A DNA stretch of 64,000 nt from the NCBI RefSeq assembly GCF_001864895.1, contig NZ_MJGO01000041.1, forward strand, positions 148,462 through 212,461. Direction: 5' to 3'. This DNA is from Curtobacterium sp. MCBA15_009 (GTDB lineage Bacteria; Actinomycetota; Actinomycetes; Actinomycetales; Microbacteriaceae). The translations under genes and the position numbers were made by a program. The notes below the pieces were generated by a model. The model had not been told where the DNA came from and did no database searches. It saw only the letters and a list, made by a program, of their open reading frames with translations. Of this stretch, positions 1 to 64,000 are shown one piece after another; position 1 is the first letter of the stretch; every line of letters starts with the position of its first letter.

Positions 1-153
1 CCGCCGCCGCCGCCGCCGCCCGCCGGCCGTGGCCCTCCGCCGCCGCCCGCCGGCCGTGGCCCTCCGCCGCCCGCCGGCCGTGGCCCGATGCCCGCCGTCA
101 GTCGTCCGTCGTCAGCCGTCAGTCGTCCGTCGTCAGCCGTCAGCCGTCAGCCG
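1..153. repeat. Two short tandem-repeat tracts downstream of fadD
   Basis: No gene is visible. Bases 1-85 are a GCC-rich tract in which a roughly 23-base unit containing CCGCCGGCCGTGGCCC recurs three times. Bases 95-165 are built from GTCAGTCGTCCGTC and GTCAGCC units, repeated two to three times each. Both tracts lie just beyond the stop codon of the minus-strand acyl-CoA ligase gene. Their length is likely to vary by replication slippage. Confidence 0.75.
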
Positions 154-1839
154 TCAGTCGTCAGCGAGGATGCGGTCCCGCACCTTGCGCCGGAGCACCT
201 TGCCGATCATCGAGCGCGGCAGGTCGTCGACGACGACGATGCGCCGCGGCACCTTGTAGGCCGCGAGCTGCTCCCGCGCCCAGGCCCGCAGCGCCGCAGG
301 GTCGAACGAGGACGGGTCCTTCGGCACGACGGCGGCGACGACCTGCTCGTTGCCGGCCGTGGTGATGCCGACGACCGCGACCTCCTTGACGCTGGGGTGC
401 TTGAGCAGGGCGTCCTCGACCTCGGAGGGCGAGACGTTGAAGCCGCCCGTGATGATGAGCTCCTTGAGGCGGTCGACGATCCGGACGTACCCGTCCGCGC
501 CGATCGAGACGATGTCACCGGTGCGGAACCAGCCGTCGGACGTGAAGACCTCGTCGGTGGCCTCGGCCTTGCCCCAGTACCCGCGGAACACCTGCGGGCC
601 GCGGACCTGCAGCTCGCCGGGCTCGTCGGTGCCCAGGACCTTCTCGGCGTCGTCCGGGTCGACCACGCGGGCCTCGGTCGACGAGAGCGGCAGCCCGATC
701 GACCCGAGGCGCCGCTCCGGCGACACCGGGTTCGCCATGAGCACGGGGGAGCACTCGGACAGGCCGTAGCCCTCGACCAGGTAGCCGCCGGTCCGGGACT
801 CCCACGGTTCGACGATCTCCTGCGAGAGCGGCATCGCGCCGGAGATGCCGATCTCGATGCCCGCGAGCGACACCTTCGCCGAGTCCGCCGCGTGCTGCAG
901 GCGGGCGTAGATCGGCGGCACGGCCGGCAGGAACGTCGGCGGGTGCTTCTTCACGGCGGTGAGCACGAGTGCCGGGTCGAAGGACGGGAACAGCACGAGC
1001 CGCGAGGCCATGCTCATCGCGAAGGTCAGGCACAGCGTCAGGCCGTACGCGTGGAACATCGGCAGCACCGCGTACACGACGTTGTCGCCCCGGCGGACCT
1101 GGGGGACCCACGCTCGGGACTGCGCGGCGTTGGCGAGCAGGTTCCGGTGTGTCAGGACCGCACCCTTCGGCGTGCCCGTCGTGCCGGAGGTGTACTGGAT
1201 GAGCGCGACGTCGTCGGTGGACGGCCGCGGGTGGCGCTTCGACAGCTTGCGCGAGCCGACCAGGTCGTCCCACTTCGTCGTGCCGCGCACCGAGGTCGTC
1301 AGCTTCGCACGGGACTCGCGGGCCTTCGCGACGGGCAGGGCGAGCGCGAGGCGCGTGCTGCGGGGCATCGCGCGGGTGAGGTCGACGGACACGATCGCGT
1401 CGAGTGCGACGTCCGCCGGGAAGTCCTGCAGCGTCGCCACGGACTTGTCCCAGGCGATGGCGACCTTCGCCCCGTGGTCCTCGAACTGGTGGCGCAGCTC
1501 GCGCGGCGTGTAGAGCGGGTTGTGCTCCACCACGATCGCGCCGAGCCGGAGCACCGCGTAGAACGCCACGACGTGCTGCGGGCAGTTCGGCAGCACGATC
1601 GCCACCCGGTCGCCGGCGCCGACCCCGAGCTTCCGCAGACCGTTCGCCGCCCGGCGGATCTGCTCCTCGAGTTCGCCGTAGCTGGTGGTGCGCTTGAAGA
1701 ACTCCAACGCCACCCTGCGGGGGAACTCCTGCGCGGACTGTTCGACGAGGTCGACGAGCGAACCGCGCTGTTCGTCGATGTCGTGCGGGACCCCCGGGGC
1801 GTACGAGGCAAGCCAGGGACGAGGCGTGTCGATGCTCAC
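154..1839 (-). CDS. fadD: Long-chain fatty-acid--CoA ligase (AMP-forming)
   Basis: Activates fatty acids to acyl-CoA through an acyl-adenylate in the cytoplasm or at the membrane, feeding beta-oxidation or lipid synthesis. The 561-aa length is normal for the ANL superfamily. Visible motifs are the P-loop-like YTSGTTGTPKG near residue 216, GYGLSE in the middle, the TGD and DRLKELI hinge region around residues 440-470 and the C-terminal catalytic lysine in MIGKVLRRK. The start is GTG at 1839; a TAGGTT hexamer lies 6 bases upstream and there is no Shine-Dalgarno, so the mRNA is probably leaderless. It is divergent from the MpaB-like gene. Chain-length preference cannot be read from the sequence. 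Confidence 0.93.
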   Translation of the reverse strand: MSIDTPRPWLASYAPGVPHDIDEQRGSLVDLVEQSAQEFPRRVALEFFKRTTSYGELEEQIRRAANGLRKLGVGAGDRVAIVLPNCPQHVVAFYAVLRLGAIVVEHNPLYTPRELRHQFEDHGAKVAIAWDKSVATLQDFPADVALDAIVSVDLTRAMPRSTRLALALPVAKARESRAKLTTSVRGTTKWDDLVGSRKLSKRHPRPSTDDVALIQYTSGTTGTPKGAVLTHRNLLANAAQSRAWVPQVRRGDNVVYAVLPMFHAYGLTLCLTFAMSMASRLVLFPSFDPALVLTAVKKHPPTFLPAVPPIYARLQHAADSAKVSLAGIEIGISGAMPLSQEIVEPWESRTGGYLVEGYGLSECSPVLMANPVSPERRLGSIGLPLSSTEARVVDPDDAEKVLGTDEPGELQVRGPQVFRGYWGKAEATDEVFTSDGWFRTGDIVSIGADGYVRIVDRLKELIITGGFNVSPSEVEDALLKHPSVKEVAVVGITTAGNEQVVAAVVPKDPSSFDPAALRAWAREQLAAYKVPRRIVVVDDLPRSMIGKVLRRKVRDRILADD

Positions 1840-1898
1840 GCGACCAACCTAGCGGCCTCCCCGAGCGCATTGTCAGGGGCGCGACGGACCATGGCGTC

Positions 1899-2849
1899 AT
1901 GCCCTCTGTCTCCGACGCCTTCCGCTCCCGCCTCAACGACACGTTCACGGGTGGGGCGACCGGCAAGCCGGAGTGGATCGACGAGCTCGAACAGGGCGAC
2001 GACGCCGGCTTCTTCGGCCCGGGATCGGCCACGTGGGCCGTGCACGGCGGCAAGCAGACCATCGTCGCCGGCGTCCGGGCGCTCCTCGTGCAGGCCCTGC
2101 ACCCGGGGGCGCTCGCCGGGGTCGCCGACCACTCCCGGTACCGCGAGGACCCGTTCGGGCGGCTCGCGGGCACCATCCGCTGGATCTACACCGTCTCGCA
2201 CGGCGACACCGCGACGGCCCGGGGCGCGAGCGCCTGGGTGCTCCGCCTGCACGAGCGGGTGCGGGGCCAGTACGTCGACGGGCACGGCATGCCCCGCGAC
2301 TACTCGGCGAACGACCCCGACCTGGCGAAGTGGGTCCACCTGGCCTTCACCGACGCCTTCCTGCGTGCTGCCCAGCGCTGGGGCGACCCGATCCCGGGCG
2401 GTGCCGACGCCTACGTGCGCGAGTGGGCGACGGCCGGCCGGCTCATGAACGTGGTCGACCCGCCAGAGTCCGAACCGGAGCTCCGCGCGCAGATGGACGG
2501 CTACCTGGACCGCGGCGAGCTCGCCGTCACCCCGCGGACCCGCGACGTGGTGAAGTTCATCCGCAACCCGCCGCTCGCGCTCATGCTCCGGCCGGGGTAC
2601 CAGGCGCTCTTCCAGGGCGCGGTCTCGACGCTCGACCCCCGCCACCGCTCGATGCTCGGCCTGCGGTCGCCGTCGATCGGCCCCGTGGAGCTGCCGGTCG
2701 GGCGGGCGACGGGCCTCGTGCTCGACGGCCTCGGCGCGGTGCTCGGCGACCAGACCGGCACCGAGCGCGCAGCGCTCGTCCGCATCGCGCGGCTCGACCG
2801 CGAGCGCGGCGTGGCAGCGGCGGGTGCGGACCTGGACCCGGCCGTGTGA
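1899..2849 (+). CDS. Oxygenase MpaB family protein (DUF2236)
   Basis: 316 aa, soluble. It matches the MpaB/latex-clearing-like family of b-type heme proteins (DUF2236): the conserved stretch QALHPGALAGVADHSRY near residue 66 carries the family histidine, followed by the WIYTVSHGD segment and a helical core. Family members include a mycophenolic acid pathway oxygenase and the rubber oxygenase Lcp, but most actinobacterial paralogues have unknown substrates, so no substrate is assigned. A single gene, divergent from fadD and ending in a hairpin terminator shared with the convergent aldo/keto reductase gene. Confidence 0.88.
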   Translation: MPSVSDAFRSRLNDTFTGGATGKPEWIDELEQGDDAGFFGPGSATWAVHGGKQTIVAGVRALLVQALHPGALAGVADHSRYREDPFGRLAGTIRWIYTVSHGDTATARGASAWVLRLHERVRGQYVDGHGMPRDYSANDPDLAKWVHLAFTDAFLRAAQRWGDPIPGGADAYVREWATAGRLMNVVDPPESEPELRAQMDGYLDRGELAVTPRTRDVVKFIRNPPLALMLRPGYQALFQGAVSTLDPRHRSMLGLRSPSIGPVELPVGRATGLVLDGLGAVLGDQTGTERAALVRIARLDRERGVAAAGADLDPAV

Positions 2850-2850
2850 C

Positions 2851-2892
2851 GGACGGGAGGCCCGGTGCCAGCCGGCACCGGGCCTCCTGTCC
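2851..2892. terminator. Bidirectional hairpin, GACGGGAGGC family
   Basis: The stem GGACGGGAGGCCCGGTGCC pairs across a 4-base loop with its near-perfect complement (one mismatch). It lies between two convergent genes, 2 bases after one stop and 14 bases before the other. There is no U-run, as usual for actinobacterial hairpins. It shares its core with the hairpins at 8614, 14240, 24430 and 52538. Confidence 0.8.
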
Positions 2893-2905
2893 GGCAGGTG
2901 GTGCG

Positions 2906-4003
2906 TCAGAAACCGGACGGCACCCGGGGTGTGTACGCGGAACCGAGCCGCGTGACCTCGTCGTCGGTGAGCGTGATCGAGGCGGCGGCCACCGCGTCGT
3001 CGATGTGGTGCTCCTTCGTCGCGCCGACGATCGGGGCGGAGACCGCGGGCTGCCGCATCACCCAGGCGAGGGCGACCTGCGCCATGCTCGCGTCGTGGGC
3101 CTCGGCGACCTGCTGCACCGCGTCGACGATCGCGCGGTTCGCGTCCTCGTCCTGCTTGTAGAGCGTCTTGCCGAACTGGTCGGTCTCGGCCCTGCTCCCG
3201 GAACCCTGCGCGTCCCACGGGCGCGTGAGCTTGCCGCGGGCGAGGGGGCTCCACGGGATGACGCCGACGCCGGTGTGCGCGCAGAAGGGGAGCATCTCGC
3301 GCTCCTCCTCGCGCTCGAGCAGGTTGTACTGGTCCTGCATGCTGACGAAGCGGGTCCAGCCGTGCAGGTCGGCGACGTGCTGCATCTCGGCGAACTGCCA
3401 CGTCCACATGCTGCTCGCGCCGATGTACCGGGCCTTGCCGGCCTTGACGACGTCGTGCAGGGCCTCCATCGTCTCCTCGATCGGCGTGTGCGGGTCGAAG
3501 CGGTGGATCTGGTACAGGTCGACGTAGTCCGTGCCGAGGCGGGTGAGCGACGCGTCGATCTCGTGCATGATCGCCGCACGGGACAGCCCGGCACCGTTCC
3601 TGCCCGGGCGCATCCGGTTGAAGACCTTCGTGAAGACCTGGACGTCCTCGCGCGGGGCGAGCTCCTTGAGGAGCGTGCCGGTGATCTCCTCGCTGCTGCC
3701 GGCCGAGTACACGTTCGCGGTGTCGAACGTGGTGATGCCCTGCTCGTAGGCACGGCGGACGAACGGGCGGGCGTCGTCGAGGCCGACGCTCCACTCGTGC
3801 GAGCCCTTGCCCGGGTCGCCGTAGGACATCATGCCGAGGACGACGCTGCTCATCTCGAGGCCGGAGGCGCCGAGGCGGACGGTGCCGGCGGTCGGGGTGC
3901 TCGTGCTGCCCGGGCCGTGGGTGCTCGTGGCGGTGTTGGTGCTCGTGGGGGTGCTCGTGGTCGTGCTCGTTCCCGTGGGGTCGTTGCTCGTGTCGGTCGT
4001 CAT
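2906..4003 (-). CDS. Aldo/keto reductase
   Basis: NADPH-dependent (beta/alpha)8 oxidoreductase, 365 aa. The catalytic tetrad is visible: Asp and Tyr in FDTANVYSAG, Lys in VFTKVFN and His in YQIHRFDP. The C-terminal cofactor loop APIVGATKEHH is also present. The ATG at 4003 overlaps the stop of the upstream DinB-like gene (ATGA), implying translational coupling. Oddity: about 40 residues of Thr/Ser-rich low-complexity sequence, encoded by repeats of CACGAGCACC, precede the usual family start at VRLGASGLEMSS. The physiological carbonyl substrate is unknown. Confidence 0.9.
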   Translation of the reverse strand: MTTDTSNDPTGTSTTTSTPTSTNTATSTHGPGSTSTPTAGTVRLGASGLEMSSVVLGMMSYGDPGKGSHEWSVGLDDARPFVRRAYEQGITTFDTANVYSAGSSEEITGTLLKELAPREDVQVFTKVFNRMRPGRNGAGLSRAAIMHEIDASLTRLGTDYVDLYQIHRFDPHTPIEETMEALHDVVKAGKARYIGASSMWTWQFAEMQHVADLHGWTRFVSMQDQYNLLEREEEREMLPFCAHTGVGVIPWSPLARGKLTRPWDAQGSGSRAETDQFGKTLYKQDEDANRAIVDAVQQVAEAHDASMAQVALAWVMRQPAVSAPIVGATKEHHIDDAVAAASITLTDDEVTRLGSAYTPRVPSGF

Positions 4004-4566
4004 GCGGCCACCCTGGCATCGCGGCCTGTGACCGCGAGCAGGCGGGTCTGGAGCGGGGCGTCCTCGGTCACGTCGACCGGCGCCGCGTACAGCCCGGTGG
4101 CGGCGAGGTCCTCGATCTGCGGCTCGAAGTACTCCCACACCGCCTGCACGAGCTCCGGCGGCAGCGTCTCCTCGGTGCCGGTCGCCCGCGCGAGGTCCCA
4201 CGTGTGGATCGTGATGTCGCTCGTCTGCTCGGTGAGGTACTGCGCGGCGGGCACCACGTCGGTGCTGAGGTGCACGGGCACGTCGGCGGGCGTCCGCTGC
4301 CACGCCTCGCCGGCCGCGGCGGCGTACCTCGCCCACTCGGCGGCGAGGTCGTCGCCGATCGGCTCGAGGTCCGCCGCCGCCTGCGCGTGGTCGCACCCCG
4401 TCAGGAGCTTCGGGATCCACCGCTGCTCGTCGACCACGTGGGCCACGAGGTCACGGGTGGACCACTCGGAGTCCGGGGTGGGGGCGTCCCAGTCCGTGAC
4501 GGCGGCGACCCGGCGGCCGAACTCGGCTGCCGCGAGGGCCTGCATCGCGATCCAGTCGGTGGCCAT
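4000..4566 (-). CDS. TIGR03086-like metal-binding / DinB-type protein
   Basis: 188 aa. Four-helix DinB/mycothiol-dependent maleylpyruvate isomerase-like fold: an N-terminal WSTRDLVAHVVDEQRW carries the first metal-ligand histidine and QTSDITIHTWDLARATG near residue 115 the conserved HTWDLARATG signature of the actinobacterial TIGR03086 group. Such proteins are thought to bind a divalent metal and some use mycothiol; the reaction here is unknown. AGGAG lies 8 bases before the ATG. It is the first gene of a two-gene unit with the aldo/keto reductase. Confidence 0.85.
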   Translation of the reverse strand: MATDWIAMQALAAAEFGRRVAAVTDWDAPTPDSEWSTRDLVAHVVDEQRWIPKLLTGCDHAQAAADLEPIGDDLAAEWARYAAAAGEAWQRTPADVPVHLSTDVVPAAQYLTEQTSDITIHTWDLARATGTEETLPPELVQAVWEYFEPQIEDLAATGLYAAPVDVTEDAPLQTRLLAVTGRDARVAA

Positions 4567-5370
4567 GGGGTGCTCCTGTTCGTCGTGCGAGGGTGCTCGG
4601 TGTTCTCGTGTTGCTGGTGGTGCTCGATGTTCTCGTGTTCGTTGCCAACGGGGGAGCGCTGGTGGGGATTCCCGGTGGTGTTGGGCTTCCCGCGGTCGCC
4701 CCGGCTCTCGGTCGGGTGGTCGCCCTGCAGGCTGGGGTCCGTTGGGGGGTCGGCTTGCGGGCTGCTGTCTGGCGTCTGGCGCCTCTCCGTTGACGTTACG
4801 CGAAGGTGGCCGCCGCCGAGCGGGCGGTAGACCCGGGTCCTCGGAGGTGGTAGTCGGGTCTTTCGCCCGTTCGGTCTGACCTCGATCCGTTGTGGCGCTC
4901 GAGGCTCGCCCGGTGACTGTAGCGGTCCTGGTGGCGGAGTCGGGCGAGGGTGCCGGGTGCCGGGTGCCGGGTGCCGGGTGCCGGGTGCCGGGTATCGGGC
5001 GGGGTGCGGGGTGCGGCGGGTCGAGCGGGCGAAATGACGGAGTCGCGTCCGGGCTGCACTGAGCATCTCCGCCCGGTCAGCTCGAGCGCTCGCAGCGGGC
5101 CTGGTGTGCTCACACGGCAACGTCGTCGGAGGTGCCGAGCGGGCGGAGTTGCTGGGTCGAGCGTGGTCGTGACCCGGGTGTTTCGCCCGGTCGCGACGTC
5201 CCCGGTGGGCAAGGCGGCATGGCGGGATTTGTCGGCCGATGGGGTTCGGGGCGTTGGGTCGGATGCGCCGGGAAACGACGAACGCCCCGACTCCGTGGGG
5301 AGCCGGGGCGATTGTCTCGGGTTCGGGTGGTGCTGTTCGGTGCCCTCGGTGGGGCTTGTCCGAAGGGGAC
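4567..5370. repeat. Gene-free 800-bp gap with three 62-bp palindromes and simple repeats
   Basis: No convincing gene in 804 bp. Copies of the 62-bp palindrome family lie at 4815-4875, 5021-5081 and 5134-5195 (outer arms GAGCGGGCG and CGCCCGSTC-like). Bases 4590-4645 hold two copies of a GTGCTCGRTGTTCTCGTGTT unit. Bases 4950-4996 hold about six tandem GTGCCGG heptamers. Bases 5283-5310 hold the yceI hairpin. The gap contains some open frames, but they have no start signal and only repeat-encoded sequence. Confidence 0.85.
5283..5310 (-). terminator. Hairpin downstream of yceI
   Basis: CGCCCCGACTCC pairs with GGAGCCGGGGCG (one mismatch) across a very short loop, about 60 bases past the yceI stop codon on the minus strand. 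Likely intrinsic terminator without a U-run. Confidence 0.6.
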
Positions 5371-5931
5371 TCAGGCCGCCTGGAGGACGAACTGGACGTC
5401 GAGGTTGATGGTGACGTCGTTGCCCAGGGTGAAGCCGCCGGCCTCGAGCGCAGCGTTCCAGTTCACGCCGAACTCGGTGCGGTCGATCTTCGTCGTGGCC
5501 TCGGCGCCGAGCTTGACCTGGCCGTAGCCGTCGGTGGTGACGCCACCGAACTCGGTCTTCAGGGTGACGTTCTTCGTGACGCCACGGAGCGAGAGCTCGC
5601 CGTCGATGAGCATGTCGTCGCCGTCTTCGCGGATGCCGGTCGACTTGAAGGTCATCTGCGGGTGCTCCTCGGCGAGGAAGAAGTCGCCGGTCGCGAGGTG
5701 CTGGTCACGCTGCTGCTGCTTGGTGTTGACGCTGGCGACGTCGATCGAAGCCTCGAGCGTCGTGTCGAGGGGGTTCTCGGCGGTCACGAGGGTCGCGTCG
5801 AAGCGCTCGAAGGAGCCCTTGACCTTGCTGATCGCGAGGTGACGGACCGAGAAGGTGACCTCGGAGTGCGTCGGGTCGATCTTCCAGGTGCCGGTCTGGT
5901 AGCCGGGGATGGCGGAGGCGGTGAGCGTCAT
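5371..5931 (-). CDS. YceI family protein
   Basis: 186-aa single-domain lipocalin-like beta-barrel of the YceI family, which binds polyisoprenoid or other amphipathic lipids; the physiological role is unsettled. Hallmarks are GTWKIDPTHSEVTFSVRHL at the N-terminus, the central DVASVNTKQQQRDQHL and the C-terminal DRTEFGVNW motif. No signal peptide is present, so it is probably cytoplasmic, unlike the E. coli periplasmic homologue. The start is ATG 5931, preceded by AGAAGG. Two inverted repeats upstream (5973-5990 and 6018-6037) suggest repressor control. Confidence 0.92.
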   Translation of the reverse strand: MTLTASAIPGYQTGTWKIDPTHSEVTFSVRHLAISKVKGSFERFDATLVTAENPLDTTLEASIDVASVNTKQQQRDQHLATGDFFLAEEHPQMTFKSTGIREDGDDMLIDGELSLRGVTKNVTLKTEFGGVTTDGYGQVKLGAEATTKIDRTEFGVNWNAALEAGGFTLGNDVTINLDVQFVLQAA

Positions 5932-5972
5932 GAGGGTCCTTCTTCCGAACGAGAGTGGGTCGTGTAGCACGA

Positions 5973-6037
5973 TCGATGCGCCTGCATCGAGTTGATAGTA
6001 CGACAGTCTGCACCCTTTTGGTTGAAGCGTCAACCAA
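5973..6037 (-). promoter_or_regulatory. yceI promoter with two perfect inverted repeats
   Basis: On the minus strand TACTAT (6000-5995) is a good -10 candidate. A perfect 8-bp inverted repeat TTGGTTGA-AGCG-TCAACCAA spans 6018-6037, covering the expected -35 and the end of the neighbouring gene. A second repeat, TCGATGC-GCCT-GCATCGA, spans 5973-5990 near the predicted transcript start. TTGA-N4-TCAA symmetry is typical of MarR-type operators (family knowledge); the regulator is not identifiable. Confidence 0.5.
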
Positions 6038-6974
6038 TGTTCACTGTCATGTCGCGAGACCTTCGATCGTGCGGTCCGTGGATGCCGGTCTGCAACAGGC
6101 GTCTCAGGCGCTGGACGAAGCGTTCGACGCCGCGGCCCACGTCGACTGCGGTCGCGCGAACGAGCCACCAGTCGACGTCCTTCAAGTGCTCGCCTCGGGT
6201 GAGGTCCTTCCGGAACGTCGACGGATCGGTGCGGTGCAGGTCACTCTCGTACTCGATGGCCACACGGGCCTCGACGTAGGCGAGGTCCACGCACGCCACC
6301 CACCTGCCGTCGACGACCACGTCGTGGTTCAGCGACGGTTCCGGTAGCCCGTGCCGCACGAGGGCCAGCCGTGTCCTGGTCTCGCCAGGAGACCGTGACC
6401 CGGCACGGATCTCGTCGAGGGCGAGTCGGAGCTTCCGGACGCCCCTGCAGCCCCTCCGCTCGGCGACCGCTGCGGCGAGCTCGTCGAGTGTCGCCCATCC
6501 CAGCCATCCGACCAGCGCGTCACCTGCCACGATGAGCTCGTCGAGGGTGAGCATCGTCGCGAGCGCGACGAACGTGTCGGCGGGAGCGCTGAGACGGACC
6601 CCGCGGGATTGCGTCGCCCGCACCGTTCCAGCGCGCGCTCGATGGCCGACTGCCCCGCGAACGCGGAGCGCCTGGTCGGGTCCGATGGTCGTGACGTGCA
6701 GCCGAGGAGCGCCTTCGTGTCGTCGGGGCAGCGGGATGCCGAGGATCGCGGCCGCGGTGACGTGGCTGAAGACCTGATCGCGACGCAGCCGCGGAGCGAG
6801 CGCTCGTGCACGTTCCTCGACGGTGCGTGGCGTGGTCGCAGAACGGATGCCATGGAACGGCCGGACGAGGTCCTTTGCGTCGAGTCGACAGCGGGAAACG
6901 CCACGGTGCAGGGCATCGCGCACTCGGAACGAGGTGTCGCGGAGGGCCATGGGGAGCCGACGTCTGGCGGTCAT
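6030..6974 (-). CDS. AbiEi-antitoxin/DUF559-like hypothetical protein
   Basis: About 314 aa, of a type common in Microbacteriaceae. The N-terminal half resembles AbiEi-type antitoxin winged-helix proteins (FSHVTAAAILGIPLP), and the C-terminal part has a DUF559/very-short-patch-repair-like nuclease signature: VACVDLAYVEARVAIEYESDLHR with Asp, Glu and a following hydrophobic strand. No partner toxin is adjacent, so a toxin-antitoxin role is not supported. The start is uncertain (GTG 6980, ATG 6974 or ATG 6950) because none has a clear ribosome-binding site. Its stop lies inside the inverted repeat upstream of yceI. Confidence 0.7.
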   Translation of the reverse strand: MTARRRLPMALRDTSFRVRDALHRGVSRCRLDAKDLVRPFHGIRSATTPRTVEERARALAPRLRRDQVFSHVTAAAILGIPLPRRHEGAPRLHVTTIGPDQALRVRGAVGHRARAGTVRATQSRGVRLSAPADTFVALATMLTLDELIVAGDALVGWLGWATLDELAAAVAERRGCRGVRKLRLALDEIRAGSRSPGETRTRLALVRHGLPEPSLNHDVVVDGRWVACVDLAYVEARVAIEYESDLHRTDPSTFRKDLTRGEHLKDVDWWLVRATAVDVGRGVERFVQRLRRLLQTGIHGPHDRRSRDMTVNIG

Positions 6975-7591
6975 TGCCACAGCGTGTGGGCGAGCCGACG
7001 TGGTCGGGGTGCATCGACCTGCCGCTGTGGACGGTGGCGAGCGGAGCGCGAGTGTGGAGGAGTACCTGCGCTGCCGAGCGGGCGGAAACCCTGGTCGGAG
7101 GGGCGTGCGTACCCGGGTCTTTCGCCCGCTCGCCCACTCGGCCGCGCGGCAAGTGTGGCTCAGGGACGACGGCGAGGACGGCTCGGCCGCGGCGAGGGCG
7201 GGTCAGCGCGTCCTGCAGAGGACTCCGCTGCCGAGTGGGCGGAAAGGATCACCGGACGGACATGCAAACCAGGGCCTTTCGCCCGCTCAGCAGCCCGGCG
7301 GCCGGCGGCCAGGCGCGCAGCGGCCCAGCGGCCCGCCCGGCGGCCGGCGGCCAGGCGCGCAGCGGCCCAGCGGCCCGCCCGGCGGCCGGCGGCCAGGCGC
7401 CCGGCGGCCCGCCCATTAGGCCGCCCGGCGGCCCAGCAGGGCCATTTGGCCAGCAGCACCCCCTCCGATGCTCGCGCCCCTCCGTTGCCCGACCCCGCCC
7501 CGCCGCGCCCCGCTCACCCCCGCCCCACCACTTCTCCACAGGTACTCGCACGACCCCGCACGGCGGCGCGCGCTCCAGTAGCGTCGACACC
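6975..7591. repeat. Gene-free gap with two 62-bp palindromes and a 42-bp tandem repeat
   Basis: Copies of the 62-bp family lie at 7073-7133 and 7230-7291, the latter with a GAGTGGGCG variant left arm. Immediately after it, about 7296-7420 is a tandem array with a 42-base unit (two full copies and a partial third) containing GGCGGCCGGCGGCCAGGCG. The last 100 bases are C-rich and lead to a promoter-like TAGCGT at 7579-7584. No gene is supported. Confidence 0.8.
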
Positions 7592-8596
7592 ATGGAATTC
7601 AGGTACCTGGGCAACTCCGGACTCAAGATCTCCGAGATCACCTACGGCAACTGGCTGACGCACGGCTCGCAGGTCGAGAACGACGTCGCCACCCAGTGCG
7701 TGCGGGCAGCGCTCGACGCCGGGATCACCACGTTCGACACCGCGGACACGTACGCCAACACCGCCGCCGAGACCGTCCTCGGCGAGGCGCTCAAGGGCGA
7801 GCGGCGCCAGTCCCTCGAGGTCTTCACGAAGGTCTACTGGCCGACCGGCCCGAAGGGGCACAACGACGTCGGGCTCAGCCGCAAGCACATCATGGAGTCG
7901 ATCGACGGCTCGCTCGAGCGACTGCAGACCGACTACGTGGACCTCTACCAGGCGCACCGCTACGACCACGAGACCCCGCTCGAAGAGACCATGCAGGCCT
8001 TCGCCGACGTGGTCCGTCAGGGCAAGGCGCTGTACATCGGTGTCAGCGAGTGGAACGCCGAGCAGATCCGCGCCGGCGCGGCGCTGGCGAAGGAGCTCGG
8101 TTTCCAGCTCATCTCGAACCAGCCGCAGTACTCGATGCTCTGGCGGGTCATCGAGGGCGAGGTCGTCCCCGCCTCGAAGCAGCTGGGCCTGAGCCAGATC
8201 GTCTGGTCGCCCATCGCGCAGGGCGTGCTCACCGGCAAGTACAAGCCGGGTCAGCCCCTGCCCGAGGGTTCGCGAGCCACCGACGAGAAGGGCGGCGCGG
8301 ACATGATCAAGCGGTTCATGCGCGATGAGGTCCTCGAGGGTGTCCAGCGCCTCCAGCCCGTGGCCGACCAGGCGGGTCTGACGCTCGCGCAGCTCGCGAT
8401 CGCGTGGACGCTCCAGAACGAGAACGTCGCGAGTGCGATCGTCGGGGCCTCCCGCCCGGAGCAGGTCACCGACAACGTGAAGGCAGCGGGCGTCACGCTC
8501 GACGCGGACGCGCTGCGCGCGATCGACGAGGCACTCGGCGACATCCCGGAGCGCGACGCGTCGAAGACGGTCAGCCCCGCGTCGCGCCCCGCGTAG
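7592..8596 (+). CDS. Aldo/keto reductase (KCNAB/YghZ-like)
   Basis: 334-aa NADP-dependent aldo/keto reductase resembling the potassium-channel beta-subunit and YghZ/Tas group. Catalytic Asp and Tyr are in FDTADTYANTAAE, Lys in VFTKVYWPTG and His in YQAHRYD. The cofactor-binding C-terminal AIVGASRPEQ is present. TAGCGT lies 7 bases before the ATG with no Shine-Dalgarno, suggesting a leaderless mRNA. A single gene ending in a strong hairpin. Likely detoxifies small aldehydes or ketones, but the substrate is not known. It is only distantly similar to the other reductase at 2906. Confidence 0.92.
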   Translation: MEFRYLGNSGLKISEITYGNWLTHGSQVENDVATQCVRAALDAGITTFDTADTYANTAAETVLGEALKGERRQSLEVFTKVYWPTGPKGHNDVGLSRKHIMESIDGSLERLQTDYVDLYQAHRYDHETPLEETMQAFADVVRQGKALYIGVSEWNAEQIRAGAALAKELGFQLISNQPQYSMLWRVIEGEVVPASKQLGLSQIVWSPIAQGVLTGKYKPGQPLPEGSRATDEKGGADMIKRFMRDEVLEGVQRLQPVADQAGLTLAQLAIAWTLQNENVASAIVGASRPEQVTDNVKAAGVTLDADALRAIDEALGDIPERDASKTVSPASRPA

Positions 8597-8613
8597 ACGC
8601 AACCGCACGACGG

Positions 8614-8651
8614 ACGGGAGGCCCGTGGCGACGTCGCCACGGGCCTCCCGT
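8614..8651 (+). terminator. Hairpin, GACGGGAGGC family
   Basis: ACGGGAGGCCCGTGGCGAC folds back onto GTCGCCACGGGCCTCCCGT, a perfect palindrome beginning 18 bases after the aldo/keto reductase stop. Followed by TTCG, not a U-run. Confidence 0.85.
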
Positions 8652-8815
8652 TCGATCCGGAGCCGATCTGGAGCCGATCTGGACCCGATCCGGCCCGATC
8701 CGGCGTCGACCCGGCGTTCCCGGCGGATGAACGGCATGTGTCGCCAAGCTGGCAGACGCCTCCGTAAGCCTGTACCCCACCCAAACCCCATCGAGGAGTC
8801 CCCCGAATCGGGGGC
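8652..8815 (+). promoter_or_regulatory. Leader of the surface-glycan cluster
   Basis: Bases 8655-8712 hold degenerate tandem copies of a GGAGCCGATCT unit. GAGGAG at 8793-8798 looks like a ribosome-binding site but is 17 bases from the ATG; the gap holds a small hairpin CCCCCG-AAT-CGGGGG (about 8800-8814) that could bring it close or, if it pairs otherwise, hide it. No clear promoter hexamers were recognised. Confidence 0.4.
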
Positions 8816-9340
8816 ATGACCCGATTGGATACCCCCGTTCTGGTGTCGCCCGACACCGGGACGGTGGCGGCCGTGCGACCCGGCACGGTAGCGCGCCTGC
8901 TCGCCACCGCGAGGCAACTCGCGTCCTTCGGCACCATCGGTGCCGTCTGCTTCGTGATCGACCTCGGCGTCTACAACCTGTTGCGCGCAACGGTCATGCC
9001 CGACGGCCCCATCGCCGCGAAGATCGTGTCCGCCGTCGTGTCGACCGCGGTGGCGTGGCTCGGCAACCGGTTCATCACGTTCCGCGCCGAGCGCCAGATC
9101 GGCCGACGCGAGACCGTGCGCGAAGGCCTGCTCTTCGCTGCGACGAACCTCGTCGGCCTCGGCATCGCCGCGGCGTGCCTCTTCGTCTCGCACTACGTCC
9201 TCGGGTTCACCTCCACCCTCGCCGACAACGTCGCCGGCAACGGCGTGGGGCTCGTGCTCGGCACCGTGTTCCGGTTCGCCGCGTACAAGGCCCTCGTCTT
9301 CCGTTCCACCGACGCTCACGCGAAGGAGCTCGCCGAATGA
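8816..9340 (+). CDS. GtrA family membrane protein (probable polyprenyl-phosphate-sugar flippase)
   Basis: 174 aa with four predicted membrane helices (roughly residues 37-57, 68-88, 104-126 and 139-160) and the GtrA signatures FGTIGAVCFVIDLGVYN near residue 38 and WLGNRFITFR near residue 81. GtrA proteins help translocate lipid-linked sugars across the membrane. It opens the cluster and overlaps the GT2 gene by 4 bases (ATGA). With the polyprenol-phosphate mannose synthase at 16343 and the GT-C enzyme at 10854, it would complete a lipid-carrier sugar route (inference). Confidence 0.9.
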   Translation: MTRLDTPVLVSPDTGTVAAVRPGTVARLLATARQLASFGTIGAVCFVIDLGVYNLLRATVMPDGPIAAKIVSAVVSTAVAWLGNRFITFRAERQIGRRETVREGLLFAATNLVGLGIAAACLFVSHYVLGFTSTLADNVAGNGVGLVLGTVFRFAAYKALVFRSTDAHAKELAE

Positions 9341-10857
9341 CCATCTCCGCCACGCTGCTGACGGCCGCAGGGCCGCTGCTCCAGCCCGACGACGGGACCG
9401 GGACGACGCGGAACGTCCCGAACCGTGGGACCACCGACGTGCCGACGGGAGGCTCGGGTCAGGTCTCGCAGACCGCCTGGTCGGTCGGCGAGTGGGTCGG
9501 CTACTCCGCTCTGGTCGCCGTGTCCGTGCTGCTCACGATCATCGCGTTGACGACGCTCTGGTGGATGCTGCACGCCTGGCGCTCGCGCGACGCGCTCAAG
9601 TCGACGAGCTTCAGCCAGACGCCGCGTCCGGCCGCGCACCGGTTCACCCTGCTGGTGCCGGGCCGCCACGAGCAGGACGTCATGGGCCAGACCCTCGACA
9701 TGCTCGCGACCCAGGACCACCCCGACTTCGAGATCATCGCGATCGTCGGCGAGGACGACCCCGAGACGGACGCGGTCGTGCGTGCGGCGGCGGCTCGGCA
9801 CCCCTCGCTGATCAAGGTCGTCGTCGACGACACCGCGCCGAAGAACAAGCCCAAGGCGATGAACCTCGCGCTCGAGCACGCGACGGGCGACATCGTCGGC
9901 GTGTTCGACGCCGAGGACGAGGTGTACCCGCACCTGCTGACCCTCGTCGACTCGCGGTTCCAGGAGACCGACGCCGACGTGGTGCAGGGCGGCGTGCAGC
10001 TCATGAACTTCCGGTCGAGCTGGTGGTCGCTCCGGAACGTGCTCGAGTACTACTTCTGGTTCCGTTCGCGCCTGCACTTCCACGCCGGTTCGAAGTTCAT
10101 CCCGCTCGGCGGCAACACGGTCTTCGTGACCCGTGAGCGGCTGGAGTGGTCGAACGGCTGGGACGCACACTGCCTCGCCGAGGACTGCGAGCTCGGCGTC
10201 CGGCTCTCGGCCGACGGCGCGAAGGTCGTCGTCGCCTACAGCCCCGAGGCCGTCACCCGCGAGGAGACCCCGCCGACCTTCGCCTCGCTGCTGAAGCAGC
10301 GGACGCGGTGGAACCAGGGCTTCCTGCAGGTCCTCGGCAAGGGGGAGTGGAAGAAGCTGCCGTCGTTCCGCCAGCGCTTCTTCGCCCGCTACATGCTCAC
10401 GATGCCGTTCATCCAGGCGGCCACCGGGCTGCTCATCCCGCTGAGCGTCCTCATGATCCTGTTCGTGAAGGTGCCGACGGCGATCGCCCTCGTGTCCTTC
10501 ATCCCGGTCGCGCCGACGCTCATGCTGCTCGCGGTCGAGGTCGTCGGACTCAACGAGTTCGGCCGCCTCTACAAGGAGAAGGTGCGGATCCGCGACTACG
10601 TGAAGCTCGTGCTCGGCCTCGTGCCGTACCAGGTCTTCCTCGCCGCCGCGGCCGTGCGGGCCGTCGTCCGGCACGTCAAGGGCCAGAACGGCTGGGAGAA
10701 GACCGAGCACACCGGTCAGCACCGGACCGCCGTGCAGACGGACGAGGTCGTCGGGTTCGCCTCGTCGCTCACCGGTGCCGCCGCTGCGGTCCCGGAGGAC
10801 CGTGAACTCGCCGGCACGACCGCCGGAGCCGGCTCGACCACTGGAGGCGCCCGATGA
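9337..10857 (+). CDS. Membrane glycosyltransferase, GT2 (cellulose/hyaluronan synthase-like)
   Basis: 506-aa processive-type family 2 glycosyltransferase. One membrane helix near residues 53-78 precedes the catalytic domain, which shows the first Asp in GEDDPETD, the DXD-like DAED at 191-194, the catalytic ED in LAEDCELG near 282 and the QxxRW motif as QRTRW at 321-325. Three or more helices follow (about 350-460). No PilZ domain and no BcsB partner are visible, so this is not a canonical cyclic-di-GMP-gated cellulose synthase. The product is probably a beta-linked glucan or related exopolysaccharide, supported by the GH8 gene downstream. Overlaps both neighbours by 4 bases. Confidence 0.9.
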   Translation: MTISATLLTAAGPLLQPDDGTGTTRNVPNRGTTDVPTGGSGQVSQTAWSVGEWVGYSALVAVSVLLTIIALTTLWWMLHAWRSRDALKSTSFSQTPRPAAHRFTLLVPGRHEQDVMGQTLDMLATQDHPDFEIIAIVGEDDPETDAVVRAAAARHPSLIKVVVDDTAPKNKPKAMNLALEHATGDIVGVFDAEDEVYPHLLTLVDSRFQETDADVVQGGVQLMNFRSSWWSLRNVLEYYFWFRSRLHFHAGSKFIPLGGNTVFVTRERLEWSNGWDAHCLAEDCELGVRLSADGAKVVVAYSPEAVTREETPPTFASLLKQRTRWNQGFLQVLGKGEWKKLPSFRQRFFARYMLTMPFIQAATGLLIPLSVLMILFVKVPTAIALVSFIPVAPTLMLLAVEVVGLNEFGRLYKEKVRIRDYVKLVLGLVPYQVFLAAAAVRAVVRHVKGQNGWEKTEHTGQHRTAVQTDEVVGFASSLTGAAAAVPEDRELAGTTAGAGSTTGGAR

Positions 10858-12836
10858 CCGCCAGCATCACCAACACCACGGGCATCCCGATCCGGGGCGC
10901 CGCGGCGTCCTCGGGCGCTGGTGCCTGGTTCCGCCGGCACGCCGCCAGCCTGGCCTGGCTGCTGCCCGTCGTCGCCGTCACCGTGATGGTGCAGCTCTGG
11001 AACATGTCCGGCACCCCGCAGCGCATCGACGACGAGGGCACGTACACCGCCCAGGCCTGGTCGATCCTGCACCTCGGCGAGATCACCCACTACACCTACT
11101 GGTACGACCACCCGCCGCTCGGCTGGGTGCAAATCGCCGGCTACACCGGACTGACCGGGGCGTTCGGACGCTACGAGTTCGCCGTCGAGGCCGCTCGTGA
11201 GGCGATGGTCTTCTTCTCCGCCGTCTCGAGCATCCTGCTGTTCGTCCTGGCCCGCCGCCTCGGTGCCGGGCGGATCACCGCCGCCGCCGCGAGCCTCGTG
11301 TTCGCCGTGTCGCCGCTCGCCCTGCAGTACCACCGCACGGTCTACATCGACAACGTGGCGACGCCGTGGCTCCTCGCCGCGTTCGTGCTCGTGCTCAGCC
11401 GCCGTCAGCAGCTCGCCGGGTTCACCGCGGCTGCCGCCTGCCTCGGTGTGGCGGTGCTCTCCAAGGAGACGTACCTGCTCGCGCTGCCGTTCCTCATCTG
11501 GCTCGCGGTCCGCCGTGCGGACAAGAGCACGCGCCGCTACACCCTCAGCGTCGCCGGCGCGGTGCTCGTCGTCATCGGCGGCGGGTACCTGCTGCTCGCC
11601 GCAGTGAAGGGCGAGCTGCTGCCGGGCAGTGGACGGGTCAGCCTGTGGGAGGGCATCACCTACCAGCTCGGTTCCCGTGCAGCGTCCGGTTCGGTGTTCG
11701 ACGGAGGCAGCCTGGCGAACGACGCCGCGGCGCAGTGGTGGGCGCTCGACCCGGTGTTCATCGTGCTCGGGTCCGCCGCAGCCGTCGTCGGACTGTTCCT
11801 GCGCCGCGTGCGACCGATCGCCGCGATGCTCGTGTTCCTGCTCGCGTTCATGTTCCGCCCGAACGGCTACCTGCCGGTGCCGTACGTGATCATGCTCATC
11901 CCGTTCGCCGCACTCCTCGTGGCGTACACGGCCGAGCGTGCCCTGCTGTCGGTCGCCGGACGCGTCCGCACCCGCACACGTCTGAGCGGCGCCACCCGAC
12001 GGGGCCTCGGCATCACGTGGGCCGTGGTCACCGCGGCTGCGCTCGTCGTGGCCGTTCCGCTCTGGGGGACGCAGCTGCGCGGCTTCCTGTTCGGGAACCT
12101 CGACCTGCCGATGCAGCAGGCCGAGCAGTGGGTCGGCGACAACGTCTCGAAGTCCTCGCGGCTGCTCGTCGACGACGCGATGTGGGTCGACCTGGTCGAC
12201 GACGGCTTCGCCCGGAACAACGTCGTCTGGTACTACAAGCTCGACACCGACGGAGCCGTGGAGCGGCAGTCGCCGAACGGGTGGAAGGACTCGGACTACG
12301 TCATCACGACGGACTCCATGCGGACCGGCGGCAACTCGTCCGCCGACGTCAGCCAGGCGATCCGCAACTCCACCGCGGTCGCGTCCTTCGGCGCCGGTGA
12401 CCAGCAGGTCGAGGTCCGCCGCATCCACTCCGAGGGCCTGACCGCCGCCGAGACCGCCATCACCCGCGCGACCGACGTGCGCAAGACGATGGGGACCGAG
12501 CTGGCGTCCAACCCGGCGCTGCGTGCGGACGACGGCACGAAGTCGCAGTTCCGCGCCGGCCAGGTCGACTCCCGCGCCATGATCGCCCTCGGCCAGGTGC
12601 TCGCCGACCAGGACGTGCGGGTCAGCCGCTTCACGCCGCTCACCGGCGAGGACGGCCAGCCCTTCCGCACGGTCGTGCTGCACACGAGCGACGCCGCGGG
12701 TGCCGAGCGGGTGGCGGCGACCTTCCAGGCGCTGTCGTCCTCGTTCCGTCCGAGTTCGGTCGAGCGGGACGGGGAGCGCGTCACCGTGACGTACGCCCCG
12801 TCCGACCCGACCACGACGCCCACGAGCGCCTCGTGA
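10854..12836 (+). CDS. GT-C membrane glycosyltransferase (ArnT/PMT, GT39/83-like)
   Basis: 660 aa, with about 11 hydrophobic segments in the first 420 residues and a large extracytoplasmic C-terminal region. The first loop contains RIDDEGTYTAQAW and YDHPPLGW, the acidic and DHPPLGW motifs of ArnT/PMT enzymes that transfer a sugar from polyprenyl phosphate to a protein, lipid or glycan outside the membrane. The start overlaps the GT2 stop (ATGA). The donor could be polyprenyl-phosphate mannose made by the synthase at 16343 and moved by GtrA (inference). The acceptor is unknown. Confidence 0.88.
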   Translation: MTASITNTTGIPIRGAAASSGAGAWFRRHAASLAWLLPVVAVTVMVQLWNMSGTPQRIDDEGTYTAQAWSILHLGEITHYTYWYDHPPLGWVQIAGYTGLTGAFGRYEFAVEAAREAMVFFSAVSSILLFVLARRLGAGRITAAAASLVFAVSPLALQYHRTVYIDNVATPWLLAAFVLVLSRRQQLAGFTAAAACLGVAVLSKETYLLALPFLIWLAVRRADKSTRRYTLSVAGAVLVVIGGGYLLLAAVKGELLPGSGRVSLWEGITYQLGSRAASGSVFDGGSLANDAAAQWWALDPVFIVLGSAAAVVGLFLRRVRPIAAMLVFLLAFMFRPNGYLPVPYVIMLIPFAALLVAYTAERALLSVAGRVRTRTRLSGATRRGLGITWAVVTAAALVVAVPLWGTQLRGFLFGNLDLPMQQAEQWVGDNVSKSSRLLVDDAMWVDLVDDGFARNNVVWYYKLDTDGAVERQSPNGWKDSDYVITTDSMRTGGNSSADVSQAIRNSTAVASFGAGDQQVEVRRIHSEGLTAAETAITRATDVRKTMGTELASNPALRADDGTKSQFRAGQVDSRAMIALGQVLADQDVRVSRFTPLTGEDGQPFRTVVLHTSDAAGAERVAATFQALSSSFRPSSVERDGERVTVTYAPSDPTTTPTSAS

Positions 12837-13357
12837 CCCCGGCGACGGACGGGACCAGCCAGGGGCGCGAGGTGGCCGCGGCGTCCGTCCCCGCTGGGGA
12901 GTTCGCGTCCGCCGGCGCCAGCGGCACGGTCGGTCGTGTCTTCGTCGTCGCCGCCGGCGAACGGGCGAAATGCCCGAGTCCCGTCGGGAACGACCATGGT
13001 CTTCCGCCCGCTCGCCGAGGGGGACCGGAGGCAGGGGCGGGCACGACCGAGTCCGACACCGGCGAGCGGGCGAAATGCCCGGGTCCGGTCCAGGGCGACC
13101 GTGGTCTTCCGCCCGCTCGCCGAGCGGGACCGGAGGCAGGGGCGGGTGCGGCCGAACCCGTCGCCGACGAGCGGGCGGAATGCCCGGGTTCCGTCCGGGA
13201 CGACCGTGGTCTTCCGCCCGCTCGCGGAACCCGGACGGCCGCCGGCCCGAGCAGGACCAGGACCCCGACCCCGACCAGCACCCCGAACCCGACCAGCACC
13301 CTGCACCCGAGCAGCACCCCGCACCTGACCCGCACCACGACCCGAAGGAGCACGACC
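12837..13357. repeat. Gap with three tandemly spaced 62-bp palindromes
   Basis: Palindrome copies lie at 12953-13018, 13061-13123 and 13166-13226, with 105-108 bases between starts; the spacers GGGACCGGAGGCAGGGGCGG also match, so this is a true tandem duplication. About 13255-13350 is a CCGACCAGCACCC-type degenerate repeat. The whole stretch stays open in the frame of the next gene, and a GTG at 12833 overlaps the previous stop, so a long N-terminal extension is formally possible. I prefer the start at 13358 because a strong AAGGAG and a signal peptide sit there. Confidence 0.8.
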
Positions 13358-14233
13358 ATGCACGCATCCGCCGCCACGTCATCCACGGCATCCACGTCAT
13401 CCGCCTCCACCCACGGACGTCGCACCCGTCGACGCCGCACCCTCGTCGTCGGCGGCCTCGCCGCCACCCTCGTGGCCGCGACCGTCGGCCTCGCCGCGCC
13501 GCAGACCGCATCCGCCGCCACCGCCGAGCAGGGGTGGCTCCGCGTCGGGCACCTCTCGCCCGACACGAAGGGGGTCGACGTCGAGCTCTCGAGCCTGTCC
13601 GGCGGCAAGACCGTCTTCGAGCTCGACGACGTCACGTACGGCCAGGTCAGCGGCTACGAGAAGCTGCCGGTCGGCACCTACGTGCTCTCGATGCGCGCCG
13701 CGGACGCCCCCGACTCCACGCCGGTGATCTCCACCGACGTCTCGGTCCAGCAGGGCGACGCGAGCACCGTCGTCGCGTACGGCACGAACGACGACCTCAA
13801 GACGACGGCGTTCACCGACGACCTGCAGCAGCCCGGCGACGGCAAGGCGAAGCTCCGGCTCGTCCAGGCCGCCACCACCGCGAAGAAGGTCGACGTCAGC
13901 ACCTCCGAGGGCACCGCCATCGCCGAGGACGCCGCGTTCGGCAGCGCCACGAAGTACGCCACGGTCGACGCGGGCAAGTGGACGCTCGACGTCTCGGGCA
14001 GCGGGCAGCGTGGTACTGCGAAGGTCGACCTCGCGGGCAACACCGTCTCGACCCTGTTCGTCCTCGACGACAGCAAGGGCGACCTCACGGTGGTCCCGGT
14101 GACGGACGCCGCGGCGACCGCCGCGACCCCTGCCGGCGGCGTGCAGACCGGCGGTGGCGGCGCAGCCGCCGACCGTCCGCTCACCGAGGCGGTCCACACC
14201 GCCATCGCGACGCTCCGTTCGCTGTTCCGCTGA
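13358..14233 (+). CDS. Secreted DUF4397 domain protein
   Basis: 291 aa. A basic N-terminus ([10 protein letters not shown]) is followed by a hydrophobic stretch and an ATASAA-like signal-peptidase site near residue 58, so it is exported. The mature part contains a DUF4397 domain beginning WLRVGHLSPDTKGVDVELSS, a repeated beta-sandwich fold found in surface proteins. The C-terminus is short and glycine-rich then helical, with no LPXTG-like motif or final membrane helix, although a sortase gene lies two genes downstream. AAGGAG lies 7 bases before the ATG. Probable extracellular or wall-associated accessory protein of the glycan cluster; exact role unknown. Confidence 0.85.
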   Translation: MHASAATSSTASTSSASTHGRRTRRRRTLVVGGLAATLVAATVGLAAPQTASAATAEQGWLRVGHLSPDTKGVDVELSSLSGGKTVFELDDVTYGQVSGYEKLPVGTYVLSMRAADAPDSTPVISTDVSVQQGDASTVVAYGTNDDLKTTAFTDDLQQPGDGKAKLRLVQAATTAKKVDVSTSEGTAIAEDAAFGSATKYATVDAGKWTLDVSGSGQRGTAKVDLAGNTVSTLFVLDDSKGDLTVVPVTDAAATAATPAGGVQTGGGGAAADRPLTEAVHTAIATLRSLFR

Positions 14234-14239
14234 GCGCGC

Positions 14240-14298
14240 GGACGGGAGGCCCGTGGTGCGCGGGCAGATCGCCTGACGCACCCCGGGCCTCCCGTCCG
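14240..14298 (+). terminator. Imperfect hairpin, GACGGGAGGC family
   Basis: GACGGGAGGCCCG pairs with CGGGCCTCCCGTCC around a less well-paired 30-base interior, 8 bases after the DUF4397 stop. It may terminate or attenuate transcription before the GH8 gene, which has its own ribosome-binding site. Confidence 0.65.
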
Positions 14299-14367
14299 GC
14301 ACCGCCGGCGCGGCCGACACGGCCGCTGCAGCGCACGACGCAACCATCCACGGAAAGGCAGGCCCGC

Positions 14368-15522
14368 ATGACCCGCAGGACCTGGGTACCCCTCACCGCC
14401 GCCGCGGCGATCGTCGTCGCCGTCGGGATCGCCCTCGTGGCGGTACGACCCTGGGGCACGGGGACGACCGCGGAGGGCGGCCCCGCCGCCACGCCGATCT
14501 CGACCAGCGCGCCCGACACCGCGCGGACGCCCGGGGCGTTGCGCTCCGAGTTCCTCGACCGCTACGTGCAGGACGGTCGCGTCGTCCGCACCGACCAGGG
14601 CGGCGACACCGTCAGCGAGGGGCAGGCCTACGGGCTGCTCATCGCCTTCGCGAACGACGACCGCGAGCGGTTCGACGCGATCTGGGACTGGACGAGCACG
14701 CACCTGGTCACCGACGACGACCTGCTCGCCTGGCGGTGGACGCCCGACGAGGGCATCGCCGACGGCCAGTCCGCGAGCGACGCCGACCTCGACGCGGCAC
14801 GGGCCCTCGTGCTCGCCGGCTCCGCCTGGGGCGAGGAGCGGTACACCGCCGCCGGCAAGCGCATCGCGGCCGCGATCCTCGAGCACGAGACCGCGGAGAC
14901 CGAACTCGGCACGATCCTGCTGCCCGGGCCGTGGGCGGACACCGGGTCGGCGGCCGGCGCCGGACCCTACCGGTACAACGCGTCGTACGCGTCGCCCGCC
15001 GCGTTCACCGTGCTGGCGGACGCGACCGGCGACGACCGGTGGAACGCGCTCGACCGGGGTTCCCGGGCGGTCACGACGGCCGTGCTCGACGGCGCACGGC
15101 TGCCGAGCGACTGGTCGCAGGTGCACCGCGACGGGAAGGTCGACCCGATGCCCGCCACGGGCGGGGACGGCCAGGTCGTGTACGGGTACGACGCCATGCG
15201 GATGCCGCTGCGGTACGCGGAGTCCTGCACGGCCGACGACCGGGCGCTCGCCGGGGCACTCGCCCCGACCCTCGGGCGGTCGACGCAGCTCGCGTCGCAG
15301 CTCGACCTGGGCGGCACCGCGGTGACCGGGGACACCAACGCGCTGGCCTTCGTCGCGCGGGCTGCCGCCGAGCAGGCCGCCGGGTCGGACGAGGCGGCGC
15401 GTGCCGACCTCGGACGCGCGGACCGGACGGCAGCGACCACGCCGACCTACTTCGGTGACGCGTGGGCGGCGCTCGGCGCCACGATGCTCACCTCGACGGT
15501 GCTCGGGGGGTGCGCCTCGTGA
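14368..15522 (+). CDS. Secreted glycoside hydrolase family 8 (endoglucanase, BcsZ-like)
   Basis: 384 aa. A single N-terminal membrane anchor or signal (residues 8-30) with no clear cleavage site leads into a GH8 (alpha/alpha)6 domain. Diagnostic motifs: VSEGQAYGLLIAF with the proton-donor Glu, SASDADLDAARALVLAG matching the GH8 ASDADL signature with the catalytic-base region, and YGYDAMRMPLR. Family members cleave beta-1,4-glucan or xylan, and BcsZ trims cellulose during synthesis. Its place after a cellulose-synthase-like GT2 suggests a polymer-editing role (inference). GGAAAGG precedes the ATG; the stop overlaps the sortase GTG. Confidence 0.9.
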   Translation: MTRRTWVPLTAAAAIVVAVGIALVAVRPWGTGTTAEGGPAATPISTSAPDTARTPGALRSEFLDRYVQDGRVVRTDQGGDTVSEGQAYGLLIAFANDDRERFDAIWDWTSTHLVTDDDLLAWRWTPDEGIADGQSASDADLDAARALVLAGSAWGEERYTAAGKRIAAAILEHETAETELGTILLPGPWADTGSAAGAGPYRYNASYASPAAFTVLADATGDDRWNALDRGSRAVTTAVLDGARLPSDWSQVHRDGKVDPMPATGGDGQVVYGYDAMRMPLRYAESCTADDRALAGALAPTLGRSTQLASQLDLGGTAVTGDTNALAFVARAAAEQAAGSDEAARADLGRADRTAATTPTYFGDAWAALGATMLTSTVLGGCAS

Positions 15523-16298
15523 GCGGGGAGGATCTCCGCCCGGGTGACGGCGCCGGCGACGGTGCTGGTGGAGCCGGGTTCGGTGGGCGTCGGGGACGGC
15601 GCTCGTCGGGGCGGTCGACCACCGGTCGGCGCCGGGAGCTCGTCGTCGGTGCGGTCGTGGCCGCGGTCCTGGTGGCCGGCGGCGTCACCGGCGTGGCGGT
15701 CGCCGGGGGGTCACGCGGGACCGAGGGGACACCGGTCACGGACCCGTCGTCTCCTCCCTCGTCGTCGTCTTCCTCGCCGTCGTCTCCTTCGTCCTCGGAT
15801 CCCTCTCGGGCCGACGGCTTCCAGGACCCGGCCGCCCCGCAGGCGCGTTCGACCGCCACCCCGGTGCGCGTCTCGATCCCGGCCATCGGCGTGGAGTCCT
15901 CGCTCGAGGACCTGCACCGCGGCGCCGGCGGCGAGCTCGACCCGCCCGTCGACTGGGACAGCGCCGGGTGGTTCAGCGACGGCATCGTCCCCGGGGCGGT
16001 CGGTCCGTCGGTGATCGCCGGTCACGTCGACAGCCCCACCAGCGCCGCCGTCTTCTTCCGGCTCGACGAGCTGGTCGCCGGCGACGAGGTCCACGTCCGC
16101 ATGTCGGACGGCAGCACCCGCACCTTCACCGTCGACCGGTCGGAGCGCGCCGCGAAGGCGGCGTTCCCGACGAGCGACGTCTACGGCACCACCCCGACAC
16201 CGCAACTGCGGCTGATCACCTGCGACGGCACGTTCGACACCGCCACGGGGCACTACACGGACAATCTGATCGTGTTCGCAGACCTCTCGTCGGACTGA
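15519..16298 (+). CDS. Class F-type sortase
   Basis: 259 aa. Cytoplasmic glycine-rich N-terminus, one membrane helix (about residues 44-66), a Ser/Pro/Asp-rich linker (about 80-105) and a sortase domain. VRVSIPAIGVESSLEDL opens the domain; the catalytic His is in VIAGHVDS and the Cys in LRLITCDG. Class F sortases normally use a downstream Arg, but none is seen between the Cys and the C-terminus (TGHYTDNLIVFADL). GTG start overlapping the GH8 stop, preceded by GGGGGG. Presumably anchors a surface protein, but no sorting signal is found in the window. Confidence 0.87.
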   Translation: MSGEDLRPGDGAGDGAGGAGFGGRRGRRSSGRSTTGRRRELVVGAVVAAVLVAGGVTGVAVAGGSRGTEGTPVTDPSSPPSSSSSSPSSPSSSDPSRADGFQDPAAPQARSTATPVRVSIPAIGVESSLEDLHRGAGGELDPPVDWDSAGWFSDGIVPGAVGPSVIAGHVDSPTSAAVFFRLDELVAGDEVHVRMSDGSTRTFTVDRSERAAKAAFPTSDVYGTTPTPQLRLITCDGTFDTATGHYTDNLIVFADLSSD

Positions 16299-16342
16299 CC
16301 AACGAGCAACCGATACATTCGATGTGGAGCACGAGGAGCACC

Positions 16343-17137
16343 ATGAGCGAGACCCTGGTCATCATCCCGACCTACGACGAGGCAGAGAACGTCCGTCCCA
16401 TCGTCGAGCGCACGCTCGCCGCGACCGACGACAGCGTGCACGTGCTCGTCGTCGACGACAACTCGCCCGACGGCACCGGAGCGATCGCCGACGCCATCGC
16501 CCGCGAGACCGACCGGGTCCACGTCATGCACCGCACCGTCAAGGACGGCCTCGGCGGCGCGTACCTGTCCGGCTTCGCCTGGGGCCTCGAGCACGGCTAC
16601 GACAAGCTCGTCGAGATGGACGCCGACGGCTCCCACCACCCGGAGTACCTGCCGTGGATGCTCGAGCTCGCCGACACGAACGACCTCGTGCTCGGGTCCC
16701 GCTGGATCAAGGGCGGCGAGGTCGAGAACTGGCCCTGGTACCGCGAGCTGCTCTCGCGTGGCGGCAACCTGTACACCCGCCTGGCCCTCGGCATCGCCGT
16801 CCGGGACGCGACCGGCGGGTTCCGGGTCTTCACCTCGCGGGCGTTCGAGCGCATCGACCTGGCCGGCGTCGCCTCGAAGGGCTACTGCTTCCAGGTCGAT
16901 CTCTGCTGGCGCGCCCTCGAGGCCGGTCTGCGGGTCGTCGAGACCCCGATCACCTTCACCGAGCGGGAGTTCGGCGTCTCGAAGATGAGCGGCAACATCG
17001 TGCGTGAGAGCCTGGCCCTCGTGACGAAGTGGGGCATCGACCGCCGTCTCCGCGAGGCGCGCTCCCTGGTCAAGGACCACCGGAAGCTGCCGTCGGTGCG
17101 GGCCAACGCGCACGCCGTGGCGGACCACACCGCCTGA
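16343..17137 (+). CDS. Polyprenol monophosphomannose synthase
   Basis: 264-aa GT2 enzyme of the Dpm1/Ppm1 type that transfers mannose (or another hexose) from its nucleotide donor to polyprenyl phosphate on the cytoplasmic side. Motifs: VIIPTYDEAENV, VVDDNSPDGTG, MDADGSHHPEY (DXD-like) and the C-terminal EREFGVSKMSG. It lacks membrane helices, so it is a peripheral catalytic-domain-only type. GAGGAG precedes ATG 16343; an in-frame ATG at 16322 is an alternative. It probably supplies the lipid-linked sugar used by the GT-C enzyme upstream. Confidence 0.92.
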   Translation: MSETLVIIPTYDEAENVRPIVERTLAATDDSVHVLVVDDNSPDGTGAIADAIARETDRVHVMHRTVKDGLGGAYLSGFAWGLEHGYDKLVEMDADGSHHPEYLPWMLELADTNDLVLGSRWIKGGEVENWPWYRELLSRGGNLYTRLALGIAVRDATGGFRVFTSRAFERIDLAGVASKGYCFQVDLCWRALEAGLRVVETPITFTEREFGVSKMSGNIVRESLALVTKWGIDRRLREARSLVKDHRKLPSVRANAHAVADHTA

Positions 17138-17475
17138 CCGTCGCCAGCCGGGCCCCGGTCGGGTTCCGGGGTCGGGTTCGGGGTCGGGCCGCGGCGCAGG
17201 ACGGGGCCGGCTGGGCCGTCTGGCTCGTGCGGCCGAGTACCGCGCCGAAGCGACACTGTTCCGCGGGTGTTCGGCAGCAGGATGACGCGTTCGCGGGAGC
17301 AACCGTCAGCCTCCGCCGGACAGCCCGCGCCAGGACCGACAGCCCCGGCGTCGACGACGGGGCGACCCCAACGACGGCGCCCACAACGGCGGCGCCCGCA
17401 TCGGCGGCGCCCGCAACGACGACAGCCTCCCGCTCGCGCGGGAGGCTGTCGTCGTCTGACGCAGGGGGAGGGCCG
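17138..17475. other. Convergent intergenic region with strong hairpin
   Basis: 338 bp without a gene. It begins with TCGGGTTCCGGGG-like repeats, and 17365-17416 holds four degenerate copies of a CGGCGCCCRCAACG unit. The hairpin GACGACAGCCTCCCG / CGGGAGGCTGTCGTC at about 17417-17456 serves as terminator between the convergent mannose synthase and treZ genes. Confidence 0.75.
17417..17456. terminator. Bidirectional terminator between ppm synthase and treZ
   Basis: Long stem: GACGACAGCCTCCCG pairs with CGGGAGGCTGTCGTC around a short CTCGCG loop. It contains the CCTCCCG/CGGGAGG core seen in the other terminator family. It lies 20 bases beyond the end of treZ. Confidence 0.85.
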
Positions 17476-19230
17476 CTAGCGCAGCACCACCACACCACGC
17501 CCACGGAACCGCACGCAGCCGGCCTCGACGTCGGCCGCGCCGAAGCGGTAGAGCTCCTCGCCGGTGGCGCCGGGCACGGGGACCTCGGCAGCGTCGTCGA
17601 GGAAGTTCACGACGACGTGCACCGGGGTGACGTCCGGTCCGAGCAGACCACGGGTCAGCACGAGCCAGCGACGGTCCTCGCTGAACCGCACGGCGTTCGC
17701 TTCGTACCGGTGGTCGACGAACGCCTGGTCCGTCCGGCGCAGCGCCACGAGGACCCGGTAGGCCCGCAGGATCGTCGCGCCCCGCTCCGAACTGACGTCG
17801 GCCCAGTCGAGCTTCGAGTTCGTGAACGTCGTCGGGTCCTGCGGGTCCGGGACGATCGACTCGTCCCAGCCGTGCTCGGCGAACTCGGCGATGCGCCCCT
17901 CTGCCGTCGCCTTGCCGAGGTCGGGCTCGGGGTGTGAGGTGAAGAACTGCCACGGTGTCGTCGCGGCGAACTCCTCGCCCATGAACAGCATCGGTGTGAA
18001 CGGCCCGAGCAGGGTGAGCGCGGCAGCGATCACCAGGCCCTCGTCGTCCAGCGTCGCCGCGAGGCGGTCGCCGGCGGCGCGGTTGCCGATCTGGTCGTGG
18101 TTCTGGTTCGTCACGACCAGAGCGGTCGCGGGCGAGGTCGCCCGGTCGATCGGACGCCCGTGCCGCTTCCCTCGGAACGACGACCACGTGCCGTCGTGGA
18201 AGAACCCGTGCTCGAGCACCTTCGCCAGCGCCGACAGGGGGGCGAAGTCGGCGTAGTAGCCGTTCGTCTCTCCGGTCAGGGCCACGTGCACCGCGTGGTG
18301 GAAGTCGTCCGACCACTGCCCGGTCAGCCCGTAGCCCGCGGCCTCGCGCGGACGGAACATCACCGGGTCGTTCAGGTCGGACTCGGCGATGAGCGACAGC
18401 GGCCGTCCGACGGACGCCGAGTAGGCGTCGGTCTCGTCCGCCATCTCGGCGAGCACGTGCGGGCGCGAGGTGTCGCGGATCGCGTGCACGGCGTCGAGCC
18501 GGAGCCCGTCGACGTGGTGGTCGCGGAACCACATGCGGACGTTGTCCAGGACGTACCGGCGGACCTCGGGGTGCTCGACGTTCACGGAGTCGCCCCAAGT
18601 GTTCGCGAGGCCCTGCACCAGGTACGGCCCGTACAGCGGCAGGTAGTTCCCGCTCGGTCCGAGGTGGTTGTAGACGACGTCCTGGATGACGCCGAGGCCG
18701 AGCGAGTGCGCCGTGTCCACGAAGCGGTCGTACGCGTCGGGTCCGCCGTACGGGGCGTGCACCGCGAACCAGCCGACGCCGTCGTAGCCCCAGTTCCACT
18801 CGCCGTTGACGGCGTTGACCGGCAGCAGCTCGACGAACTCGACGCCGAGCTCGACCAGGTGGTCGAGCTTCTGCGCCGCCGCGTCGAGGGTGCCCTCGGG
18901 CGTGAAGGTGCCGATGTGCATCTCGTAGACGACGCCGCCGCGTGCCGGCCGCCCGGTCCAGGCCTCGTCGGTCCACGCGAAGCGCGCGGGGTCGACGACC
19001 TCGGACGTGCCGTGCACGCCGTCGGGCTGGTACCGGCTGCGCGGGTCCGGCCGGACGGCGTCGTCGTCACCGATGCGGAACCCGTAGCGGGCGCCGACGA
19101 CCGGCGCGATCGCGTCGGTCGTCCACCAGTCGTCGTCGCCGCGGGTCAGCGGGTACTCGACGTCGTCGACGACCAGCCGGACGCGGTCCGGCTCGGGCGC
19201 CCAGACGGCGTAGCGGTCGGGTGCGGTCAT
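17476..19230 (-). CDS. treZ: Malto-oligosyltrehalose trehalohydrolase
   Basis: 584-aa GH13 enzyme that releases trehalose from maltooligosyl trehalose. An N-terminal early-set/CBM48-like beta domain ([15 protein letters not shown]) precedes the (beta/alpha)8 barrel. Catalytic motifs: [11 protein letters not shown] (nucleophile Asp), LIAESDLND (acid/base Glu) and [11 protein letters not shown] (transition-state Asp). GGAGGG lies about 6 bases before ATG 19230, which also overlaps the treY stop (ATGA). Third gene of treX-treY-treZ, the pathway turning glycogen or maltodextrin into trehalose for osmotic and desiccation protection. Confidence 0.97.
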
Positions 19231-21727
19231 GCGTGACCCTCCAGGATGTCGATCTCGGCCTGCGCATCGGTCTCGGGTGCGTCGGTCGTCGCGGCGGTGG
19301 CCGGACGGGAGGCCCGGCTCGTCTCCGGTGCAGCGGTCGCCGCGTCGACGTGGTCGGGATCGACCACGGTCTCGGCGGGGACGAGCAGCGCGACCGGGTA
19401 GGTGGCGAGCAGTTCGGACAGGGCGATGCCCCGCGATGCCGGGAACCGTCGGCCGGTGAGCACGTCGACCCGCTCGAGGGGGACCGGGTGGACGAGCGTG
19501 TCGCCCCACCCGCCGACCCGCTCGAGGCCGATCGGCAGCCGCGTCGCGACCGTCACGGCGCCGCCGCGGTCGAAGGCGAGCACGTGGTCCGCCGCGCTGC
19601 CGGACGCCTCGAGCGCCAGGTACCGGGTGAAGAGCTCCTGGTGGTCGCGACGGAGCCGCAGGGCACGCGTCGTCACGAGGAGCTTCACCGCACCGTCGAG
19701 ACCGACGTCCGGCAGGCGCTGCGGCCCGTCGTCGTCCGGGCCGTCGACGGCGGCGAGCGTGTGCCGGCGTTCGGTGTAGTCGACCGGCCGACGGTTGTCG
19801 GGGTCGACGAGGGAGCGGTCCCAGAACTCGGTGCCCTGGTAGACGTCGGGGACGCCGGGGGCGGTGAGCTGCACGAGCTTCTGGCCGAGGCCGTTCGACC
19901 AGCCCGCCTGGTCGATGCGCTCGTCGAGGGCGTCGAGCACGGCGACCACGGCGGGGTCGTCGAACGCGGCGTCGACGATCGCGTGCATCTGCGACTCGAA
20001 GGCCTCGTCCGGCTCGGTCCACGTGGTGCTGTCACCGGCTTCGCGCGAGGCCTTCTCGGCGTAGGCGTGCAGGCGCTCACGGCTCGCGGGCCGGGCGCCG
20101 ACGATCGCCTGCCAGAGCAGGTCGGCGAAGACGCGGTCCTCGAGCGGCACGAGCGACTGGAGCCGCTCGAGCGTCGCGCTCCACTCGGCGCCCAGCTCGG
20201 CGAGCACGGCGATGCGTGCGCGGGTGTCCTCGCTGCGCTTGGTGTCGTGCGTGGTGAGGGTCGTCATCGTGTTCGGCCAGCTGCCGAGCCGCTCGCGCTG
20301 CGCCTGGTGGAAGGCGTCCACCGGGACAGCGAAGACGCTCGGGTCGCTGCCGACCTCGCTGAGCGACGACAGGCGCGAGGTGCGGTAGAACGCGGTGTCC
20401 TCGACGCCCTTCGCCATCACCATGCCGCTCGTCTGCTGCAGCCGGAGCGCCGCCGCGTTCATCGGGTCGACGAGCGCGGGAGCGATCCGGTCGATGACGT
20501 CGTCGAGGTCGGGTCGAGCCTCGGCGGCGCGTTCGAGCGCGGTGATGAGGTGGTGGGCGCCCTCGGGCAGGTACGTGCGGTACACGTCGAAGGACGCCAC
20601 GAGCTCGGCGACCGCGTCGACGACGCGCTCGTGCGTGATGGCGTCCGACCCGGCGACGGTCGGTGCGAGCAGCCGCGCGAGCCGCTCGACCTCGCTGCCG
20701 AGGATGCCGTCCGCGATGCCGCGGCGGGTGTCGTGCGTGAGCTGCTGCCAGTCGGCCGGCTCGGCGCCGGACGCGGCCGTCAGGTCGGTCTCGCCGGCGG
20801 GGTCGACGAACACGCGGTCGAAGACGCCGAGGGCGTCGTAGCCCGTCGTGCCGTCGACCGGCCAGGAAGACGGCAACTGCTCGCCCGGCTCGAGGATCTT
20901 CTCGACCAGGGTGTACGCCCCGCCGGTCAGCTCCGCCAGGTCCTGCAGGTACCCGGCCGGGTCGAACAGACCGTCCGGGTGGTCGATGCGGAGACCGTCG
21001 ACCAGACCGTCGCGGAACCAGCCGCCGATGACGCCGTGCGAGGCCGCGAAGACCTCGGGCTCCTCGACGCGGATCGCCGCGAGGGTGTTCACCGCGAAGA
21101 ACCGGCGGTAGTTCAGGTCGTGGTCGGCGCGCTTCCAGTGCACGAAGGCGTAGTGCTGCCGCTCGTGCACCGCGTCGACGGTGTCGCCGTCGTGCACGGT
21201 GCCGGGAGCCGTCGGGTACGCGGTCTCGCCGACCCGGAGCACCGGCCGTGCCGGGTCCGTGGTGTCGAGCGTGACCGCCTTGAGCAGACGGTCGTCGAGC
21301 ACCGGGACGCGGACCTTGCCGTCGCCGGCGTCCCAGTCCACGTCGAACGCCCAGGCGACGGGCGAGCCCTGCCCGAGTTCGAGCAGGGACCACCACCAGG
21401 GGTTCGACTCGGGCGTCGCGACGCCGACGTGGTTCGGGACCACGTCGACGAGGACGCCGAGTCCGGCGGTGTGCGCGGCCTCGGCGACGGCACGGAGCGC
21501 GTCGTCGCCGCCGCGCTCGTCGTCGACCCGCGTGTGGTCGACGACGTCGTAGCCGTGGTTCGACCCCGACTCGGCCTGCAGGACGGGGGACAGGTAGATC
21601 CAGTCCGCCCCGAGGTCGCGCACGTAGTCGACGACGTCGCGCGCCGCCGTGAGGTCGAAGTCCGCCGAGACCTGCAGGCGGTACGTGGACACCGGGACGC
21701 GTCGTGCGGCGCCCGTTGCGTCGGCGG

Positions 21728-21731
<4 letters not shown>
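19227..21731 (-). CDS. treY: Malto-oligosyltrehalose synthase
   Basis: 834-aa GH13 isomerase that converts the reducing-end alpha-1,4 bond of maltodextrins to alpha,alpha-1,1. Motifs: [20 protein letters not shown] at the N-terminus, [20 protein letters not shown] (nucleophile Asp), [13 protein letters not shown] (acid/base Glu) and the TreY-specific [12 protein letters not shown]. Both ends overlap neighbours by 4 bases. The last 45 residues (after about 790) are low-complexity and not family-conserved; their DNA contains a copy of the GACGGGAGGC repeat at 19302. Confidence 0.97.
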
Positions 21732-23959
<2,228 letters not shown>

Positions 23960-24087
23960 GTGGTCCTCCAGGTGTGGGTTTCGCCAACATATCGGTGTGA
24001 CCCGACCGCGTCCGCAGACAAGTCGAAGGTGTGGACTGCTCACGCGGGACCCCACTTGTGGAGGGATGGACGAGTAGCGTCACGCCC
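23960..24087. promoter_or_regulatory. Divergent promoter region of treXYZ and the GerW-like gene
   Basis: 128 bp between divergent genes. Plus-strand TAGCGT at 24075-24080 sits 7 bases before the GerW-like ATG. On the minus strand GGAGG (about 23965-23969) is the ribosome-binding site of glgX. The glgX promoter itself could not be assigned with confidence. Confidence 0.5.
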
Positions 24088-24417
24088 ATGGCCAACATCG
24101 TGTCCCAGATCGCAGATAAGGTCCGCCCGACCGGCGTCTCCACGAACTACGGAGATCCCGTCGAGGTCGGCGACCAGACCATCATCCCGGTGTCCCTCGG
24201 CTGGTTCGGCTTCGGCGGCGGCGGGGACGACGAGAACGGCGGCGGCGGGGGCGGCGGGGGCGGCGGCGCCTCGGTGCCCGTCGGCGCGTACGTCCGTCGG
24301 CCCGGCCAGGACCTCGAGTTCGAGCCGAACCTCATCTCCCTCGTCGCGGTGAGCATCCCGCTGGTCTGGGTGGCCGGCAAGGCGCTCAGCAAGGTGATCC
24401 GCGCCCTGAAGAAGTGA
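24088..24417 (+). CDS. GerW (YtfJ)-like small membrane protein
   Basis: 109 aa. It resembles the GerW/YtfJ family, named for a Bacillus spore-germination protein: an IIPVSLGWFGFGGGG strand, an Asp-rich then ten-residue glycine run and a VPVGAYVRRPG strand, followed by a C-terminal membrane helix (about residues 80-98) and a basic end. The organism is not a spore former by any evidence here, so the sporulation name is misleading and the function is unknown. TAGCGT lies 7 bases before the ATG: a probable leaderless mRNA. Ends in a perfect hairpin. Confidence 0.8.
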   Translation: MANIVSQIADKVRPTGVSTNYGDPVEVGDQTIIPVSLGWFGFGGGGDDENGGGGGGGGGGASVPVGAYVRRPGQDLEFEPNLISLVAVSIPLVWVAGKALSKVIRALKK

Positions 24418-24429
24418 GCCACTGACGGA

Positions 24430-24467
24430 ACGGGAGGCCCGTGGCGGATCCGCCACGGGCCTCCCGT
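24430..24467 (+). terminator. Perfect hairpin, GACGGGAGGC family
   Basis: ACGGGAGGCCCGTGGCG pairs perfectly with CGCCACGGGCCTCCCGT around GATC. It begins 13 bases after the GerW-like stop and separates that gene from the TPP riboswitch. Confidence 0.88.
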
Positions 24468-24501
24468 CCGTCACGCGGTCGCGACCGCGTCTAGACTGCG
24501 A

Positions 24502-24600
24502 GGACACACACGGGAGTCCGGGACCACCGGGCTGAGAGGGAGCGAACGGCGCTCCGACCGTCGAACCTGATCCGGATCATGCCGGCGCAGGGAGGAGTCC
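24502..24600 (+). promoter_or_regulatory. TPP riboswitch (THI element)
   Basis: Conserved thiamine-pyrophosphate aptamer blocks are present in order: CGGGAGTCCGGG, CCGGGCTGAGAGGGAG, a variable hairpin (GGAGCGAACGGCGCTCC) and TCGAACCTGATCCGGATCAT followed by GCCGGCGCAGGGAGG. The ribosome-binding site GGAGGAG (24591-24597) is the 3' end of the aptamer itself, 9 bases from the ykoE ATG, so ligand binding should directly mask translation initiation. A closing stem GGAC (24502)/GTCC (24597) is possible. The downstream genes are a thiamine/HMP-type ECF transporter, as expected. Confidence 0.93.
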
Positions 24601-24606
24601 AGCACC

Positions 24607-25245
24607 ATGTCTTCTGGCACGTCCACGAACGTCCCCACCAGCCCTCGACGATCGCTGCGGTGGCGCGTCGTCGACATTGTCGTCGCGAGCGTCCTCGCCG
24701 TGGCGCTCGGCGTCGTCTTCCGCCTCTGGGAGTTCGGCTACGAACCGATTAGTGTCGTCATGGACCTGGTCCTGCCGGGCACCAAGGCCCTGTTCGGCGG
24801 TGTCTGGCTGCTCGCCGGCCCCGTCGTCGCCATCGTCGTCCGGAAGCCCGGCGCTGCCCTCTACGGCGAGATGGTCGCGGCCTCGGTCGAGGCGCTCTTC
24901 GGCACCCAGTGGGGGTGGCTGACGCTCGAGGCCGGGCTCGTGCAGGGCCTCGGCGCCGAGGTCGTCCTCGCCCTGTTCCTGTACCGCGTGTACCGCCTGC
25001 CCGTCGTCGTGCTCGCCGGTGCGGCGGCCGGCCTCGCGCTCGGCATCAACGACACGGTGCTCTGGTACCCCGGGCTCGACGTCGCCTTCAAGCTCGTCTA
25101 CGTGGTCTGCGCGATCATCTCCGGCGCGGTGATCGCCGGCGCCGGCTCGTGGGCCGTCGTCCGGGCGCTCGCCCGCACCGGCGTCCTGTCGTCCTTCGCG
25201 GCCGGGCGAGAGCACACGCGGCGCTCGCCGCGCGCCCTGGTGTGA
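24607..25245 (+). CDS. ykoE: ECF transporter S component, YkoE type (thiamine/HMP)
   Basis: 212-aa integral membrane substrate-binding subunit. Five or six hydrophobic segments fill residues 20-190. The family stretch WEFGYEPISVVMDLVLPGTKALFGGVWLLAGPV (split motif, residues 44-76) and LEAGLVQGLGAEVV are typical of YkoE. YkoEDC transports thiamine or its pyrimidine precursor HMP. It sits directly behind a TPP riboswitch and overlaps the next gene (GTGA), which supplies both ATPases and the T component. Confidence 0.92.
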   Translation: MSSGTSTNVPTSPRRSLRWRVVDIVVASVLAVALGVVFRLWEFGYEPISVVMDLVLPGTKALFGGVWLLAGPVVAIVVRKPGAALYGEMVAASVEALFGTQWGWLTLEAGLVQGLGAEVVLALFLYRVYRLPVVVLAGAAAGLALGINDTVLWYPGLDVAFKLVYVVCAIISGAVIAGAGSWAVVRALARTGVLSSFAAGREHTRRSPRALV

Positions 25246-28205
25246 CGGCGTCGGGTCCCGCCGGCACGGGGGCGGCCCGCATCGCCTTCCGCGGGTGGGG
25301 GTGGCGGTACCCGGAGCGTGCCGAGTGGGCGGTCCGTGGCGTCGACCTGACCGTCGAGCCGGGGGAGCGGGTCGCGGTCGTCGGACCCTCCGGCGCCGGC
25401 AAGTCCACCCTGCTCCGGGCCGTCGCCGCAGTGCTGCCCGACGAGCCGGACGCCTCCGACGACACAGCGGCCTCGGCCTCGGGCACGGTCCTCGTCGACG
25501 GCGTCGACCCCCGCTCCGTCCGCGGACGGGTCGGCCTCGTCATGCAGGACCCCGAGGCGCACACCGTGATGTCCCGCATCGGCGACGACGTCGCGTTCGG
25601 CTGCGAGAACACCGCCGTGCCGCGGGACGAGACCTGGGCGCGGGTCGTCGAGGCCCTCGGCGTCGTCGACCTCGACCTGCCGCTCGACCGCTCGACCACG
25701 CAGCTGTCCGGTGGGCAGCGGCAGCGGTTGGCGCTCGCGGGCGTGCTCGCGATGCGCCCCGGCGCACTCGTGCTCGACGAACCCTGCGCCAACCTCGACC
25801 CGGCCGGCGTCGTGCAGGTCCACGACGCCGTCCGGGCACTGCTCGACGAGACCGGGGCGACGCTGCTCGTCGTGGAGCACCGCATCGGCACCTGGCTCGA
25901 CCTGGTCGACCGGCTCGTGCTCCTCGAGCCCGCCGGAGGCGTCGTGGCCGACGGCCCCGTGGCCGAGGTGCTCGCCGCGCACGGCCCCGCGCTCACCGCC
26001 GCGGGCGTCTGGGTGCCCGGGGCCGAGCCGGCGCGGGGGTCGGCGCGCCGGGGTGGGGGCGCGGGTGCGGGTGCGGGCGCGGGTGCGGGTGGCCGCGGGG
26101 GGAGCGGGGTGATCGGCCGTTCTTCGCGAGCGGGCGGAATGCCCGGGTCGGTCGGCGGGGAGAGTGCGGCATTCCGCCCGCTCGGTGAGCCCGCGGCCGA
26201 GGGGGCCGCCGTGAGCGCGAGTTCGAGCGAGAACTCGGGCTCGGCTGCGGACGCTGGCTCGGGTGCGCGTCGTGGGCGAGGTCCTTCCGCGCGAGCGGGC
26301 GAAAGACCTGGGTCGTCGAGTGAGAGCACTGCGGCATACCGCCCGCTCGGCGAGTCTGCGGCCGACGGAGCTCCAGGGAGACCGCGTCGGGTTTCGGGTG
26401 GCCGCCGTGGGTGGGCCCTGCCTGCGCGAGCGGGCGAAAGCCCCGGGTCCTCCGTCGAGAGCAGTGCGGCATTCCGCCCGCTCGACGTACCGAGCGCCCT
26501 CGACACCGCCGCCGAGCCCGGCGCCCAGCAGGACGTCGTGCTGCTCGAGGCCGTGGGACTCAGCACCGGACGAAGCACCACGTGGGGCAGCGCGGCCAGC
26601 CCAGCCAGCGCAGCCAGCAGCCCCGCGAGCACGTCGGGCCCCGGTCGCTCCGCTGCCCAGGCGGTCGGCCGGGGGATCGACCTCCGGGTCCGGGCCGGCA
26701 GGGTCCTCGCGATCACCGGCCCGAACGGCGTGGGGAAGACGACGCTCGGCCTGACCCTCGCCGGGCTCCTGCCCCCGGTCGCCGGGACACTCCGTGCCAC
26801 CGACGCCCTGACCCGCGGTGCGGGTCCGGCGCCACACGCCTGGTCGAGCCGCGTGCTCGCAGCCCGCATCGGGACGGTCTTCCAGGACCCCGAACACCAG
26901 ATCGTCGCCCGCACGGTACGCGACGAGGTGCTCGCCGGTCCGCGTGCGCTCGGTCACGCGGACACCGCGGACGGCCTGGAGGCCCTGCTCACCACCTTCG
27001 GGTTGGCCCACCTGGCCGACGTGGACCCGTTCACCCTGTCCGGCGGCGAGCAACGTCGGCTCGCGATCGCCTCCGCCATCGCGACGCGCCCGCCGGTGCT
27101 CGTCCTCGACGAACCGACGTCCGGTCAGGACCGAGCGACGTGGGAAGCCGTCGTGCAGCGCCTCGGGGCCCTCGCCGACGACGGGACCGCGGTCGTCGTC
27201 GTCACGCACGACCGTGACCTGGTGCGGGCGCTCGACGCCGACGAGGTGGTGCTCGGTCCGGACGGGATCGTGCCCGTGCCGGCAGCGGACGGCGATGTGG
27301 CAGTGCTCGCGCCTGTGCGGCGGCCGGACGTGGCCGGTCTCGTGATGAGTGCGGGCGCGATCCTGCCCCTGGGACGCGACCCGGAGCAGGACGCGCCGAC
27401 CGTCTCCGAGACGCGGGCGGTGTCGTCGGGGCGGGTCGTGCCTCCCGGCCCGTCCGCGACCCGTGGGGTCGACGGCGTGCAGCCGGTCGCTTCGTTGCTC
27501 GGGGTGCTCGCGCTCGGGGTGTGCCTGGTGCTGAGCCTGGACATCGTGTCGGCGGCCGTCGCCCTGGCGATCGAGGTCGTGCTGCTGCCGCTCCTGCGGA
27601 TCCCGGTGTGGACGCTGCTGGTGCGGACGTCACCGGTGCTGGTCGCCGCGCCGCTGACCGCGGTGAGCATCGCGCTGTACGGCAGTCCCTCCGGTCGGGA
27701 GTGGTTCGACCTCGGCTTCGCACACGTGACCGACGGGTCGCTGACGCTCGCGCTCGCCACAGCGCTCCGTGTGCTGGCCGTGGGGGTGCCGGCGCTGGCG
27801 CTCTTCGTCCGGGTGGACCCCACCGACCTGGCGGACGGGCTCGCCCAGGTGCTGCGGCTGCCCGCGCGGTTCGTGCTCGGGGCGCTCGCGGCGATCCGCA
27901 TGACGACGCTGCTCGTCGACGACTGGCGGCAGCTCGCGATGGCCCGGCGGGCGCGGGGCCTGGCGGACTCGGGGCGGCTGCGGCGTGCGGCGTCGATGGC
28001 CTTCTCGCTGCTCGTGCTGGCACTGCGCCGGGCGACGACGCTCGCGGTGGCGATGGAGTCGCGGGGGTTCGGCGCTCCCGGGCCGCGGACCTGGGCCAGG
28101 GCGGCGCGGTTTTCGTGGCCGGAGTGGGCGATGGTCGGCGTGCTCGTCGGCATCGGGGCGGCGTCGATCGCCGTGGCGGTCGTCGCGGGGACCTGGCGTG
28201 GCTGA
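25242..28205 (+). CDS. Fused ECF transporter ATPase-ATPase-T component (YkoD-YkoC type)
   Basis: 987 aa. Domain 1 (about 10-255) has Walker A GPSGAGKST (48-56), signature LSGGQR (155-160) and Walker B ALVLDEP. Domain 2 (about 435-680) has Walker A GPNGVGKTT (493-501), signature LSGGEQR (599-605) and Walker B VLVLDEP. From about 715 to 987 there is a membrane EcfT domain with the coupling motifs RRARGLADSG and ESRGFGAPG. YkoD normally carries only the two ATPase domains, so the T component is fused here. The linker (260-430) is low complexity and carries three translated copies of the 62-bp palindrome. GTG start overlaps the ykoE stop. Energises thiamine/HMP uptake. Confidence 0.9.
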   Translation: MTASGPAGTGAARIAFRGWGWRYPERAEWAVRGVDLTVEPGERVAVVGPSGAGKSTLLRAVAAVLPDEPDASDDTAASASGTVLVDGVDPRSVRGRVGLVMQDPEAHTVMSRIGDDVAFGCENTAVPRDETWARVVEALGVVDLDLPLDRSTTQLSGGQRQRLALAGVLAMRPGALVLDEPCANLDPAGVVQVHDAVRALLDETGATLLVVEHRIGTWLDLVDRLVLLEPAGGVVADGPVAEVLAAHGPALTAAGVWVPGAEPARGSARRGGGAGAGAGAGAGGRGGSGVIGRSSRAGGMPGSVGGESAAFRPLGEPAAEGAAVSASSSENSGSAADAGSGARRGRGPSARAGERPGSSSESTAAYRPLGESAADGAPGRPRRVSGGRRGWALPARAGESPGSSVESSAAFRPLDVPSALDTAAEPGAQQDVVLLEAVGLSTGRSTTWGSAASPASAASSPASTSGPGRSAAQAVGRGIDLRVRAGRVLAITGPNGVGKTTLGLTLAGLLPPVAGTLRATDALTRGAGPAPHAWSSRVLAARIGTVFQDPEHQIVARTVRDEVLAGPRALGHADTADGLEALLTTFGLAHLADVDPFTLSGGEQRRLAIASAIATRPPVLVLDEPTSGQDRATWEAVVQRLGALADDGTAVVVVTHDRDLVRALDADEVVLGPDGIVPVPAADGDVAVLAPVRRPDVAGLVMSAGAILPLGRDPEQDAPTVSETRAVSSGRVVPPGPSATRGVDGVQPVASLLGVLALGVCLVLSLDIVSAAVALAIEVVLLPLLRIPVWTLLVRTSPVLVAAPLTAVSIALYGSPSGREWFDLGFAHVTDGSLTLALATALRVLAVGVPALALFVRVDPTDLADGLAQVLRLPARFVLGALAAIRMTTLLVDDWRQLAMARRARGLADSGRLRRAASMAFSLLVLALRRATTLAVAMESRGFGAPGPRTWARAARFSWPEWAMVGVLVGIGAASIAVAVVAGTWRG
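26125..26487 (+). repeat. Three in-frame 62-bp palindromes inside the ECF ATPase gene
   Basis: Copies at 26125-26185, 26290-26354 and 26425-26487 have outer arms GAGCGGGCGRAA and TWCCGCCCGCTC. Each is translated in the same frame as a RAGxxPGS...ESxAAxRPL peptide (residues about 296-314, 351-369 and 396-414). They lie in the linker between the ATPase domains, where insertions would be tolerated. They belong to the family found between genes elsewhere in the window. Confidence 0.85.
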
Positions 28206-28899
28206 CACCGGCGGCGCAGCCGACCGAGCGGCGGTCGAGCCGGCCGCCGTGGACGCCGGCGGGGGTGCCGACGGGGCAGCGAACGGAGCGGCGGTGGAGC
28301 CGGCCGCGGCGGACGCCGGCGGGGCAGCCGGCGGGGCGGCGGTCGAGCCGGCCGCCGTGGACGCCGGTGGGGCTGCGGACGGGCTGGCGCAGGACCTCGC
28401 GGCGGTCGCCGCCGGGGCGGCCGCGGCGTCGGGCGGGCGGCTCGTGGTGCTCGTCGACGGGCGGTCGGGGACGGGCAAGACGACGCTCGGCAACGCCCTG
28501 GCGGGGTGGCTCGGCGCCGAGGTCGTGCACCTCGACGACGTCTACCCGGGATGGGACGGGCTGCGGGCAGCGGCGGACGCGGTGGTGCGGGACGTGCTCG
28601 GCGGCCCCTCCGGCTACCGGCGCTGGGACTGGGAAGCGGGGGGCCCGGCCGGCTGGATCTCGATCCAGCCCGGTGTGCCGATCGTCGTCGAGGGCTGCGG
28701 TGCGCTGTCCCGGGGGTCGGCGCCGCTGGCCTCGCTGCGGGTCTGGCTCGAGGCCGACGACACCGTGCGCCGGGAGCGGGCGATCGGACGCGACGGCGAG
28801 GTGTTCGCCCGTGAGTGGGAGCGCTGGGCCGCGCAGGAACGCGCCTTCATCGACGCCGAGCAGCCGGCCGTGCTGGCGGACGTGGTCGTGCGGACGTAG
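28198..28899 (+). CDS. P-loop nucleoside/small-molecule kinase-like protein
   Basis: 233 aa. An uridine kinase/(d)CMP-kinase-like P-loop, VLVDGRSGTGKTTLGNALA (residues 82-100), is followed by HLDDVYPGWDGL (substrate-binding Asp), the RRWDWE strand and the lid-like REWERWAAQE segment, ending in VVVRT. Actinobacterial homologues are annotated only as ATP-binding proteins; the substrate is unknown. The first 70 residues are an Ala/Gly-rich repeat (three copies of AAVEPAAVDAGG). GTG 28198 overlaps the transporter gene by 8 bases, suggesting co-translation; a role in HMP or thiamine phosphorylation is possible but unsupported. Confidence 0.75.
   Translation: MADTGGAADRAAVEPAAVDAGGGADGAANGAAVEPAAADAGGAAGGAAVEPAAVDAGGAADGLAQDLAAVAAGAAAASGGRLVVLVDGRSGTGKTTLGNALAGWLGAEVVHLDDVYPGWDGLRAAADAVVRDVLGGPSGYRRWDWEAGGPAGWISIQPGVPIVVEGCGALSRGSAPLASLRVWLEADDTVRRERAIGRDGEVFAREWERWAAQERAFIDAEQPAVLADVVVRT
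28228..28382 (+). repeat. Intragenic tandem repeat in kinase N-terminus
   Basis: Three near-identical units beginning GCGGTSGAGCCGGCCGCSGY and ending GACGCCGGYGGGG, about 48-60 bases apart, encode AAVEPAAVDAGG-type peptides. Spacing is a multiple of three, so the frame is kept. Confidence 0.8.
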
Positions 28900-28924
28900 G
28901 ACCCCAGAGCCCCTGAGCCCCGGG

Positions 28925-29060
28925 CGAGGCGAACCGGGCCAGGCGCGGCCCCTGGTCAGGCGTGGCCCCTGGCCAGGCGCGACCCGGGCCAGGAACGACC
29001 CGGGCCAGGCGTGGCACCGGGTCCGACGTGGCCCCGGGCCGCACGTCGCCCGGCGGAGCG
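28925..29060. repeat. Degenerate GGCCAGGCGTGGCCC tandem repeat
   Basis: The gap between the convergent kinase and permease genes consists of about seven degenerate copies of a 17-19-base unit GGGCCAGGCGYGRCCCC. The units are partly self-complementary (GGGCC/GGCCC), so they could fold as a terminator for both genes; no other terminator is visible here. Confidence 0.7.
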
Positions 29061-29077
29061 GGCGCGGGGCCGCTCGC

Positions 29078-30475
29078 TCACCGCGAGACCCGCACCTCCG
29101 GTGTCTCCGGCTCCGCAGCGCGCCCCGCCCGCTCGGCCCGCTCCGTCCGCCGCTCGGCCGCCCGCGGGTCCACCGCGAACACCGCCGCCACGATGCTCAG
29201 CACCGCGTAGACCCCGAGGTACCCGCACAGGATCCACGGGGAGCCCCCGCCGAGCTCCACGAACACCGCGGCCAGCAGCGGCGTCAGCCCCACCGAGAAG
29301 ATCGACCCGATCTGGTAGCCGAGCGACATCCCCGAGTACCGCCGCCCGGTCGGGAACTGCTCGGCGAACCACGCCGCCTGCGGCCCGTAGATGCTGTCGT
29401 GGAACACGCACATGCCGATCAGCGCCACGAGCGGCAGGAGCACGAGCGGCCCGGCGTCGAGGAACGCGAAGAACGGCCAGATCAGGACGGCGATGCCGAC
29501 GGCCGACCAGATCGTGAGCACCCGCCGGCCGACCCGGTCGGACAGCCAGCCCCAGAACGGCGTCGTCACGAGCGACACCGCCGAGATGACGAGGACCGCC
29601 CGGAGCCCGGCGTCCGCGCCGTCCGGACCGCGCACGTTCCCGAGGTAGGTCAGCGAGTACGTCGTCAGGATCGAGTACAGCGCCGGCTGCACGAGCCGCA
29701 GGCCGGCGGTCACCAGGATCGAGCGCGGGTGCTGCCGGATCGCCTGCCACACCGGGAACCGCTCGACCCCACCGGAGGCGCGGAGCTCCTGGAACACCGG
29801 GGCGTCCTGCACGCCGAGCCGGATCACGAGCCCCACCGCCACGATCACCGCGGAGAACAGGAACGGCAGCCGCCAGCCCCAGGCCAGGAAGGCCTCGTTG
29901 CCGAGCAGCGTCCGCACGAGCGTGAAGACACCGGTCGCCAGGAGCATCCCACCGGCGGACCCCATCTGCGTGAACGCCCCGAACAAGCCGCGGTGCCGCG
30001 CGGGAGCGTGCTCGACGGACAGCAGCGCCGAGCCGCCCCACTCCGCTCCCGCGGCGACGCCCTGCAGCAGCCGCAGGACCACGAGCGCCACGACGGCGCC
30101 GACCCCGATGGTCGACGCGGACGGGATCGCCCCGATGAGCGTCGAGGCGATCCCCATGAGCACGAGCGACGCGACGAGCAGCTTCTTCCGCCCAATGCGG
30201 TCACCGAGGTGCCCGGCGACGATCCCGCCCAGGGGCCGCGCCACGAAGCCGACGCCGTACGTCGCGAAGGACGCGATCACGCCGACCGCGGGCGTCACCG
30301 ACGGGAAGAACGTCGGTGCGAACACCAGCGCCGACGCCGTCGCGTACAGGTAGAAGTCGTAGTACTCGACGGTCGTGCCGACGAACGAGGCGAGGGCGAC
30401 ACGACGCCGGGTCGCGGCGGTCGTCGGGTCGGGACGACGGACGGGAGGCGCGGCTGCAGTGGTCGGGGTCGACAT
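29078..30475 (-). CDS. MHS-family MFS transporter (metabolite:H+ symporter)
   Basis: 465 aa with 12 predicted membrane helices. Hallmarks of the metabolite:proton symporter group (ShiA/ProP/KgtP-like): GTTVEYYDFYLYATASALVF in helix 1, HLGDRIGRKKLL in the loop 2-3, and RLLQGVAAGAEWGGSALL in helix 4. Likely imports an organic acid or zwitterion with protons. It is divergent from a flavin monooxygenase operon, so it may import that operon's substrate (inference). The N-terminal 20 residues are proline-rich and the underlying DNA carries one GACGGGAGGC copy at 30439. Confidence 0.9.
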   Translation of the reverse strand: MSTPTTAAAPPVRRPDPTTAATRRRVALASFVGTTVEYYDFYLYATASALVFAPTFFPSVTPAVGVIASFATYGVGFVARPLGGIVAGHLGDRIGRKKLLVASLVLMGIASTLIGAIPSASTIGVGAVVALVVLRLLQGVAAGAEWGGSALLSVEHAPARHRGLFGAFTQMGSAGGMLLATGVFTLVRTLLGNEAFLAWGWRLPFLFSAVIVAVGLVIRLGVQDAPVFQELRASGGVERFPVWQAIRQHPRSILVTAGLRLVQPALYSILTTYSLTYLGNVRGPDGADAGLRAVLVISAVSLVTTPFWGWLSDRVGRRVLTIWSAVGIAVLIWPFFAFLDAGPLVLLPLVALIGMCVFHDSIYGPQAAWFAEQFPTGRRYSGMSLGYQIGSIFSVGLTPLLAAVFVELGGGSPWILCGYLGVYAVLSIVAAVFAVDPRAAERRTERAERAGRAAEPETPEVRVSR

Positions 30476-30576
30476 GCCTCAGGAGCATGGTCGCGTCCGG
30501 CGTCGTGCGGAACATCCCGCGTAACGCGAGGTCACGTCGCTGTCGTCGGGCGGTGCCCGCCGACCACGATGGAGGC
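30476..30576. promoter_or_regulatory. Divergent promoter region, permease / monooxygenase operon
   Basis: 101 bp. GATGGAGGC places GGAGG 4 bases before the monooxygenase ATG at 30577. TCCTGAGGC precedes the permease ATG on the minus strand. No clear operator palindrome was recognised. Confidence 0.4.
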
Positions 30577-31998
30577 ATGAGCGATGCACCGAACCGCCCG
30601 CTGCGCTTCGCGGCCTTCGTCATGAACACGACGTCGCACATCCAGCACGGCCTCTGGCGGCACCCGGACGCCCGGCAGGCCGACTTCGACGACGTGACGC
30701 TGTGGACCGACCTGGCGAGGACGCTCGAGCGCGGCAAGTTCGACGCGATGTTCTTCGCGGACGTCGTCGGCACCTACGGCCCCGGCCGAGGCGACTACTC
30801 GACCAACCTGCGCGAGGGGCTGCAGATCCCCTCGAACGACCCGTCGGTGCTGCTCTCCGCGCTCGCCGTGTCGACCGAGCACCTCGGGCTCGCGTTCACC
30901 TCGAGCGTCATCCAGGCGCACCCGTTCGACTTCGCCCGCAAGGTCTCCACGCTCGACCACATCACCCGCGGCCGCATCGGCTGGAACGTCGTCACGAGCG
31001 CCCTCGACAGCGCCGCCCGGAACTTCGGCGCCGACCGGCTCGAGGAGCACGACGAGCGCTACGTCTGGGCCGAGGAGTACCTCGAGGTCTGCGCGAAGCT
31101 CTGGGAGGGCTCGTGGGAGGACGGCGCCGTGCTGAAGGACCCCGTCCGCGGCTACGCCGATCCCGACAAGGTGCACCGCATCGACCACCACGGCACCCGC
31201 TACGACGTGCAGGGTCCGCACCTGTCGGCGCCGTCGCCGCAGCGGACCCCGGTGCTGTTCCAGGCCGGGTCCTCGCCGGCCGGCCGGGCCTTCGCCGCCC
31301 GGAACGCCGAGGCGCAGTTCATCCTCACCTCGAACCGGGACGCCACCGAGCAGCTCATCCGCGAGACCCGCGACCTGGCTTCGGCAGCCGGCCGGGACCG
31401 TGACGACATCGCCTTCTTCCTCGGCCTGACCTTCGTCACCGGCTCCACCGAGGCCGAGGCGAAGGCCAAGGAAGCGGAGATCGACGAGTACCTGGCCGCC
31501 GACGGGTTCCTGGTGCACTCGAACCTCGGCTTCGACCCGGACACCGGCGAGCCCCTCGACCCGGACACCCCGTTGTCCGAGGTCCGCACCCACGCCGGGC
31601 AGTCGCACCTGCAGTGGCTCCGCGAGGCCGCCGGCGACCGCGAACCGACCATCGCCGACCTCGCCCGGCTGTCCGCCAAGCTCCGCGCCCGGGTCGTCGG
31701 GACGCCGGAGCAGATCGCCGACGAGCTCGCCGACTGGCAGCGGATCGGCGTCGACGGCGTCAACGTCATCAACTGGACGCTGCCCGGCTCGTACGAGGAG
31801 TTCGTCGACCACATCGCGCCGACCCTGCAGGAGCGCGGCCTGATGCAGTCCGAGTACCGCGAGGGCACCCTGCGCGAGAAGCTCTTCGGGCACGCGCAAC
31901 TGCCGGACTCGCACCCCGCCCGACGGTGGCGCGGTGCGTTCACCGGCGGCGCGAGCGGCGTCGCGGACGCGGCACGTGCCGTGGAGGTGACCGCATGA
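30577..31998 (+). CDS. FMN-dependent monooxygenase, NtaA/SnaA/DszA family
   Basis: 473-aa bacterial-luciferase-like flavin monooxygenase that uses FMNH2 and O2. Family sequence: FDAMFFADVVGTYGP, TSSVIQAHPFDFARKVSTLDH, GRIGWNVVTSALDSAARNFG, and QAGSSPAGRAFAARNAEAQF. Close families degrade nitrilotriacetate, dibenzothiophene sulfone or other organosulfur and alkylated compounds; the substrate here is not predictable. The next gene, an acyl-CoA-dehydrogenase-like monooxygenase, overlaps by 4 bases. No flavin reductase is in the window, so reduced flavin must come from elsewhere. Confidence 0.92.
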   Translation: MSDAPNRPLRFAAFVMNTTSHIQHGLWRHPDARQADFDDVTLWTDLARTLERGKFDAMFFADVVGTYGPGRGDYSTNLREGLQIPSNDPSVLLSALAVSTEHLGLAFTSSVIQAHPFDFARKVSTLDHITRGRIGWNVVTSALDSAARNFGADRLEEHDERYVWAEEYLEVCAKLWEGSWEDGAVLKDPVRGYADPDKVHRIDHHGTRYDVQGPHLSAPSPQRTPVLFQAGSSPAGRAFAARNAEAQFILTSNRDATEQLIRETRDLASAAGRDRDDIAFFLGLTFVTGSTEAEAKAKEAEIDEYLAADGFLVHSNLGFDPDTGEPLDPDTPLSEVRTHAGQSHLQWLREAAGDREPTIADLARLSAKLRARVVGTPEQIADELADWQRIGVDGVNVINWTLPGSYEEFVDHIAPTLQERGLMQSEYREGTLREKLFGHAQLPDSHPARRWRGAFTGGASGVADAARAVEVTA

Positions 31999-33260
31999 CG
32001 GCGGCGACGACGACCGACGGGCGCGGGACGGGCCTCCCGGCCGACCGCCTGGCCACGTTGCGGGCGCGCTTCGCACCGCTGTTCGCGACCATCCGCGACG
32101 GTGCGGTCGAGCGCGAGCTCGCCTCCGGGACGCCGGGGGACCGGCCGCTGCCGCACGCCGAGGTCCGCGCGCTCGCCGACGCGGGGTTCGGTCGGTTGCG
32201 CGTGCCGGAGGAGCGCGGGGGCTTCGGGGTGACCCTCGTCGAACTCGCGCACCTCGTGGCGGACCTGGCCGCCGCGGACTCGAACGTCGCCCACCTGTGG
32301 CGCGGGCACTTCGGGTACACCGAGCTCGTGCTCCTCCGGCCGTCGTCGGCCGGACGGGACGAGTGGCTCCAGCGCATCGTCGACGGAGCGGTCATCGGGA
32401 ACGCGACGTCCGAGCGGACCGGCACGACGCTCGCCGACATCTCGACGACCGTGACACCCGCCGGCGACTCCCTCCGACTCGACGGGCGGAAGTTCTACTC
32501 GACCGGCACCCTCTACGCGGACTGGATCTACCTGGCGGCGGACCGTGACGGGGAGCGCGTGACGTTCGCCGTCGACGCCGCCGCACCGGGCGTCAGCTCG
32601 ATCGACGACTGGGACGGCTTCGGGCAGCGGTTGACCGCGTCCGGCACCACGGTGTTCGACGGGGTGTCGGTCGACCCCTCGGTGGTGTCGGCGTACCGGG
32701 ACGCCCCGCTGTCGCACATCCAGGCCTTCTACCAGCTGTACCTGCTGGCGGTCCTCGCCGGGATCGGGCAGGCGGTGTCGGACGACGCCGTCGCCTTCGT
32801 CCGACCGCGGACCCGGACCTACATCCACGCCAACGCCGCCACCCCGGGCGAGGACCCGCAGGTCCTCGCCGTGCTCGGCCGACTGTCGGCCGGCGCGTTC
32901 GCCGCCCGCTCGCTCGTCGTCGCCGCCGCGGCGCTGCTCGACGGGGTCGTCGCGACGAACGAGCCCGGCGTCGGTGTCGACCTCGCCCTGCTCGACGCAG
33001 CCGAGAACGCCGTCTACCAGGCGCAGGTCGAAATCGGGCCGCGGGTGCTGCGGTCGGCGTCCGAGCTGTTCGAGGTCGGCGGAGCCTCTGCCGCGGACCG
33101 GACCCGGGCGCTCGACCGGCACTGGCGGAACGCCCGGGTCGTGGCCTCGCACAACCCGGCGGTCTACAAGGAGCGGCTCGTGGGGGAGTACGCGCTGCAC
33201 GGGCGCGGACCCGTCGGCGCATGGGAGAAGTACCACGAGGTGGGGCCGACGCGGTTCTGA
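31995..33260 (+). CDS. Acyl-CoA dehydrogenase-like flavin monooxygenase (DszC/SfnB-like)
   Basis: 421 aa with an acyl-CoA dehydrogenase fold: N-terminal helical domain (LADAGFGRLRVPEERGG), central beta domain (GNATSERTGTT, DGRKFYSTGTLYADW), and C-terminal helical bundle (VYQAQVEIGPRVLRSASELFEVGGAS). The catalytic-base Glu of true dehydrogenases is not evident, fitting the DszC/SfnB monooxygenase branch used in sulfur scavenging. Start ATG overlaps the previous stop (ATGA). The first 15 residues are poorly conserved and their DNA contains an inverted GACGGGAGGC copy at 32027. The pair with the NtaA-type gene suggests two-step oxidation of an organosulfur compound (inference). Confidence 0.88.
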   Translation: MTAATTTDGRGTGLPADRLATLRARFAPLFATIRDGAVERELASGTPGDRPLPHAEVRALADAGFGRLRVPEERGGFGVTLVELAHLVADLAAADSNVAHLWRGHFGYTELVLLRPSSAGRDEWLQRIVDGAVIGNATSERTGTTLADISTTVTPAGDSLRLDGRKFYSTGTLYADWIYLAADRDGERVTFAVDAAAPGVSSIDDWDGFGQRLTASGTTVFDGVSVDPSVVSAYRDAPLSHIQAFYQLYLLAVLAGIGQAVSDDAVAFVRPRTRTYIHANAATPGEDPQVLAVLGRLSAGAFAARSLVVAAAALLDGVVATNEPGVGVDLALLDAAENAVYQAQVEIGPRVLRSASELFEVGGASAADRTRALDRHWRNARVVASHNPAVYKERLVGEYALHGRGPVGAWEKYHEVGPTRF

Positions 33261-33351
33261 GGCGGGGTGCGGTTGCGCGGGGCGTCGCTGGCGGCTGGTA
33301 GCTGCGCGCTGTCCGGCTGCTGACTGCTGGCGGGTGGCGGCTTGCTGGCCG

Positions 33352-33696
33352 CTACGCCCAGCCGAGCTCGTGGAGCCGCTCGTCGTCGATGCCGTAGAAG
33401 TGGCCGATCTCGTGCACCAGGGTCGTGTGCACCTCGTCCTTGAGCTCGTCGAGGGTGTCGCACTCGGCCAGGTGCTGCTTGCGGAACACCACGATCCGGT
33501 CGGGCAGCTCGCCGAACCCGTACTGCCCGCGCTCGGTCGCCGCGACGCCGTCGTACACGCCGAACAGGTCGGAGCCGTCCTCAGGCTCGTCCTCGACGAC
33601 GAAGACGACGTTGTCGAGCCCGTCCACCATCTCGTCGGGCAGCAGGTCGAGTTCGTCGGTCACGAGTTGCTCGAACTCGTCGGCGGACATCTCCAT
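33352..33696 (-). CDS. Zincin-like metallopeptidase family protein
   Basis: 114 aa. Member of the small actinobacterial metallopeptidase family (DUF1025/zincin-like): the sequence ends with TTLVHEIGHFYGIDDERLHELGW, in which HEIGH is the zinc-binding HExxH. The N-terminal EFEQLVTDELDLLPDEMV helix is typical. The substrate is unknown and some members may not be proteolytic. The ATG overlaps the stop of the acyltransferase gene by one base (TGATG), so translation is probably coupled. Confidence 0.88.
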   Translation of the reverse strand: MEMSADEFEQLVTDELDLLPDEMVDGLDNVVFVVEDEPEDGSDLFGVYDGVAATERGQYGFGELPDRIVVFRKQHLAECDTLDELKDEVHTTLVHEIGHFYGIDDERLHELGWA

Positions 33697-35789
33697 CACG
33701 GGCTCGATCGTCGCACACCGGGCAGGACGTCTCCCTGACGCAGCAGATCGAGGAGCGCCGGAGCCGAGGCGACGGACGCCTCGGGCGTGGTGTGCACCGG
33801 ATCGAAGCGGGTCAGCACGGAGTCGATGACGAGTGGACAGGACCCGGCGGCGCACCAGAGCGGCGTCGAGTCGAGCACGGTCGTGTCCTGCACGTCCGCG
33901 AGCAGCCCGGTGAGGGCACGGATCTGCGTCCGGGCGACCTCGTCCCCCGAGCGACAGTCCTGCGGACCGCGGGTGCCCGCGACGCAGCTGACCGGTGCGT
34001 ACCCCGGCGGAGTGGCCGGCACGACGACGACTCGGCCGACGTGCTCCCGCACGGCTGCGATCATGTCGCGTGTCCCCGACGCGTAGTCGTCCTCCGCGAT
34101 GGACTCGAGGCTCGGATCGTCCTGGTCCCAGAACCGGTTCGTGACGACGAGCAGCTCCGGTTCCGTCCGCTCCAGCTCGTCGACGACCTCGGCGTTGTGC
34201 GCCGCGCAGCTCTCGGTGTCCGACGGCAGCGCCGTCGTCGAGAACGGGCACCCGATCTGTGCGCCGTTGCGCACCCGCAGTCGCGCGTCCGAGTCCTCGG
34301 CGAGTGCCCGCCAGCCCGGCGCCGAGAACGCGCCGGTCGAGTCGCCGGTCAGCAGGACGTCGGTGGTGCGGCCGTCCTCCGGCCCCCAGACGCAGCCGTC
34401 GCTCCGCCAGTCCGCCCCGATCAGCGAGCACCCGAGGGTCGAGGCCCAGTCCGAGGTCTTCGTCAACGAGTCCACGTACCCGCTCGCGCTGATCGCATCG
34501 GCGCTCGGCGTCAGGTCTGCCGGCCAGGTCCGGGCGCCCGCGCCCGCGGCCACATCCCGCGCGCGTGCCCGCAGCGTCGGGAAGGCCTCGTCCTCCGCTG
34601 GCAGGGCCTCGGCCGCAGCAGCCGGCACGGCCGGGAGCGGCCGCACGCGTTCCGCAGCGAACGACGTCGTCACGACGGTCAGCACGGTCATCGCCGCCAG
34701 CCCACCGAGCTGCACGCGCAGGCGGTTCTCGCGCAGTGTCCTCCGCAGGCCGGGTCGTCGGAACACCGTCTCGAGGGTCGCGTGGCTCGCGATCGCGGTG
34801 ACCAGGGCCAACGCGACCACCACCGGCATCGGGACCGGCGCGACGAGCGGGAGCAGCAGGATGAACGGCCAGTGCCAGAGGTACAACGAGTAACTGATCG
34901 TCCCGAGCCCGACGAGCGGCCGCCACCGGAGCAACGCTGCCGCCCGAGGCCCCGCACCGGAACCCGAACCCGCCAGCAGGACGAGCGCGGTGCCGGCCGT
35001 CGGGACGAGCGCGAGCGGCGCCGGCACGCCCGACGACTCCCGCCCGATCAGGACCGACGCGCTGACGGCGACGAGCCCGACGACCACCATGCCCTCGCCG
35101 AGCAGCGGGCGGACGCTCCGACCCCGGGCACGGAGCGCGGCCAGGGCGACGAGGACCCCGAGCCCCAGCTCCCAGGCGCGGGTCGCCGTCGAGAAGTACG
35201 CCGCAGCGGGGTCCGCCGACACCGCGAGGAACGCCCAGACGACCGAGCAGAGGACGAGGACGCCGAGCACCGTCGCCGTCAGGCGGGTCCGCCCGGGGTT
35301 GGTCCCGCGGCCGAGCAGCACGACCATCAGGATCGGCAGCACGAGGTAGAACTGCTCCTCGACGCCGAGCGACCAGAAGTGCTGGAACGGCGACGGTGCG
35401 GTGGTCGCCGCGAAGTAGTCGGTGCCCTCGGCCGCGAGCCGCCAGTTCTGCAGGGCTCCGGCCGACCACAGCGCGTCGGTGAGGACCGTCCCGAGGCGGC
35501 TCGGGGTCAGCAAGAACCAGGCCGCCGTGACCGTCGTCACCAGCACGGCGAGCGACGCCGGCGCGAGCCGTCGGACCCGCCGGAGTGCGAACGCACCGAG
35601 GCGGATGCGCCCCGTCCGAGCACGCTCGCGCAGCAGCCCGGTCGCGATGACGAACCCTGAGATCACGAAGAAGACGTCGACCCCGAGGAAGCCACCCACC
35701 GGCCACCGGAAGGCGTGGTCCAGCACGACCGCGAGGACGGCGAGTCCGCGGAGCCCTTGGATGTCCGGTCGGAGGCGGGAAGTCTGCAC
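33696..35789 (-). CDS. Acyltransferase-3/SGNH fusion (OafA/YrhL type)
   Basis: About 697 aa. Ten or eleven membrane helices in the first 400 residues form the acyltransferase-3 domain: RPDIQGLRGLAVLAVVLDH (catalytic-type His), GGFLGVDVFFVISGFVIA and FQHFWSLGVEEQFYLVLP. A C-terminal extracytoplasmic SGNH esterase-like domain has LLTGDSTGAFS (block I) and DPVHTT (block V Asp-x-x-His). Such proteins O-acetylate cell-surface polysaccharide, peptidoglycan or lipids. I take GTG 35789 as start: TACGGT lies 6 bases upstream as in other leaderless genes here and the family N-terminus follows; GTG 35834 is the alternative. Confidence 0.9.
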   Translation of the reverse strand: MQTSRLRPDIQGLRGLAVLAVVLDHAFRWPVGGFLGVDVFFVISGFVIATGLLRERARTGRIRLGAFALRRVRRLAPASLAVLVTTVTAAWFLLTPSRLGTVLTDALWSAGALQNWRLAAEGTDYFAATTAPSPFQHFWSLGVEEQFYLVLPILMVVLLGRGTNPGRTRLTATVLGVLVLCSVVWAFLAVSADPAAAYFSTATRAWELGLGVLVALAALRARGRSVRPLLGEGMVVVGLVAVSASVLIGRESSGVPAPLALVPTAGTALVLLAGSGSGAGPRAAALLRWRPLVGLGTISYSLYLWHWPFILLLPLVAPVPMPVVVALALVTAIASHATLETVFRRPGLRRTLRENRLRVQLGGLAAMTVLTVVTTSFAAERVRPLPAVPAAAAEALPAEDEAFPTLRARARDVAAGAGARTWPADLTPSADAISASGYVDSLTKTSDWASTLGCSLIGADWRSDGCVWGPEDGRTTDVLLTGDSTGAFSAPGWRALAEDSDARLRVRNGAQIGCPFSTTALPSDTESCAAHNAEVVDELERTEPELLVVTNRFWDQDDPSLESIAEDDYASGTRDMIAAVREHVGRVVVVPATPPGYAPVSCVAGTRGPQDCRSGDEVARTQIRALTGLLADVQDTTVLDSTPLWCAAGSCPLVIDSVLTRFDPVHTTPEASVASAPALLDLLRQGDVLPGVRRSSP

Positions 35790-35883
35790 CGCTCGACCGT
35801 ACGAGGGCCGGGACGCTCGGACCGAACATTCCACATGTGTGGCCGCCTGCAGCTGGGGATGACCTGCTCGTCCGATGCACGAC

Positions 35884-35914
35884 GAAGGCCCCGGTCCATC
35901 GGACCGGGGCCTTC
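35884..35914 (-). terminator. Terminator downstream of tRNA-His
   Basis: GAAGGCCCCGGTCC pairs perfectly with GGACCGGGGCCTTC around ATC. It begins about 20 bases beyond the tRNA-His 3' end on the minus strand and lies upstream of the acyltransferase gene. Confidence 0.85.
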
Positions 35915-35933
35915 AGCTGATCTCGATCAGCAC

Positions 35934-36010
35934 TGGGGTGAATAACGGGTCTCGAACCCGCGACCTCCTAGACCACAACCAGGCGCTCTACCAACTGAGC
36001 TATATCCACC
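35934..36010 (-). tRNA. tRNA-His (anticodon GUG)
   Basis: Cloverleaf on the minus strand with G-1 (36010), acceptor GTGGATA/TATTCAC, D arm GCTCAGTTGGTAGAGC, anticodon arm CCTGG-TTGTGGT-CTAGG with anticodon GTG, T arm GCGGG-TTCGAGA-CCCGT, C73 and an encoded CCA. The extra G-1 paired to C73 is the His identity element. Next to orn, as in many actinobacteria. Confidence 0.97.
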
Positions 36011-36083
36011 ATGTGTGCACCGGCGACCGGCGCGACCACTCAATACTAGTACATACCGCGACCGGTGCCGACCACCCGTGTCG

Positions 36084-36722
36084 TCACTCGGCCGCAGGCT
36101 GGGCCAGGCGCGGTTCCCACTTCTCGACGACCTCGGCCTGGACCGCACGGACGTCGTCGGTCGTCGGGCCGGGCTCGGCGACGAAGCCGGCGCGACGGTA
36201 GTACTCGAGCTCGCGGATCGACTCGAGGATGTCCGCCAGCGCGCGGTGGCCGCCGTGCTTCTCCGGCGAGTTGAAGTACACCCGCGGGAACCAGCGACGG
36301 CAGAGCTCCTTGATGCTCGACACGTCGACGCTGCGGTAGTGCAGGTGGCCGTCCACGCGGGGCATGTACTTCGACAGGAACGCGCGGTCGGTGCCGATGG
36401 TGTTGCCGGCCAGGGGAGCGGACCCCTCGGCCGGGACGTGCTCGAGGATGTACTCGAGCACCTGGTACTCGGCGTCCGCAAGGCTCACGCCGTTCGGGAT
36501 CTCCTCGATGAGCCCCGAGGTCGTGTGCATGTTCGTCACGAACTCGTTCATGTTGTCGAGCGCCGACTGGTCCGGCTTGATGACGATGTCGAACCCGGGG
36601 TGCACGGGCTCGAGGTCGAAGTCGGTGATGACCACGGCCACCTCGACGAGTTCGTCGACCTCGAGGTCGAGGCCGGTCATCTCGCAGTCGATCCAGACGA
36701 GGCGGTCATTCGCGGTTGCCAT
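36084..36722 (-). CDS. orn: Oligoribonuclease
   Basis: 212-aa DEDDh 3'-5' exoribonuclease that degrades 2-5-mer RNAs, including pGpG from cyclic-di-GMP turnover. DEDD residues: LVWIDCEMTGLDLE (Asp, Glu), the Asp of NTIGTDRAFLSKYMP and the final KHGGHRALADILESI (His, Asp). The C-terminal extension after the exonuclease domain (about residues 180-212) is normal for actinobacteria. TAGGAT sits 7 bases before the ATG with no Shine-Dalgarno, so the transcript is probably leaderless. Confidence 0.97.
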   Translation of the reverse strand: MATANDRLVWIDCEMTGLDLEVDELVEVAVVITDFDLEPVHPGFDIVIKPDQSALDNMNEFVTNMHTTSGLIEEIPNGVSLADAEYQVLEYILEHVPAEGSAPLAGNTIGTDRAFLSKYMPRVDGHLHYRSVDVSSIKELCRRWFPRVYFNSPEKHGGHRALADILESIRELEYYRRAGFVAEPGPTTDDVRAVQAEVVEKWEPRLAQPAAE

Positions 36723-37706
36723 GCCCTCGATCCTATTGCCGACCGCCGACGCCCCTGGCGCACGCTGTCGGTGACCGTGCTGACCCGCGCCCGTGCCGCG
36801 CTGGTCGACGGGACGCCCGCCCTCGGGAACGGGTGCTCGTCGTCGCGGACCGGTCCCGCCTGGGCCCTCCGGGCAGCGGCGGCGGCGGCAGCGGCCGCAG
36901 TGGCGTCAGCGGCGGCGGCCGGCGAACGCGAGCGGGCGGCAGCGGCGGTCGGCGAACGCGAGCGGGCGGAATGCCGTACTCGCCAGCGTGGTGACCCGGG
37001 TCTTTCGCCCGCTCAGCGCGGCGTCCCGGTCGGAACCCGCCGGCGGGCCCGAACGGTACGGGCTGGAGCGGTGTCGCCAGCGTCCCGTTCGATACCCGTC
37101 CACGTACCGGGCCGGAGCGGGCCGGAGCGGCGGCGCGGGTAGCCGAGCGGGCGAAATGCCGCACTCCTCCGTGGCATGGCCCTGGTCTTTCGCTCGTTCA
37201 GCGCACGCGCTCCGTCCGCAACCGGTCCGTGAGCCTGTCTCCGACCTGTCCCCGACCAGTCCGCGGCCAGTGACGAGCCGTGCAGAGGAGCCCGGCCACC
37301 CGAGCGGGCGGAAGGTCGCAGTGGCGGGCCGTGGGCACCCGGGTCTTTCGCCCACTCAGCCCAGGGCGCCCCCGCTCAGCCCAGCGCGCCCTGGCTCGGC
37401 CGGGTTGCGACCTGGGCCGCGGCGCCTAACGTCCGATGTCCATCCGGCACCGGCACCGGCACCGGCACCGGCACCGTCACCTGCATCACGAACGGGCGAA
37501 AGGCCTGGGTCGCCGAAGCGATCACCCGGGTCTTTCGCCCGCTCGGCACACCGGACCCTCGCGCAGGACGAGCACGACCCACCCCCGGAACGCCCTCCCG
37601 GAACGCCGCCTGAGAACCCGGAGACCCCCGAAGGCCCCGGAGACCCCCGAAGGCCCCGGAGACCCCCGAACCCCCGACCCCCGACCCCCGAAACCCCCGA
37701 CGCCCC
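36723..37706. repeat. Gene-free 980-bp gap with four 62-bp palindromes
   Basis: The longest gap in the window. Palindrome copies lie at 36952-37018, 37142-37203 (decayed right arm CGCTCGTTC), 37300-37361 and 37488-37549. Other content: a GCGGCGGCAGC-rich tract at 36870-36960 that includes a duplicated left arm, four tandem GGCACC hexamers at 37446-37475, and a GACCCCCGAAGGCCCCGGA tandem array at about 37618-37705 ending at the MFS gene. No coding region has a credible start or codon pattern. Confidence 0.82.
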
Positions 37707-38948
37707 CTACGCCATCTCCCCGGCCGAGATCGCCTCGGCCTCGACCCGCTCGGGCTCCGGGCCGTCGTCCACCCGGCGCAGGACCTTCGTCGTGCAGACG
37801 ACCACCACGAAGGCGACGGCGACGGACGCCCCCGCGAAGACGTAGGCGGCCGAGGGCGAGAACGCGTCGGCGAGCAGGGTCGCGACGGGCGGGGCGATGG
37901 CGCCGCCGATGAACCGGACGGCGGAGTACGCGCTCGAGGCGACCGAGCGGGGCAGGTCGGTGGCCTCCATGACGGACTCGGTCAGGACGGTGTTGAGGAC
38001 ACCGAGCACGAGCCCGCCGATGACCACGCAGACCACGAGGCCGACCTGCGAGCGCACGACCACGGCCGCGGCGAACAGGTCGAGTGCGAGCAGGGGCAGA
38101 GCGATCTTCAGCACGGTCGTCCTGCGCAGGCGGGCGGTGAGCATCGGGGCGACCCACACGGAGGTGACGGCGAGGCCGACGCCCCAGCCGAAGAACGTGA
38201 AGCCGATGCCGAGTGCGCCGAAGCCGAGCGGGAACGGCGTGTAGGCGAGGAGGACGAAGAAGCCGATGTTGTAGAAGAGGGCGGTGGCCGCGAGTGCTGC
38301 CAGCGCCGGCCGACCGAGTGCACGGAACGGGGCGGAGAGCTTGGTCGGCGTGGGCTTCTCGAGGCTGCCGGACTTGAGCAGGGCGACGACGGCGACGAAC
38401 GCGACGGCCATCAGGGTGGTGACGCCGAAGAACGGGCCGCGCCAGCTGACGGAGCCGAGCAGGCCGCCGACGAGCGGGCCGATCGCGATCCCGAGGCCGA
38501 GGGCGGCCTCGTACAGGATGATGGCCGACGCGGTGCCGCCGGAGGCCGCCCCGACGATCGTGGCGAGTGCGGTGGAGATGAAGAGGGCGTTGCCGAGGCC
38601 CCATCCGGCGCGGAAGTCGATGATGTTCCACACGCTGTTCGACGTGGCCGCGAGGACCGAGAACAGGACGATGAGCGCGAGCCCGATGAGCAGGGTGCGC
38701 TTCGCGCCGATGCGGCTGGAGACCCAGCTCGTGAAGAACATCGCGACGCCGGTGACGGCCAGGTAGCTCGTGAACAGGAGCTCGGTCTGTGCCGGGGTGG
38801 CGCGGAGCGACGACGCGATGGCGGGCAGGATCGGGTCGACGAGGCCGATGCCCATGAAGGCGACGACGCAGGCGAAGGCGATCGCCCAGACCGCGGACGA
38901 CTGCTTGAGGATGGAGCCGGACGAGCCGGCGGGTGCGTGGGCGTTCAC
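37707..38948 (-). CDS. MFS transporter, DHA1-type drug efflux
   Basis: 413 aa, 12 membrane helices. Helix 1 FACVVAFMGIGLVDPILPAI and the motif-A loop SSRIGAKRTLLI match drug:proton antiporters of the DHA1/Bcr type; helix 5 has the antiporter-motif-like EAALGLGIAIGPLVGG. GTG start at 38948 with AGGAGA upstream, overlapping the marR stop (GTGA), so the pump is co-translated with its likely regulator. Substrates are probably toxic organic molecules, unknown in detail. Confidence 0.9.
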   Translation of the reverse strand: MNAHAPAGSSGSILKQSSAVWAIAFACVVAFMGIGLVDPILPAIASSLRATPAQTELLFTSYLAVTGVAMFFTSWVSSRIGAKRTLLIGLALIVLFSVLAATSNSVWNIIDFRAGWGLGNALFISTALATIVGAASGGTASAIILYEAALGLGIAIGPLVGGLLGSVSWRGPFFGVTTLMAVAFVAVVALLKSGSLEKPTPTKLSAPFRALGRPALAALAATALFYNIGFFVLLAYTPFPLGFGALGIGFTFFGWGVGLAVTSVWVAPMLTARLRRTTVLKIALPLLALDLFAAAVVVRSQVGLVVCVVIGGLVLGVLNTVLTESVMEATDLPRSVASSAYSAVRFIGGAIAPPVATLLADAFSPSAAYVFAGASVAVAFVVVVCTTKVLRRVDDGPEPERVEAEAISAGEMA

Positions 38949-39400
38949 GCTGTGGTCTCCTGTCTGGTGGACGTGGGGGTCGTCCTGGTGCGCTCGGCGA
39001 TCAGGGCGGTGGCGTGGTGCAGGGCGTCCCAGTCCTCGTCGGAGAGGTCCGAGAAGACCGGTCCGACGGTGTCGGTCAGGGTCGCCCGCCACGCGGTGAG
39101 TCGGGCGCGGCCGTCGTCGGTGATGCCGATGCGCTGGCCGCGGGAGTCGTCGGGGTCGACGGCGCGGGTGACGAGGCCGTCGGCGAGCATGCCGGTGACG
39201 AGCCGCGTCATGGTGGGCTGGGCGACGCGGGACGCGGCGGCGAGTTCGCCGAGGCGCATCGGCTCGTCCAGCTCGAGGATGCCGAGGGTCCGCCACACGG
39301 CCGGCGAGGTCGTGTTGCCGGTGGACTGCACGGCGGTCCGGATCAGGCGGTTGACGGAGACGAGGAGCGTCTCGATCGTCTGCGCCCGTGTTTGTTCCAT
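38945..39400 (-). CDS. MarR family transcriptional regulator
   Basis: 151-aa winged-helix repressor. LGELAAASRVAQPTMTRLV is the helix-turn-helix and AVDPDDSRGQRIGITDDG the wing, both canonical for MarR (DxRxxxxxLT-like). The start is ATG 39400: TATAGT (39407-39412) lies 6 bases upstream, so the mRNA is probably leaderless. A perfect 13-bp inverted repeat at 39412-39424 between -10 and -35 is the likely autoregulatory operator. Presumably represses itself and the co-transcribed MFS pump until a small phenolic or other ligand binds. Confidence 0.93.
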   Translation of the reverse strand: MEQTRAQTIETLLVSVNRLIRTAVQSTGNTTSPAVWRTLGILELDEPMRLGELAAASRVAQPTMTRLVTGMLADGLVTRAVDPDDSRGQRIGITDDGRARLTAWRATLTDTVGPVFSDLSDEDWDALHHATALIAERTRTTPTSTRQETTA

Positions 39401-39406
39401 GTCCGA

Positions 39407-39424
39407 ACTATATAGCAGTGCTAT
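39407..39424. promoter_or_regulatory. MarR promoter and candidate operator
   Basis: ATAGCA-G-TGCTAT (39412-39424) is a perfect palindrome abutting TATAGT, the -10 of marR on the minus strand. Its position would block RNA polymerase on marR and perhaps on the divergent small gene at 39462. Confidence 0.65.
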
Positions 39425-39461
39425 GCATCCCGCAACAGGCGACGCCTGGTAGAAGGGACGC

Positions 39462-39752
39462 ATGAGCGACATCACCATCCACGAAGGCGACGAGTACACC
39501 GCGATCTTCCACGGCGGTCCCTTCGACGGCACGACCGACACCCGCACCGCGACGAGCGACGCGCTGGACGACGAGGTCACGGTGTTCGCCGACGTCGAGG
39601 GCCTGCAGACCGCCCTGACCTACCGCATGACGAAGTCCCGCCAGGTCGTCGACCAGATCTCGGCCGAGTTCGAGTACGTCCCGAGCGAGTCCGACCCCGT
39701 GGACGACCTGCAGGACCGCGGCGACCGCAGCGGCGGCTTCGACCGGGAGTAG
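39462..39752 (+). CDS. Small acidic hypothetical protein
   Basis: 96 aa, acidic, soluble, no recognised domain. The N-terminal part (YTAIFHGGPFDGTTDTR) recalls short proteins that occur in many Microbacteriaceae genomes. GAAGG lies 7 bases before the ATG and codon use is like that of its neighbours, so it is probably real. It is divergent from marR and followed 30 bases later by the thioredoxin-like gene, so the two may be co-transcribed. Function unknown. Confidence 0.7.
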   Translation: MSDITIHEGDEYTAIFHGGPFDGTTDTRTATSDALDDEVTVFADVEGLQTALTYRMTKSRQVVDQISAEFEYVPSESDPVDDLQDRGDRSGGFDRE

Positions 39753-39781
39753 ATCCCCCACCTGCCGCGTTGCACGATCAC

Positions 39782-40042
39782 ATGCAGCTCGACCTCTGGA
39801 CGTCCGCCTTCTGTGCGCCGTGCGCCGCCGCCCGCCGGGTGTCGGCCGAGGCTGCGGCGCTCGTCCCCGGGCTCACCGTGACCGAGCGCGACGTGGCGGC
39901 GCACCCCGACGACGCGGAGGGCCTCGGCATCCGGTCCACGCCCACGATCATCGTGCGGCAGGACGACGGAGCCGAGGTCTTCCGGTCACCCGGCGTCCCC
40001 ACCCGCGACCAACTCCTGCTCGCGGTCGCGAAGGCCGTCTGA
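39782..40042 (+). CDS. Thioredoxin/glutaredoxin-like protein
   Basis: 86-aa thioredoxin-fold protein. The redox motif CAPC in LDLWTSAFCAPCAAARR (residues 12-15) and the cis-Pro of IRSTPTIIV are both present. Mini-thioredoxins of this kind reduce small disulfide substrates; the partner is unknown. Start: ATG 39782 is preferred; an in-frame TTG at 39770 would add four residues. Its last 57 bases overlap the 3' end of the convergent DUF6716 gene. Confidence 0.85.
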   Translation: MQLDLWTSAFCAPCAAARRVSAEAAALVPGLTVTERDVAAHPDDAEGLGIRSTPTIIVRQDDGAEVFRSPGVPTRDQLLLAVAKAV

Positions 40043-41464
40043 CCCCGGGTCGGGACGACGCCCGCCCGCCACGCGTTGTGAGGTCGGCGCAGCGACCACC
40101 ACCGGCTCCGGCGGGTGGACGACCGCCAGGACCCGTCGCGCCAGGCGCTTCGCCGCCCGGATCGGCGCGCCGATCACCAGCGCGACGGCCCCGAGGAGGC
40201 TCCGGTCGGCGCCGCCGAGCGCGTTCTTGCGCTCCCACGCCCGACGGAGCGCGCCACCCCGACTGCGCCGGGCAGCCGGCCGGTCGACCAGCATGCCGGC
40301 GTCGCGCTGCGCCATGAGTGCGCCGAGCCGATCGGCCCAGTCGTCGTCGGACGCCGGGTGGAAGTAGTTGTCCCGCATCCAGCTCGCCCGCACCCGACCG
40401 AACCGGCCGTCCACCAGGTCGACCGCGTCGCCCTCCAGGCCGCTCGCCACGAAGACCTCGTTGATGAGGTGCCGTCCCGTCCCGAAGTCGGTCAGGGTGA
40501 GTGCGGGGACGCCACGTGCTGCTGCCTCGAGCACGGCCGTCGAGCTGATCGTCACGAGCGCGACCGCCCGGTCGAGGTGCTCGCCCATCGGCCCGCCCGC
40601 CACGACGAGGTTCGCGGGCGCGTCGGCCGGCACGAGGTCGGCGTAGGGGTGCTCCTCGCGGTGCGTCTGCTGTTCCCCCGTGACGGCGCGGGTCTTGACG
40701 ACGACACGCCACTCCGGGTGCCGTCGCGCCGTCTCGACGAGTCGGTCGACGACGAGCGCCCGGTCCGCTCGTTCGAGGGGCACACTCGGCTGCGCCGCGA
40801 AGACGACGGAGTCGCGGACGCGGTCCGGGTCGGACAGCGCACCGGCGGCCCCCTGCGCGAAGGGCAGCGTCGCGAGCGCGAAGTGCGGTTCCACACCGCC
40901 GTCGACCGCCATCTCCTCGTAGGCCCGGACCTCGCGGTGGCTGTGCAGGACGAACAGGTCGGCACGCGCACGGAAGAAGACGCCCTTCCACTTCGCCGGG
41001 AACGAGATGCCCGGCAGCCCCGTCACGAGCACCGGTCGCCGCGGGATCCGTCGGTGCACCTCCTCGAGCACGAGTTCGGCCACCGGCCCGATCGTCGAGA
41101 CGAGCACGGCGTCGGGCGGGTCGCGCCGTAGGTCCTCGACGATCGCGTCGACGCTCCGCGCCGCCGGGGGAGCCGTCCGCAGGTGCGCCAGCCGGGCGTC
41201 CAGCCCGCGGAACGCCGCGCGCAGTTGCGCCGTGCTCGCGGACCGCGGGGTGGCGACCGTCCAGACCTCCAGGTCCCAGTCCGGCGGTGCGGTGGCGAGC
41301 AGGTGCGCGCCCCACTTCGCGAACGAGTCGGTGTCGACCAGGCCGACCACCCGTCGGGCGCGTGGTGCCGTGTCGGACGGGAGGCGCGCCTCCCGTCCGA
41401 CGGTCGACGCACGACCGTCGGCGGCTGCGTCCAGGGCGCGCGCCTCGTCGACCCCGCCCGTCAC
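39986..41464 (-). CDS. DUF6716 putative glycosyltransferase
   Basis: 492-aa soluble protein of the DUF6716/polysialyltransferase-like group: VGLVDTDSFAKWGAHLL near residue 40, VLVTGLPGISFPAKWKGVFFRARADLFVLHSHRE (as two motifs around 155-185) and TISSTAVLEAAARGVPALTLTDFGTG near 355, a nucleotide-sugar-binding pattern of GT-B enzymes. It follows neuB and neuA, so it probably transfers a CMP-nonulosonate to a surface acceptor (inference from context). GTG start overlapping the neuB stop. Residues about 14-35 are poorly conserved and encoded by a perfect 30-bp palindrome. The 3' end overlaps the thioredoxin-like gene by 57 bases. Confidence 0.82.
   Translation of the reverse strand: MTGGVDEARALDAAADGRASTVGREARLPSDTAPRARRVVGLVDTDSFAKWGAHLLATAPPDWDLEVWTVATPRSASTAQLRAAFRGLDARLAHLRTAPPAARSVDAIVEDLRRDPPDAVLVSTIGPVAELVLEEVHRRIPRRPVLVTGLPGISFPAKWKGVFFRARADLFVLHSHREVRAYEEMAVDGGVEPHFALATLPFAQGAAGALSDPDRVRDSVVFAAQPSVPLERADRALVVDRLVETARRHPEWRVVVKTRAVTGEQQTHREEHPYADLVPADAPANLVVAGGPMGEHLDRAVALVTISSTAVLEAAARGVPALTLTDFGTGRHLINEVFVASGLEGDAVDLVDGRFGRVRASWMRDNYFHPASDDDWADRLGALMAQRDAGMLVDRPAARRSRGGALRRAWERKNALGGADRSLLGAVALVIGAPIRAAKRLARRVLAVVHPPEPVVVAAPTSQRVAGGRRPDPGSDGLRDREQELVAGGDAG
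41372..41401. repeat. Perfect 30-bp intragenic palindrome, GACGGGAGGC family
   Basis: GTCGGACGGGAGGCG is followed directly by its exact complement CGCCTCCCGTCCGAC, inside the coding sequence of the DUF6716 gene near its 5' end. Same core as the intergenic terminators. Confidence 0.9.
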
Positions 41465-42333
41465 GCGCCGACGCGGCGCAGCTTCGCGAGGGGCGCCTGC
41501 TCGCCGGGGAAGATGCGCTTGACGCCGTCGCCGAGGGCGGTCTCGATGATGCGGACGTCGCGCGCGAGCGTCTGCAGGCCGTGCGGCTCGAGCGATGCCG
41601 CGTGGTCGGAGCCCCACATCGTGCGGTCGAGCGTGATGTGCCGTTCCACGGCCGTGGCGCCGAGTGCGACCGCGGCGATCGAGATCTGCAGGCCGGGCTC
41701 GTGGCCGGAGTAGCCGACCGGCACGCCGGCGTACCGGTTCGCGAGGGTGTCGATCATGCGGAGGTTCGCCTCCTCCGCCGGCAGCGGGTACGTCGACGTC
41801 GCGTGCATGAGGACGAGGCGGTCGGTGCCGAGCGTCTCGACGGCGGCGTCGATCTGCTCGAGCGTGGACATGCCGGTCGACAGGATGACGGGCTTGCCGG
41901 TCGCGGCGACGGCGGCGAGCATGCCGAGGTCGGTCACCGACGCCGAGGCGATCTTGTACGCGACGACGTTGAGGTCCTCGAGGAAGTCGACCGAGGGCTC
42001 GTCCCACGGGGACGCGAACCAGTCGAGACCGCGGAGCGTCGCGTGGTCGCCGATCTCGATGTACTGGTCGCGGTCGAACTCGACGCGGTAGCGGTACTCC
42101 AGGTAGGTCATGTCGCCCCACGGGGTGCTGCGCGGCGTGTTCTTCATGTGCTCGGGCGTCGAGATCTCCGGCGTGCGCTTCTGGAACTTCACGGCCTGCA
42201 GCCCGGCGTCCGCCGCGACGTCGATGAGCTGCTTCGCGATCTCGACGCTCCCGTTGTGGTTCAGGCCGATCTCGCCGATGAGGTACGCGGGGTGGCCCGC
42301 GCCGATCGTGGACGTACCGATGGTGACGGTCAT
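41461..42333 (-). CDS. neuB: N-acetylneuraminate synthase family protein (short NeuB)
   Basis: 290 aa. PEP-dependent TIM-barrel synthase making a nine-carbon nonulosonic acid from a hexose precursor. Motifs: YLIGEIGLNHNGSVEIAKQL, AVKFQKRTPE, ILSTGMSTLEQI, and GATAVERHITLDRTMWGSDHA. The C-terminal antifreeze-like (SAF) domain of typical NeuB/SpsE proteins is missing; the sequence ends just after the barrel (VKRIFPGEQAPLAKLRR). ATG 42333 is within the neuA stop overlap (ATGA). The exact sugar (neuraminic, legionaminic, pseudaminic or other) cannot be read. Confidence 0.9.
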   Translation of the reverse strand: MTVTIGTSTIGAGHPAYLIGEIGLNHNGSVEIAKQLIDVAADAGLQAVKFQKRTPEISTPEHMKNTPRSTPWGDMTYLEYRYRVEFDRDQYIEIGDHATLRGLDWFASPWDEPSVDFLEDLNVVAYKIASASVTDLGMLAAVAATGKPVILSTGMSTLEQIDAAVETLGTDRLVLMHATSTYPLPAEEANLRMIDTLANRYAGVPVGYSGHEPGLQISIAAVALGATAVERHITLDRTMWGSDHAASLEPHGLQTLARDVRIIETALGDGVKRIFPGEQAPLAKLRRVGA

Positions 42334-43106
42334 GGTGCTCCGTTCGGTGCGGGCACGGCCCGCGTCGGGGATGGGGTCGAGGGGGTGGCCCCGACCGGTC
42401 GGGTGCTTCTCGACGAGGGGAGCGCGCCGGCGATCGCCTCCGCGACGGCCAGGTCGGACGGTTCGTCGACGTCGATCGCGGTGGCCGCGTCCACCACGTG
42501 CAGTTCCACGCGCCCGTGGAACCGGTGCCGGTGCTGCCGGAAGCCGGCGGTCCGCAGGACGGTGAAGGAGCCGGTCTCGCGGTACTCGGGCTCGCGGTCC
42601 TGGCGTCGGGGCCGGGTGGCGGCGTCGTGGTTGACGGCCACGGCGGACCCGTCCGGCGCGGTCCGCCACAGGAACGCGTGCGACGGGGCGGCCGCGAGGA
42701 CCACGTCCGCGTGGCCCTGCACGACCCGGTCGATCGCAGCGTCGAGGTCGGCGGGTTCGATGAACGGCGAGGTCGCCTGCAGGAACACCAGGACCTCGGG
42801 GTCCGGCGCTCCCGTCGCGGCGAGCTCGTCGAGCACGTGCAGGAGCGCGGACTCCGACGAGGCCTCGTCCCCGGCCAGCTCGTCGGGGCGGCGGACGACG
42901 AGGGCCCCGGCCGCGCGGGCCTCGGCGGCGATGTCGTCCCCGTCGGTCGTCACGACGACGGCGTCGACCCGCTCCGCACCCAGGGCGGACTCGACCGCGC
43001 GCCGGACGAGCGAACGGCCGGCGACGGGACGGAGGTTCTTGCCCGGGACGCCCTTCGAACCGGCGCGGGCGGGCACCACGGCGAGGACGGAACCGGTGGA
43101 GCGCAT
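42330..43106 (-). CDS. neuA: Acylneuraminate cytidylyltransferase
   Basis: 258 aa. Activates nonulosonic acids with CTP to CMP-sugars. VVPARAGSKGVPGKNLRPVAGRSL at the N-terminus (as motif ARAGSKGVPGKNL) and VFLQATSPFIEPADLDAAI are the family signatures. The ATG at 43106 has TAGCGT 7 bases upstream and no Shine-Dalgarno: a probable leaderless start for the three-gene operon neuA-neuB-DUF6716. No epimerase (NeuC) or precursor-forming genes are nearby, so the substrate must be made elsewhere in the genome. Confidence 0.92.
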   Translation of the reverse strand: MRSTGSVLAVVPARAGSKGVPGKNLRPVAGRSLVRRAVESALGAERVDAVVVTTDGDDIAAEARAAGALVVRRPDELAGDEASSESALLHVLDELAATGAPDPEVLVFLQATSPFIEPADLDAAIDRVVQGHADVVLAAAPSHAFLWRTAPDGSAVAVNHDAATRPRRQDREPEYRETGSFTVLRTAGFRQHRHRFHGRVELHVVDAATAIDVDEPSDLAVAEAIAGALPSSRSTRPVGATPSTPSPTRAVPAPNGAP

Positions 43107-43217
43107 GCCCCGGACGCTACGAACCGAGGGTGTCCCGGAAGCGAACGGCGGGCAGACGCGGACCGAACCGTTCCGGAAGCGTGCGGCGCCGGGTCGCCGC
43201 TAGAATCGACGTCGCTC

Positions 43218-43290
43218 GCCTCCGTAGCTCAGTGGATAGAGCAGGTGGTTTCTACCCACCGTGCCGCGGGTTCGATTCCTGCCGGGGGCA
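43218..43290 (+). tRNA. tRNA-Arg (anticodon UCU)
   Basis: Cloverleaf: acceptor GCCTCCG/CGGGGGC, D arm GCTCAGTGGATAGAGC, anticodon arm GGTGG-TTTCTAC-CCACC with anticodon TCT, T arm GCGGG-TTCGATT-CCTGC, discriminator A; CCA is not encoded. TAGAAT at 43201-43206, 11 bases upstream, is the likely -10. Reads the rare AGA codons. Confidence 0.96.
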
Positions 43291-43300
43291 CCGACGCGAA

Positions 43301-43330
43301 CGGGCCGCCATCCTTCCGGATGGCGGCCCG
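43301..43330 (+). terminator. Terminator of tRNA-Arg
   Basis: CGGGCCGCCATCC pairs perfectly with GGATGGCGGCCCG around TTCC, 10 bases after the tRNA and followed by TTCCTC. Also positioned to end the convergent gene at 43367. Confidence 0.88.
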
Positions 43331-43366
43331 TTCCTCGTCCGGGTGTCGACCCGGGCGCGGGTGGTG

Positions 43367-44677
43367 CTACTCGTCGTCGGCGGCCCGGCGGCGGAGCTCC
43401 GCGGCGCTGATCGGCTGCGTGTGGGTGGCCTCGGAGGTCTCGTCGGCGTCGGTCGGCTCGGCCGGTGCCTGCGACAGGCGGGTGGGGATCGACGTGGTGT
43501 TCGTCGTCCCCGCGGCGTCGAGCCGGGGTGCGCGGGCGGGGACGTCGTTCGCGGGGGTGCGGTTGACGTGCGACTCGGCGGCGGTCGGGGTCACGGCCGA
43601 TCCGCCGAACACCTGCGTGGTGGCGCGGTCGTCCACGACCTCGGTGTCGTCGGTGTCGCGGGACGTACCCGAGGCGCCGGCCGGGCCGGTGCTGCCCGGG
43701 GTGGTCCGTGCGGGCTGGGCCGGGGTGCCGAGCGTCGGTCGCACGGGCGGCGTCGGCGCGGACGACGGGTCGTCGCCGTAGACCCGCGTCGTGTTCTGCC
43801 CGAAGGAGCGGGTGGCGTCGGCGTCGGAACCGCCACGGTTGACCGAGAACGCCGGGGTGGACGGGCCCTGGGCCGGGGTCTGGGACTGCGGGGCCTGCGG
43901 GGCCTGCGGGGCGGACGCCGGGGAGCCGTGCGTGCCGGCGCCACCGAGCGTGCCGGCGCTCCCTGCCGTGCCGGTACCGCTCGGCGTGCCGGTGCCGGTG
44001 CCGGTGCCGGTGGGGGCCGCTGCGGGCGTGGGCGTCGCCGCCGGGCGCAGGGAGGTCGTGGTCGGGGTGGGCCGCTCGGCCGGGGACGCCGGAGCGGGCG
44101 TCGCCGCCTGTGCGCGGGACTGCTCCACCTGGTCGGCGTTCCAGTCCTGCTGGCGCTTGATCAGTTCGGCGTCGGGGTCGGGGGAGTCGAACTTCCAGCG
44201 CTCGAGGTCGGCCTTGAAGAGCTTGCGGGCGCGGGACGGACGTGCCTGCCAGTCGAGCAGACGGTCGCGGAACTCGGCCAGCGACTGCTCAGCCTGGAAG
44301 CTGAACGTCGACGAGTTCTTCTTGATGTCCGCGATCTCGTGCTGGGTCCAGTTGGCGGCCAGCGGTGCACCGGGGACCGGGAGCAGACGCAGACGGATGT
44401 CGGCGTCCTCGGCGAGGTGGTCGGCGTAGCGGCGCTCGTCGTGTCCGAGCGCACCCCAGGCGGCCGCCTTGCGGGCCGCCGAGACGATCGCGGTGACCGC
44501 GGCGTTCTTCGCCTCGCGCTCCTGCAGGGCGACGACGCGCTTGGTCGCTCCGCGTCCGATCAGCGCGGCGATCACACCCGCCACGACGATGGCGACGAAG
44601 GGGATGACGGCGCCCGAGAGCACACGCCAGCCGTCGTCCGATGCGGTCCAGTCGCTCAGGTCGTTCCACCAGTCCAT
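43367..44677 (-). CDS. Membrane-anchored protein with long disordered Thr/Pro/Gly-rich tail
   Basis: 436 aa. One membrane helix (about residues 20-42) follows a short tryptophan-rich N-terminus (MDWWNDLSDWTAS); then about 130 residues of helical, charged sequence; from about 195 onward a Pro/Thr/Ala/Gly-rich probable disordered region. Within it TTRVYG and TTQVFG recur, resembling phosphothreonine-type motifs bound by FHA domains (speculative). TATGGT lies 6 bases before the ATG, so probably leaderless. Function unknown; the N-terminal part is conserved-looking among Microbacteriaceae proteins of this layout. Confidence 0.72.
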   Translation of the reverse strand: MDWWNDLSDWTASDDGWRVLSGAVIPFVAIVVAGVIAALIGRGATKRVVALQEREAKNAAVTAIVSAARKAAAWGALGHDERRYADHLAEDADIRLRLLPVPGAPLAANWTQHEIADIKKNSSTFSFQAEQSLAEFRDRLLDWQARPSRARKLFKADLERWKFDSPDPDAELIKRQQDWNADQVEQSRAQAATPAPASPAERPTPTTTSLRPAATPTPAAAPTGTGTGTGTPSGTGTAGSAGTLGGAGTHGSPASAPQAPQAPQSQTPAQGPSTPAFSVNRGGSDADATRSFGQNTTRVYGDDPSSAPTPPVRPTLGTPAQPARTTPGSTGPAGASGTSRDTDDTEVVDDRATTQVFGGSAVTPTAAESHVNRTPANDVPARAPRLDAAGTTNTTSIPTRLSQAPAEPTDADETSEATHTQPISAAELRRRAADDE

Positions 44678-44766
44678 GCGCGCACCATACCCACGAAACG
44701 ATCAGGCGCCGGGGAGGCCGGTCGGTGATCCGCCCATCCGGTCCGACACGATTCCAATGTGGAACA

Positions 44767-45033
44767 TCATGACCAGCGGAGGGTGTCGACGGCGTCGTCG
44801 GCCGACCAGACGTTCGGCAGCTCGACGAAGCGACGCTCGGTCGCGACGTAGCGCCGGGCGCGGTACGCCGTGTCGCCCGCGACGTCGATCCGGTCGACGT
44901 ACCCGACGATCTCGCCGTTCGCGCGGGTGACCCGGCTCAGGTCGTCGCGGACGTCGAGGACCCGGTAGTCACCGTGCGAGCGGGCGAGCGGGACACTGCG
45001 GATCCGCAGGACGGGTTCGTGTGTGGTCTGCAT
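44767..45033 (-). CDS. Hypothetical protein, 88 aa
   Basis: Small soluble protein with beta-strand-like alternation (YRVLDVRDDLSRVTRANGEIVGYVDRIDV) reminiscent of short beta-barrel proteins; no family recognised. Third-position GC and amino-acid composition look coding, and similar proteins are common in related genomes. It begins 186 bases from the divergent msrA gene. The start ATG 45033 has only a weak GAGAG upstream. Function unknown. Confidence 0.65.
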   Translation of the reverse strand: MQTTHEPVLRIRSVPLARSHGDYRVLDVRDDLSRVTRANGEIVGYVDRIDVAGDTAYRARRYVATERRFVELPNVWSADDAVDTLRWS

Positions 45034-45218
45034 CGCTGCTCTCGGGTCGGTGTGGTCGATGACGGTGTGTCCGTCGGTGTGCAGCTGACGCTACGGGCGA
45101 CCACCGACACGCCGACGCCTCCGGCGCGATCTGGGGAGGAGGGCGCCGAGCGCGCGCGGTGTGGAGGACCTGCACCCCGCGCCCTCGCCGTCGCAGCACG
45201 CCGGAGTACGGTGGCGAC

Positions 45219-45746
45219 ATGACGACGTTCGTGCTCGCAGGTGGATGTTTCTGGTGTCTCGACGCCGTGTACCGCACGCTCCAGGGGGTGCAGGAGGTGG
45301 TGTCCGGCTACGTCGGCGGACACGTGGACGACCCGTCGTACGAGCTGGTCTGCACCGGCACGACCGGTCACGCCGAGGCCGTCGCGGTGACCTTCGACGA
45401 GACCGTGCTCCCGGCCGAGGTGGTCCTCGACGTGTTCTTCACGCTGCACGACCCGCGGCAGCTGAACCGGCAGGGCGCCGACGTCGGCACGCAGTACCGC
45501 TCGGCGATGTTCCCCGCCGACGACGTGCAGCGCGAGCTGTTCGAGCGCGCGATCGAGCGTGCGGCCGAGATCTGGGACGGCGGGATCGTCACGACGATCG
45601 AGCCGCTGTCGACCTTCTTCACGGCAGAGGAGCACCACCAGGACTTCTTCGCGAAGAACCCCGGACAGGGCTACTGCCTCGCCGTCGCACTGCCCAAGGT
45701 GAACAAGGTCCGCAAGGCGTACGGTCAGTACATCCTGGCGTCCTGA
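45219..45746 (+). CDS. msrA: Peptide-methionine (S)-S-oxide reductase
   Basis: 175 aa. Reduces methionine-S-sulfoxide in proteins and free methionine. The catalytic Cys is in GGCFWCLDAVYR (residue 10), followed by GYVGGHVDDPSYELVCTGTTGHAEAV and DPRQLNRQGADVGTQYRSAMF, all typical of MsrA. The resolving Cys is in GQGYC near the C-terminus. TACGGT lies 6 bases before the ATG, a probable leaderless start. The following 67-aa gene is 37 bases downstream. Confidence 0.97.
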   Translation: MTTFVLAGGCFWCLDAVYRTLQGVQEVVSGYVGGHVDDPSYELVCTGTTGHAEAVAVTFDETVLPAEVVLDVFFTLHDPRQLNRQGADVGTQYRSAMFPADDVQRELFERAIERAAEIWDGGIVTTIEPLSTFFTAEEHHQDFFAKNPGQGYCLAVALPKVNKVRKAYGQYILAS

Positions 45747-45783
45747 TCCCGGGGCGTCGGGGCCACGAGGAGGTGGTTCGAAC

Positions 45784-45987
45784 ATGACGGACGACACGGG
45801 GACCTGGGTCGCGATCGGTCCGGCCGGCGCGGTGGGCAGCATCCACCGGGCGGCGGACGGCTTCACGGTCGAGCTCTACGGACGACGACGGGCGGGTGGC
45901 GTGTACCCGTCGCTCGAGTCGGCGAAGGGCGCGGTCCACGCCGCGCTCGGCCCGTTGGCGGCCCGGCCCGAGTTCCACGCGCACTGA
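45784..45987 (+). CDS. Hypothetical protein, 67 aa
   Basis: Very small protein with a compact beta-rich pattern (WVAIGPAGAVGSIHRAADGFTVELYGRRR) and a short helix at the end. GAGGAGG lies 10 bases before the ATG, a strong signal that supports a real gene. It occurs between msrA and ssb. Homologues in related genomes carry inconsistent names; no function can be given. Confidence 0.65.
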   Translation: MTDDTGTWVAIGPAGAVGSIHRAADGFTVELYGRRRAGGVYPSLESAKGAVHAALGPLAARPEFHAH

Positions 45988-46057
45988 CGGGCGTCGGTCA
46001 GGAGGCCCGGGGGACTCGTCCTCCACAGGTCGCCTCGACCGGTCCACACGTCACAGG

Positions 46058-46093
46058 TCGAGCCCGGGCCCGCTCACGCGGTCCCGGGCTCGA
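46058..46093 (+). terminator. Hairpin immediately before ssb
   Basis: TCGAGCCCGGG pairs perfectly with CCCGGGCTCGA around CCGCTCACGCGGT, which can itself pair. It ends 13 bases before the ssb ATG, so it may terminate the preceding small gene or regulate ssb translation. Confidence 0.6.
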
Positions 46094-46106
46094 TGACGAT
46101 CGACGC

Positions 46107-46757
46107 ATGAACGACATCATCACCGTCTGCGGAATCGTCGCCACCGAGCCCCGGCACCTCGTCACCGAGACCGGCATCGCCATCACGAGCCTCCGGCTCG
46201 CGTCACCCTCGCGTCGTTGGGACCGGGCCAGCGCCGCCTGGGTCAACGGCACCACGAACTGGTACACCGTCACCGCGTTCCGGTCGCTCGCGTCGAACGT
46301 CTTCAAGTCCCTGAAGAAGGGCGACCGGATCGTGGTCGCCGGTCGCGTCCGGATCCGTACCTGGGAGCGCGACGGCCGCGGCGGCACCTCCGTCGAGATC
46401 GACGCCGACGGCATCGGTCACGACCTGGCGTGGGGCATCAGCAACTGGGTCCGGGTACCGCGGCAGGTGAACGACCCATCGACGGGCCACGGCAGCACGC
46501 AGCAGGTCGACCTGCGCACCGGCGAGATCGGCGCCGGGGCACTGCCCACCGCGCCGGACCACACCGACCTCGACGCCGCCGCGACCTCCGGACCGGCGGA
46601 GGAGGCGCCCGACGCCGGGTACGAGGACCCAGCCCTGGCCGGGCCGGCGGTCGACACGCCGCCGCACCACGGCGCGCCCGGACTCGACGAGCACGACGTC
46701 CCTGACGCGCACGACGACGACCCGGTCGGGTCGTCCGCCGTCAGGGACGCCGCGTGA
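46107..46757 (+). CDS. ssb: Single-stranded DNA-binding protein (secondary SSB)
   Basis: 216 aa. OB-fold domain (residues 1-115): ITVCGIVATEPRHLVTETGIAITSLRLA, NWYTVTAFRSLASNVFKSLKKGDRIVVAGRVRIRTW (read as separate motifs near residues 52 and 75). The C-terminal 100 residues are acidic and disordered, but the terminal DDDIPF tip that recruits partner proteins in canonical SSB is absent (ends DPVGSSAVRDAA). It therefore looks like the second, SsbB-like paralogue used in stress or recombination, and not the replisome SSB (inference). Confidence 0.88.
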   Translation: MNDIITVCGIVATEPRHLVTETGIAITSLRLASPSRRWDRASAAWVNGTTNWYTVTAFRSLASNVFKSLKKGDRIVVAGRVRIRTWERDGRGGTSVEIDADGIGHDLAWGISNWVRVPRQVNDPSTGHGSTQQVDLRTGEIGAGALPTAPDHTDLDAAATSGPAEEAPDAGYEDPALAGPAVDTPPHHGAPGLDEHDVPDAHDDDPVGSSAVRDAA

Positions 46758-46780
46758 CGCAGCTCAGCCGCGTCGGCCCG

Positions 46781-47512
46781 TCACCACTTCTGCGCGATCA
46801 TCCCGATGCCGGAGACCTGCGCGGTGTCCCAGTTGCCGCCCTTCGGCAGACCCGAGACCCGGCCGTCGATCGTGAAGGACGCCCCCTGCACCCGCGGGCT
46901 GTTGGTCTGCTTCGCCTTGATCCCGTGGAACGTGAAGCTCGTGTCCCACTTGCCGTTCAGGCCGGTGTTCGACTTGCGGTCGCCGACCGTGATGCGGGTG
47001 TTCTGCACGGTGGAGTGCACGACGTCGCCGTTCAGCCGGGCGTTCGCCTCGGCGTTGAAGAACAGGCGGCCGTCCAGGTTGACCTTGAGCGTGCCGATCG
47101 TCTTGTGGTTGACGATCATCGTCGCGACGTCGTTCTTGTACCAGCGCATCCCGATGGGCGTCAGCTTGTTCGTCGCGGGGCCGAGGTAGCCGTAGGTGAA
47201 CTTGCCGTTCTGCACCCGCTCCCAGATGTAGCGCGGCTTGCCCTTGCTCTGCGGCGAGCCCTTGTCCGACTGGATCCCGAACGAGTACGCGTTGTTGTGG
47301 GCGTCGTGGACGTTGATGTACGACGAGTAGCCGGTGCCGGAGCCGTTCGCGCTGATGCTCGCGGTGTACAGCAGGTACGGGTCGCCCTTCGGGACGGCAC
47401 CGGCGGCCGAGGCCGGAGCGGCTGGGGCGAGGAGCGCGGCGGTGAGCGCCAGCGCGCCGACGAAGGGGACCGCGAGGCGGCGGAGTCGAGTGGTGGTGGT
47501 GAGCCTGGTCAT
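46781..47512 (-). CDS. Secreted hypothetical protein
   Basis: 243 aa. Clear signal peptide: basic MTRLTTTTRLRRL, hydrophobic VGALALTAALLAP and cleavage at APASAAG near residue 38. The mature domain is beta-rich with many Gly/Asn/Lys/Tyr residues (GTGYSSYINVHDAHNNAYSF), like a lectin-like or jelly-roll extracellular fold, but I recognise no family. AGAGGA precedes the ATG by about 8 bases. Convergent with ssb, divergent from ettA. Function unknown. Confidence 0.7.
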   Translation of the reverse strand: MTRLTTTTRLRRLAVPFVGALALTAALLAPAAPASAAGAVPKGDPYLLYTASISANGSGTGYSSYINVHDAHNNAYSFGIQSDKGSPQSKGKPRYIWERVQNGKFTYGYLGPATNKLTPIGMRWYKNDVATMIVNHKTIGTLKVNLDGRLFFNAEANARLNGDVVHSTVQNTRITVGDRKSNTGLNGKWDTSFTFHGIKAKQTNSPRVQGASFTIDGRVSGLPKGGNWDTAQVSGIGMIAQKW

Positions 47513-47702
47513 GCCGGTCGTCCTCTTCGTGTTCCTGTTCCTGTCCGCGTCGTGGTCGGCGACGGGGCTCCGTGGTGGCGGGGCGTGGACACGCTACGTC
47601 GTCGTCCGACGGTGCGACAGACCCTCGTTGCGGGGTGCGCGATCCGGCGATCGGTCCGGGCGCGAGCGGGGGACGGGCGGGGTCACTACACTTGGGCGCG
47701 AT

Positions 47703-49388
<1,686 letters not shown>

Positions 49389-49393
49389 CCGGC

Positions 49394-49876
49394 GTGACGA
49401 GACTGCACGCTCCGATCCGCATGCGGTGGAGCGACATCGACGCGTACGGTCACGTCAACAACTCCGCGATGCTGCGCCTGCTCGAAGAGGCGCGCATCGT
49501 GGGGTTCTGGGGCGCGGACCCCGACGAGCGGTCGGCGGACGGCAGCATCCCGGAGCCGATCATCGACGGTCGTCCGGGTTCCGGCACGATGACCGTCATC
49601 GCCGGGCAGCGGCTCGAGTACCTCGCGTCGATCCCGTACCTGCGGCAGCCGCTCGACATCCAGATGTGGATCGGGCGGCTCGGCGGCGCGAGCATCGACG
49701 TGTCGTACGAGGTCTGGTCCCCGGTGGGGCAGGACCCCGCCGTGCTCTACACCCGGGCGACGACGGCGCTCGTGATGGTCGACGCCGCGACGAACCGTCC
49801 TCGTCGCCTGACCGCTCCCGAGCGGGCGGCGTGCGAGGCGTACCTCGAGGAGCCGGTCACCTTCAGCCGGCCGTAG
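49394..49876 (+). CDS. Acyl-CoA thioesterase, 4HBT family
   Basis: 160-aa hotdog-fold thioesterase. MRWSDIDAYGHVNNSAMLRLLEEAR is the 4-hydroxybenzoyl-CoA thioesterase signature with the catalytic Asp. GTG start 5 bases after ettA, so it is in the same transcript. Substrate chain length unknown. Confidence 0.92.
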   Translation: MTRLHAPIRMRWSDIDAYGHVNNSAMLRLLEEARIVGFWGADPDERSADGSIPEPIIDGRPGSGTMTVIAGQRLEYLASIPYLRQPLDIQMWIGRLGGASIDVSYEVWSPVGQDPAVLYTRATTALVMVDAATNRPRRLTAPERAACEAYLEEPVTFSRP

Positions 49877-49896
49877 CGGCGCCGGGGGCCGCGCCG

Positions 49897-49985
49897 GGCA
49901 CACCGGCACCGACGCGGGGACCGGCACCGGCACCGGCACCGGCGCGGGGACCTACACCGGGACCGGCGCCGACGCGGGCACCGGT
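49897..49985. repeat. GGCACC/GGCGCC-type short tandem repeats
   Basis: Between the convergent thioesterase genes: CACCGGCACCGGCACCGGCGC and variants. Same hexamer motif as tracts at 37446 and 43985. Possibly folds as a terminator for both genes. Confidence 0.7.
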
Positions 49986-50012
49986 CGGGACCCGCGGGTG
50001 GCCCCGCAGGGG

Positions 50013-50870
50013 TCAGCGCGGTACCCGCATCATGCCCTCCTGCGCCACGGTGGCGAGCAGCCGTCCGTCGCGCGAGAACATCCGGCCGAGCGCCAGGCCT
50101 CGTCCGCCCTGTGCGCTGGGGGACTCCTCGACGAAGAGCACCCAGTCGTCGGCCCGGCCGTCGCGGTGCCACCACATCGCGTGGTCGAGGCTCGCGCTCT
50201 TCACGCCGGGCGTGCCCCAGGCGACACCGTGGCGGCGCATGATCGGTTCGAGGATCGACAGGTCGCTCGCGTAGCCGAGCACCGCGCGGTGCAGGGCGCG
50301 GTCCTCGGGCAGGTCGCCCTGCACGCGGAACCACACGGCCTGGTGCGCCACGTGCTCGCCCTGCACGTCGACGAACACGGGACCCTCGACGTGGCGCAGG
50401 TCGATGGAGCGCTCGGCCCATGCCTGCGCGACCGGGTGGTCGATCGCGGACAGGATCGATGCCGCCGACGGCAGGGACTCCGGGTCGGGGACGTCCACCG
50501 GGACGGCGTCCTGGTGCTCGACCCCGGTGTCGGGCGCCTGGAACGAGGCGATCATCGAGAAGATCGGCACCCCCTGCTGGTACGCCTGCACGCGGCGGGT
50601 CGCGAACGACCGGCCGTCGTGGATGCGCTCGACGCCGAACGTGATCGGGGCGTCGATGTCGCCGGGGCGCAGGAAGTAACCGTGCATCGAGTGGATGTCG
50701 CGGCCCTCGATGGTGGCCTGCGCGGCGACGATGCACTGCGCGAGCACCTGACCGCCGAACACCCGCCCGCCGGGTGACCAGTGGCTGACGCCGGTCAGGA
50801 TGGTCTCGCCGGTGCTCGCGCCCGTGTCCTCGAGTCGCAGGGTCCGCAGGAAGTCCGGTTCTCCGTTCAC
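50013..50870 (-). CDS. tesB: Acyl-CoA thioesterase II
   Basis: 285 aa with a double hotdog fold. Motifs: RVFGGQVLAQCIVAAQATIE, MHGYFLRPGDIDAPI, and the second half DHAMWWHRDGRADDWVLFVEESPSA with the catalytic Asp. Hydrolyses medium- and long-chain acyl-CoA. GTG 50870 start; TAGACT lies 7 bases upstream with no Shine-Dalgarno, so the mRNA is probably leaderless. Convergent with the 4HBT gene. Confidence 0.95.
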   Translation of the reverse strand: MNGEPDFLRTLRLEDTGASTGETILTGVSHWSPGGRVFGGQVLAQCIVAAQATIEGRDIHSMHGYFLRPGDIDAPITFGVERIHDGRSFATRRVQAYQQGVPIFSMIASFQAPDTGVEHQDAVPVDVPDPESLPSAASILSAIDHPVAQAWAERSIDLRHVEGPVFVDVQGEHVAHQAVWFRVQGDLPEDRALHRAVLGYASDLSILEPIMRRHGVAWGTPGVKSASLDHAMWWHRDGRADDWVLFVEESPSAQGGRGLALGRMFSRDGRLLATVAQEGMMRVPR

Positions 50871-50938
50871 GTGGTGCAGTCTACGAACGGCGGACGGACC
50901 CGGTGCACCCGGGCACGGCCGGTAGGATCGGAGCCGAC

Positions 50939-51640
50939 ATGAGCACCTCGTTCACGCTTCCCGACGCCGCCTCACTGGGTGACCTCCGCACCTACCTCGG
51001 GCGGGCAGCCCGGATCGAGGACGGTTCGGTGCGGCTCATCGCCGACTCCGGTGTCCTCGCGGTGTACACGGCGATCCTCTACCCGCTCGGCCTGCTCGAC
51101 GAGCTGCCGACCGTGCTGGGGCTGCGCACGTTCTCGTTGACGGAGCCCGCGACGATCGACGTCGTCGTGCCGTTGCAGTCGCTGCTCGAGCGGCTCCGCC
51201 TGCTGGCCGAGGCGCAGGACGCCGAGCACGCCGAGGGTGCCGACCCGACGCGGGCGACCCCGATCGAGGTCGAGCTCCCGCACGAGGTCCACACGGTGAC
51301 GTGGGCGGCCATCTCGCCGCCGCGCGGCGGGTGGGTGCCCCTGCCGGACGTCTCGCCGGAGCTCCTGCGGCGCGCCACGCGCGACGGCATCACCGAGGTC
51401 GCCGAGGCCGTGCCGTCGAACGCCGGCGAGGCCATCGTCCGCAAGGTCCGCTCCGAGGTCTGGGGGCGACCGGTTCCGGGCATCGAGCACCTGCCCGCCG
51501 GGGCCGGGTTCGCCGGCGAGAGCCTGGGGTTCCTCGGGCACGACCCGGTCCGGCTGTTCGAGACCGGTCCGTGGAGTCGGCTCACGACGTCGCGCGGGCA
51601 CGTGCTCGTGAAGCGTCGCGCCTGGACGCTCTCCCTCTGA
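50939..51640 (+). CDS. Conserved hypothetical protein
   Basis: 233 aa, soluble. Family unrecognised; homologues seem confined to actinobacteria. N-terminal FTLPDAASLGDLRTYLGRAARIEDGSVRLIADSGVLAVYTAILYP (split: residues 4-48) shows a helix followed by beta strands, and a later WGRPVPGIEHLPAGAGFAGESLGFLG segment is distinctive. TAGGATCGGAG precedes the ATG by 8 bases and may be both -10 and ribosome-binding site. Divergent from tesB. Function unknown. Confidence 0.75.
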   Translation: MSTSFTLPDAASLGDLRTYLGRAARIEDGSVRLIADSGVLAVYTAILYPLGLLDELPTVLGLRTFSLTEPATIDVVVPLQSLLERLRLLAEAQDAEHAEGADPTRATPIEVELPHEVHTVTWAAISPPRGGWVPLPDVSPELLRRATRDGITEVAEAVPSNAGEAIVRKVRSEVWGRPVPGIEHLPAGAGFAGESLGFLGHDPVRLFETGPWSRLTTSRGHVLVKRRAWTLSL

Positions 51641-51677
51641 CGGGCACCGCTCCGACCGCCGGTGGTTGGGTGGGGGC

Positions 51678-52520
51678 ATGCACGTCTTCCTCACCGGCGC
51701 GTCCGGCTTCATCGGCTCCTCCGTCCTGCGTGCGCTGGTGGCGCACGGGCACGACGTCACCGCCCTCGTCCGTTCCGACGAGAAGGCGCAGCGCGTCCGT
51801 GACGCCGGGGGCGACGCGGTCGTCGGCGACCTGACCGACGCCGCGGTCGTCGACCGCCTGCTGCAGGAGCACGACGGTGTGGTGCACACCGCGTCGGCGC
51901 CCGACGTCGACCCGGACTTCGTCCGCGCGGTCCTCGCGGCGTTCGACGGCACCACGAAGCCCTTCGTGCACACCGGCGGCGTTTTCACCTTCGGCGACTC
52001 GACGGACATCTCCGAGCAGTCGCCGGTCGACCCGCCCGCGCTGACCGCGTGGCGGACCGCGAACGAGGCCGCCGTCCGGGCGAGCGCCGTGCGCACCACG
52101 ATCGTCGCGCCGGGCATCGTGTACGGGCACGGCGGCGGCATCCCCACGATGTTCGTCGGCGACGGCGAGGAACCGGTGCGGCTCGTCGGTGACGGGTCGC
52201 AGCGCTGGACCACGGTGCAGGTCGACGATCTCGGTGAGCTCTACGTCCTCGCCCTGGAACGCGCCGAGCAGGACGGCTCCGTCGTCGCCGTGAACGGGGA
52301 CGCCCCGACGGTGCGCGAGCTCGCCGAGGCCGGCGCACACGGCTCGCCGGTGGTCCCCGAGAGCGCCGACGACAGCCGCGCACGCCTCGGGGCCGACTTC
52401 GCCGACGCACTGCTCCTGCACCAGGAGGCGACGGGCGCGCACGCGCGCGCCGCGTACGGCTGGGCCCCGGCCGGCCCGTCACTGGTCGCGGACCTGGCGG
52501 ACGGGTCCTACCGGGTGTGA
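51678..52520 (+). CDS. NAD-dependent epimerase/dehydratase (extended SDR)
   Basis: 280 aa. Rossmann motif FLTGASGFIGSSVLRALVAHG at the N-terminus; THTGG-type strand FVHTGGVFTFGD carries the position of the catalytic Ser/Thr, but the YxxxK motif is not obvious (WRTANEAAV replaces it), placing it among atypical SDRs. C-terminal substrate domain VDDLGELYVLALER. Substrate unknown. GGGGG precedes the ATG. Ends at a family hairpin shared with the convergent globin gene. Confidence 0.87.
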   Translation: MHVFLTGASGFIGSSVLRALVAHGHDVTALVRSDEKAQRVRDAGGDAVVGDLTDAAVVDRLLQEHDGVVHTASAPDVDPDFVRAVLAAFDGTTKPFVHTGGVFTFGDSTDISEQSPVDPPALTAWRTANEAAVRASAVRTTIVAPGIVYGHGGGIPTMFVGDGEEPVRLVGDGSQRWTTVQVDDLGELYVLALERAEQDGSVVAVNGDAPTVRELAEAGAHGSPVVPESADDSRARLGADFADALLLHQEATGAHARAAYGWAPAGPSLVADLADGSYRV

Positions 52521-52537
52521 GGTGACCGGGTGGCGGG

Positions 52538-52574
52538 CGGGAGGCCCGTGGTCGTGTCCGCCACGGGCCTCCCG
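52538..52574. terminator. Bidirectional hairpin, GACGGGAGGC family
   Basis: CGGGAGGCCCGTGG pairs with CCACGGGCCTCCCG around TCGTGTCCG, between the convergent SDR and globin genes. Confidence 0.85.
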
Positions 52575-52605
52575 GCCGTCACGGACCGCGGCAGACCGCC
52601 GGGCG

Positions 52606-53067
52606 TCAGTCGAACGTGTTCGTCATGGCGTGCGCGGCTCGGTCGAGGTACGCCCAGAGCTCGGCTTCGTCGAGGGGCGCGAGTCCGAGCGACTCGACGG
52701 CCGTGCGCATGTGCTGCAGCCAGTGCTCGCGTGCCTCCGACGTGATGCGGAAGGGCATGTGCCGCATCCGCAGGCGGGGGTGCCCGCGCTCCTCGCTGTA
52801 GGTGCCCGGCCCGCCCCAGTACTGCTGCAGGAACGACGACAGCCGCCAGATCGCGCCGTCGAGGTCGTCGGCCGGGTACATCGGCCAGATCACGTCGTCC
52901 TGCTGCACGCCCTCGTAGAAGCGGCGGACCAGACGGTCGAAGGTGGGTGCCCCGCCGATGCGGTCGAACAGCGACCCGGTGGCGGCGGCCCCGTTCGCGC
53001 CGACGCGCAGTGTGATCGGCTGCCCCGGGGTGCCGGGCATGCCGTTCGGCGACGTGGGGTCGGTCAT
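52606..53067 (-). CDS. glbO: Group II truncated hemoglobin (trHbO)
   Basis: 153 aa. 2-on-2 globin: FDRIGGAPTFDRLVRRFYEGV, the LQQYWGGPGTYSEERGHPRLRMRH segment carrying the proximal-His region (read around residues 80-104), MPFRITSEAREHWLQHM and the conserved Trp in WLQHM. Binds O2/NO and likely protects against oxidative or nitrosative stress. The first 30 residues are a non-conserved Pro/Gly-rich extension. The ATG overlaps the mscS stop (ATGA). Confidence 0.95.
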   Translation of the reverse strand: MTDPTSPNGMPGTPGQPITLRVGANGAAATGSLFDRIGGAPTFDRLVRRFYEGVQQDDVIWPMYPADDLDGAIWRLSSFLQQYWGGPGTYSEERGHPRLRMRHMPFRITSEAREHWLQHMRTAVESLGLAPLDEAELWAYLDRAAHAMTNTFD

Positions 53068-54128
53068 CTGGCGTCGTTCCCGTCGTCGGGTCGGTCGGTC
53101 TGGGCCGGCTTGCCGAGCAGGGTGCGCCGGGGGCGGCGGGGCTGCGTCGGAGCGGGGGTGGGCTGCGTGCGGACGGTGCGCAGGCCGTTGATCGAGGTGG
53201 CGTTCTCCCAGCCCTCGGGCATGATCATCGCCATCGCGGGGAGGGTGATGCCGAGCTCGTCGACGGCGCGCTTCAGACGGGTGCGGAGCTCGCGGCCGAC
53301 GACGTCGAGCTCGGAGGCACGGGTCTTCACGACGAGCCGGAACACCATGCCGTCGTCGGAGATCGACTGCAGCCCCCAGATCTCCGGCTTCTCGACGATC
53401 CGCTGGCGCCAGCGGGGCTCCTGCGACATTGTGACCGCGGCCCGGAGCAGGGCGTCCTGCACGGCGTCGATGTCGGTGTCGTAGGGGACCGTGATGTCGA
53501 CGAGCACGCGCGACCAGCCCTGCGACAGGTTGCCGACCCGCAGGATCTGCCCGTTCGGGACGAACCACAGGATCCCGTTGACGTCGCGGATCTGCATGAC
53601 CCGCAGGCCGACGTTCTCGACCACGCCCGTGGCCTGGCCGGTGTCGACGACGTCGCCGACGCCGGCTTGGTCCTCGAGGATCATGAAGACGCCGGAGAGC
53701 AGGTCCTTGACGATCGACTGCGCGCCGACGGCGAGCCCGGCGGCGACGAGGGAGGCACCGCCGACGATCCCGACGGCGGCGTTCGGGATCGCGACCGGGA
53801 TGATGATCGCCAGCGCGATGACCACCACGACGACCGTCGCGAGGTTCTCGAGCACGCTCCCGAGGGTCCGGGTGCGCTGGACCACGCGGGCGGTCTGCAC
53901 CGGGGACGCGACGAGCGCCTGGGTGTCCTCGGCGCCCTGCCGCTTCTTCACGCCGTGCACGACGCGGTCGACGACCTGCTTGATCATGCGCCGGAGGAGC
54001 AGCCGCAGCACGATCGCCGCCAGGATCGTGATGACGATCGTGATGGGGACGTGCCAGGCGTCGACGAACTGGGTGAATGCGTTGGACGCCCACTTCGGGA
54101 CGTCGGTGGTGTCTGCAGCCGAGATCAT
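53064..54128 (-). CDS. mscS: Small-conductance mechanosensitive channel (MscS family)
   Basis: 354 aa. Two or three N-terminal helices (about residues 20-45, 80-105, 110-135), then the pore-lining helix and beta domain ASLVAAGLAVGAQSIVKDLLSGVFMILEDQ, VPNGQILRVGNLS and the C-terminal alpha-beta domain (LVDITVPYDTDID). Opens under hypo-osmotic shock. A TACCAT hexamer lies 9 bases before ATG 54128, no Shine-Dalgarno. First gene of mscS-glbO. Confidence 0.94.
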   Translation of the reverse strand: MISAADTTDVPKWASNAFTQFVDAWHVPITIVITILAAIVLRLLLRRMIKQVVDRVVHGVKKRQGAEDTQALVASPVQTARVVQRTRTLGSVLENLATVVVVVIALAIIIPVAIPNAAVGIVGGASLVAAGLAVGAQSIVKDLLSGVFMILEDQAGVGDVVDTGQATGVVENVGLRVMQIRDVNGILWFVPNGQILRVGNLSQGWSRVLVDITVPYDTDIDAVQDALLRAAVTMSQEPRWRQRIVEKPEIWGLQSISDDGMVFRLVVKTRASELDVVGRELRTRLKRAVDELGITLPAMAMIMPEGWENATSINGLRTVRTQPTPAPTQPRRPRRTLLGKPAQTDRPDDGNDAR

Positions 54129-54146
54129 GTCCGGTCGATGGTAGGG

Positions 54147-54189
54147 GGACGGGGTGTGGTGTCCCTGGAGGAACGCCACACCCCGTCCG
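54147..54189 (-). terminator. Terminator of pepN
   Basis: GGACGGGGTGTGG pairs with CCACACCCCGTCC around TGTCCCTGGAGGAACG, just beyond the pepN stop on the minus strand and 19 bases before the mscS start. Confidence 0.8.
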
Positions 54190-54205
54190 GGTGGGTGGAT
54201 GCGGC

Positions 54206-56803
54206 TCAGGCGCCGGTGGTGTCCGCGCCGTCGGCGGCCTGCACGCGGAGCGCACGCTCGGTGCCCGCCAGGCTCTCGGTCACGATGCGGCGCAGGGCCG
54301 GCGTCTCCGGGTGCTCCTCGAGCCACGCCGCGGCGGCGTCACGGAGCTCGGTCGACGCGAGGGGCGCCGGGTAGAGGCCCGAGACGATGGTGTCCGCCAT
54401 GTGGTAGCTCCGCTCGGCCCAGATGCGGGTGAGCACGGCGAAGTACTCCGGCACGAGGCCTTCGAGCACGACCGGGCTGTTCACGTGCTGGAACCCGACC
54501 GTGGTCTGCCGCACGATCGCGTTCGGCAGCTCGGCCGAGTCGACCAGCGACGAGAACGCGGCGAGCTTGCCCTCGGCCGTCGGGATCGTCGCCCGGGCGC
54601 GGGCCGCGGCCTGCTCACCGGACGCGGTCTTGTCGGCGGCGAGCTCGGCGTCGATCTCGGTGCCGGCAGCCGCACCCGCGAGCACGAGGCCCTCGAGCAG
54701 CTCCCAGCGCAGGTCGGTGTCGATCTCCAGGCCCTGCAGCGTGACGGACCCGTCACGCAGGCCCTGGAGCGTCGCGACGTGCTCGGGGGTGGACGGGATC
54801 TGCGCGAAGAACTTCACGAACTGGAACTGCGCGTCCGAGCCGGCCTCGGCGCTCGACGCCAGGTTCCACAGCGTGTCGCCGACCGTGCGGACCGTGGCGT
54901 CGACCCGCGCCGGTGCCACGTAGTTGCGGGCCGTGAGCAGCAGCTGCGAGAGCGTCGTGCGGATCGTCGTCGACTCGGTCTCGGTCGCGATGTTGCCGAG
55001 CACCAGGCGGACGTAGTCGCTCGCGGGCGACTCAGCGTCGCGCGTGGCGTCCCACATCGCACCCCACACGATGGAGCGGGCGAGCGGGTTCGCGATCGAC
55101 GCGAGGTGCTCGATCGCCGTCGTGCGGGAACGCTCGTCGAGACGGATCTTGGCGTACGCCAGGTCGTCGTCGTTGAGGAGCACGAGGTCGCCGCGGTGCA
55201 CGCCGACGAGCTCGGGGACCTCGGTGCGGGCGCCGTCGACGTCGATCTCGACGCGGTGGACCCGCTCGAGCGTGCCGCCGGCGGACGCGGCACCGGCGCC
55301 GAAGGGCGCGGACGCGTCGTCCTGGAAGGCGTAGACGCCGATCGCCAGACGGTGCGGACGGAGCGTCGGGTGGTCGGCGGGCGCTTCCTGCAGCACGGCG
55401 AACGACGTGATCGCGCCGGACTCGTCGACCTCGATCTCCGGGCGGAGTGTGTTCACCCCGGCGGTCTCGAGCCAGGCCTTCGACCACTCGGTGAGCTCAC
55501 GGCCGCTCGTGGCCTCGAGCTCGACGAGCAGGTCGCGCAGCTCGGTGTTCGAGTGGTGGTGCTTCTTGAAGTACGCCGAGACGCCCGCGAAGAACGCGTC
55601 GATGCCGACCCACGCCACGAGCTGCTTCAGGACGGAGCCGCCCTTGGCGTACGTGATGCCGTCGAAGTTGACCTGGACGTCCTCGAGGTCGTTGATCGTC
55701 GCGACGATCGGGTGCGTCGAGGGGAGCTGGTCCTGGCGGTAGGCCCAGGACTTCTCCATCGCCTGGAACGTGGTCCACGCCTCGGTCCACTCGGTGGCCT
55801 CGGCGGTGGCGATCGTGGAGGCCCACTCGGCGAACGACTCGTTCAGCCAGAGGTCGTTCCACCACTTCATGGTGACGAGGTCGCCGAACCACATGTGGGC
55901 GAGCTCGTGCAGGATCGTGACGACCCGGCGCTCCTTGATGGCGTCGGTGACCTTCGACCGGAAGACGTAGGTCTCGGTGAAGGTGACGGCGCCGGCGTTC
56001 TCCATCGCGCCCGCGTTGAACTCCGGGACGAACAGCTGGTCGTACTTCTCGAAGGGGTAGGCGACGTCGAACTTCTCCTCGAAGTACGCGAAGCCCTTCT
56101 TCGTGGTCTCGAACACGTACTCCGGGTCGAGGTACGCGGCGAGGGACCGGCGCGCGAAGACGCCGAGGGGGATGGTGCGGCCGTCGCGGCTGGTGAGCTC
56201 GTCGCGGACGACCTCGTACGGGCCGGCGACGAGCGCCGTGATGTAGCTCGAGATGCGTGCGGTGGGCGGGAACGACCAGGTCGCGACGTCGCCGTCGACG
56301 TGCGGCTCCGGGGTGGGGGAGTTCGACACGACCTGCCAGCGCGACGGCGCGGTCACCGTGAAGGTGAACTCGGCCTTGAGGTCGGGCTGCTCGAACACCG
56401 CGAACATGCGGCGGGAGTCGGGCACCTCGAACTGCGAGTACAGGTAGACCTCGTCGTCGACGGGGTCGACGAAGCGGTGCAGCCCCTCGCCGGTGTTCGT
56501 GTACAGCGCATCGCTGACGACCACGAGCTCGTTCTGCTCCTGCAGGTCGTCGAGCTGGATCCGGACCCCGTCGTTCACCGCCGCCACGTCGAGGGCGGTG
56601 CCGTTCAGCGTGATCGAGTGCACCGTCGCGGTGATCGCGTCGATGAAGGTCGAGGCACCGGCCGTCGCGGTGAACCGGACGCGGGTGGTGCTGCCGAACG
56701 TCTCCGCACCGCGGGTCAGGTCGAGCTCGACGTCGTAGGTCTGCACGGCGACGACGCTCGCGCGCTCCTGTGCTTCGATTCGGGTGAGGTTCTCTCCGGG
56801 CAC
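54206..56803 (-). CDS. pepN: Aminopeptidase N
   Basis: 865-aa M1 zinc metallopeptidase removing N-terminal residues from peptides. Motifs: FVPEFNAGAMENAGAVTF (exopeptidase GAMEN), HELAHMWFGDLVTMKWW (HExxH) followed by the third zinc ligand in WLNESFAEW, and the catalytic Tyr in VDGITYAKGG-like TYAKGG. C-terminal ERAP-like helical domain. I choose GTG 56803: GGAG lies 6 bases before it and PGENLTRIEAQERA is the usual actinobacterial N-terminus; ATG 56815 is the alternative. Confidence 0.97.
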   Translation of the reverse strand: MPGENLTRIEAQERASVVAVQTYDVELDLTRGAETFGSTTRVRFTATAGASTFIDAITATVHSITLNGTALDVAAVNDGVRIQLDDLQEQNELVVVSDALYTNTGEGLHRFVDPVDDEVYLYSQFEVPDSRRMFAVFEQPDLKAEFTFTVTAPSRWQVVSNSPTPEPHVDGDVATWSFPPTARISSYITALVAGPYEVVRDELTSRDGRTIPLGVFARRSLAAYLDPEYVFETTKKGFAYFEEKFDVAYPFEKYDQLFVPEFNAGAMENAGAVTFTETYVFRSKVTDAIKERRVVTILHELAHMWFGDLVTMKWWNDLWLNESFAEWASTIATAEATEWTEAWTTFQAMEKSWAYRQDQLPSTHPIVATINDLEDVQVNFDGITYAKGGSVLKQLVAWVGIDAFFAGVSAYFKKHHHSNTELRDLLVELEATSGRELTEWSKAWLETAGVNTLRPEIEVDESGAITSFAVLQEAPADHPTLRPHRLAIGVYAFQDDASAPFGAGAASAGGTLERVHRVEIDVDGARTEVPELVGVHRGDLVLLNDDDLAYAKIRLDERSRTTAIEHLASIANPLARSIVWGAMWDATRDAESPASDYVRLVLGNIATETESTTIRTTLSQLLLTARNYVAPARVDATVRTVGDTLWNLASSAEAGSDAQFQFVKFFAQIPSTPEHVATLQGLRDGSVTLQGLEIDTDLRWELLEGLVLAGAAAGTEIDAELAADKTASGEQAAARARATIPTAEGKLAAFSSLVDSAELPNAIVRQTTVGFQHVNSPVVLEGLVPEYFAVLTRIWAERSYHMADTIVSGLYPAPLASTELRDAAAAWLEEHPETPALRRIVTESLAGTERALRVQAADGADTTGA

Positions 56804-56925
56804 GCAACGCTCCATCTTCGCTGGGGACGCGGACGATCGGTGTCCGCGCGGGGGAGTCCCGGAGCGGCGTCGTGCACCGGCGGGACGATGGGCTCCAGCC
56901 TAGCGACGCCGCGTACGCTCACAGC

Positions 56926-57609
56926 GTGACCGAGACGACTGTGGACAACACGACCGAACCCGCCGCCGCACGCACCGCTGTGGAGAAGAGCACTGCGGAG
57001 AAGAGCACCGTGGAGTTCTGGTTCGACCCGAACTGCCCGTGGGCCTGGATGACGAGCCGCTGGGTCGACGAGGTCGCCCGGCACCGCGACCTCGACGTGA
57101 CGTGGAAGGTGATGAGCCTGTTCGTCCTCAACGAGGACCAGGACGTGCCGGACACCTACCGCGAGCGCCTCGAGCAGGGCCAGGTGTACCCGCGGATCGT
57201 CACGGCGGCACGCCTGCGGAACGGCGACGAGATCGTCAAGCCGCTGTACGACGCGCTCGGCGAGCACATCCACCACCGCCAGGAGTCCGATCCCGCGCAG
57301 GTCGTCCCCGCGGTGCTCGAGGAACTCGGCCTGGACGCCGACCTGCTCGACCAGGCCTGGACGGACGAGGTCGACCAGGCCGTCCGTGCGAGCCACCAGG
57401 ACGGCATCGACCGTGTCGGGCAGGACGTCGGCACCCCCGTGATCGCCGTCGAGGGCACCGCCTTCTTCGGCCCGGTCATCTCCCCGGCGCCGAAGGGCCA
57501 GGAGGCGCTCGACCTGTGGGACGGCGTCGTCGCGGTCGCGAAGTACCCGGGCTTCTTCGAGCTCAAGCGCTCGCGCACGGTCGGCCCGATCTTCGACACG
57601 ACCGCCTGA
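56926..57609 (+). CDS. DsbA-family thiol oxidoreductase (Rv2466c-like)
   Basis: 227 aa. Thioredoxin fold with helical insertion, like mycothiol-dependent nitroreductase Rv2466c: VEFWFDPNCPWAWMTSRWV with active-site motif CPWA (second Cys missing; Rv2466c-type proteins have CPWC), and DVGTPVIAVEGTAFFGPV with the cis-Pro. A monothiol mechanism using mycothiol would follow (inference). The first 25 residues are low-complexity. GTG start: TACGCT lies 6 bases upstream, probably leaderless. Confidence 0.9.
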   Translation: MTETTVDNTTEPAAARTAVEKSTAEKSTVEFWFDPNCPWAWMTSRWVDEVARHRDLDVTWKVMSLFVLNEDQDVPDTYRERLEQGQVYPRIVTAARLRNGDEIVKPLYDALGEHIHHRQESDPAQVVPAVLEELGLDADLLDQAWTDEVDQAVRASHQDGIDRVGQDVGTPVIAVEGTAFFGPVISPAPKGQEALDLWDGVVAVAKYPGFFELKRSRTVGPIFDTTA

Positions 57610-57615
57610 CGCCCG

Positions 57616-57677
57616 GGAACCAGGTTCCGGACACAGCACCGCGGTATCCCGTGGTTCCGTGTCCGGAACCAGGTTCC
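57616..57677. repeat. 62-bp inverted repeat with 19-bp arms
   Basis: GGAACCAGGTTCCGGACAC and GTGTCCGGAACCAGGTTCC are complementary except the central base, separated by 24 bases. It starts 7 bases after the preceding stop, so it may act as terminator, but the self-complementary arm GGAACCAGGTTCC at each end is unusual. A lone GACGGGAGGC copy follows at 57703. Confidence 0.85.
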
Positions 57678-57739
57678 GTTCGTCGGTGCTCGCGGACGGC
57701 AGACGGGAGGCGCGGGTCGCCGCGGCCACGTCCGTTCCG

Positions 57740-58258
57740 TCAGGCGAGGGGCAGGCGCATGAGCGTCAGGTCGAGCCAGCGGTCGAACTTGCGTCCGACC
57801 TCGGGCACGACCGCGACCGCGCGGAACCCGAGCTGCTCGTGCAGGGCGATCGACCCGGTGTTCGTGCTGCAGATCCCGGCCATCATGACGTGCCGGCCCT
57901 CGGCGGTCGCCCGCCCGACGAGGGACCGCATCAGGGTCGAGGCGATGCCCCGGCCGCGGAACGACTCGACCACGTAGACGCTGTGCTCGACGGTCAGCCG
58001 GTACCCGTGGTGCGGCCGCCACTGTGAGTAGGTGGCGTACCCGGCCACGGTGCCGTCGACCTCGGCGACGAGCACGGGGTACCCGTCGCCCTGCCGTCCG
58101 GACAGCCAGCCGTCGAAGTACGACCGGGGGTGCGGTTCGTCCTGCCAGATGGCGGTCGAGTGCAGCACGGCGTCGACGTGCAGGGCGTGCACGACGTCGA
58201 GGTCGGCCGGGGTGCAGTCGCGGATCACGACCCCGTTCGTCGCATATGCTGTCGTCAT
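57740..58258 (-). CDS. GNAT family N-acetyltransferase
   Basis: 172 aa. PAT/phosphinothricin acetyltransferase-like GNAT: IRDCTPADLDVVHALH, YSQWRPHHGYRLTVEHSVYV and the acetyl-CoA loop SFRGRGIASTLMRSL; the C-terminal LHEQLGFRAVAVVPEVGRKFDRWLDLTLM is typical (motif GFRAVAVVPEVG). Substrate could be phosphinothricin-like or another amine. The start ATG shares its CATG with the divergent XRE gene; TACGAT lies 7 bases upstream. Confidence 0.92.
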   Translation of the reverse strand: MTTAYATNGVVIRDCTPADLDVVHALHVDAVLHSTAIWQDEPHPRSYFDGWLSGRQGDGYPVLVAEVDGTVAGYATYSQWRPHHGYRLTVEHSVYVVESFRGRGIASTLMRSLVGRATAEGRHVMMAGICSTNTGSIALHEQLGFRAVAVVPEVGRKFDRWLDLTLMRLPLA

Positions 58259-58271
58259 GTCTCACATCGTA
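58245..58271. promoter_or_regulatory. Overlapping divergent leaderless promoters with shared CATG start
   Basis: Plus strand: TATGCT (58245-58250), six bases, then ATG 58257. Minus strand: TACGAT (58271-58266), seven bases, then ATG 58258. The two start codons use the same CATG (58256-58259). Polymerases cannot occupy both promoters at once. Confidence 0.7.
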
Positions 58272-58865
58272 GACGACGACTCGGGTCTCGCGGAACGCGC
58301 CCTCGGCGAGCGGCTGCAGCGCCTCCGCACCGAGCGGCGGTGGAGCCTGACCGAGCTCGCCGAGGAGTCGGGTGTGTCCCGCGCCATGATCAACCGCGTC
58401 GAACGCGGGGTGTCGAGCCCCACGGCGACGATCCTCGGACGGCTGTCCGGTGCGTTCGGCCTGACGGTCTCGCAGCTCCTCGACGAGGCCCTGCAGCACG
58501 AGGTGCCCAGGGCGACCGATCCCGACGAGGCGCGCGGCGTCCAGCGCGGCGCGACCGCCGACTCCTGGACCGATCCCGACACCGGGTACCGCCGCCGTCC
58601 GGTCTCGAGCGCGGCGTTCCCCGCGGACGTCACCGAGGTGCGCCTCCCGGCCGGCCGCGAGGTGGCGTACCCGGCGTCCGCCTACGCGTTCCTGCGGCAC
58701 TGCATCTGGGTGGTCGACGGGGTGCTCGAGCTCGTCGTCGGCGGCGAGCCGACGCGGCTCGGTGCGGGGGACCGGATCGAGCTCGGCGACCCTGCCGACG
58801 TGGTCTACCGGAACCCGGGCGAGACCGACGTGCGGTACGTCGTCGTCGTGGTCCGGGGGCAGTGA
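58257..58865 (+). CDS. XRE-family regulator with C-terminal cupin domain
   Basis: 202 aa. Helix-turn-helix of the XRE type (SLTELAEESGVSRAMINRVERG, residues about 33-54) and a cupin-2 beta-barrel (CIWVVDGVLELVVGGEPTRLGAGDRIELG). XRE-cupin proteins sense a small ligand, often to control acetyltransferase or polyamine genes. It is divergent from a GNAT gene with intertwined start codons, so the GNAT gene is the likely target (inference). Confidence 0.93.
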   Translation: MSHIVDDDSGLAERALGERLQRLRTERRWSLTELAEESGVSRAMINRVERGVSSPTATILGRLSGAFGLTVSQLLDEALQHEVPRATDPDEARGVQRGATADSWTDPDTGYRRRPVSSAAFPADVTEVRLPAGREVAYPASAYAFLRHCIWVVDGVLELVVGGEPTRLGAGDRIELGDPADVVYRNPGETDVRYVVVVVRGQ

Positions 58866-58887
58866 CCGCGGGAATAGGATCGGAGCC

Positions 58888-59376
58888 ATGCGCATCCACC
58901 TCGGAACGGACCACGCCGGCCTCGAGTTCAACCAGACCCTCGCCACCCACCTGACCGAGGCCGGGCACGAGGTCGTGGACCACGGGCCGACCGCGTACGA
59001 CGCGCTCGACGACTACCCCTCGTTCTGCATCAACGCCGCGCACGCCGTGGTGCAGGACCAGCGCGCGGGCGTCCCGGCGCTCGGCGTCGTCTTCGGCGGC
59101 TCCGGCAACGGCGAGCAGATCGCCGCGAACAAGGTCGAGGGCATCCGGGCCGCGCTCGTCTGGAACGAGTCGACCGCGCTGCTCGCCCGCCAGCACAACG
59201 ACGCCAACGTCATCTCGATCGGCGCCCGCCAGCACACCGAGGCCGAGGCGATCCGCTTCGTCGACCTGTTCATCGCCGAGCCGTTCTCCGGCGAGGAGCG
59301 CCACGCCCGTCGCATCGCGCAGCTCGCCGAGTACGAGACGTCCGGGCTGATCGCCGGCAGGCAGATCGATCAGTAA
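58888..59376 (+). CDS. rpiB: Ribose-5-phosphate isomerase B
   Basis: 162 aa. RpiB/LacAB fold: RIHLGTDHAGLEFNQTLATHL, VVFGGSGNGEQIAANKVEGIRAAL and HNDANVISIGARQHTEAEA. Interconverts ribose 5-phosphate and ribulose 5-phosphate. TAGGAT sits 7 bases before the ATG and overlaps GGAG, so the start could be leaderless or SD-led. Followed 19 bases later by the Nei-like gene, as in other actinobacteria. Confidence 0.96.
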   Translation: MRIHLGTDHAGLEFNQTLATHLTEAGHEVVDHGPTAYDALDDYPSFCINAAHAVVQDQRAGVPALGVVFGGSGNGEQIAANKVEGIRAALVWNESTALLARQHNDANVISIGARQHTEAEAIRFVDLFIAEPFSGEERHARRIAQLAEYETSGLIAGRQIDQ

Positions 59377-59395
59377 GGCCGAGTAGACAGGACGA

Positions 59396-60325
59396 ATGCC
59401 CGAGGGTCACTCCGTCCACCGCATCGCCAACCAGTTCACCCGGCACTTCGTCGGCAAACGGTGCGAGGTGTCGAGTCCGCAGGGGCGGTTCGCCGCCGGG
59501 GCCGCGCAGCTCGACGGCAAGCGCATGGTCGCCGCGCGCGCCGTGGCCAAGCAGATGTTCCTGGAGTTCGAGGGCGACCTGTTCCTGCGCGTGCACCTCG
59601 GCCTGTACGGCGCGTGGGACTTCGCCGGCGTGATCTCGTCCGCCGAGGCGTTGTCCGAGGACGGCGACGGCGAGGAGTCCCTGGCCTCGATCGGCGCGCC
59701 CCGGCTCGCCCGGTACCGGATGGCCGAGCAGGAGAAGGTCGAGGACCCGATCGAGTCCTTCCCGCCGGACCCCGTCGGGCAGGTCCGGGTCCGGATCCTG
59801 ACCGAGGACACCGTCGCCGACCTGCGCGGTCCGACCGCCTGCGTCGTCGAGACCCCGGCCGAGGTGCAGCAGGCGCTCGACAAGCTCGGCCCGGACCCGA
59901 TCAACGACGACGGCCCCGAGGCCGAGCAGACCTTCGTGGACAACGTCCGGAAGCGCAACGTCGCCATCGGCCAGCTGCTCATGGACCAGTCGGTGGTCGC
60001 CGGGATCGGCAACATCTACCGCGCCGAGCTGCTGTTCCGGCAGCGCATCGACCCGTACAAGCCCGGCAAGAAGATCACCGTCAAGCAGGCGAAGGCGCTG
60101 TGGGCGGACTGGTCGAAGCTGCTGCACGACGGCGTCCGCGACGGCCTGATGATGACCATGGACGGCCTGTCCGACGCCGACCACAAGAAGGCGCAGCGCT
60201 CGCGGAAGGACCGGCACTGGGTCTACCACCGCCAGGGCGAGCCCTGCCGGGTGTGCGGCACCGAGATCCGGATGGCCGACATGGCCGGCCGCAAGCTCTA
60301 CTGGTGCCCGAAGGACCAGAAGTAG
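59396..60325 (+). CDS. Fpg/Nei family DNA glycosylase (Nei2-like)
   Basis: 309 aa. Base-excision repair glycosylase/AP lyase. MPEGHSVHRIA gives the catalytic Pro2 and Glu3; the helix-two-turn-helix is SVVAGIGNIYRAELLF. The C-terminal zinc finger is CRVCGTEIRM...LYWCPKDQK: three cysteines are visible, but the fourth expected ligand (CPxC) is replaced by Asp, an oddity that could weaken zinc binding. Closely follows rpiB. Confidence 0.93.
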   Translation: MPEGHSVHRIANQFTRHFVGKRCEVSSPQGRFAAGAAQLDGKRMVAARAVAKQMFLEFEGDLFLRVHLGLYGAWDFAGVISSAEALSEDGDGEESLASIGAPRLARYRMAEQEKVEDPIESFPPDPVGQVRVRILTEDTVADLRGPTACVVETPAEVQQALDKLGPDPINDDGPEAEQTFVDNVRKRNVAIGQLLMDQSVVAGIGNIYRAELLFRQRIDPYKPGKKITVKQAKALWADWSKLLHDGVRDGLMMTMDGLSDADHKKAQRSRKDRHWVYHRQGEPCRVCGTEIRMADMAGRKLYWCPKDQK

Positions 60326-60331
60326 CGCGCG

Positions 60332-61816
60332 TCAGAGCTCGCGGTGCGTGAACCGTCCGGCGATCGCGGTCGCGAGCACGTGCACGTCGCGCAGGGCCGC
60401 TGACGAGGCCGCCAGCGGATCGGACCCGACGAGCACCAGGTCCGCCACGTCGCCGACGGCCACCGTGGTGCGGCCGCCGTCGGTCGACCCGCGCCATGCC
60501 GTCAACGCGGTGAGCCGCTCCGCCGGGTGCCAGGGTCCGCGGCCGTCACGGTCGCGGCCGACCGCCGCGGCCATCGACACCCAGGGGTCGAGCGGTGCCA
60601 CCGGGGCGTCGGACCCGAGCAGTAGTCGGGTGCCGGCCCGTGCGAGCGACGCGAAGGCGAAGGCCCGCTCGGTCAGGCCCGCCCAGTGCCGGTCGGCGAC
60701 GTCGCGGTCGTCCATCGCGTGCTCGGGCTGCACCGACGCGGCGACGCCGAGCCGTGCGAACCGGTCGACGTCGGTGTCGGCGACCAGCTGGGCGTGCTCG
60801 ATCGTGCCGCGTGCGCCGACGGCCTCGAAGACGTCGAGCGCGAGCGTGTTCGCCCGGTCGCCGATCGCGTGCACGGCGGGGACGAGCCCGCCGGCGACCG
60901 CGCGGCGGGTGATCGCGACGAGGTCGTCGAACGGCCAGGCCAGCACGCCGGACCCGTCGGCCATCGCCGCCGTCCTGGTGCCGAGCGACCCGTCGGTGAT
61001 CACCTTGAAGGGCCCCATCGTCAGCAGGCCGCGGGTGCCCTCGACGACGTCGCCGGTCCGGAGCCCGCGCGCGAGCACCGCGTCGAGCTCGCCCGGGTAG
61101 ACCCCGGAGGACACGCGCAGTCCGTCGGTCCCCGCGTGCACCCGGCGCACCCACCGGTCCAGGCCGAAGCGCATCTCGAGGTCGATGACGCGCGTCACCC
61201 CGCGGGCGGCGGCGGCCTCCACCGCGTCCGCCACCCAGCCGTCGAGCACGGCGTCCGGCACCTGCGACAGCGCGCCGGTGACGTCGAACGCGTCCTGCTC
61301 GCGCAGGACGCCGTCCTCGCCCGCCGGCAGCGGCCGGCCGAGCACGACCGCGAAGTGCGCGAGTGCGAGGGCGTTGCACCAGACCGCGTGCAGGTCGCCG
61401 CTGATGACGACGACCGGGAGGCCCGGTGCGGCCCCGTCGAGCAGCGCGCGTCGTGCGGGGCGCGGCCACATGCCGTCGCGGTAGCCGTGTCCGACGAGCA
61501 CGCCGTCGGTCCCTCCGGTGCGCGCGGCCGCGGCGAGCAGGTCGGCGGTCGCCTCGGCCGAGTCGCAGCCGGAGACGTCGACCCGGCGGCGCGCCAGGGC
61601 CCACTGGTCGAAGTGCGTGTGGTGGTCGACGAGGCCCGGGCCGAGCCAGGCGCCCCCGGTCTCGACGACGTCGGTGTCCGGGCCGGCGGGGTCGAGCGTG
61701 CCGGCCGGCCCGACCTCGGACACCCGGCCGTGGACCACGCGGACGTCGGACGGCGCGCCGGAGGTGCCCACCCGCCGGACGGTGCGGAGCAGGACCTCCT
61801 GCGTCCCCGCCGTCAC
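60332..61816 (-). CDS. Amidohydrolase family protein (YtcJ-like)
   Basis: 494 aa. Metal-dependent hydrolase: GPGLVDHHTHFDQWAL with the HxH metal ligands, VPAVHAIGDRANTLALD, GTIEHAQLV and LLLGSDAPVAPLDPW with the terminal Asp. The amidohydrolase-3 branch includes N-substituted formamide deformylases, but substrates are mostly unknown. GTG start overlapping the PaiB-like stop (GTGA), so the two are one operon. Ends 6 bases from the convergent Nei-like gene. Confidence 0.9.
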   Translation of the reverse strand: MTAGTQEVLLRTVRRVGTSGAPSDVRVVHGRVSEVGPAGTLDPAGPDTDVVETGGAWLGPGLVDHHTHFDQWALARRRVDVSGCDSAEATADLLAAAARTGGTDGVLVGHGYRDGMWPRPARRALLDGAAPGLPVVVISGDLHAVWCNALALAHFAVVLGRPLPAGEDGVLREQDAFDVTGALSQVPDAVLDGWVADAVEAAAARGVTRVIDLEMRFGLDRWVRRVHAGTDGLRVSSGVYPGELDAVLARGLRTGDVVEGTRGLLTMGPFKVITDGSLGTRTAAMADGSGVLAWPFDDLVAITRRAVAGGLVPAVHAIGDRANTLALDVFEAVGARGTIEHAQLVADTDVDRFARLGVAASVQPEHAMDDRDVADRHWAGLTERAFAFASLARAGTRLLLGSDAPVAPLDPWVSMAAAVGRDRDGRGPWHPAERLTALTAWRGSTDGGRTTVAVGDVADLVLVGSDPLAASSAALRDVHVLATAIAGRFTHREL

Positions 61817-62439
61817 GGCCGGACCCGCTCGATCTCGTCGGCGAGCGCCGGCGACGCGTACGGGCCGTCGCCCCGCAGGCCGGCGAGGATCCGCTCGACG
61901 ACCTCGGGGGCCTTGTTCTGCGAGAGCTTCGCGCGGGCGTCGACCCGGGTGACGCGGATCCGGATCCCGACGGTGCCCTTCGCCATCCGGCGGGCGGTCT
62001 CCTCGTCGACCTGCAGGGACACCGGCTCCGGCATGACGCGCTCGAAGTGGTCGACGAGTTCGCCGAGCACCCGGAAGTTCTCGTCGTCGGACAGGATCTC
62101 CGGCGTGCCCCACACGTGCGCGGTGACGTGGTTCCAGGTGGGGACGAACTGCTCCGGCGGGTACCAGGCGGGGGAGACGTAGCCGTGCGGCCCCTGGAAG
62201 ACGACGAGCACCTCGTGCTGCCCGAGCTCATGCGCGACCTCGTCCGGGCGGCCGACGTGCGAGACGAGCACGAGGTCGTCCGGGTCCTCGTCGGGACGGG
62301 GCTCCTCGAGCAGGAACGGGTAGTGCGAGGCGACGATGCCCGATGCGGTGTGCGACACGATCGTGGCCCAGGGGTGCTCGGCGACGAGCCGCCGGACCTC
62401 GGCCGGGTCGGTCATCAGGAAGTGGGGTGTGTGCCGCAT
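61813..62439 (-). CDS. FMN-binding negative transcriptional regulator (PaiB family)
   Basis: 208 aa. PaiB-type split-barrel flavoprotein: MRHTPHFLMTDPAEVRRLVAEHPWATI, GYVSPAWYPPEQFVPTWNHVTAHVWG and the C-terminal MAKGTVGIRIRVTRVDARAKLSQNK (motif RVDARAKLSQNK). B. subtilis PaiB affects sporulation and degradative enzymes, but most homologues are probably FMN-dependent proteins without DNA binding. First gene of a two-gene operon with the amidohydrolase. Confidence 0.92.
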   Translation of the reverse strand: MRHTPHFLMTDPAEVRRLVAEHPWATIVSHTASGIVASHYPFLLEEPRPDEDPDDLVLVSHVGRPDEVAHELGQHEVLVVFQGPHGYVSPAWYPPEQFVPTWNHVTAHVWGTPEILSDDENFRVLGELVDHFERVMPEPVSLQVDEETARRMAKGTVGIRIRVTRVDARAKLSQNKAPEVVERILAGLRGDGPYASPALADEIERVRP

Positions 62440-62494
62440 GCTCCGAGCGTGGCACAGCAGCCCGCCGGGGCGCGAGCGGCGGGGTTTCGGTCGT

Positions 62495-62531
62495 GTTTCA
62501 GCGCGGTAAAGGTTTCAGAGATCATTGAAAC
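62495..62531 (+). promoter_or_regulatory. Repeated GTTTCA boxes upstream of solute-binding gene
   Basis: GTTTCA occurs at 62495-62500 and 62512-62517, and its complement TGAAAC at 62526-62531, making an inverted repeat GTTTCA-N8-TGAAAC about 90 bases before the ATG. AT-rich for this genome; candidate operator. No regulator gene is visible. Confidence 0.45.
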
Positions 62532-62619
62532 AAGTCTTGTGGTCGGGATTCGCCGGACCCTAGGTTCCTCGACAACGACGGCCGGGCAGGGACCCGGTCG
62601 CACCGATCGAGGAGCAATC

Positions 62620-64000
62620 ATGCGACGCAGGACGATCACCGCGCTGGCCGCGGCCGCCACCGTGGTGCTGGTGGCCACGGGCTGTTCGGCCGGCGGGGAC
62701 GCCGACTCCGCCGCCGGCGGCGGCAGCCTGGTCTACGCCACCGGGGAGCCCGACCACCTGACCCCGGGACGCCAGACCGTCGCGTTCACGCAGACCCTGG
62801 CCCTGTTCGCCCCGCTCACCGAGACCGACGCCGACGGCGAGCTCCAGGACGTCGCCGCCGAGAGCGTCACGAGCGACGACGCCACCACGTGGACGATCAC
62901 GCTCCGCGACGGGTGGGAGTTCCAGAACGGCGAGCCCGTCACGCCCGAGAGCTACGTGAAGGCGTGGAACCACACCGCCTACGGGCCGAACGCCTGGGAG
63001 AACAGCGGCCAGCTCGCCGCGATCGTCGGCTACTCGGACCTCAACCCCGCGAAGGGCACCCCGACGACGAAGGAGATGTCCGGGCTGCGGGTCACCGGCG
63101 ACGACACCTTCACCGTGACGCTCACCCACGCGGACAGCCAGTTCCCGCTGCAGCTCAGCCAGGCGCAGACCGCGTTCTACCCGATGCCCGAGGCCGCCTA
63201 CGACGACCTGAAGGCCTACGACGCGAAGCCGATCGGCAACGGCCCCTACGAGATGACCGAGGCGCGGAAGGCGAACCAGGAGTTCACCGTCAGCGCCTGG
63301 TCCGGCTACCAGGGCACGAAGGCGAAGACCGACGAGGTCACCTTCCGGCCGTACTCGGACATGAACACCGCCTACACCGACGTCCTCGCCGGCAACGCGG
63401 ACGTGCTGTTCCTGCCGACCGACAAGATGACGAGCGCCGACGCCGACTTCGGCGACCGGCTGCACTCGTTCGACGCCCCCGGCATCGACTACCTCGGCTT
63501 CCCGCTCTGGGACGACCGGTACGCCGACCCCGACGTCCGCCGCGCGATCTCGATGTCCATCGACCGCGACGAGGTGAACGACGCCATCTACGGCGGCCTG
63601 TACGAACCCGCCACCGCGCTCACCCCGCCGAACATGTCCGGCACGCAGGAGGGCATCTGCGGCGAGGCGTGCGAGTTCGACCCGGCGGCGGCCAAGCAGC
63701 TCCTGGCCGACGCCGGCGGGTTCGAGGGCTCGATCACGCTCGTGTACCCGGGCGGCAACGGCCTCGACTCGCTGTACGAGGCCTACGCGAACCAGATCCG
63801 GCAGAACCTCGGCGTCGACACCGAGGCTAAGGCCACCACCGACTGGGCGTCGTACTACTCGCAGCTCACCGACAAGGAGATCGAGGGCCCGCACTTCGGC
63901 CACTGGGGTGCCCTGTACGCCAGCCAGCAGAACACCCTCCGGGCGCTGTTCACCACCGCCGGCGGGTGCGCGCCCTGCACCGGGTACTACCAGTCCGACC
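62620..64000 (+). CDS. Peptide/oligosaccharide ABC transporter substrate-binding lipoprotein (incomplete)
   Basis: At least 460 codons; the 3' end is outside the window. Lipoprotein signal MRRRTITALAAAATVVLVATGC with lipobox VATGC, Cys 22. The mature part is a family 5 (OppA/DppA-type) binding protein: ATGEPDHLTPG, WTITLRDGWEFQNGEPVTPESYVKAWNH, GNGPYEMTEARKAN and DPDVRRAISMSIDRDEV. Likely imports peptides, though some family members bind sugars or nickel. GAGGAG lies 6 bases before the ATG. The permease and ATPase genes would be expected downstream. Confidence 0.93.
   Translation, partial: MRRRTITALAAAATVVLVATGCSAGGDADSAAGGGSLVYATGEPDHLTPGRQTVAFTQTLALFAPLTETDADGELQDVAAESVTSDDATTWTITLRDGWEFQNGEPVTPESYVKAWNHTAYGPNAWENSGQLAAIVGYSDLNPAKGTPTTKEMSGLRVTGDDTFTVTLTHADSQFPLQLSQAQTAFYPMPEAAYDDLKAYDAKPIGNGPYEMTEARKANQEFTVSAWSGYQGTKAKTDEVTFRPYSDMNTAYTDVLAGNADVLFLPTDKMTSADADFGDRLHSFDAPGIDYLGFPLWDDRYADPDVRRAISMSIDRDEVNDAIYGGLYEPATALTPPNMSGTQEGICGEACEFDPAAAKQLLADAGGFEGSITLVYPGGNGLDSLYEAYANQIRQNLGVDTEAKATTDWASYYSQLTDKEIEGPHFGHWGALYASQQNTLRALFTTAGGCAPCTGYYQSD

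Follow-up and report, generated by a model that had tools for sequence, protein, structure and literature searches.

The window analyzed here (64,000 nt of Curtobacterium sp. MCBA15_009; GCF_001864895.1, NZ_MJGO01000041.1, positions 148,462 to 212,461, forward strand) contains clustered copies of a dyad site that recurs across the genus, has a defined anatomy, occupies orthologous gaps with turnover, and, for the copies found, is restricted to one zone of the chromosome. We give about an even chance of being right to the reading that these clusters are arrays of sites for a DNA-binding protein and mark a chromosome domain in the manner of parS or matS. Such a protein would bind the dyads, act on the domain as a whole, and have its role there.

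An earlier note had listed 15 copies in the window. All of them were confirmed, with starts at most 7 bases off the positions first given (Table 1), and so was the existence of a genuine clustered family of repeats; within clusters, copying in tandem was evident. The core unit was shorter than the proposed 62 bp or so: it measured 57 or 58 bp and consisted of two inverted 13-bp boxes, CGAGCGGGCGRAA, one at each end (terminal inverted repeats), plus a weaker inner box of approximately TGCCnGGGT in each half-site. The start-to-start distance of the outer boxes was 44 to 45 bp. A scan that allowed 55 to 59 bp yielded 203 elements from 14 genomes or loci, with lengths of 57 bp (115 elements), 58 bp (77), and 56 bp (11). 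The outer arms described in the note were present, but both 10-base arm cores were exact in only 6 of the 15 copies, and 9 carried changes. Its two mixed arm types held as two versions of the inner sequence in the MCBA15_009 species, whereas other species displayed different inner sequences.

Table 1. Dyad sites of the window, with cluster assignment and location
Site	Start	End	Strand	Length (bp)	Cluster	Location or remark
1	4817	4873	.	57	A	MDMPI-YceI gap
2	5022	5079	.	58	A
3	5136	5193	.	58	A
4	7075	7132	.	58	B	YceI-aldo/keto reductase gap
5	7232	7289	.	58	B
6	12958	13014	.	57	C	105-bp tandem unit
7	13063	13119	.	57	C
8	13168	13224	.	57	C
9	26127	26184	.	58	D	Linker of ABC/CbiQ fusion ORF 25242-28205
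10	26292	26349	.	58	D
11	26427	26484	.	58	D
12	36959	37015	.	57	E	RNase_T-family exonuclease-MFS gene gap
13	37144	37200	.	57	E
14	37301	37358	.	58	E
15	37489	37545	.	57	E

The 15-copy family is more than chance. A strict paired pattern matched 9 places in 3.65 Mb, 6 of them within the window, compared to none for the reversed pattern. When start-to-start distances from 13 to 119 bp were scanned openly, contig C41 showed 15 inverted box pairs at 45 and 9 at 44, with no more than 2 at every other distance; the same scan of G001 gave 18 pairs at 45 and 5 at 44. A single arm was less striking (40 window matches with at most one mismatch versus 21.8 expected; maximum of 100 shuffles, 34).

Zone mapping covered eight genomes (G000, G001, G006, G007, G012, G015, G017, and G020), with the best 150 first-look candidates per genome being scored; draft genomes with dyad sites on several contigs were left out. 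Within this scope, the 3.65-Mb source genome contained at least 20 strong copies, with all those found lying inside 130 kb, and the restriction to one zone was kept by all copies found in the mapped relatives, except for a single G007 copy at 625 kb. The zone was 130 to 515 kb wide in seven genomes and 12 kb wide in G015. In the five genomes in which dif was located by a sequence pattern, the zone lay at 0.52 to 0.70 of the ori-to-dif distance, i.e., neither at ori nor at ter. GC skew, taken from 20 samples of G007, gave too faint a signal for placing the terminus. Terminus sites were ruled out, since dif was 0.6 to 1.0 Mb distant in those five genomes. A parS identity was rejected because that motif lies elsewhere: the parS core, GTTTCACGTGAAAC, occurred once each in 3 of 11 genomes searched, near the record end in G006 and G012 (1.1 to 1.5 Mb from the dyad zone) and on a different contig in G000. 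The dyad site was present in 50 of 60 Curtobacterium genomes. R1 matches were obtained in 19 of 23 same-genus genomes and in 1 of 15 other genomes (G036; a single weak match, E 2.1e-4).

Across species, dyad clusters occupied orthologous gaps with gains and losses. The gap between the RNase_T-family exonuclease gene next to cluster E, which we take to be Orn, and the MFS gene carried dyad sites in seven genomes, and species-specific clusters were present elsewhere in the zone. Presence or absence at individual gaps also differed between species (for example, at 1140.2 kb in G017 and at 1037.1 kb in G007). Empty sites of the kind suggested by the earlier note do exist: at 4 of the 5 gaps compared, the same genes were separated by a short stretch in site-less genomes, and the enlarged blocks of the site-bearing gaps were missing. 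On the tree, however, site-less G010 and G019 were nested among site-bearing genomes in two separate lineages, which reads as loss and not as absence before insertion. Two such lineages are what would be expected if a trans-acting partner had been lost twice. Site-less species live without the system, which counts against the reading as domain-marking arrays.

The species-specific gaps, the missing blocks, and the occurrence of further palindrome families of 53 to 61 bp in Curtobacterium, some of them dispersed, would suit an ancient nonautonomous MITE-like repeat that spreads only locally, is mobilized by something other than a RAYT, and has arms serving as transposase recognition sequences. 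We consider this explanation rather unlikely. In the mapped species, copies kept to the corresponding zone, few of them were lightly decayed, and target-site duplications of k 2 to 10 stayed at or near the shuffled level in 136 copies (highest count at k=4, with 4 observed versus 1.5 expected and a shuffle maximum of 6). A search for the RAYT family (Y1_Tnp, PF01797), to which the transposase search was directed, was negative in all 60 Curtobacterium genomes, while the control search was positive in 5 of 14 well-known genomes. Thus, the REP/BIME or MITE-like identity suggested in the earlier note was not supported. REP/BIME and REPIN elements are likewise short, palindromic, intergenic, and clustered; in contrast to them, the Curtobacterium sites lack a RAYT and left-right covariation, and their copy number and confinement do not match a high-copy dispersal over the genome. 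A MITE proper shares short length and terminal inverted repeats with the dyad sites but was ruled out by the lack of target-site duplications; in addition, the PF01797 search revealed no mobile parent, and the sites keep to one zone. The REPIN/RAYT families described in the main text of PMC3733652, in which "actinobact" does not appear, are GTAG- and CGTC-tagged.

Conservation was concentrated in the outer boxes. Between-species identity of matched elements was 93.5% for the outer boxes, 76% for the inner parts, 66% for the centre, and 68% for the linkers; these values (19 genome pairs reusing genomes, of which 5 gave no element) are biased, since an element entered the comparison only if it scored as such in both genomes of a pair. 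An alignment anchored on masked flanks alone kept 3 of 3 elements, which is too few to use. Box pairs with 0, 1, 2, and 3 total mismatches numbered 45, 41, 34, and 25, followed by a cliff: the next classes comprised 3, 2, and 6 pairs versus 2.9, 2.1, and 4.6 expected. Lightly decayed copies are therefore nearly absent. Pairs with 7 and 8 mismatches exceeded expectation by 9.7 and 7.5, and given this excess, decayed or variant copies may exist.

This pattern bears on the possibility that the arrays are a local satellite of little or no function, generated by slippage, unequal crossing-over, and gene conversion, with the zone being merely its chance place of origin. Within arrays, tandem units measuring roughly 93, 105, and 143 bp point in that direction, as do unrelated minisatellites that share gaps with the dyad arrays and the partial homogenization of inner sequences within species. 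However, a neutral satellite should not keep the boxes alone, and here the two outer boxes persist at constant spacing while linkers and centres diverge (subject to the ascertainment bias noted above), with the intermediate decay classes missing. We regard a satellite origin as unlikely.

According to our own gene calls, 12 of the 15 window copies were intergenic and 3 lay in the linker of one ORF, an ABC/CbiQ fusion, in line with the earlier placement of the clusters between genes or in a protein linker. A dyad with independent half-sites would suit a dimeric regulator, and the copies could then act as operators for a transcription factor with a regulon that is clustered in the zone by chance. 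This is decidedly improbable, as the clusters occupied convergent, divergent, and co-directional gene gaps as well as the coding linker, next to unrelated neighbors. Most of these neighbors were kept in site-less G010 and G019, except those around cluster C, which were missing, and in other species some clusters occupied different gaps of the zone.

RNA hairpins (terminators, mRNA stabilizers, or a small RNA family) are very improbable indeed: for each of the 6 copies (of 15) that were tested, single strands gave better folds than shuffled versions, but inner positions were left unpaired in mixed-arm copies, sites also occur within a coding region, the spacing is fixed, and a structured RNA was ruled out by the lack of Rfam matches at the sites (three matches at gathering score in the window, none at dyad sites) and of overall covariation. 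In 136 deduplicated copies, left-right covariation was absent overall, with the outer boxes being paired at 0.924 versus 0.926 when permuted within genomes. Among 28 single columns tested, column 17 covaried (z 2.8) and two anti-covaried (z -2.7 and -2.1). Two control families of the genus did covary, namely, F2 (z 3.1, 10 copies, shuffled across genomes) and F6 (z 3.8, 12 copies), whereas covariation was absent from F5 in a like test (z 0.2); F5 and F6 were seen in the portions of G001 that were covered, which reach 1.51 Mb.

If the dyads are protein-binding arrays, each copy would be the site of a sequence-specific DNA-binding protein, with two inverted half-sites, each made up of the outer box and the inner box, at a constant spacing that would let a dimer or tetramer grip both. 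Arrays of 2 to 8 such putative sites, located between genes and, in one case, in a tolerant protein linker, would favor cooperative loading through their repetition, and since the arrays lie in a mid-replichore zone, binding of the protein there would serve to mark the domain or to fold it. Candidate roles include condensin loading or unloading, bridging, and positioning. Phasing of the sites on the DNA helix is suggestive only. Spacings gave R 0.49 (n 137), or R 0.36 (n 63, p about 3e-4) with near-equal spacings collapsed; the best R over periods, 0.39, was just below the maximum of 2000 jittered sets (0.40), the phasing in G000 alone was not significant (p 0.44), and second neighbors peaked at 11.25 bp.

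The zone comparison yielded no candidate for the binding protein. Of 245 C41 genes, 38 had no counterpart in the zone of either site-less genome (G010 or G019); none of the 46 C41 genes shared with the compared parts of G007 or G020 was missing from both, and the same search from the G001 side gave no candidate. The 60-bp family F2 of G010 was ruled out as a replacement motif, since it did not coincide with gaps of the dyad family. Site-less G019, in which no copy of the dyad family was found, contains a 57-bp dyad family of its own (F3), and one of its two arrays lies in a gap that carries the dyad family in the sisters G007 and G020. Such an arrangement would be consistent with a switch in binding specificity.

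Literature searches revealed no earlier published description of the dyad family, and the earlier note knew of none. The family can be compared with the parS and matS site families. parS sites lie by the origin and are palindromic, clustered in one region, and common to relatives. The dyads resemble them in the latter respects, but their sequence is unrelated to parS and their zone lies at the distance from the parS core given above. The datA and DARS loci of E. coli comprise clustered protein-binding boxes at places outside both ori and ter, which is a likeness to the dyad arrays; however, the dyad boxes are not DnaA boxes (TTRTCCACA), and they form many clusters over a zone instead of single loci. 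As far as the account in PMC3116907 goes, matS is a 13-bp site with 23 copies in the Ter region of E. coli, and matS sites lie in the terminus while SlmA sites are kept out of it. Measured against that account, the dyads share with matS-MatP a short palindromic motif, tens of copies in one large region only, and a distribution kept in relatives. They differ in being 57 to 58 bp long with two boxes, in their dense arrays, in their mid-replichore position away from dif, and in belonging to an actinobacterium.

We tentatively propose, as a possibility that we hold with limited confidence, that a putative protein on 58-bp dyads organizes one chromosome arm at mid-replichore in a centromere-like fashion, which would make the arrays a genus-wide landmark distinct from both ori and ter. 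The dyad motif would serve as bait for pulling out the partner protein, as was done for MatP. A mid-replichore motif that is kept in the corresponding zone throughout the genus and is absent from entire genomes of two lineages would suggest that a bacterial chromosome arm can have address sites of its own.

All 15 palindrome copies listed in the earlier note are present in the window, which spans bases 148,462 to 212,461 of contig C41. The paired arms described there were also found; the unit, given as about 62 bp, is instead 57 or 58 bp, and the two arm types correspond to two inner sequences of the source species. With the arms scored separately, each dyad site comprised two 13-bp boxes, CGAGCGGGCGRAA and its inverted counterpart, 44 or 45 bp apart from start to start. 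On the contig holding the window (C41, 296,777 bp of the 3.65-Mb source genome G000, which consists of 41 contigs), 15 box pairs lay 45 bp apart and 9 lay 44 bp apart, and every other distance from 13 to 119 bp had at most 2. The corresponding numbers over 400 kb of G001, a second species, were 18, 5 and zero. Behind each outer box lies an inner box (approximately TGCCnGGGT), which is weaker and varies by species, and the centre was unconstrained among 203 elements from a scan that permitted lengths of 55 to 59 bp. A diverged cluster (locus L029) was also observed on C41 (table).

The exact pair GAGCGGGCG-N35-39-CGCCCGCTC occurred in 50 of 60 Curtobacterium genomes, at 3 to 26 places in each, and a reversed control pattern in 3 of the 60, at one place each. 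A survey of 249 genomes of the host family gave matches in 5/5 Curtobacterium and single matches in 7 of 244 other genomes, of which 16 matched the control. A sequence-only model built from the 15 copies matched 19 of 23 further genomes of the genus and, outside the family but within the order, 1 of 15 (G036, one match, E = 2.1e-4). The window's RNase_T-family exonuclease (212 amino acids), here called Orn, is 97% identical to a protein of Curtobacterium sp. PhB115; the 9 closest of its best 80 relatives all come from Curtobacterium. Scored sites were present at 6 of 9 Orn loci of named Curtobacterium and at none of 71 from other genera. A literature search, mostly of freely available papers and with bioRxiv outside its scope, found no published description of this family.

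Within each mapped genome, the sites found were confined to one zone (table), G007 having a single further place. In G000, the best match outside C41 had an E value of 0.037. Mapping scored the best 150 first-look candidates per genome, so that weak copies outside the zone could be missed, and covered genomes other than drafts with sites on several contigs (e.g., G002, G005, G021, G056 and G068). The replication origin was approximated by dnaA, which is base 1 in G001 and G007, by a parS core within 4 kb of the record end (G006 and G012) or by base 1 as an assumption (G017 and G015); the search patterns for dif and parS were presumed consensus words. G006 carried a second, differing dif-like match on contig C2. 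From these placements, the zone lies at 0.52 to 0.70 of the distance from origin to dif in 5/5 genomes, 0.6 to 1.0 Mb before dif. With dif located by this consensus pattern, it is thus the middle of one replichore in these five genomes.

Zones of the dyad sites, neighboring features and further palindrome families
Feature	Record	Position	Detail
Zone	G000, C41	56,244-186,007	20 strong copies, all of the genome; 15-copy model
Zone	G001 (3.70 Mb)	998-1,297 kb	15-copy model, E <= 0.001; dif-like sequence 1.906 Mb
Zone	G007 (3.71 Mb)	949-1,196 kb; 625 kb (single place)	15-copy model, E <= 0.001
Zone	G020 (3.52 Mb)	2,380-2,895 kb	15-copy model, E <= 0.001
Zone	G006	1,118-1,451 kb	genus-wide model, E <= 1e-4; dif-like 2.069 Mb
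Zone	G012	1,196-1,487 kb	genus-wide model, E <= 1e-4; dif-like 2.149 Mb
Zone	G017	1,071-1,213 kb	genus-wide model, E <= 1e-4; dif-like 2.028 Mb
Zone	G015	981-993 kb	genus-wide model, E <= 1e-4; dif-like 1.794 Mb
Diverged cluster L029	C41	138,911-139,597	8 scored sites; boxes e.g. GAGCGGGCGGATCC, GAGCGGGCGTTTT
Minisatellite	window	4948-5003	7-bp unit
Minisatellite	window	7293-7418	42-bp unit
Minisatellite	window	37446-37483	6-bp unit
Minisatellite	window	37597-37672	19-bp unit
TPP riboswitch	window	24501-24610 (+)	
Transporter operon	window	24700-28205	
Hairpins	window	2834-2898, 8595-8659, 24411-24475, 52519-52583	CGGGAGGCCCG...CGGGCCTCCCG
Gene run	G001, C1	~1,218-1,295 kb	possible genomic island
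F3 array	G019, C1	1,881.7-1,882.2 kb	locus L204
F2			GCACAACC, 60 bp
F3			CGAGGTCGCACGA, 57 bp
F4			CGAGACGCCGCC, 53 or 72 bp
F5			GTGAGCAG, 53 bp
F6			GTGCGAGGTTCC, 61 bp

Different species can carry clusters in corresponding gaps of the zone. Sites are present in the Orn-MFS gap of G000, G001, G006, G007, G012, G015 and G020, and in the linker of the ABC/CbiQ fusion of G000 and G001. Other clusters, specific to one species, were seen in G017 (1,140 kb) and G007 (1,037 kb), where the corresponding G000 gaps measure 115 and 56 bp. Two of the 10 genomes lacking the exact pattern, G010 and G019, showed no excess of box pairs at 44 to 45 bp in their zones, the genes of which are mostly kept in order. 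Measured between tblastn matches, their gaps were 81 and 225 bp (Orn-MFS; 984 bp in the window), 195 and 200 bp (YceI-aldo/keto reductase; 1,660 bp), 359 and 155 bp (MDMPI-YceI; 804 bp) and 217 and 118 bp (991 bp at the G001 1,156-kb cluster); both genes flanking cluster C (sites 6 to 8) are missing from the two genomes. In a tree of five zone proteins (21 tips, some with part of the proteins; supports 58 to 100), G010 (with loci L114 and L116) and G019 (with L118) were nested separately among site-bearing tips, site absence at these loci applying to 14 to 21 kb around Orn, and the deepest tips were the site-bearing L115/L117. Because the site-less genomes fall in two nested places, the simplest reading is that the sites were present in the common ancestor and were lost at least twice. 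The enlarged gaps are shared with unrelated minisatellites. The TPP riboswitch precedes the transporter operon, and cluster D lies in the linker of the operon's fused ATPase/CbiQ protein. The G001 gene run, mostly absent from the stretches of G010, G019 and C41 that were compared, is possibly an island within the zone, and C41 is not known to extend there.

At least five further palindrome families (F2 to F6) were found in samples and the zone of G001 (L070-L089, L230-L249) and in loci of G007, G010 and G019, and the set differs from species to species. F5 (11 copies) and F6 (12 copies) were scattered singletons in the parts of G001 covered, up to 1.51 Mb. The gap that holds the F3 array in G019 has main-family arrays in the sisters G007 and G020. 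The window's CGGGAGGCCCG...CGGGCCTCCCG hairpins, a type also frequent in site-less genomes, are probably ordinary terminators.

The size and symmetry of the sites had been likened to REP/BIME or MITE elements. In 136 copies left after deduplication (14 genomes or loci), the two arms of a copy matched no better than arms re-paired by shuffling right arms within each genome (outer boxes, 0.924 versus 0.926; inner boxes, 0.564 versus 0.581), and of 28 single columns one covaried at z 2.8 and one anti-covaried at z -2.7. Among other palindromes of the genus taken as controls, inner arms covaried in F2 (10 copies, shuffled across genomes; z 3.1) and F6 (z 3.8) and not in F5 (z 0.2), whose arms are nearly constant. 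When 6 of the 15 window copies were folded as single strands, each did better than shuffles, which is to be expected of any palindrome. No target-site duplication of 2 to 10 bases was found among the 136 copies (closest, 4 bases, with 4 versus 1.5 expected and a shuffle maximum of 6), and a RAYT transposase, proposed as a check, was encoded in 0 of 60 Curtobacterium genomes. Arm pairing at the shuffled level, the missing duplication and the missing RAYT speak against a hairpin or a transposon, and the proposed likeness was dropped; the family departs from REP elements on three counts and from MITEs on one. A mobile repeat of another kind ranks second among the explanations and appears unlikely.

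Box pairs at spacings of 43 to 45 bp were counted in the retrieved parts of six genomes. Those with 0, 1, 2 and 3 total mismatches numbered 45, 41, 34 and 25, where no class was expected to hold more than 0.5; for 4, 5 and 6 mismatches, other spacings predict 2.9, 2.1 and 4.6 pairs, and 3, 2 and 6 were seen. Since old neutral repeats should trail decayed copies, the scarcity at 4 to 6 mismatches was counted as a sign of selection. Pairs with 7 and 8 mismatches exceeded expectation by 9.7 and 7.5, and some of them may be variants or decayed copies. Identity between species was 93.5% for outer boxes, 76% for inner boxes, 66% for the centre and 68% for linkers; this comparison was limited to matches in which each partner scored as an element, 5 of the 19 genome pairs yielded no element, and some genomes recur among the pairs. 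With elements masked, flanks bracketed three elements, and all three were kept. That the family is a neutral satellite is improbable. The spacing of neighboring sites tended toward a period of about 10.3 bp (R 0.49, n = 137). After collapsing near-equal spacings from nine genomes or loci, R was 0.36 at 10.4 bp (n = 63, Rayleigh p ~3e-4), and the best R, 0.39, was just under the largest value of 2,000 jittered sets (0.40; mean 0.23). Phasing in G000 alone was not significant, and second neighbors peaked at 11.25 bp; helical phasing is taken as suggestive.

In distribution, the family resembles matS, a 13-bp motif with 23 copies confined to the Ter region of E. coli, which was discovered in silico by a search for domain-specific motifs and then served to identify its binder, MatP, in DNA-binding assays (PMC3116907). 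It differs from matS in anatomy and is not at the terminus. An identity with parS was ruled out by both sequence and place. Of 245 C41 genes, none combined presence in the retrieved parts of G007 or G020 with absence from the G010 and G019 zones, the pattern expected of a candidate partner gene. Independent half-sites at a fixed distance, set in arrays, would suit a putative protein that grips double-stranded DNA as a dimer or tetramer. Since clusters are gained and lost beside unrelated genes within one mid-arm zone, the arrays would belong to the zone as a whole rather than to individual genes; a role as operators is more doubtful still than a satellite. A function as RNA, given arms that do not pair beyond the shuffled level, has very little chance. 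From the predicted dimer or tetramer and the zone property together, we rank first, at about even odds, the reading that the arrays mark a domain of the Curtobacterium chromosome.
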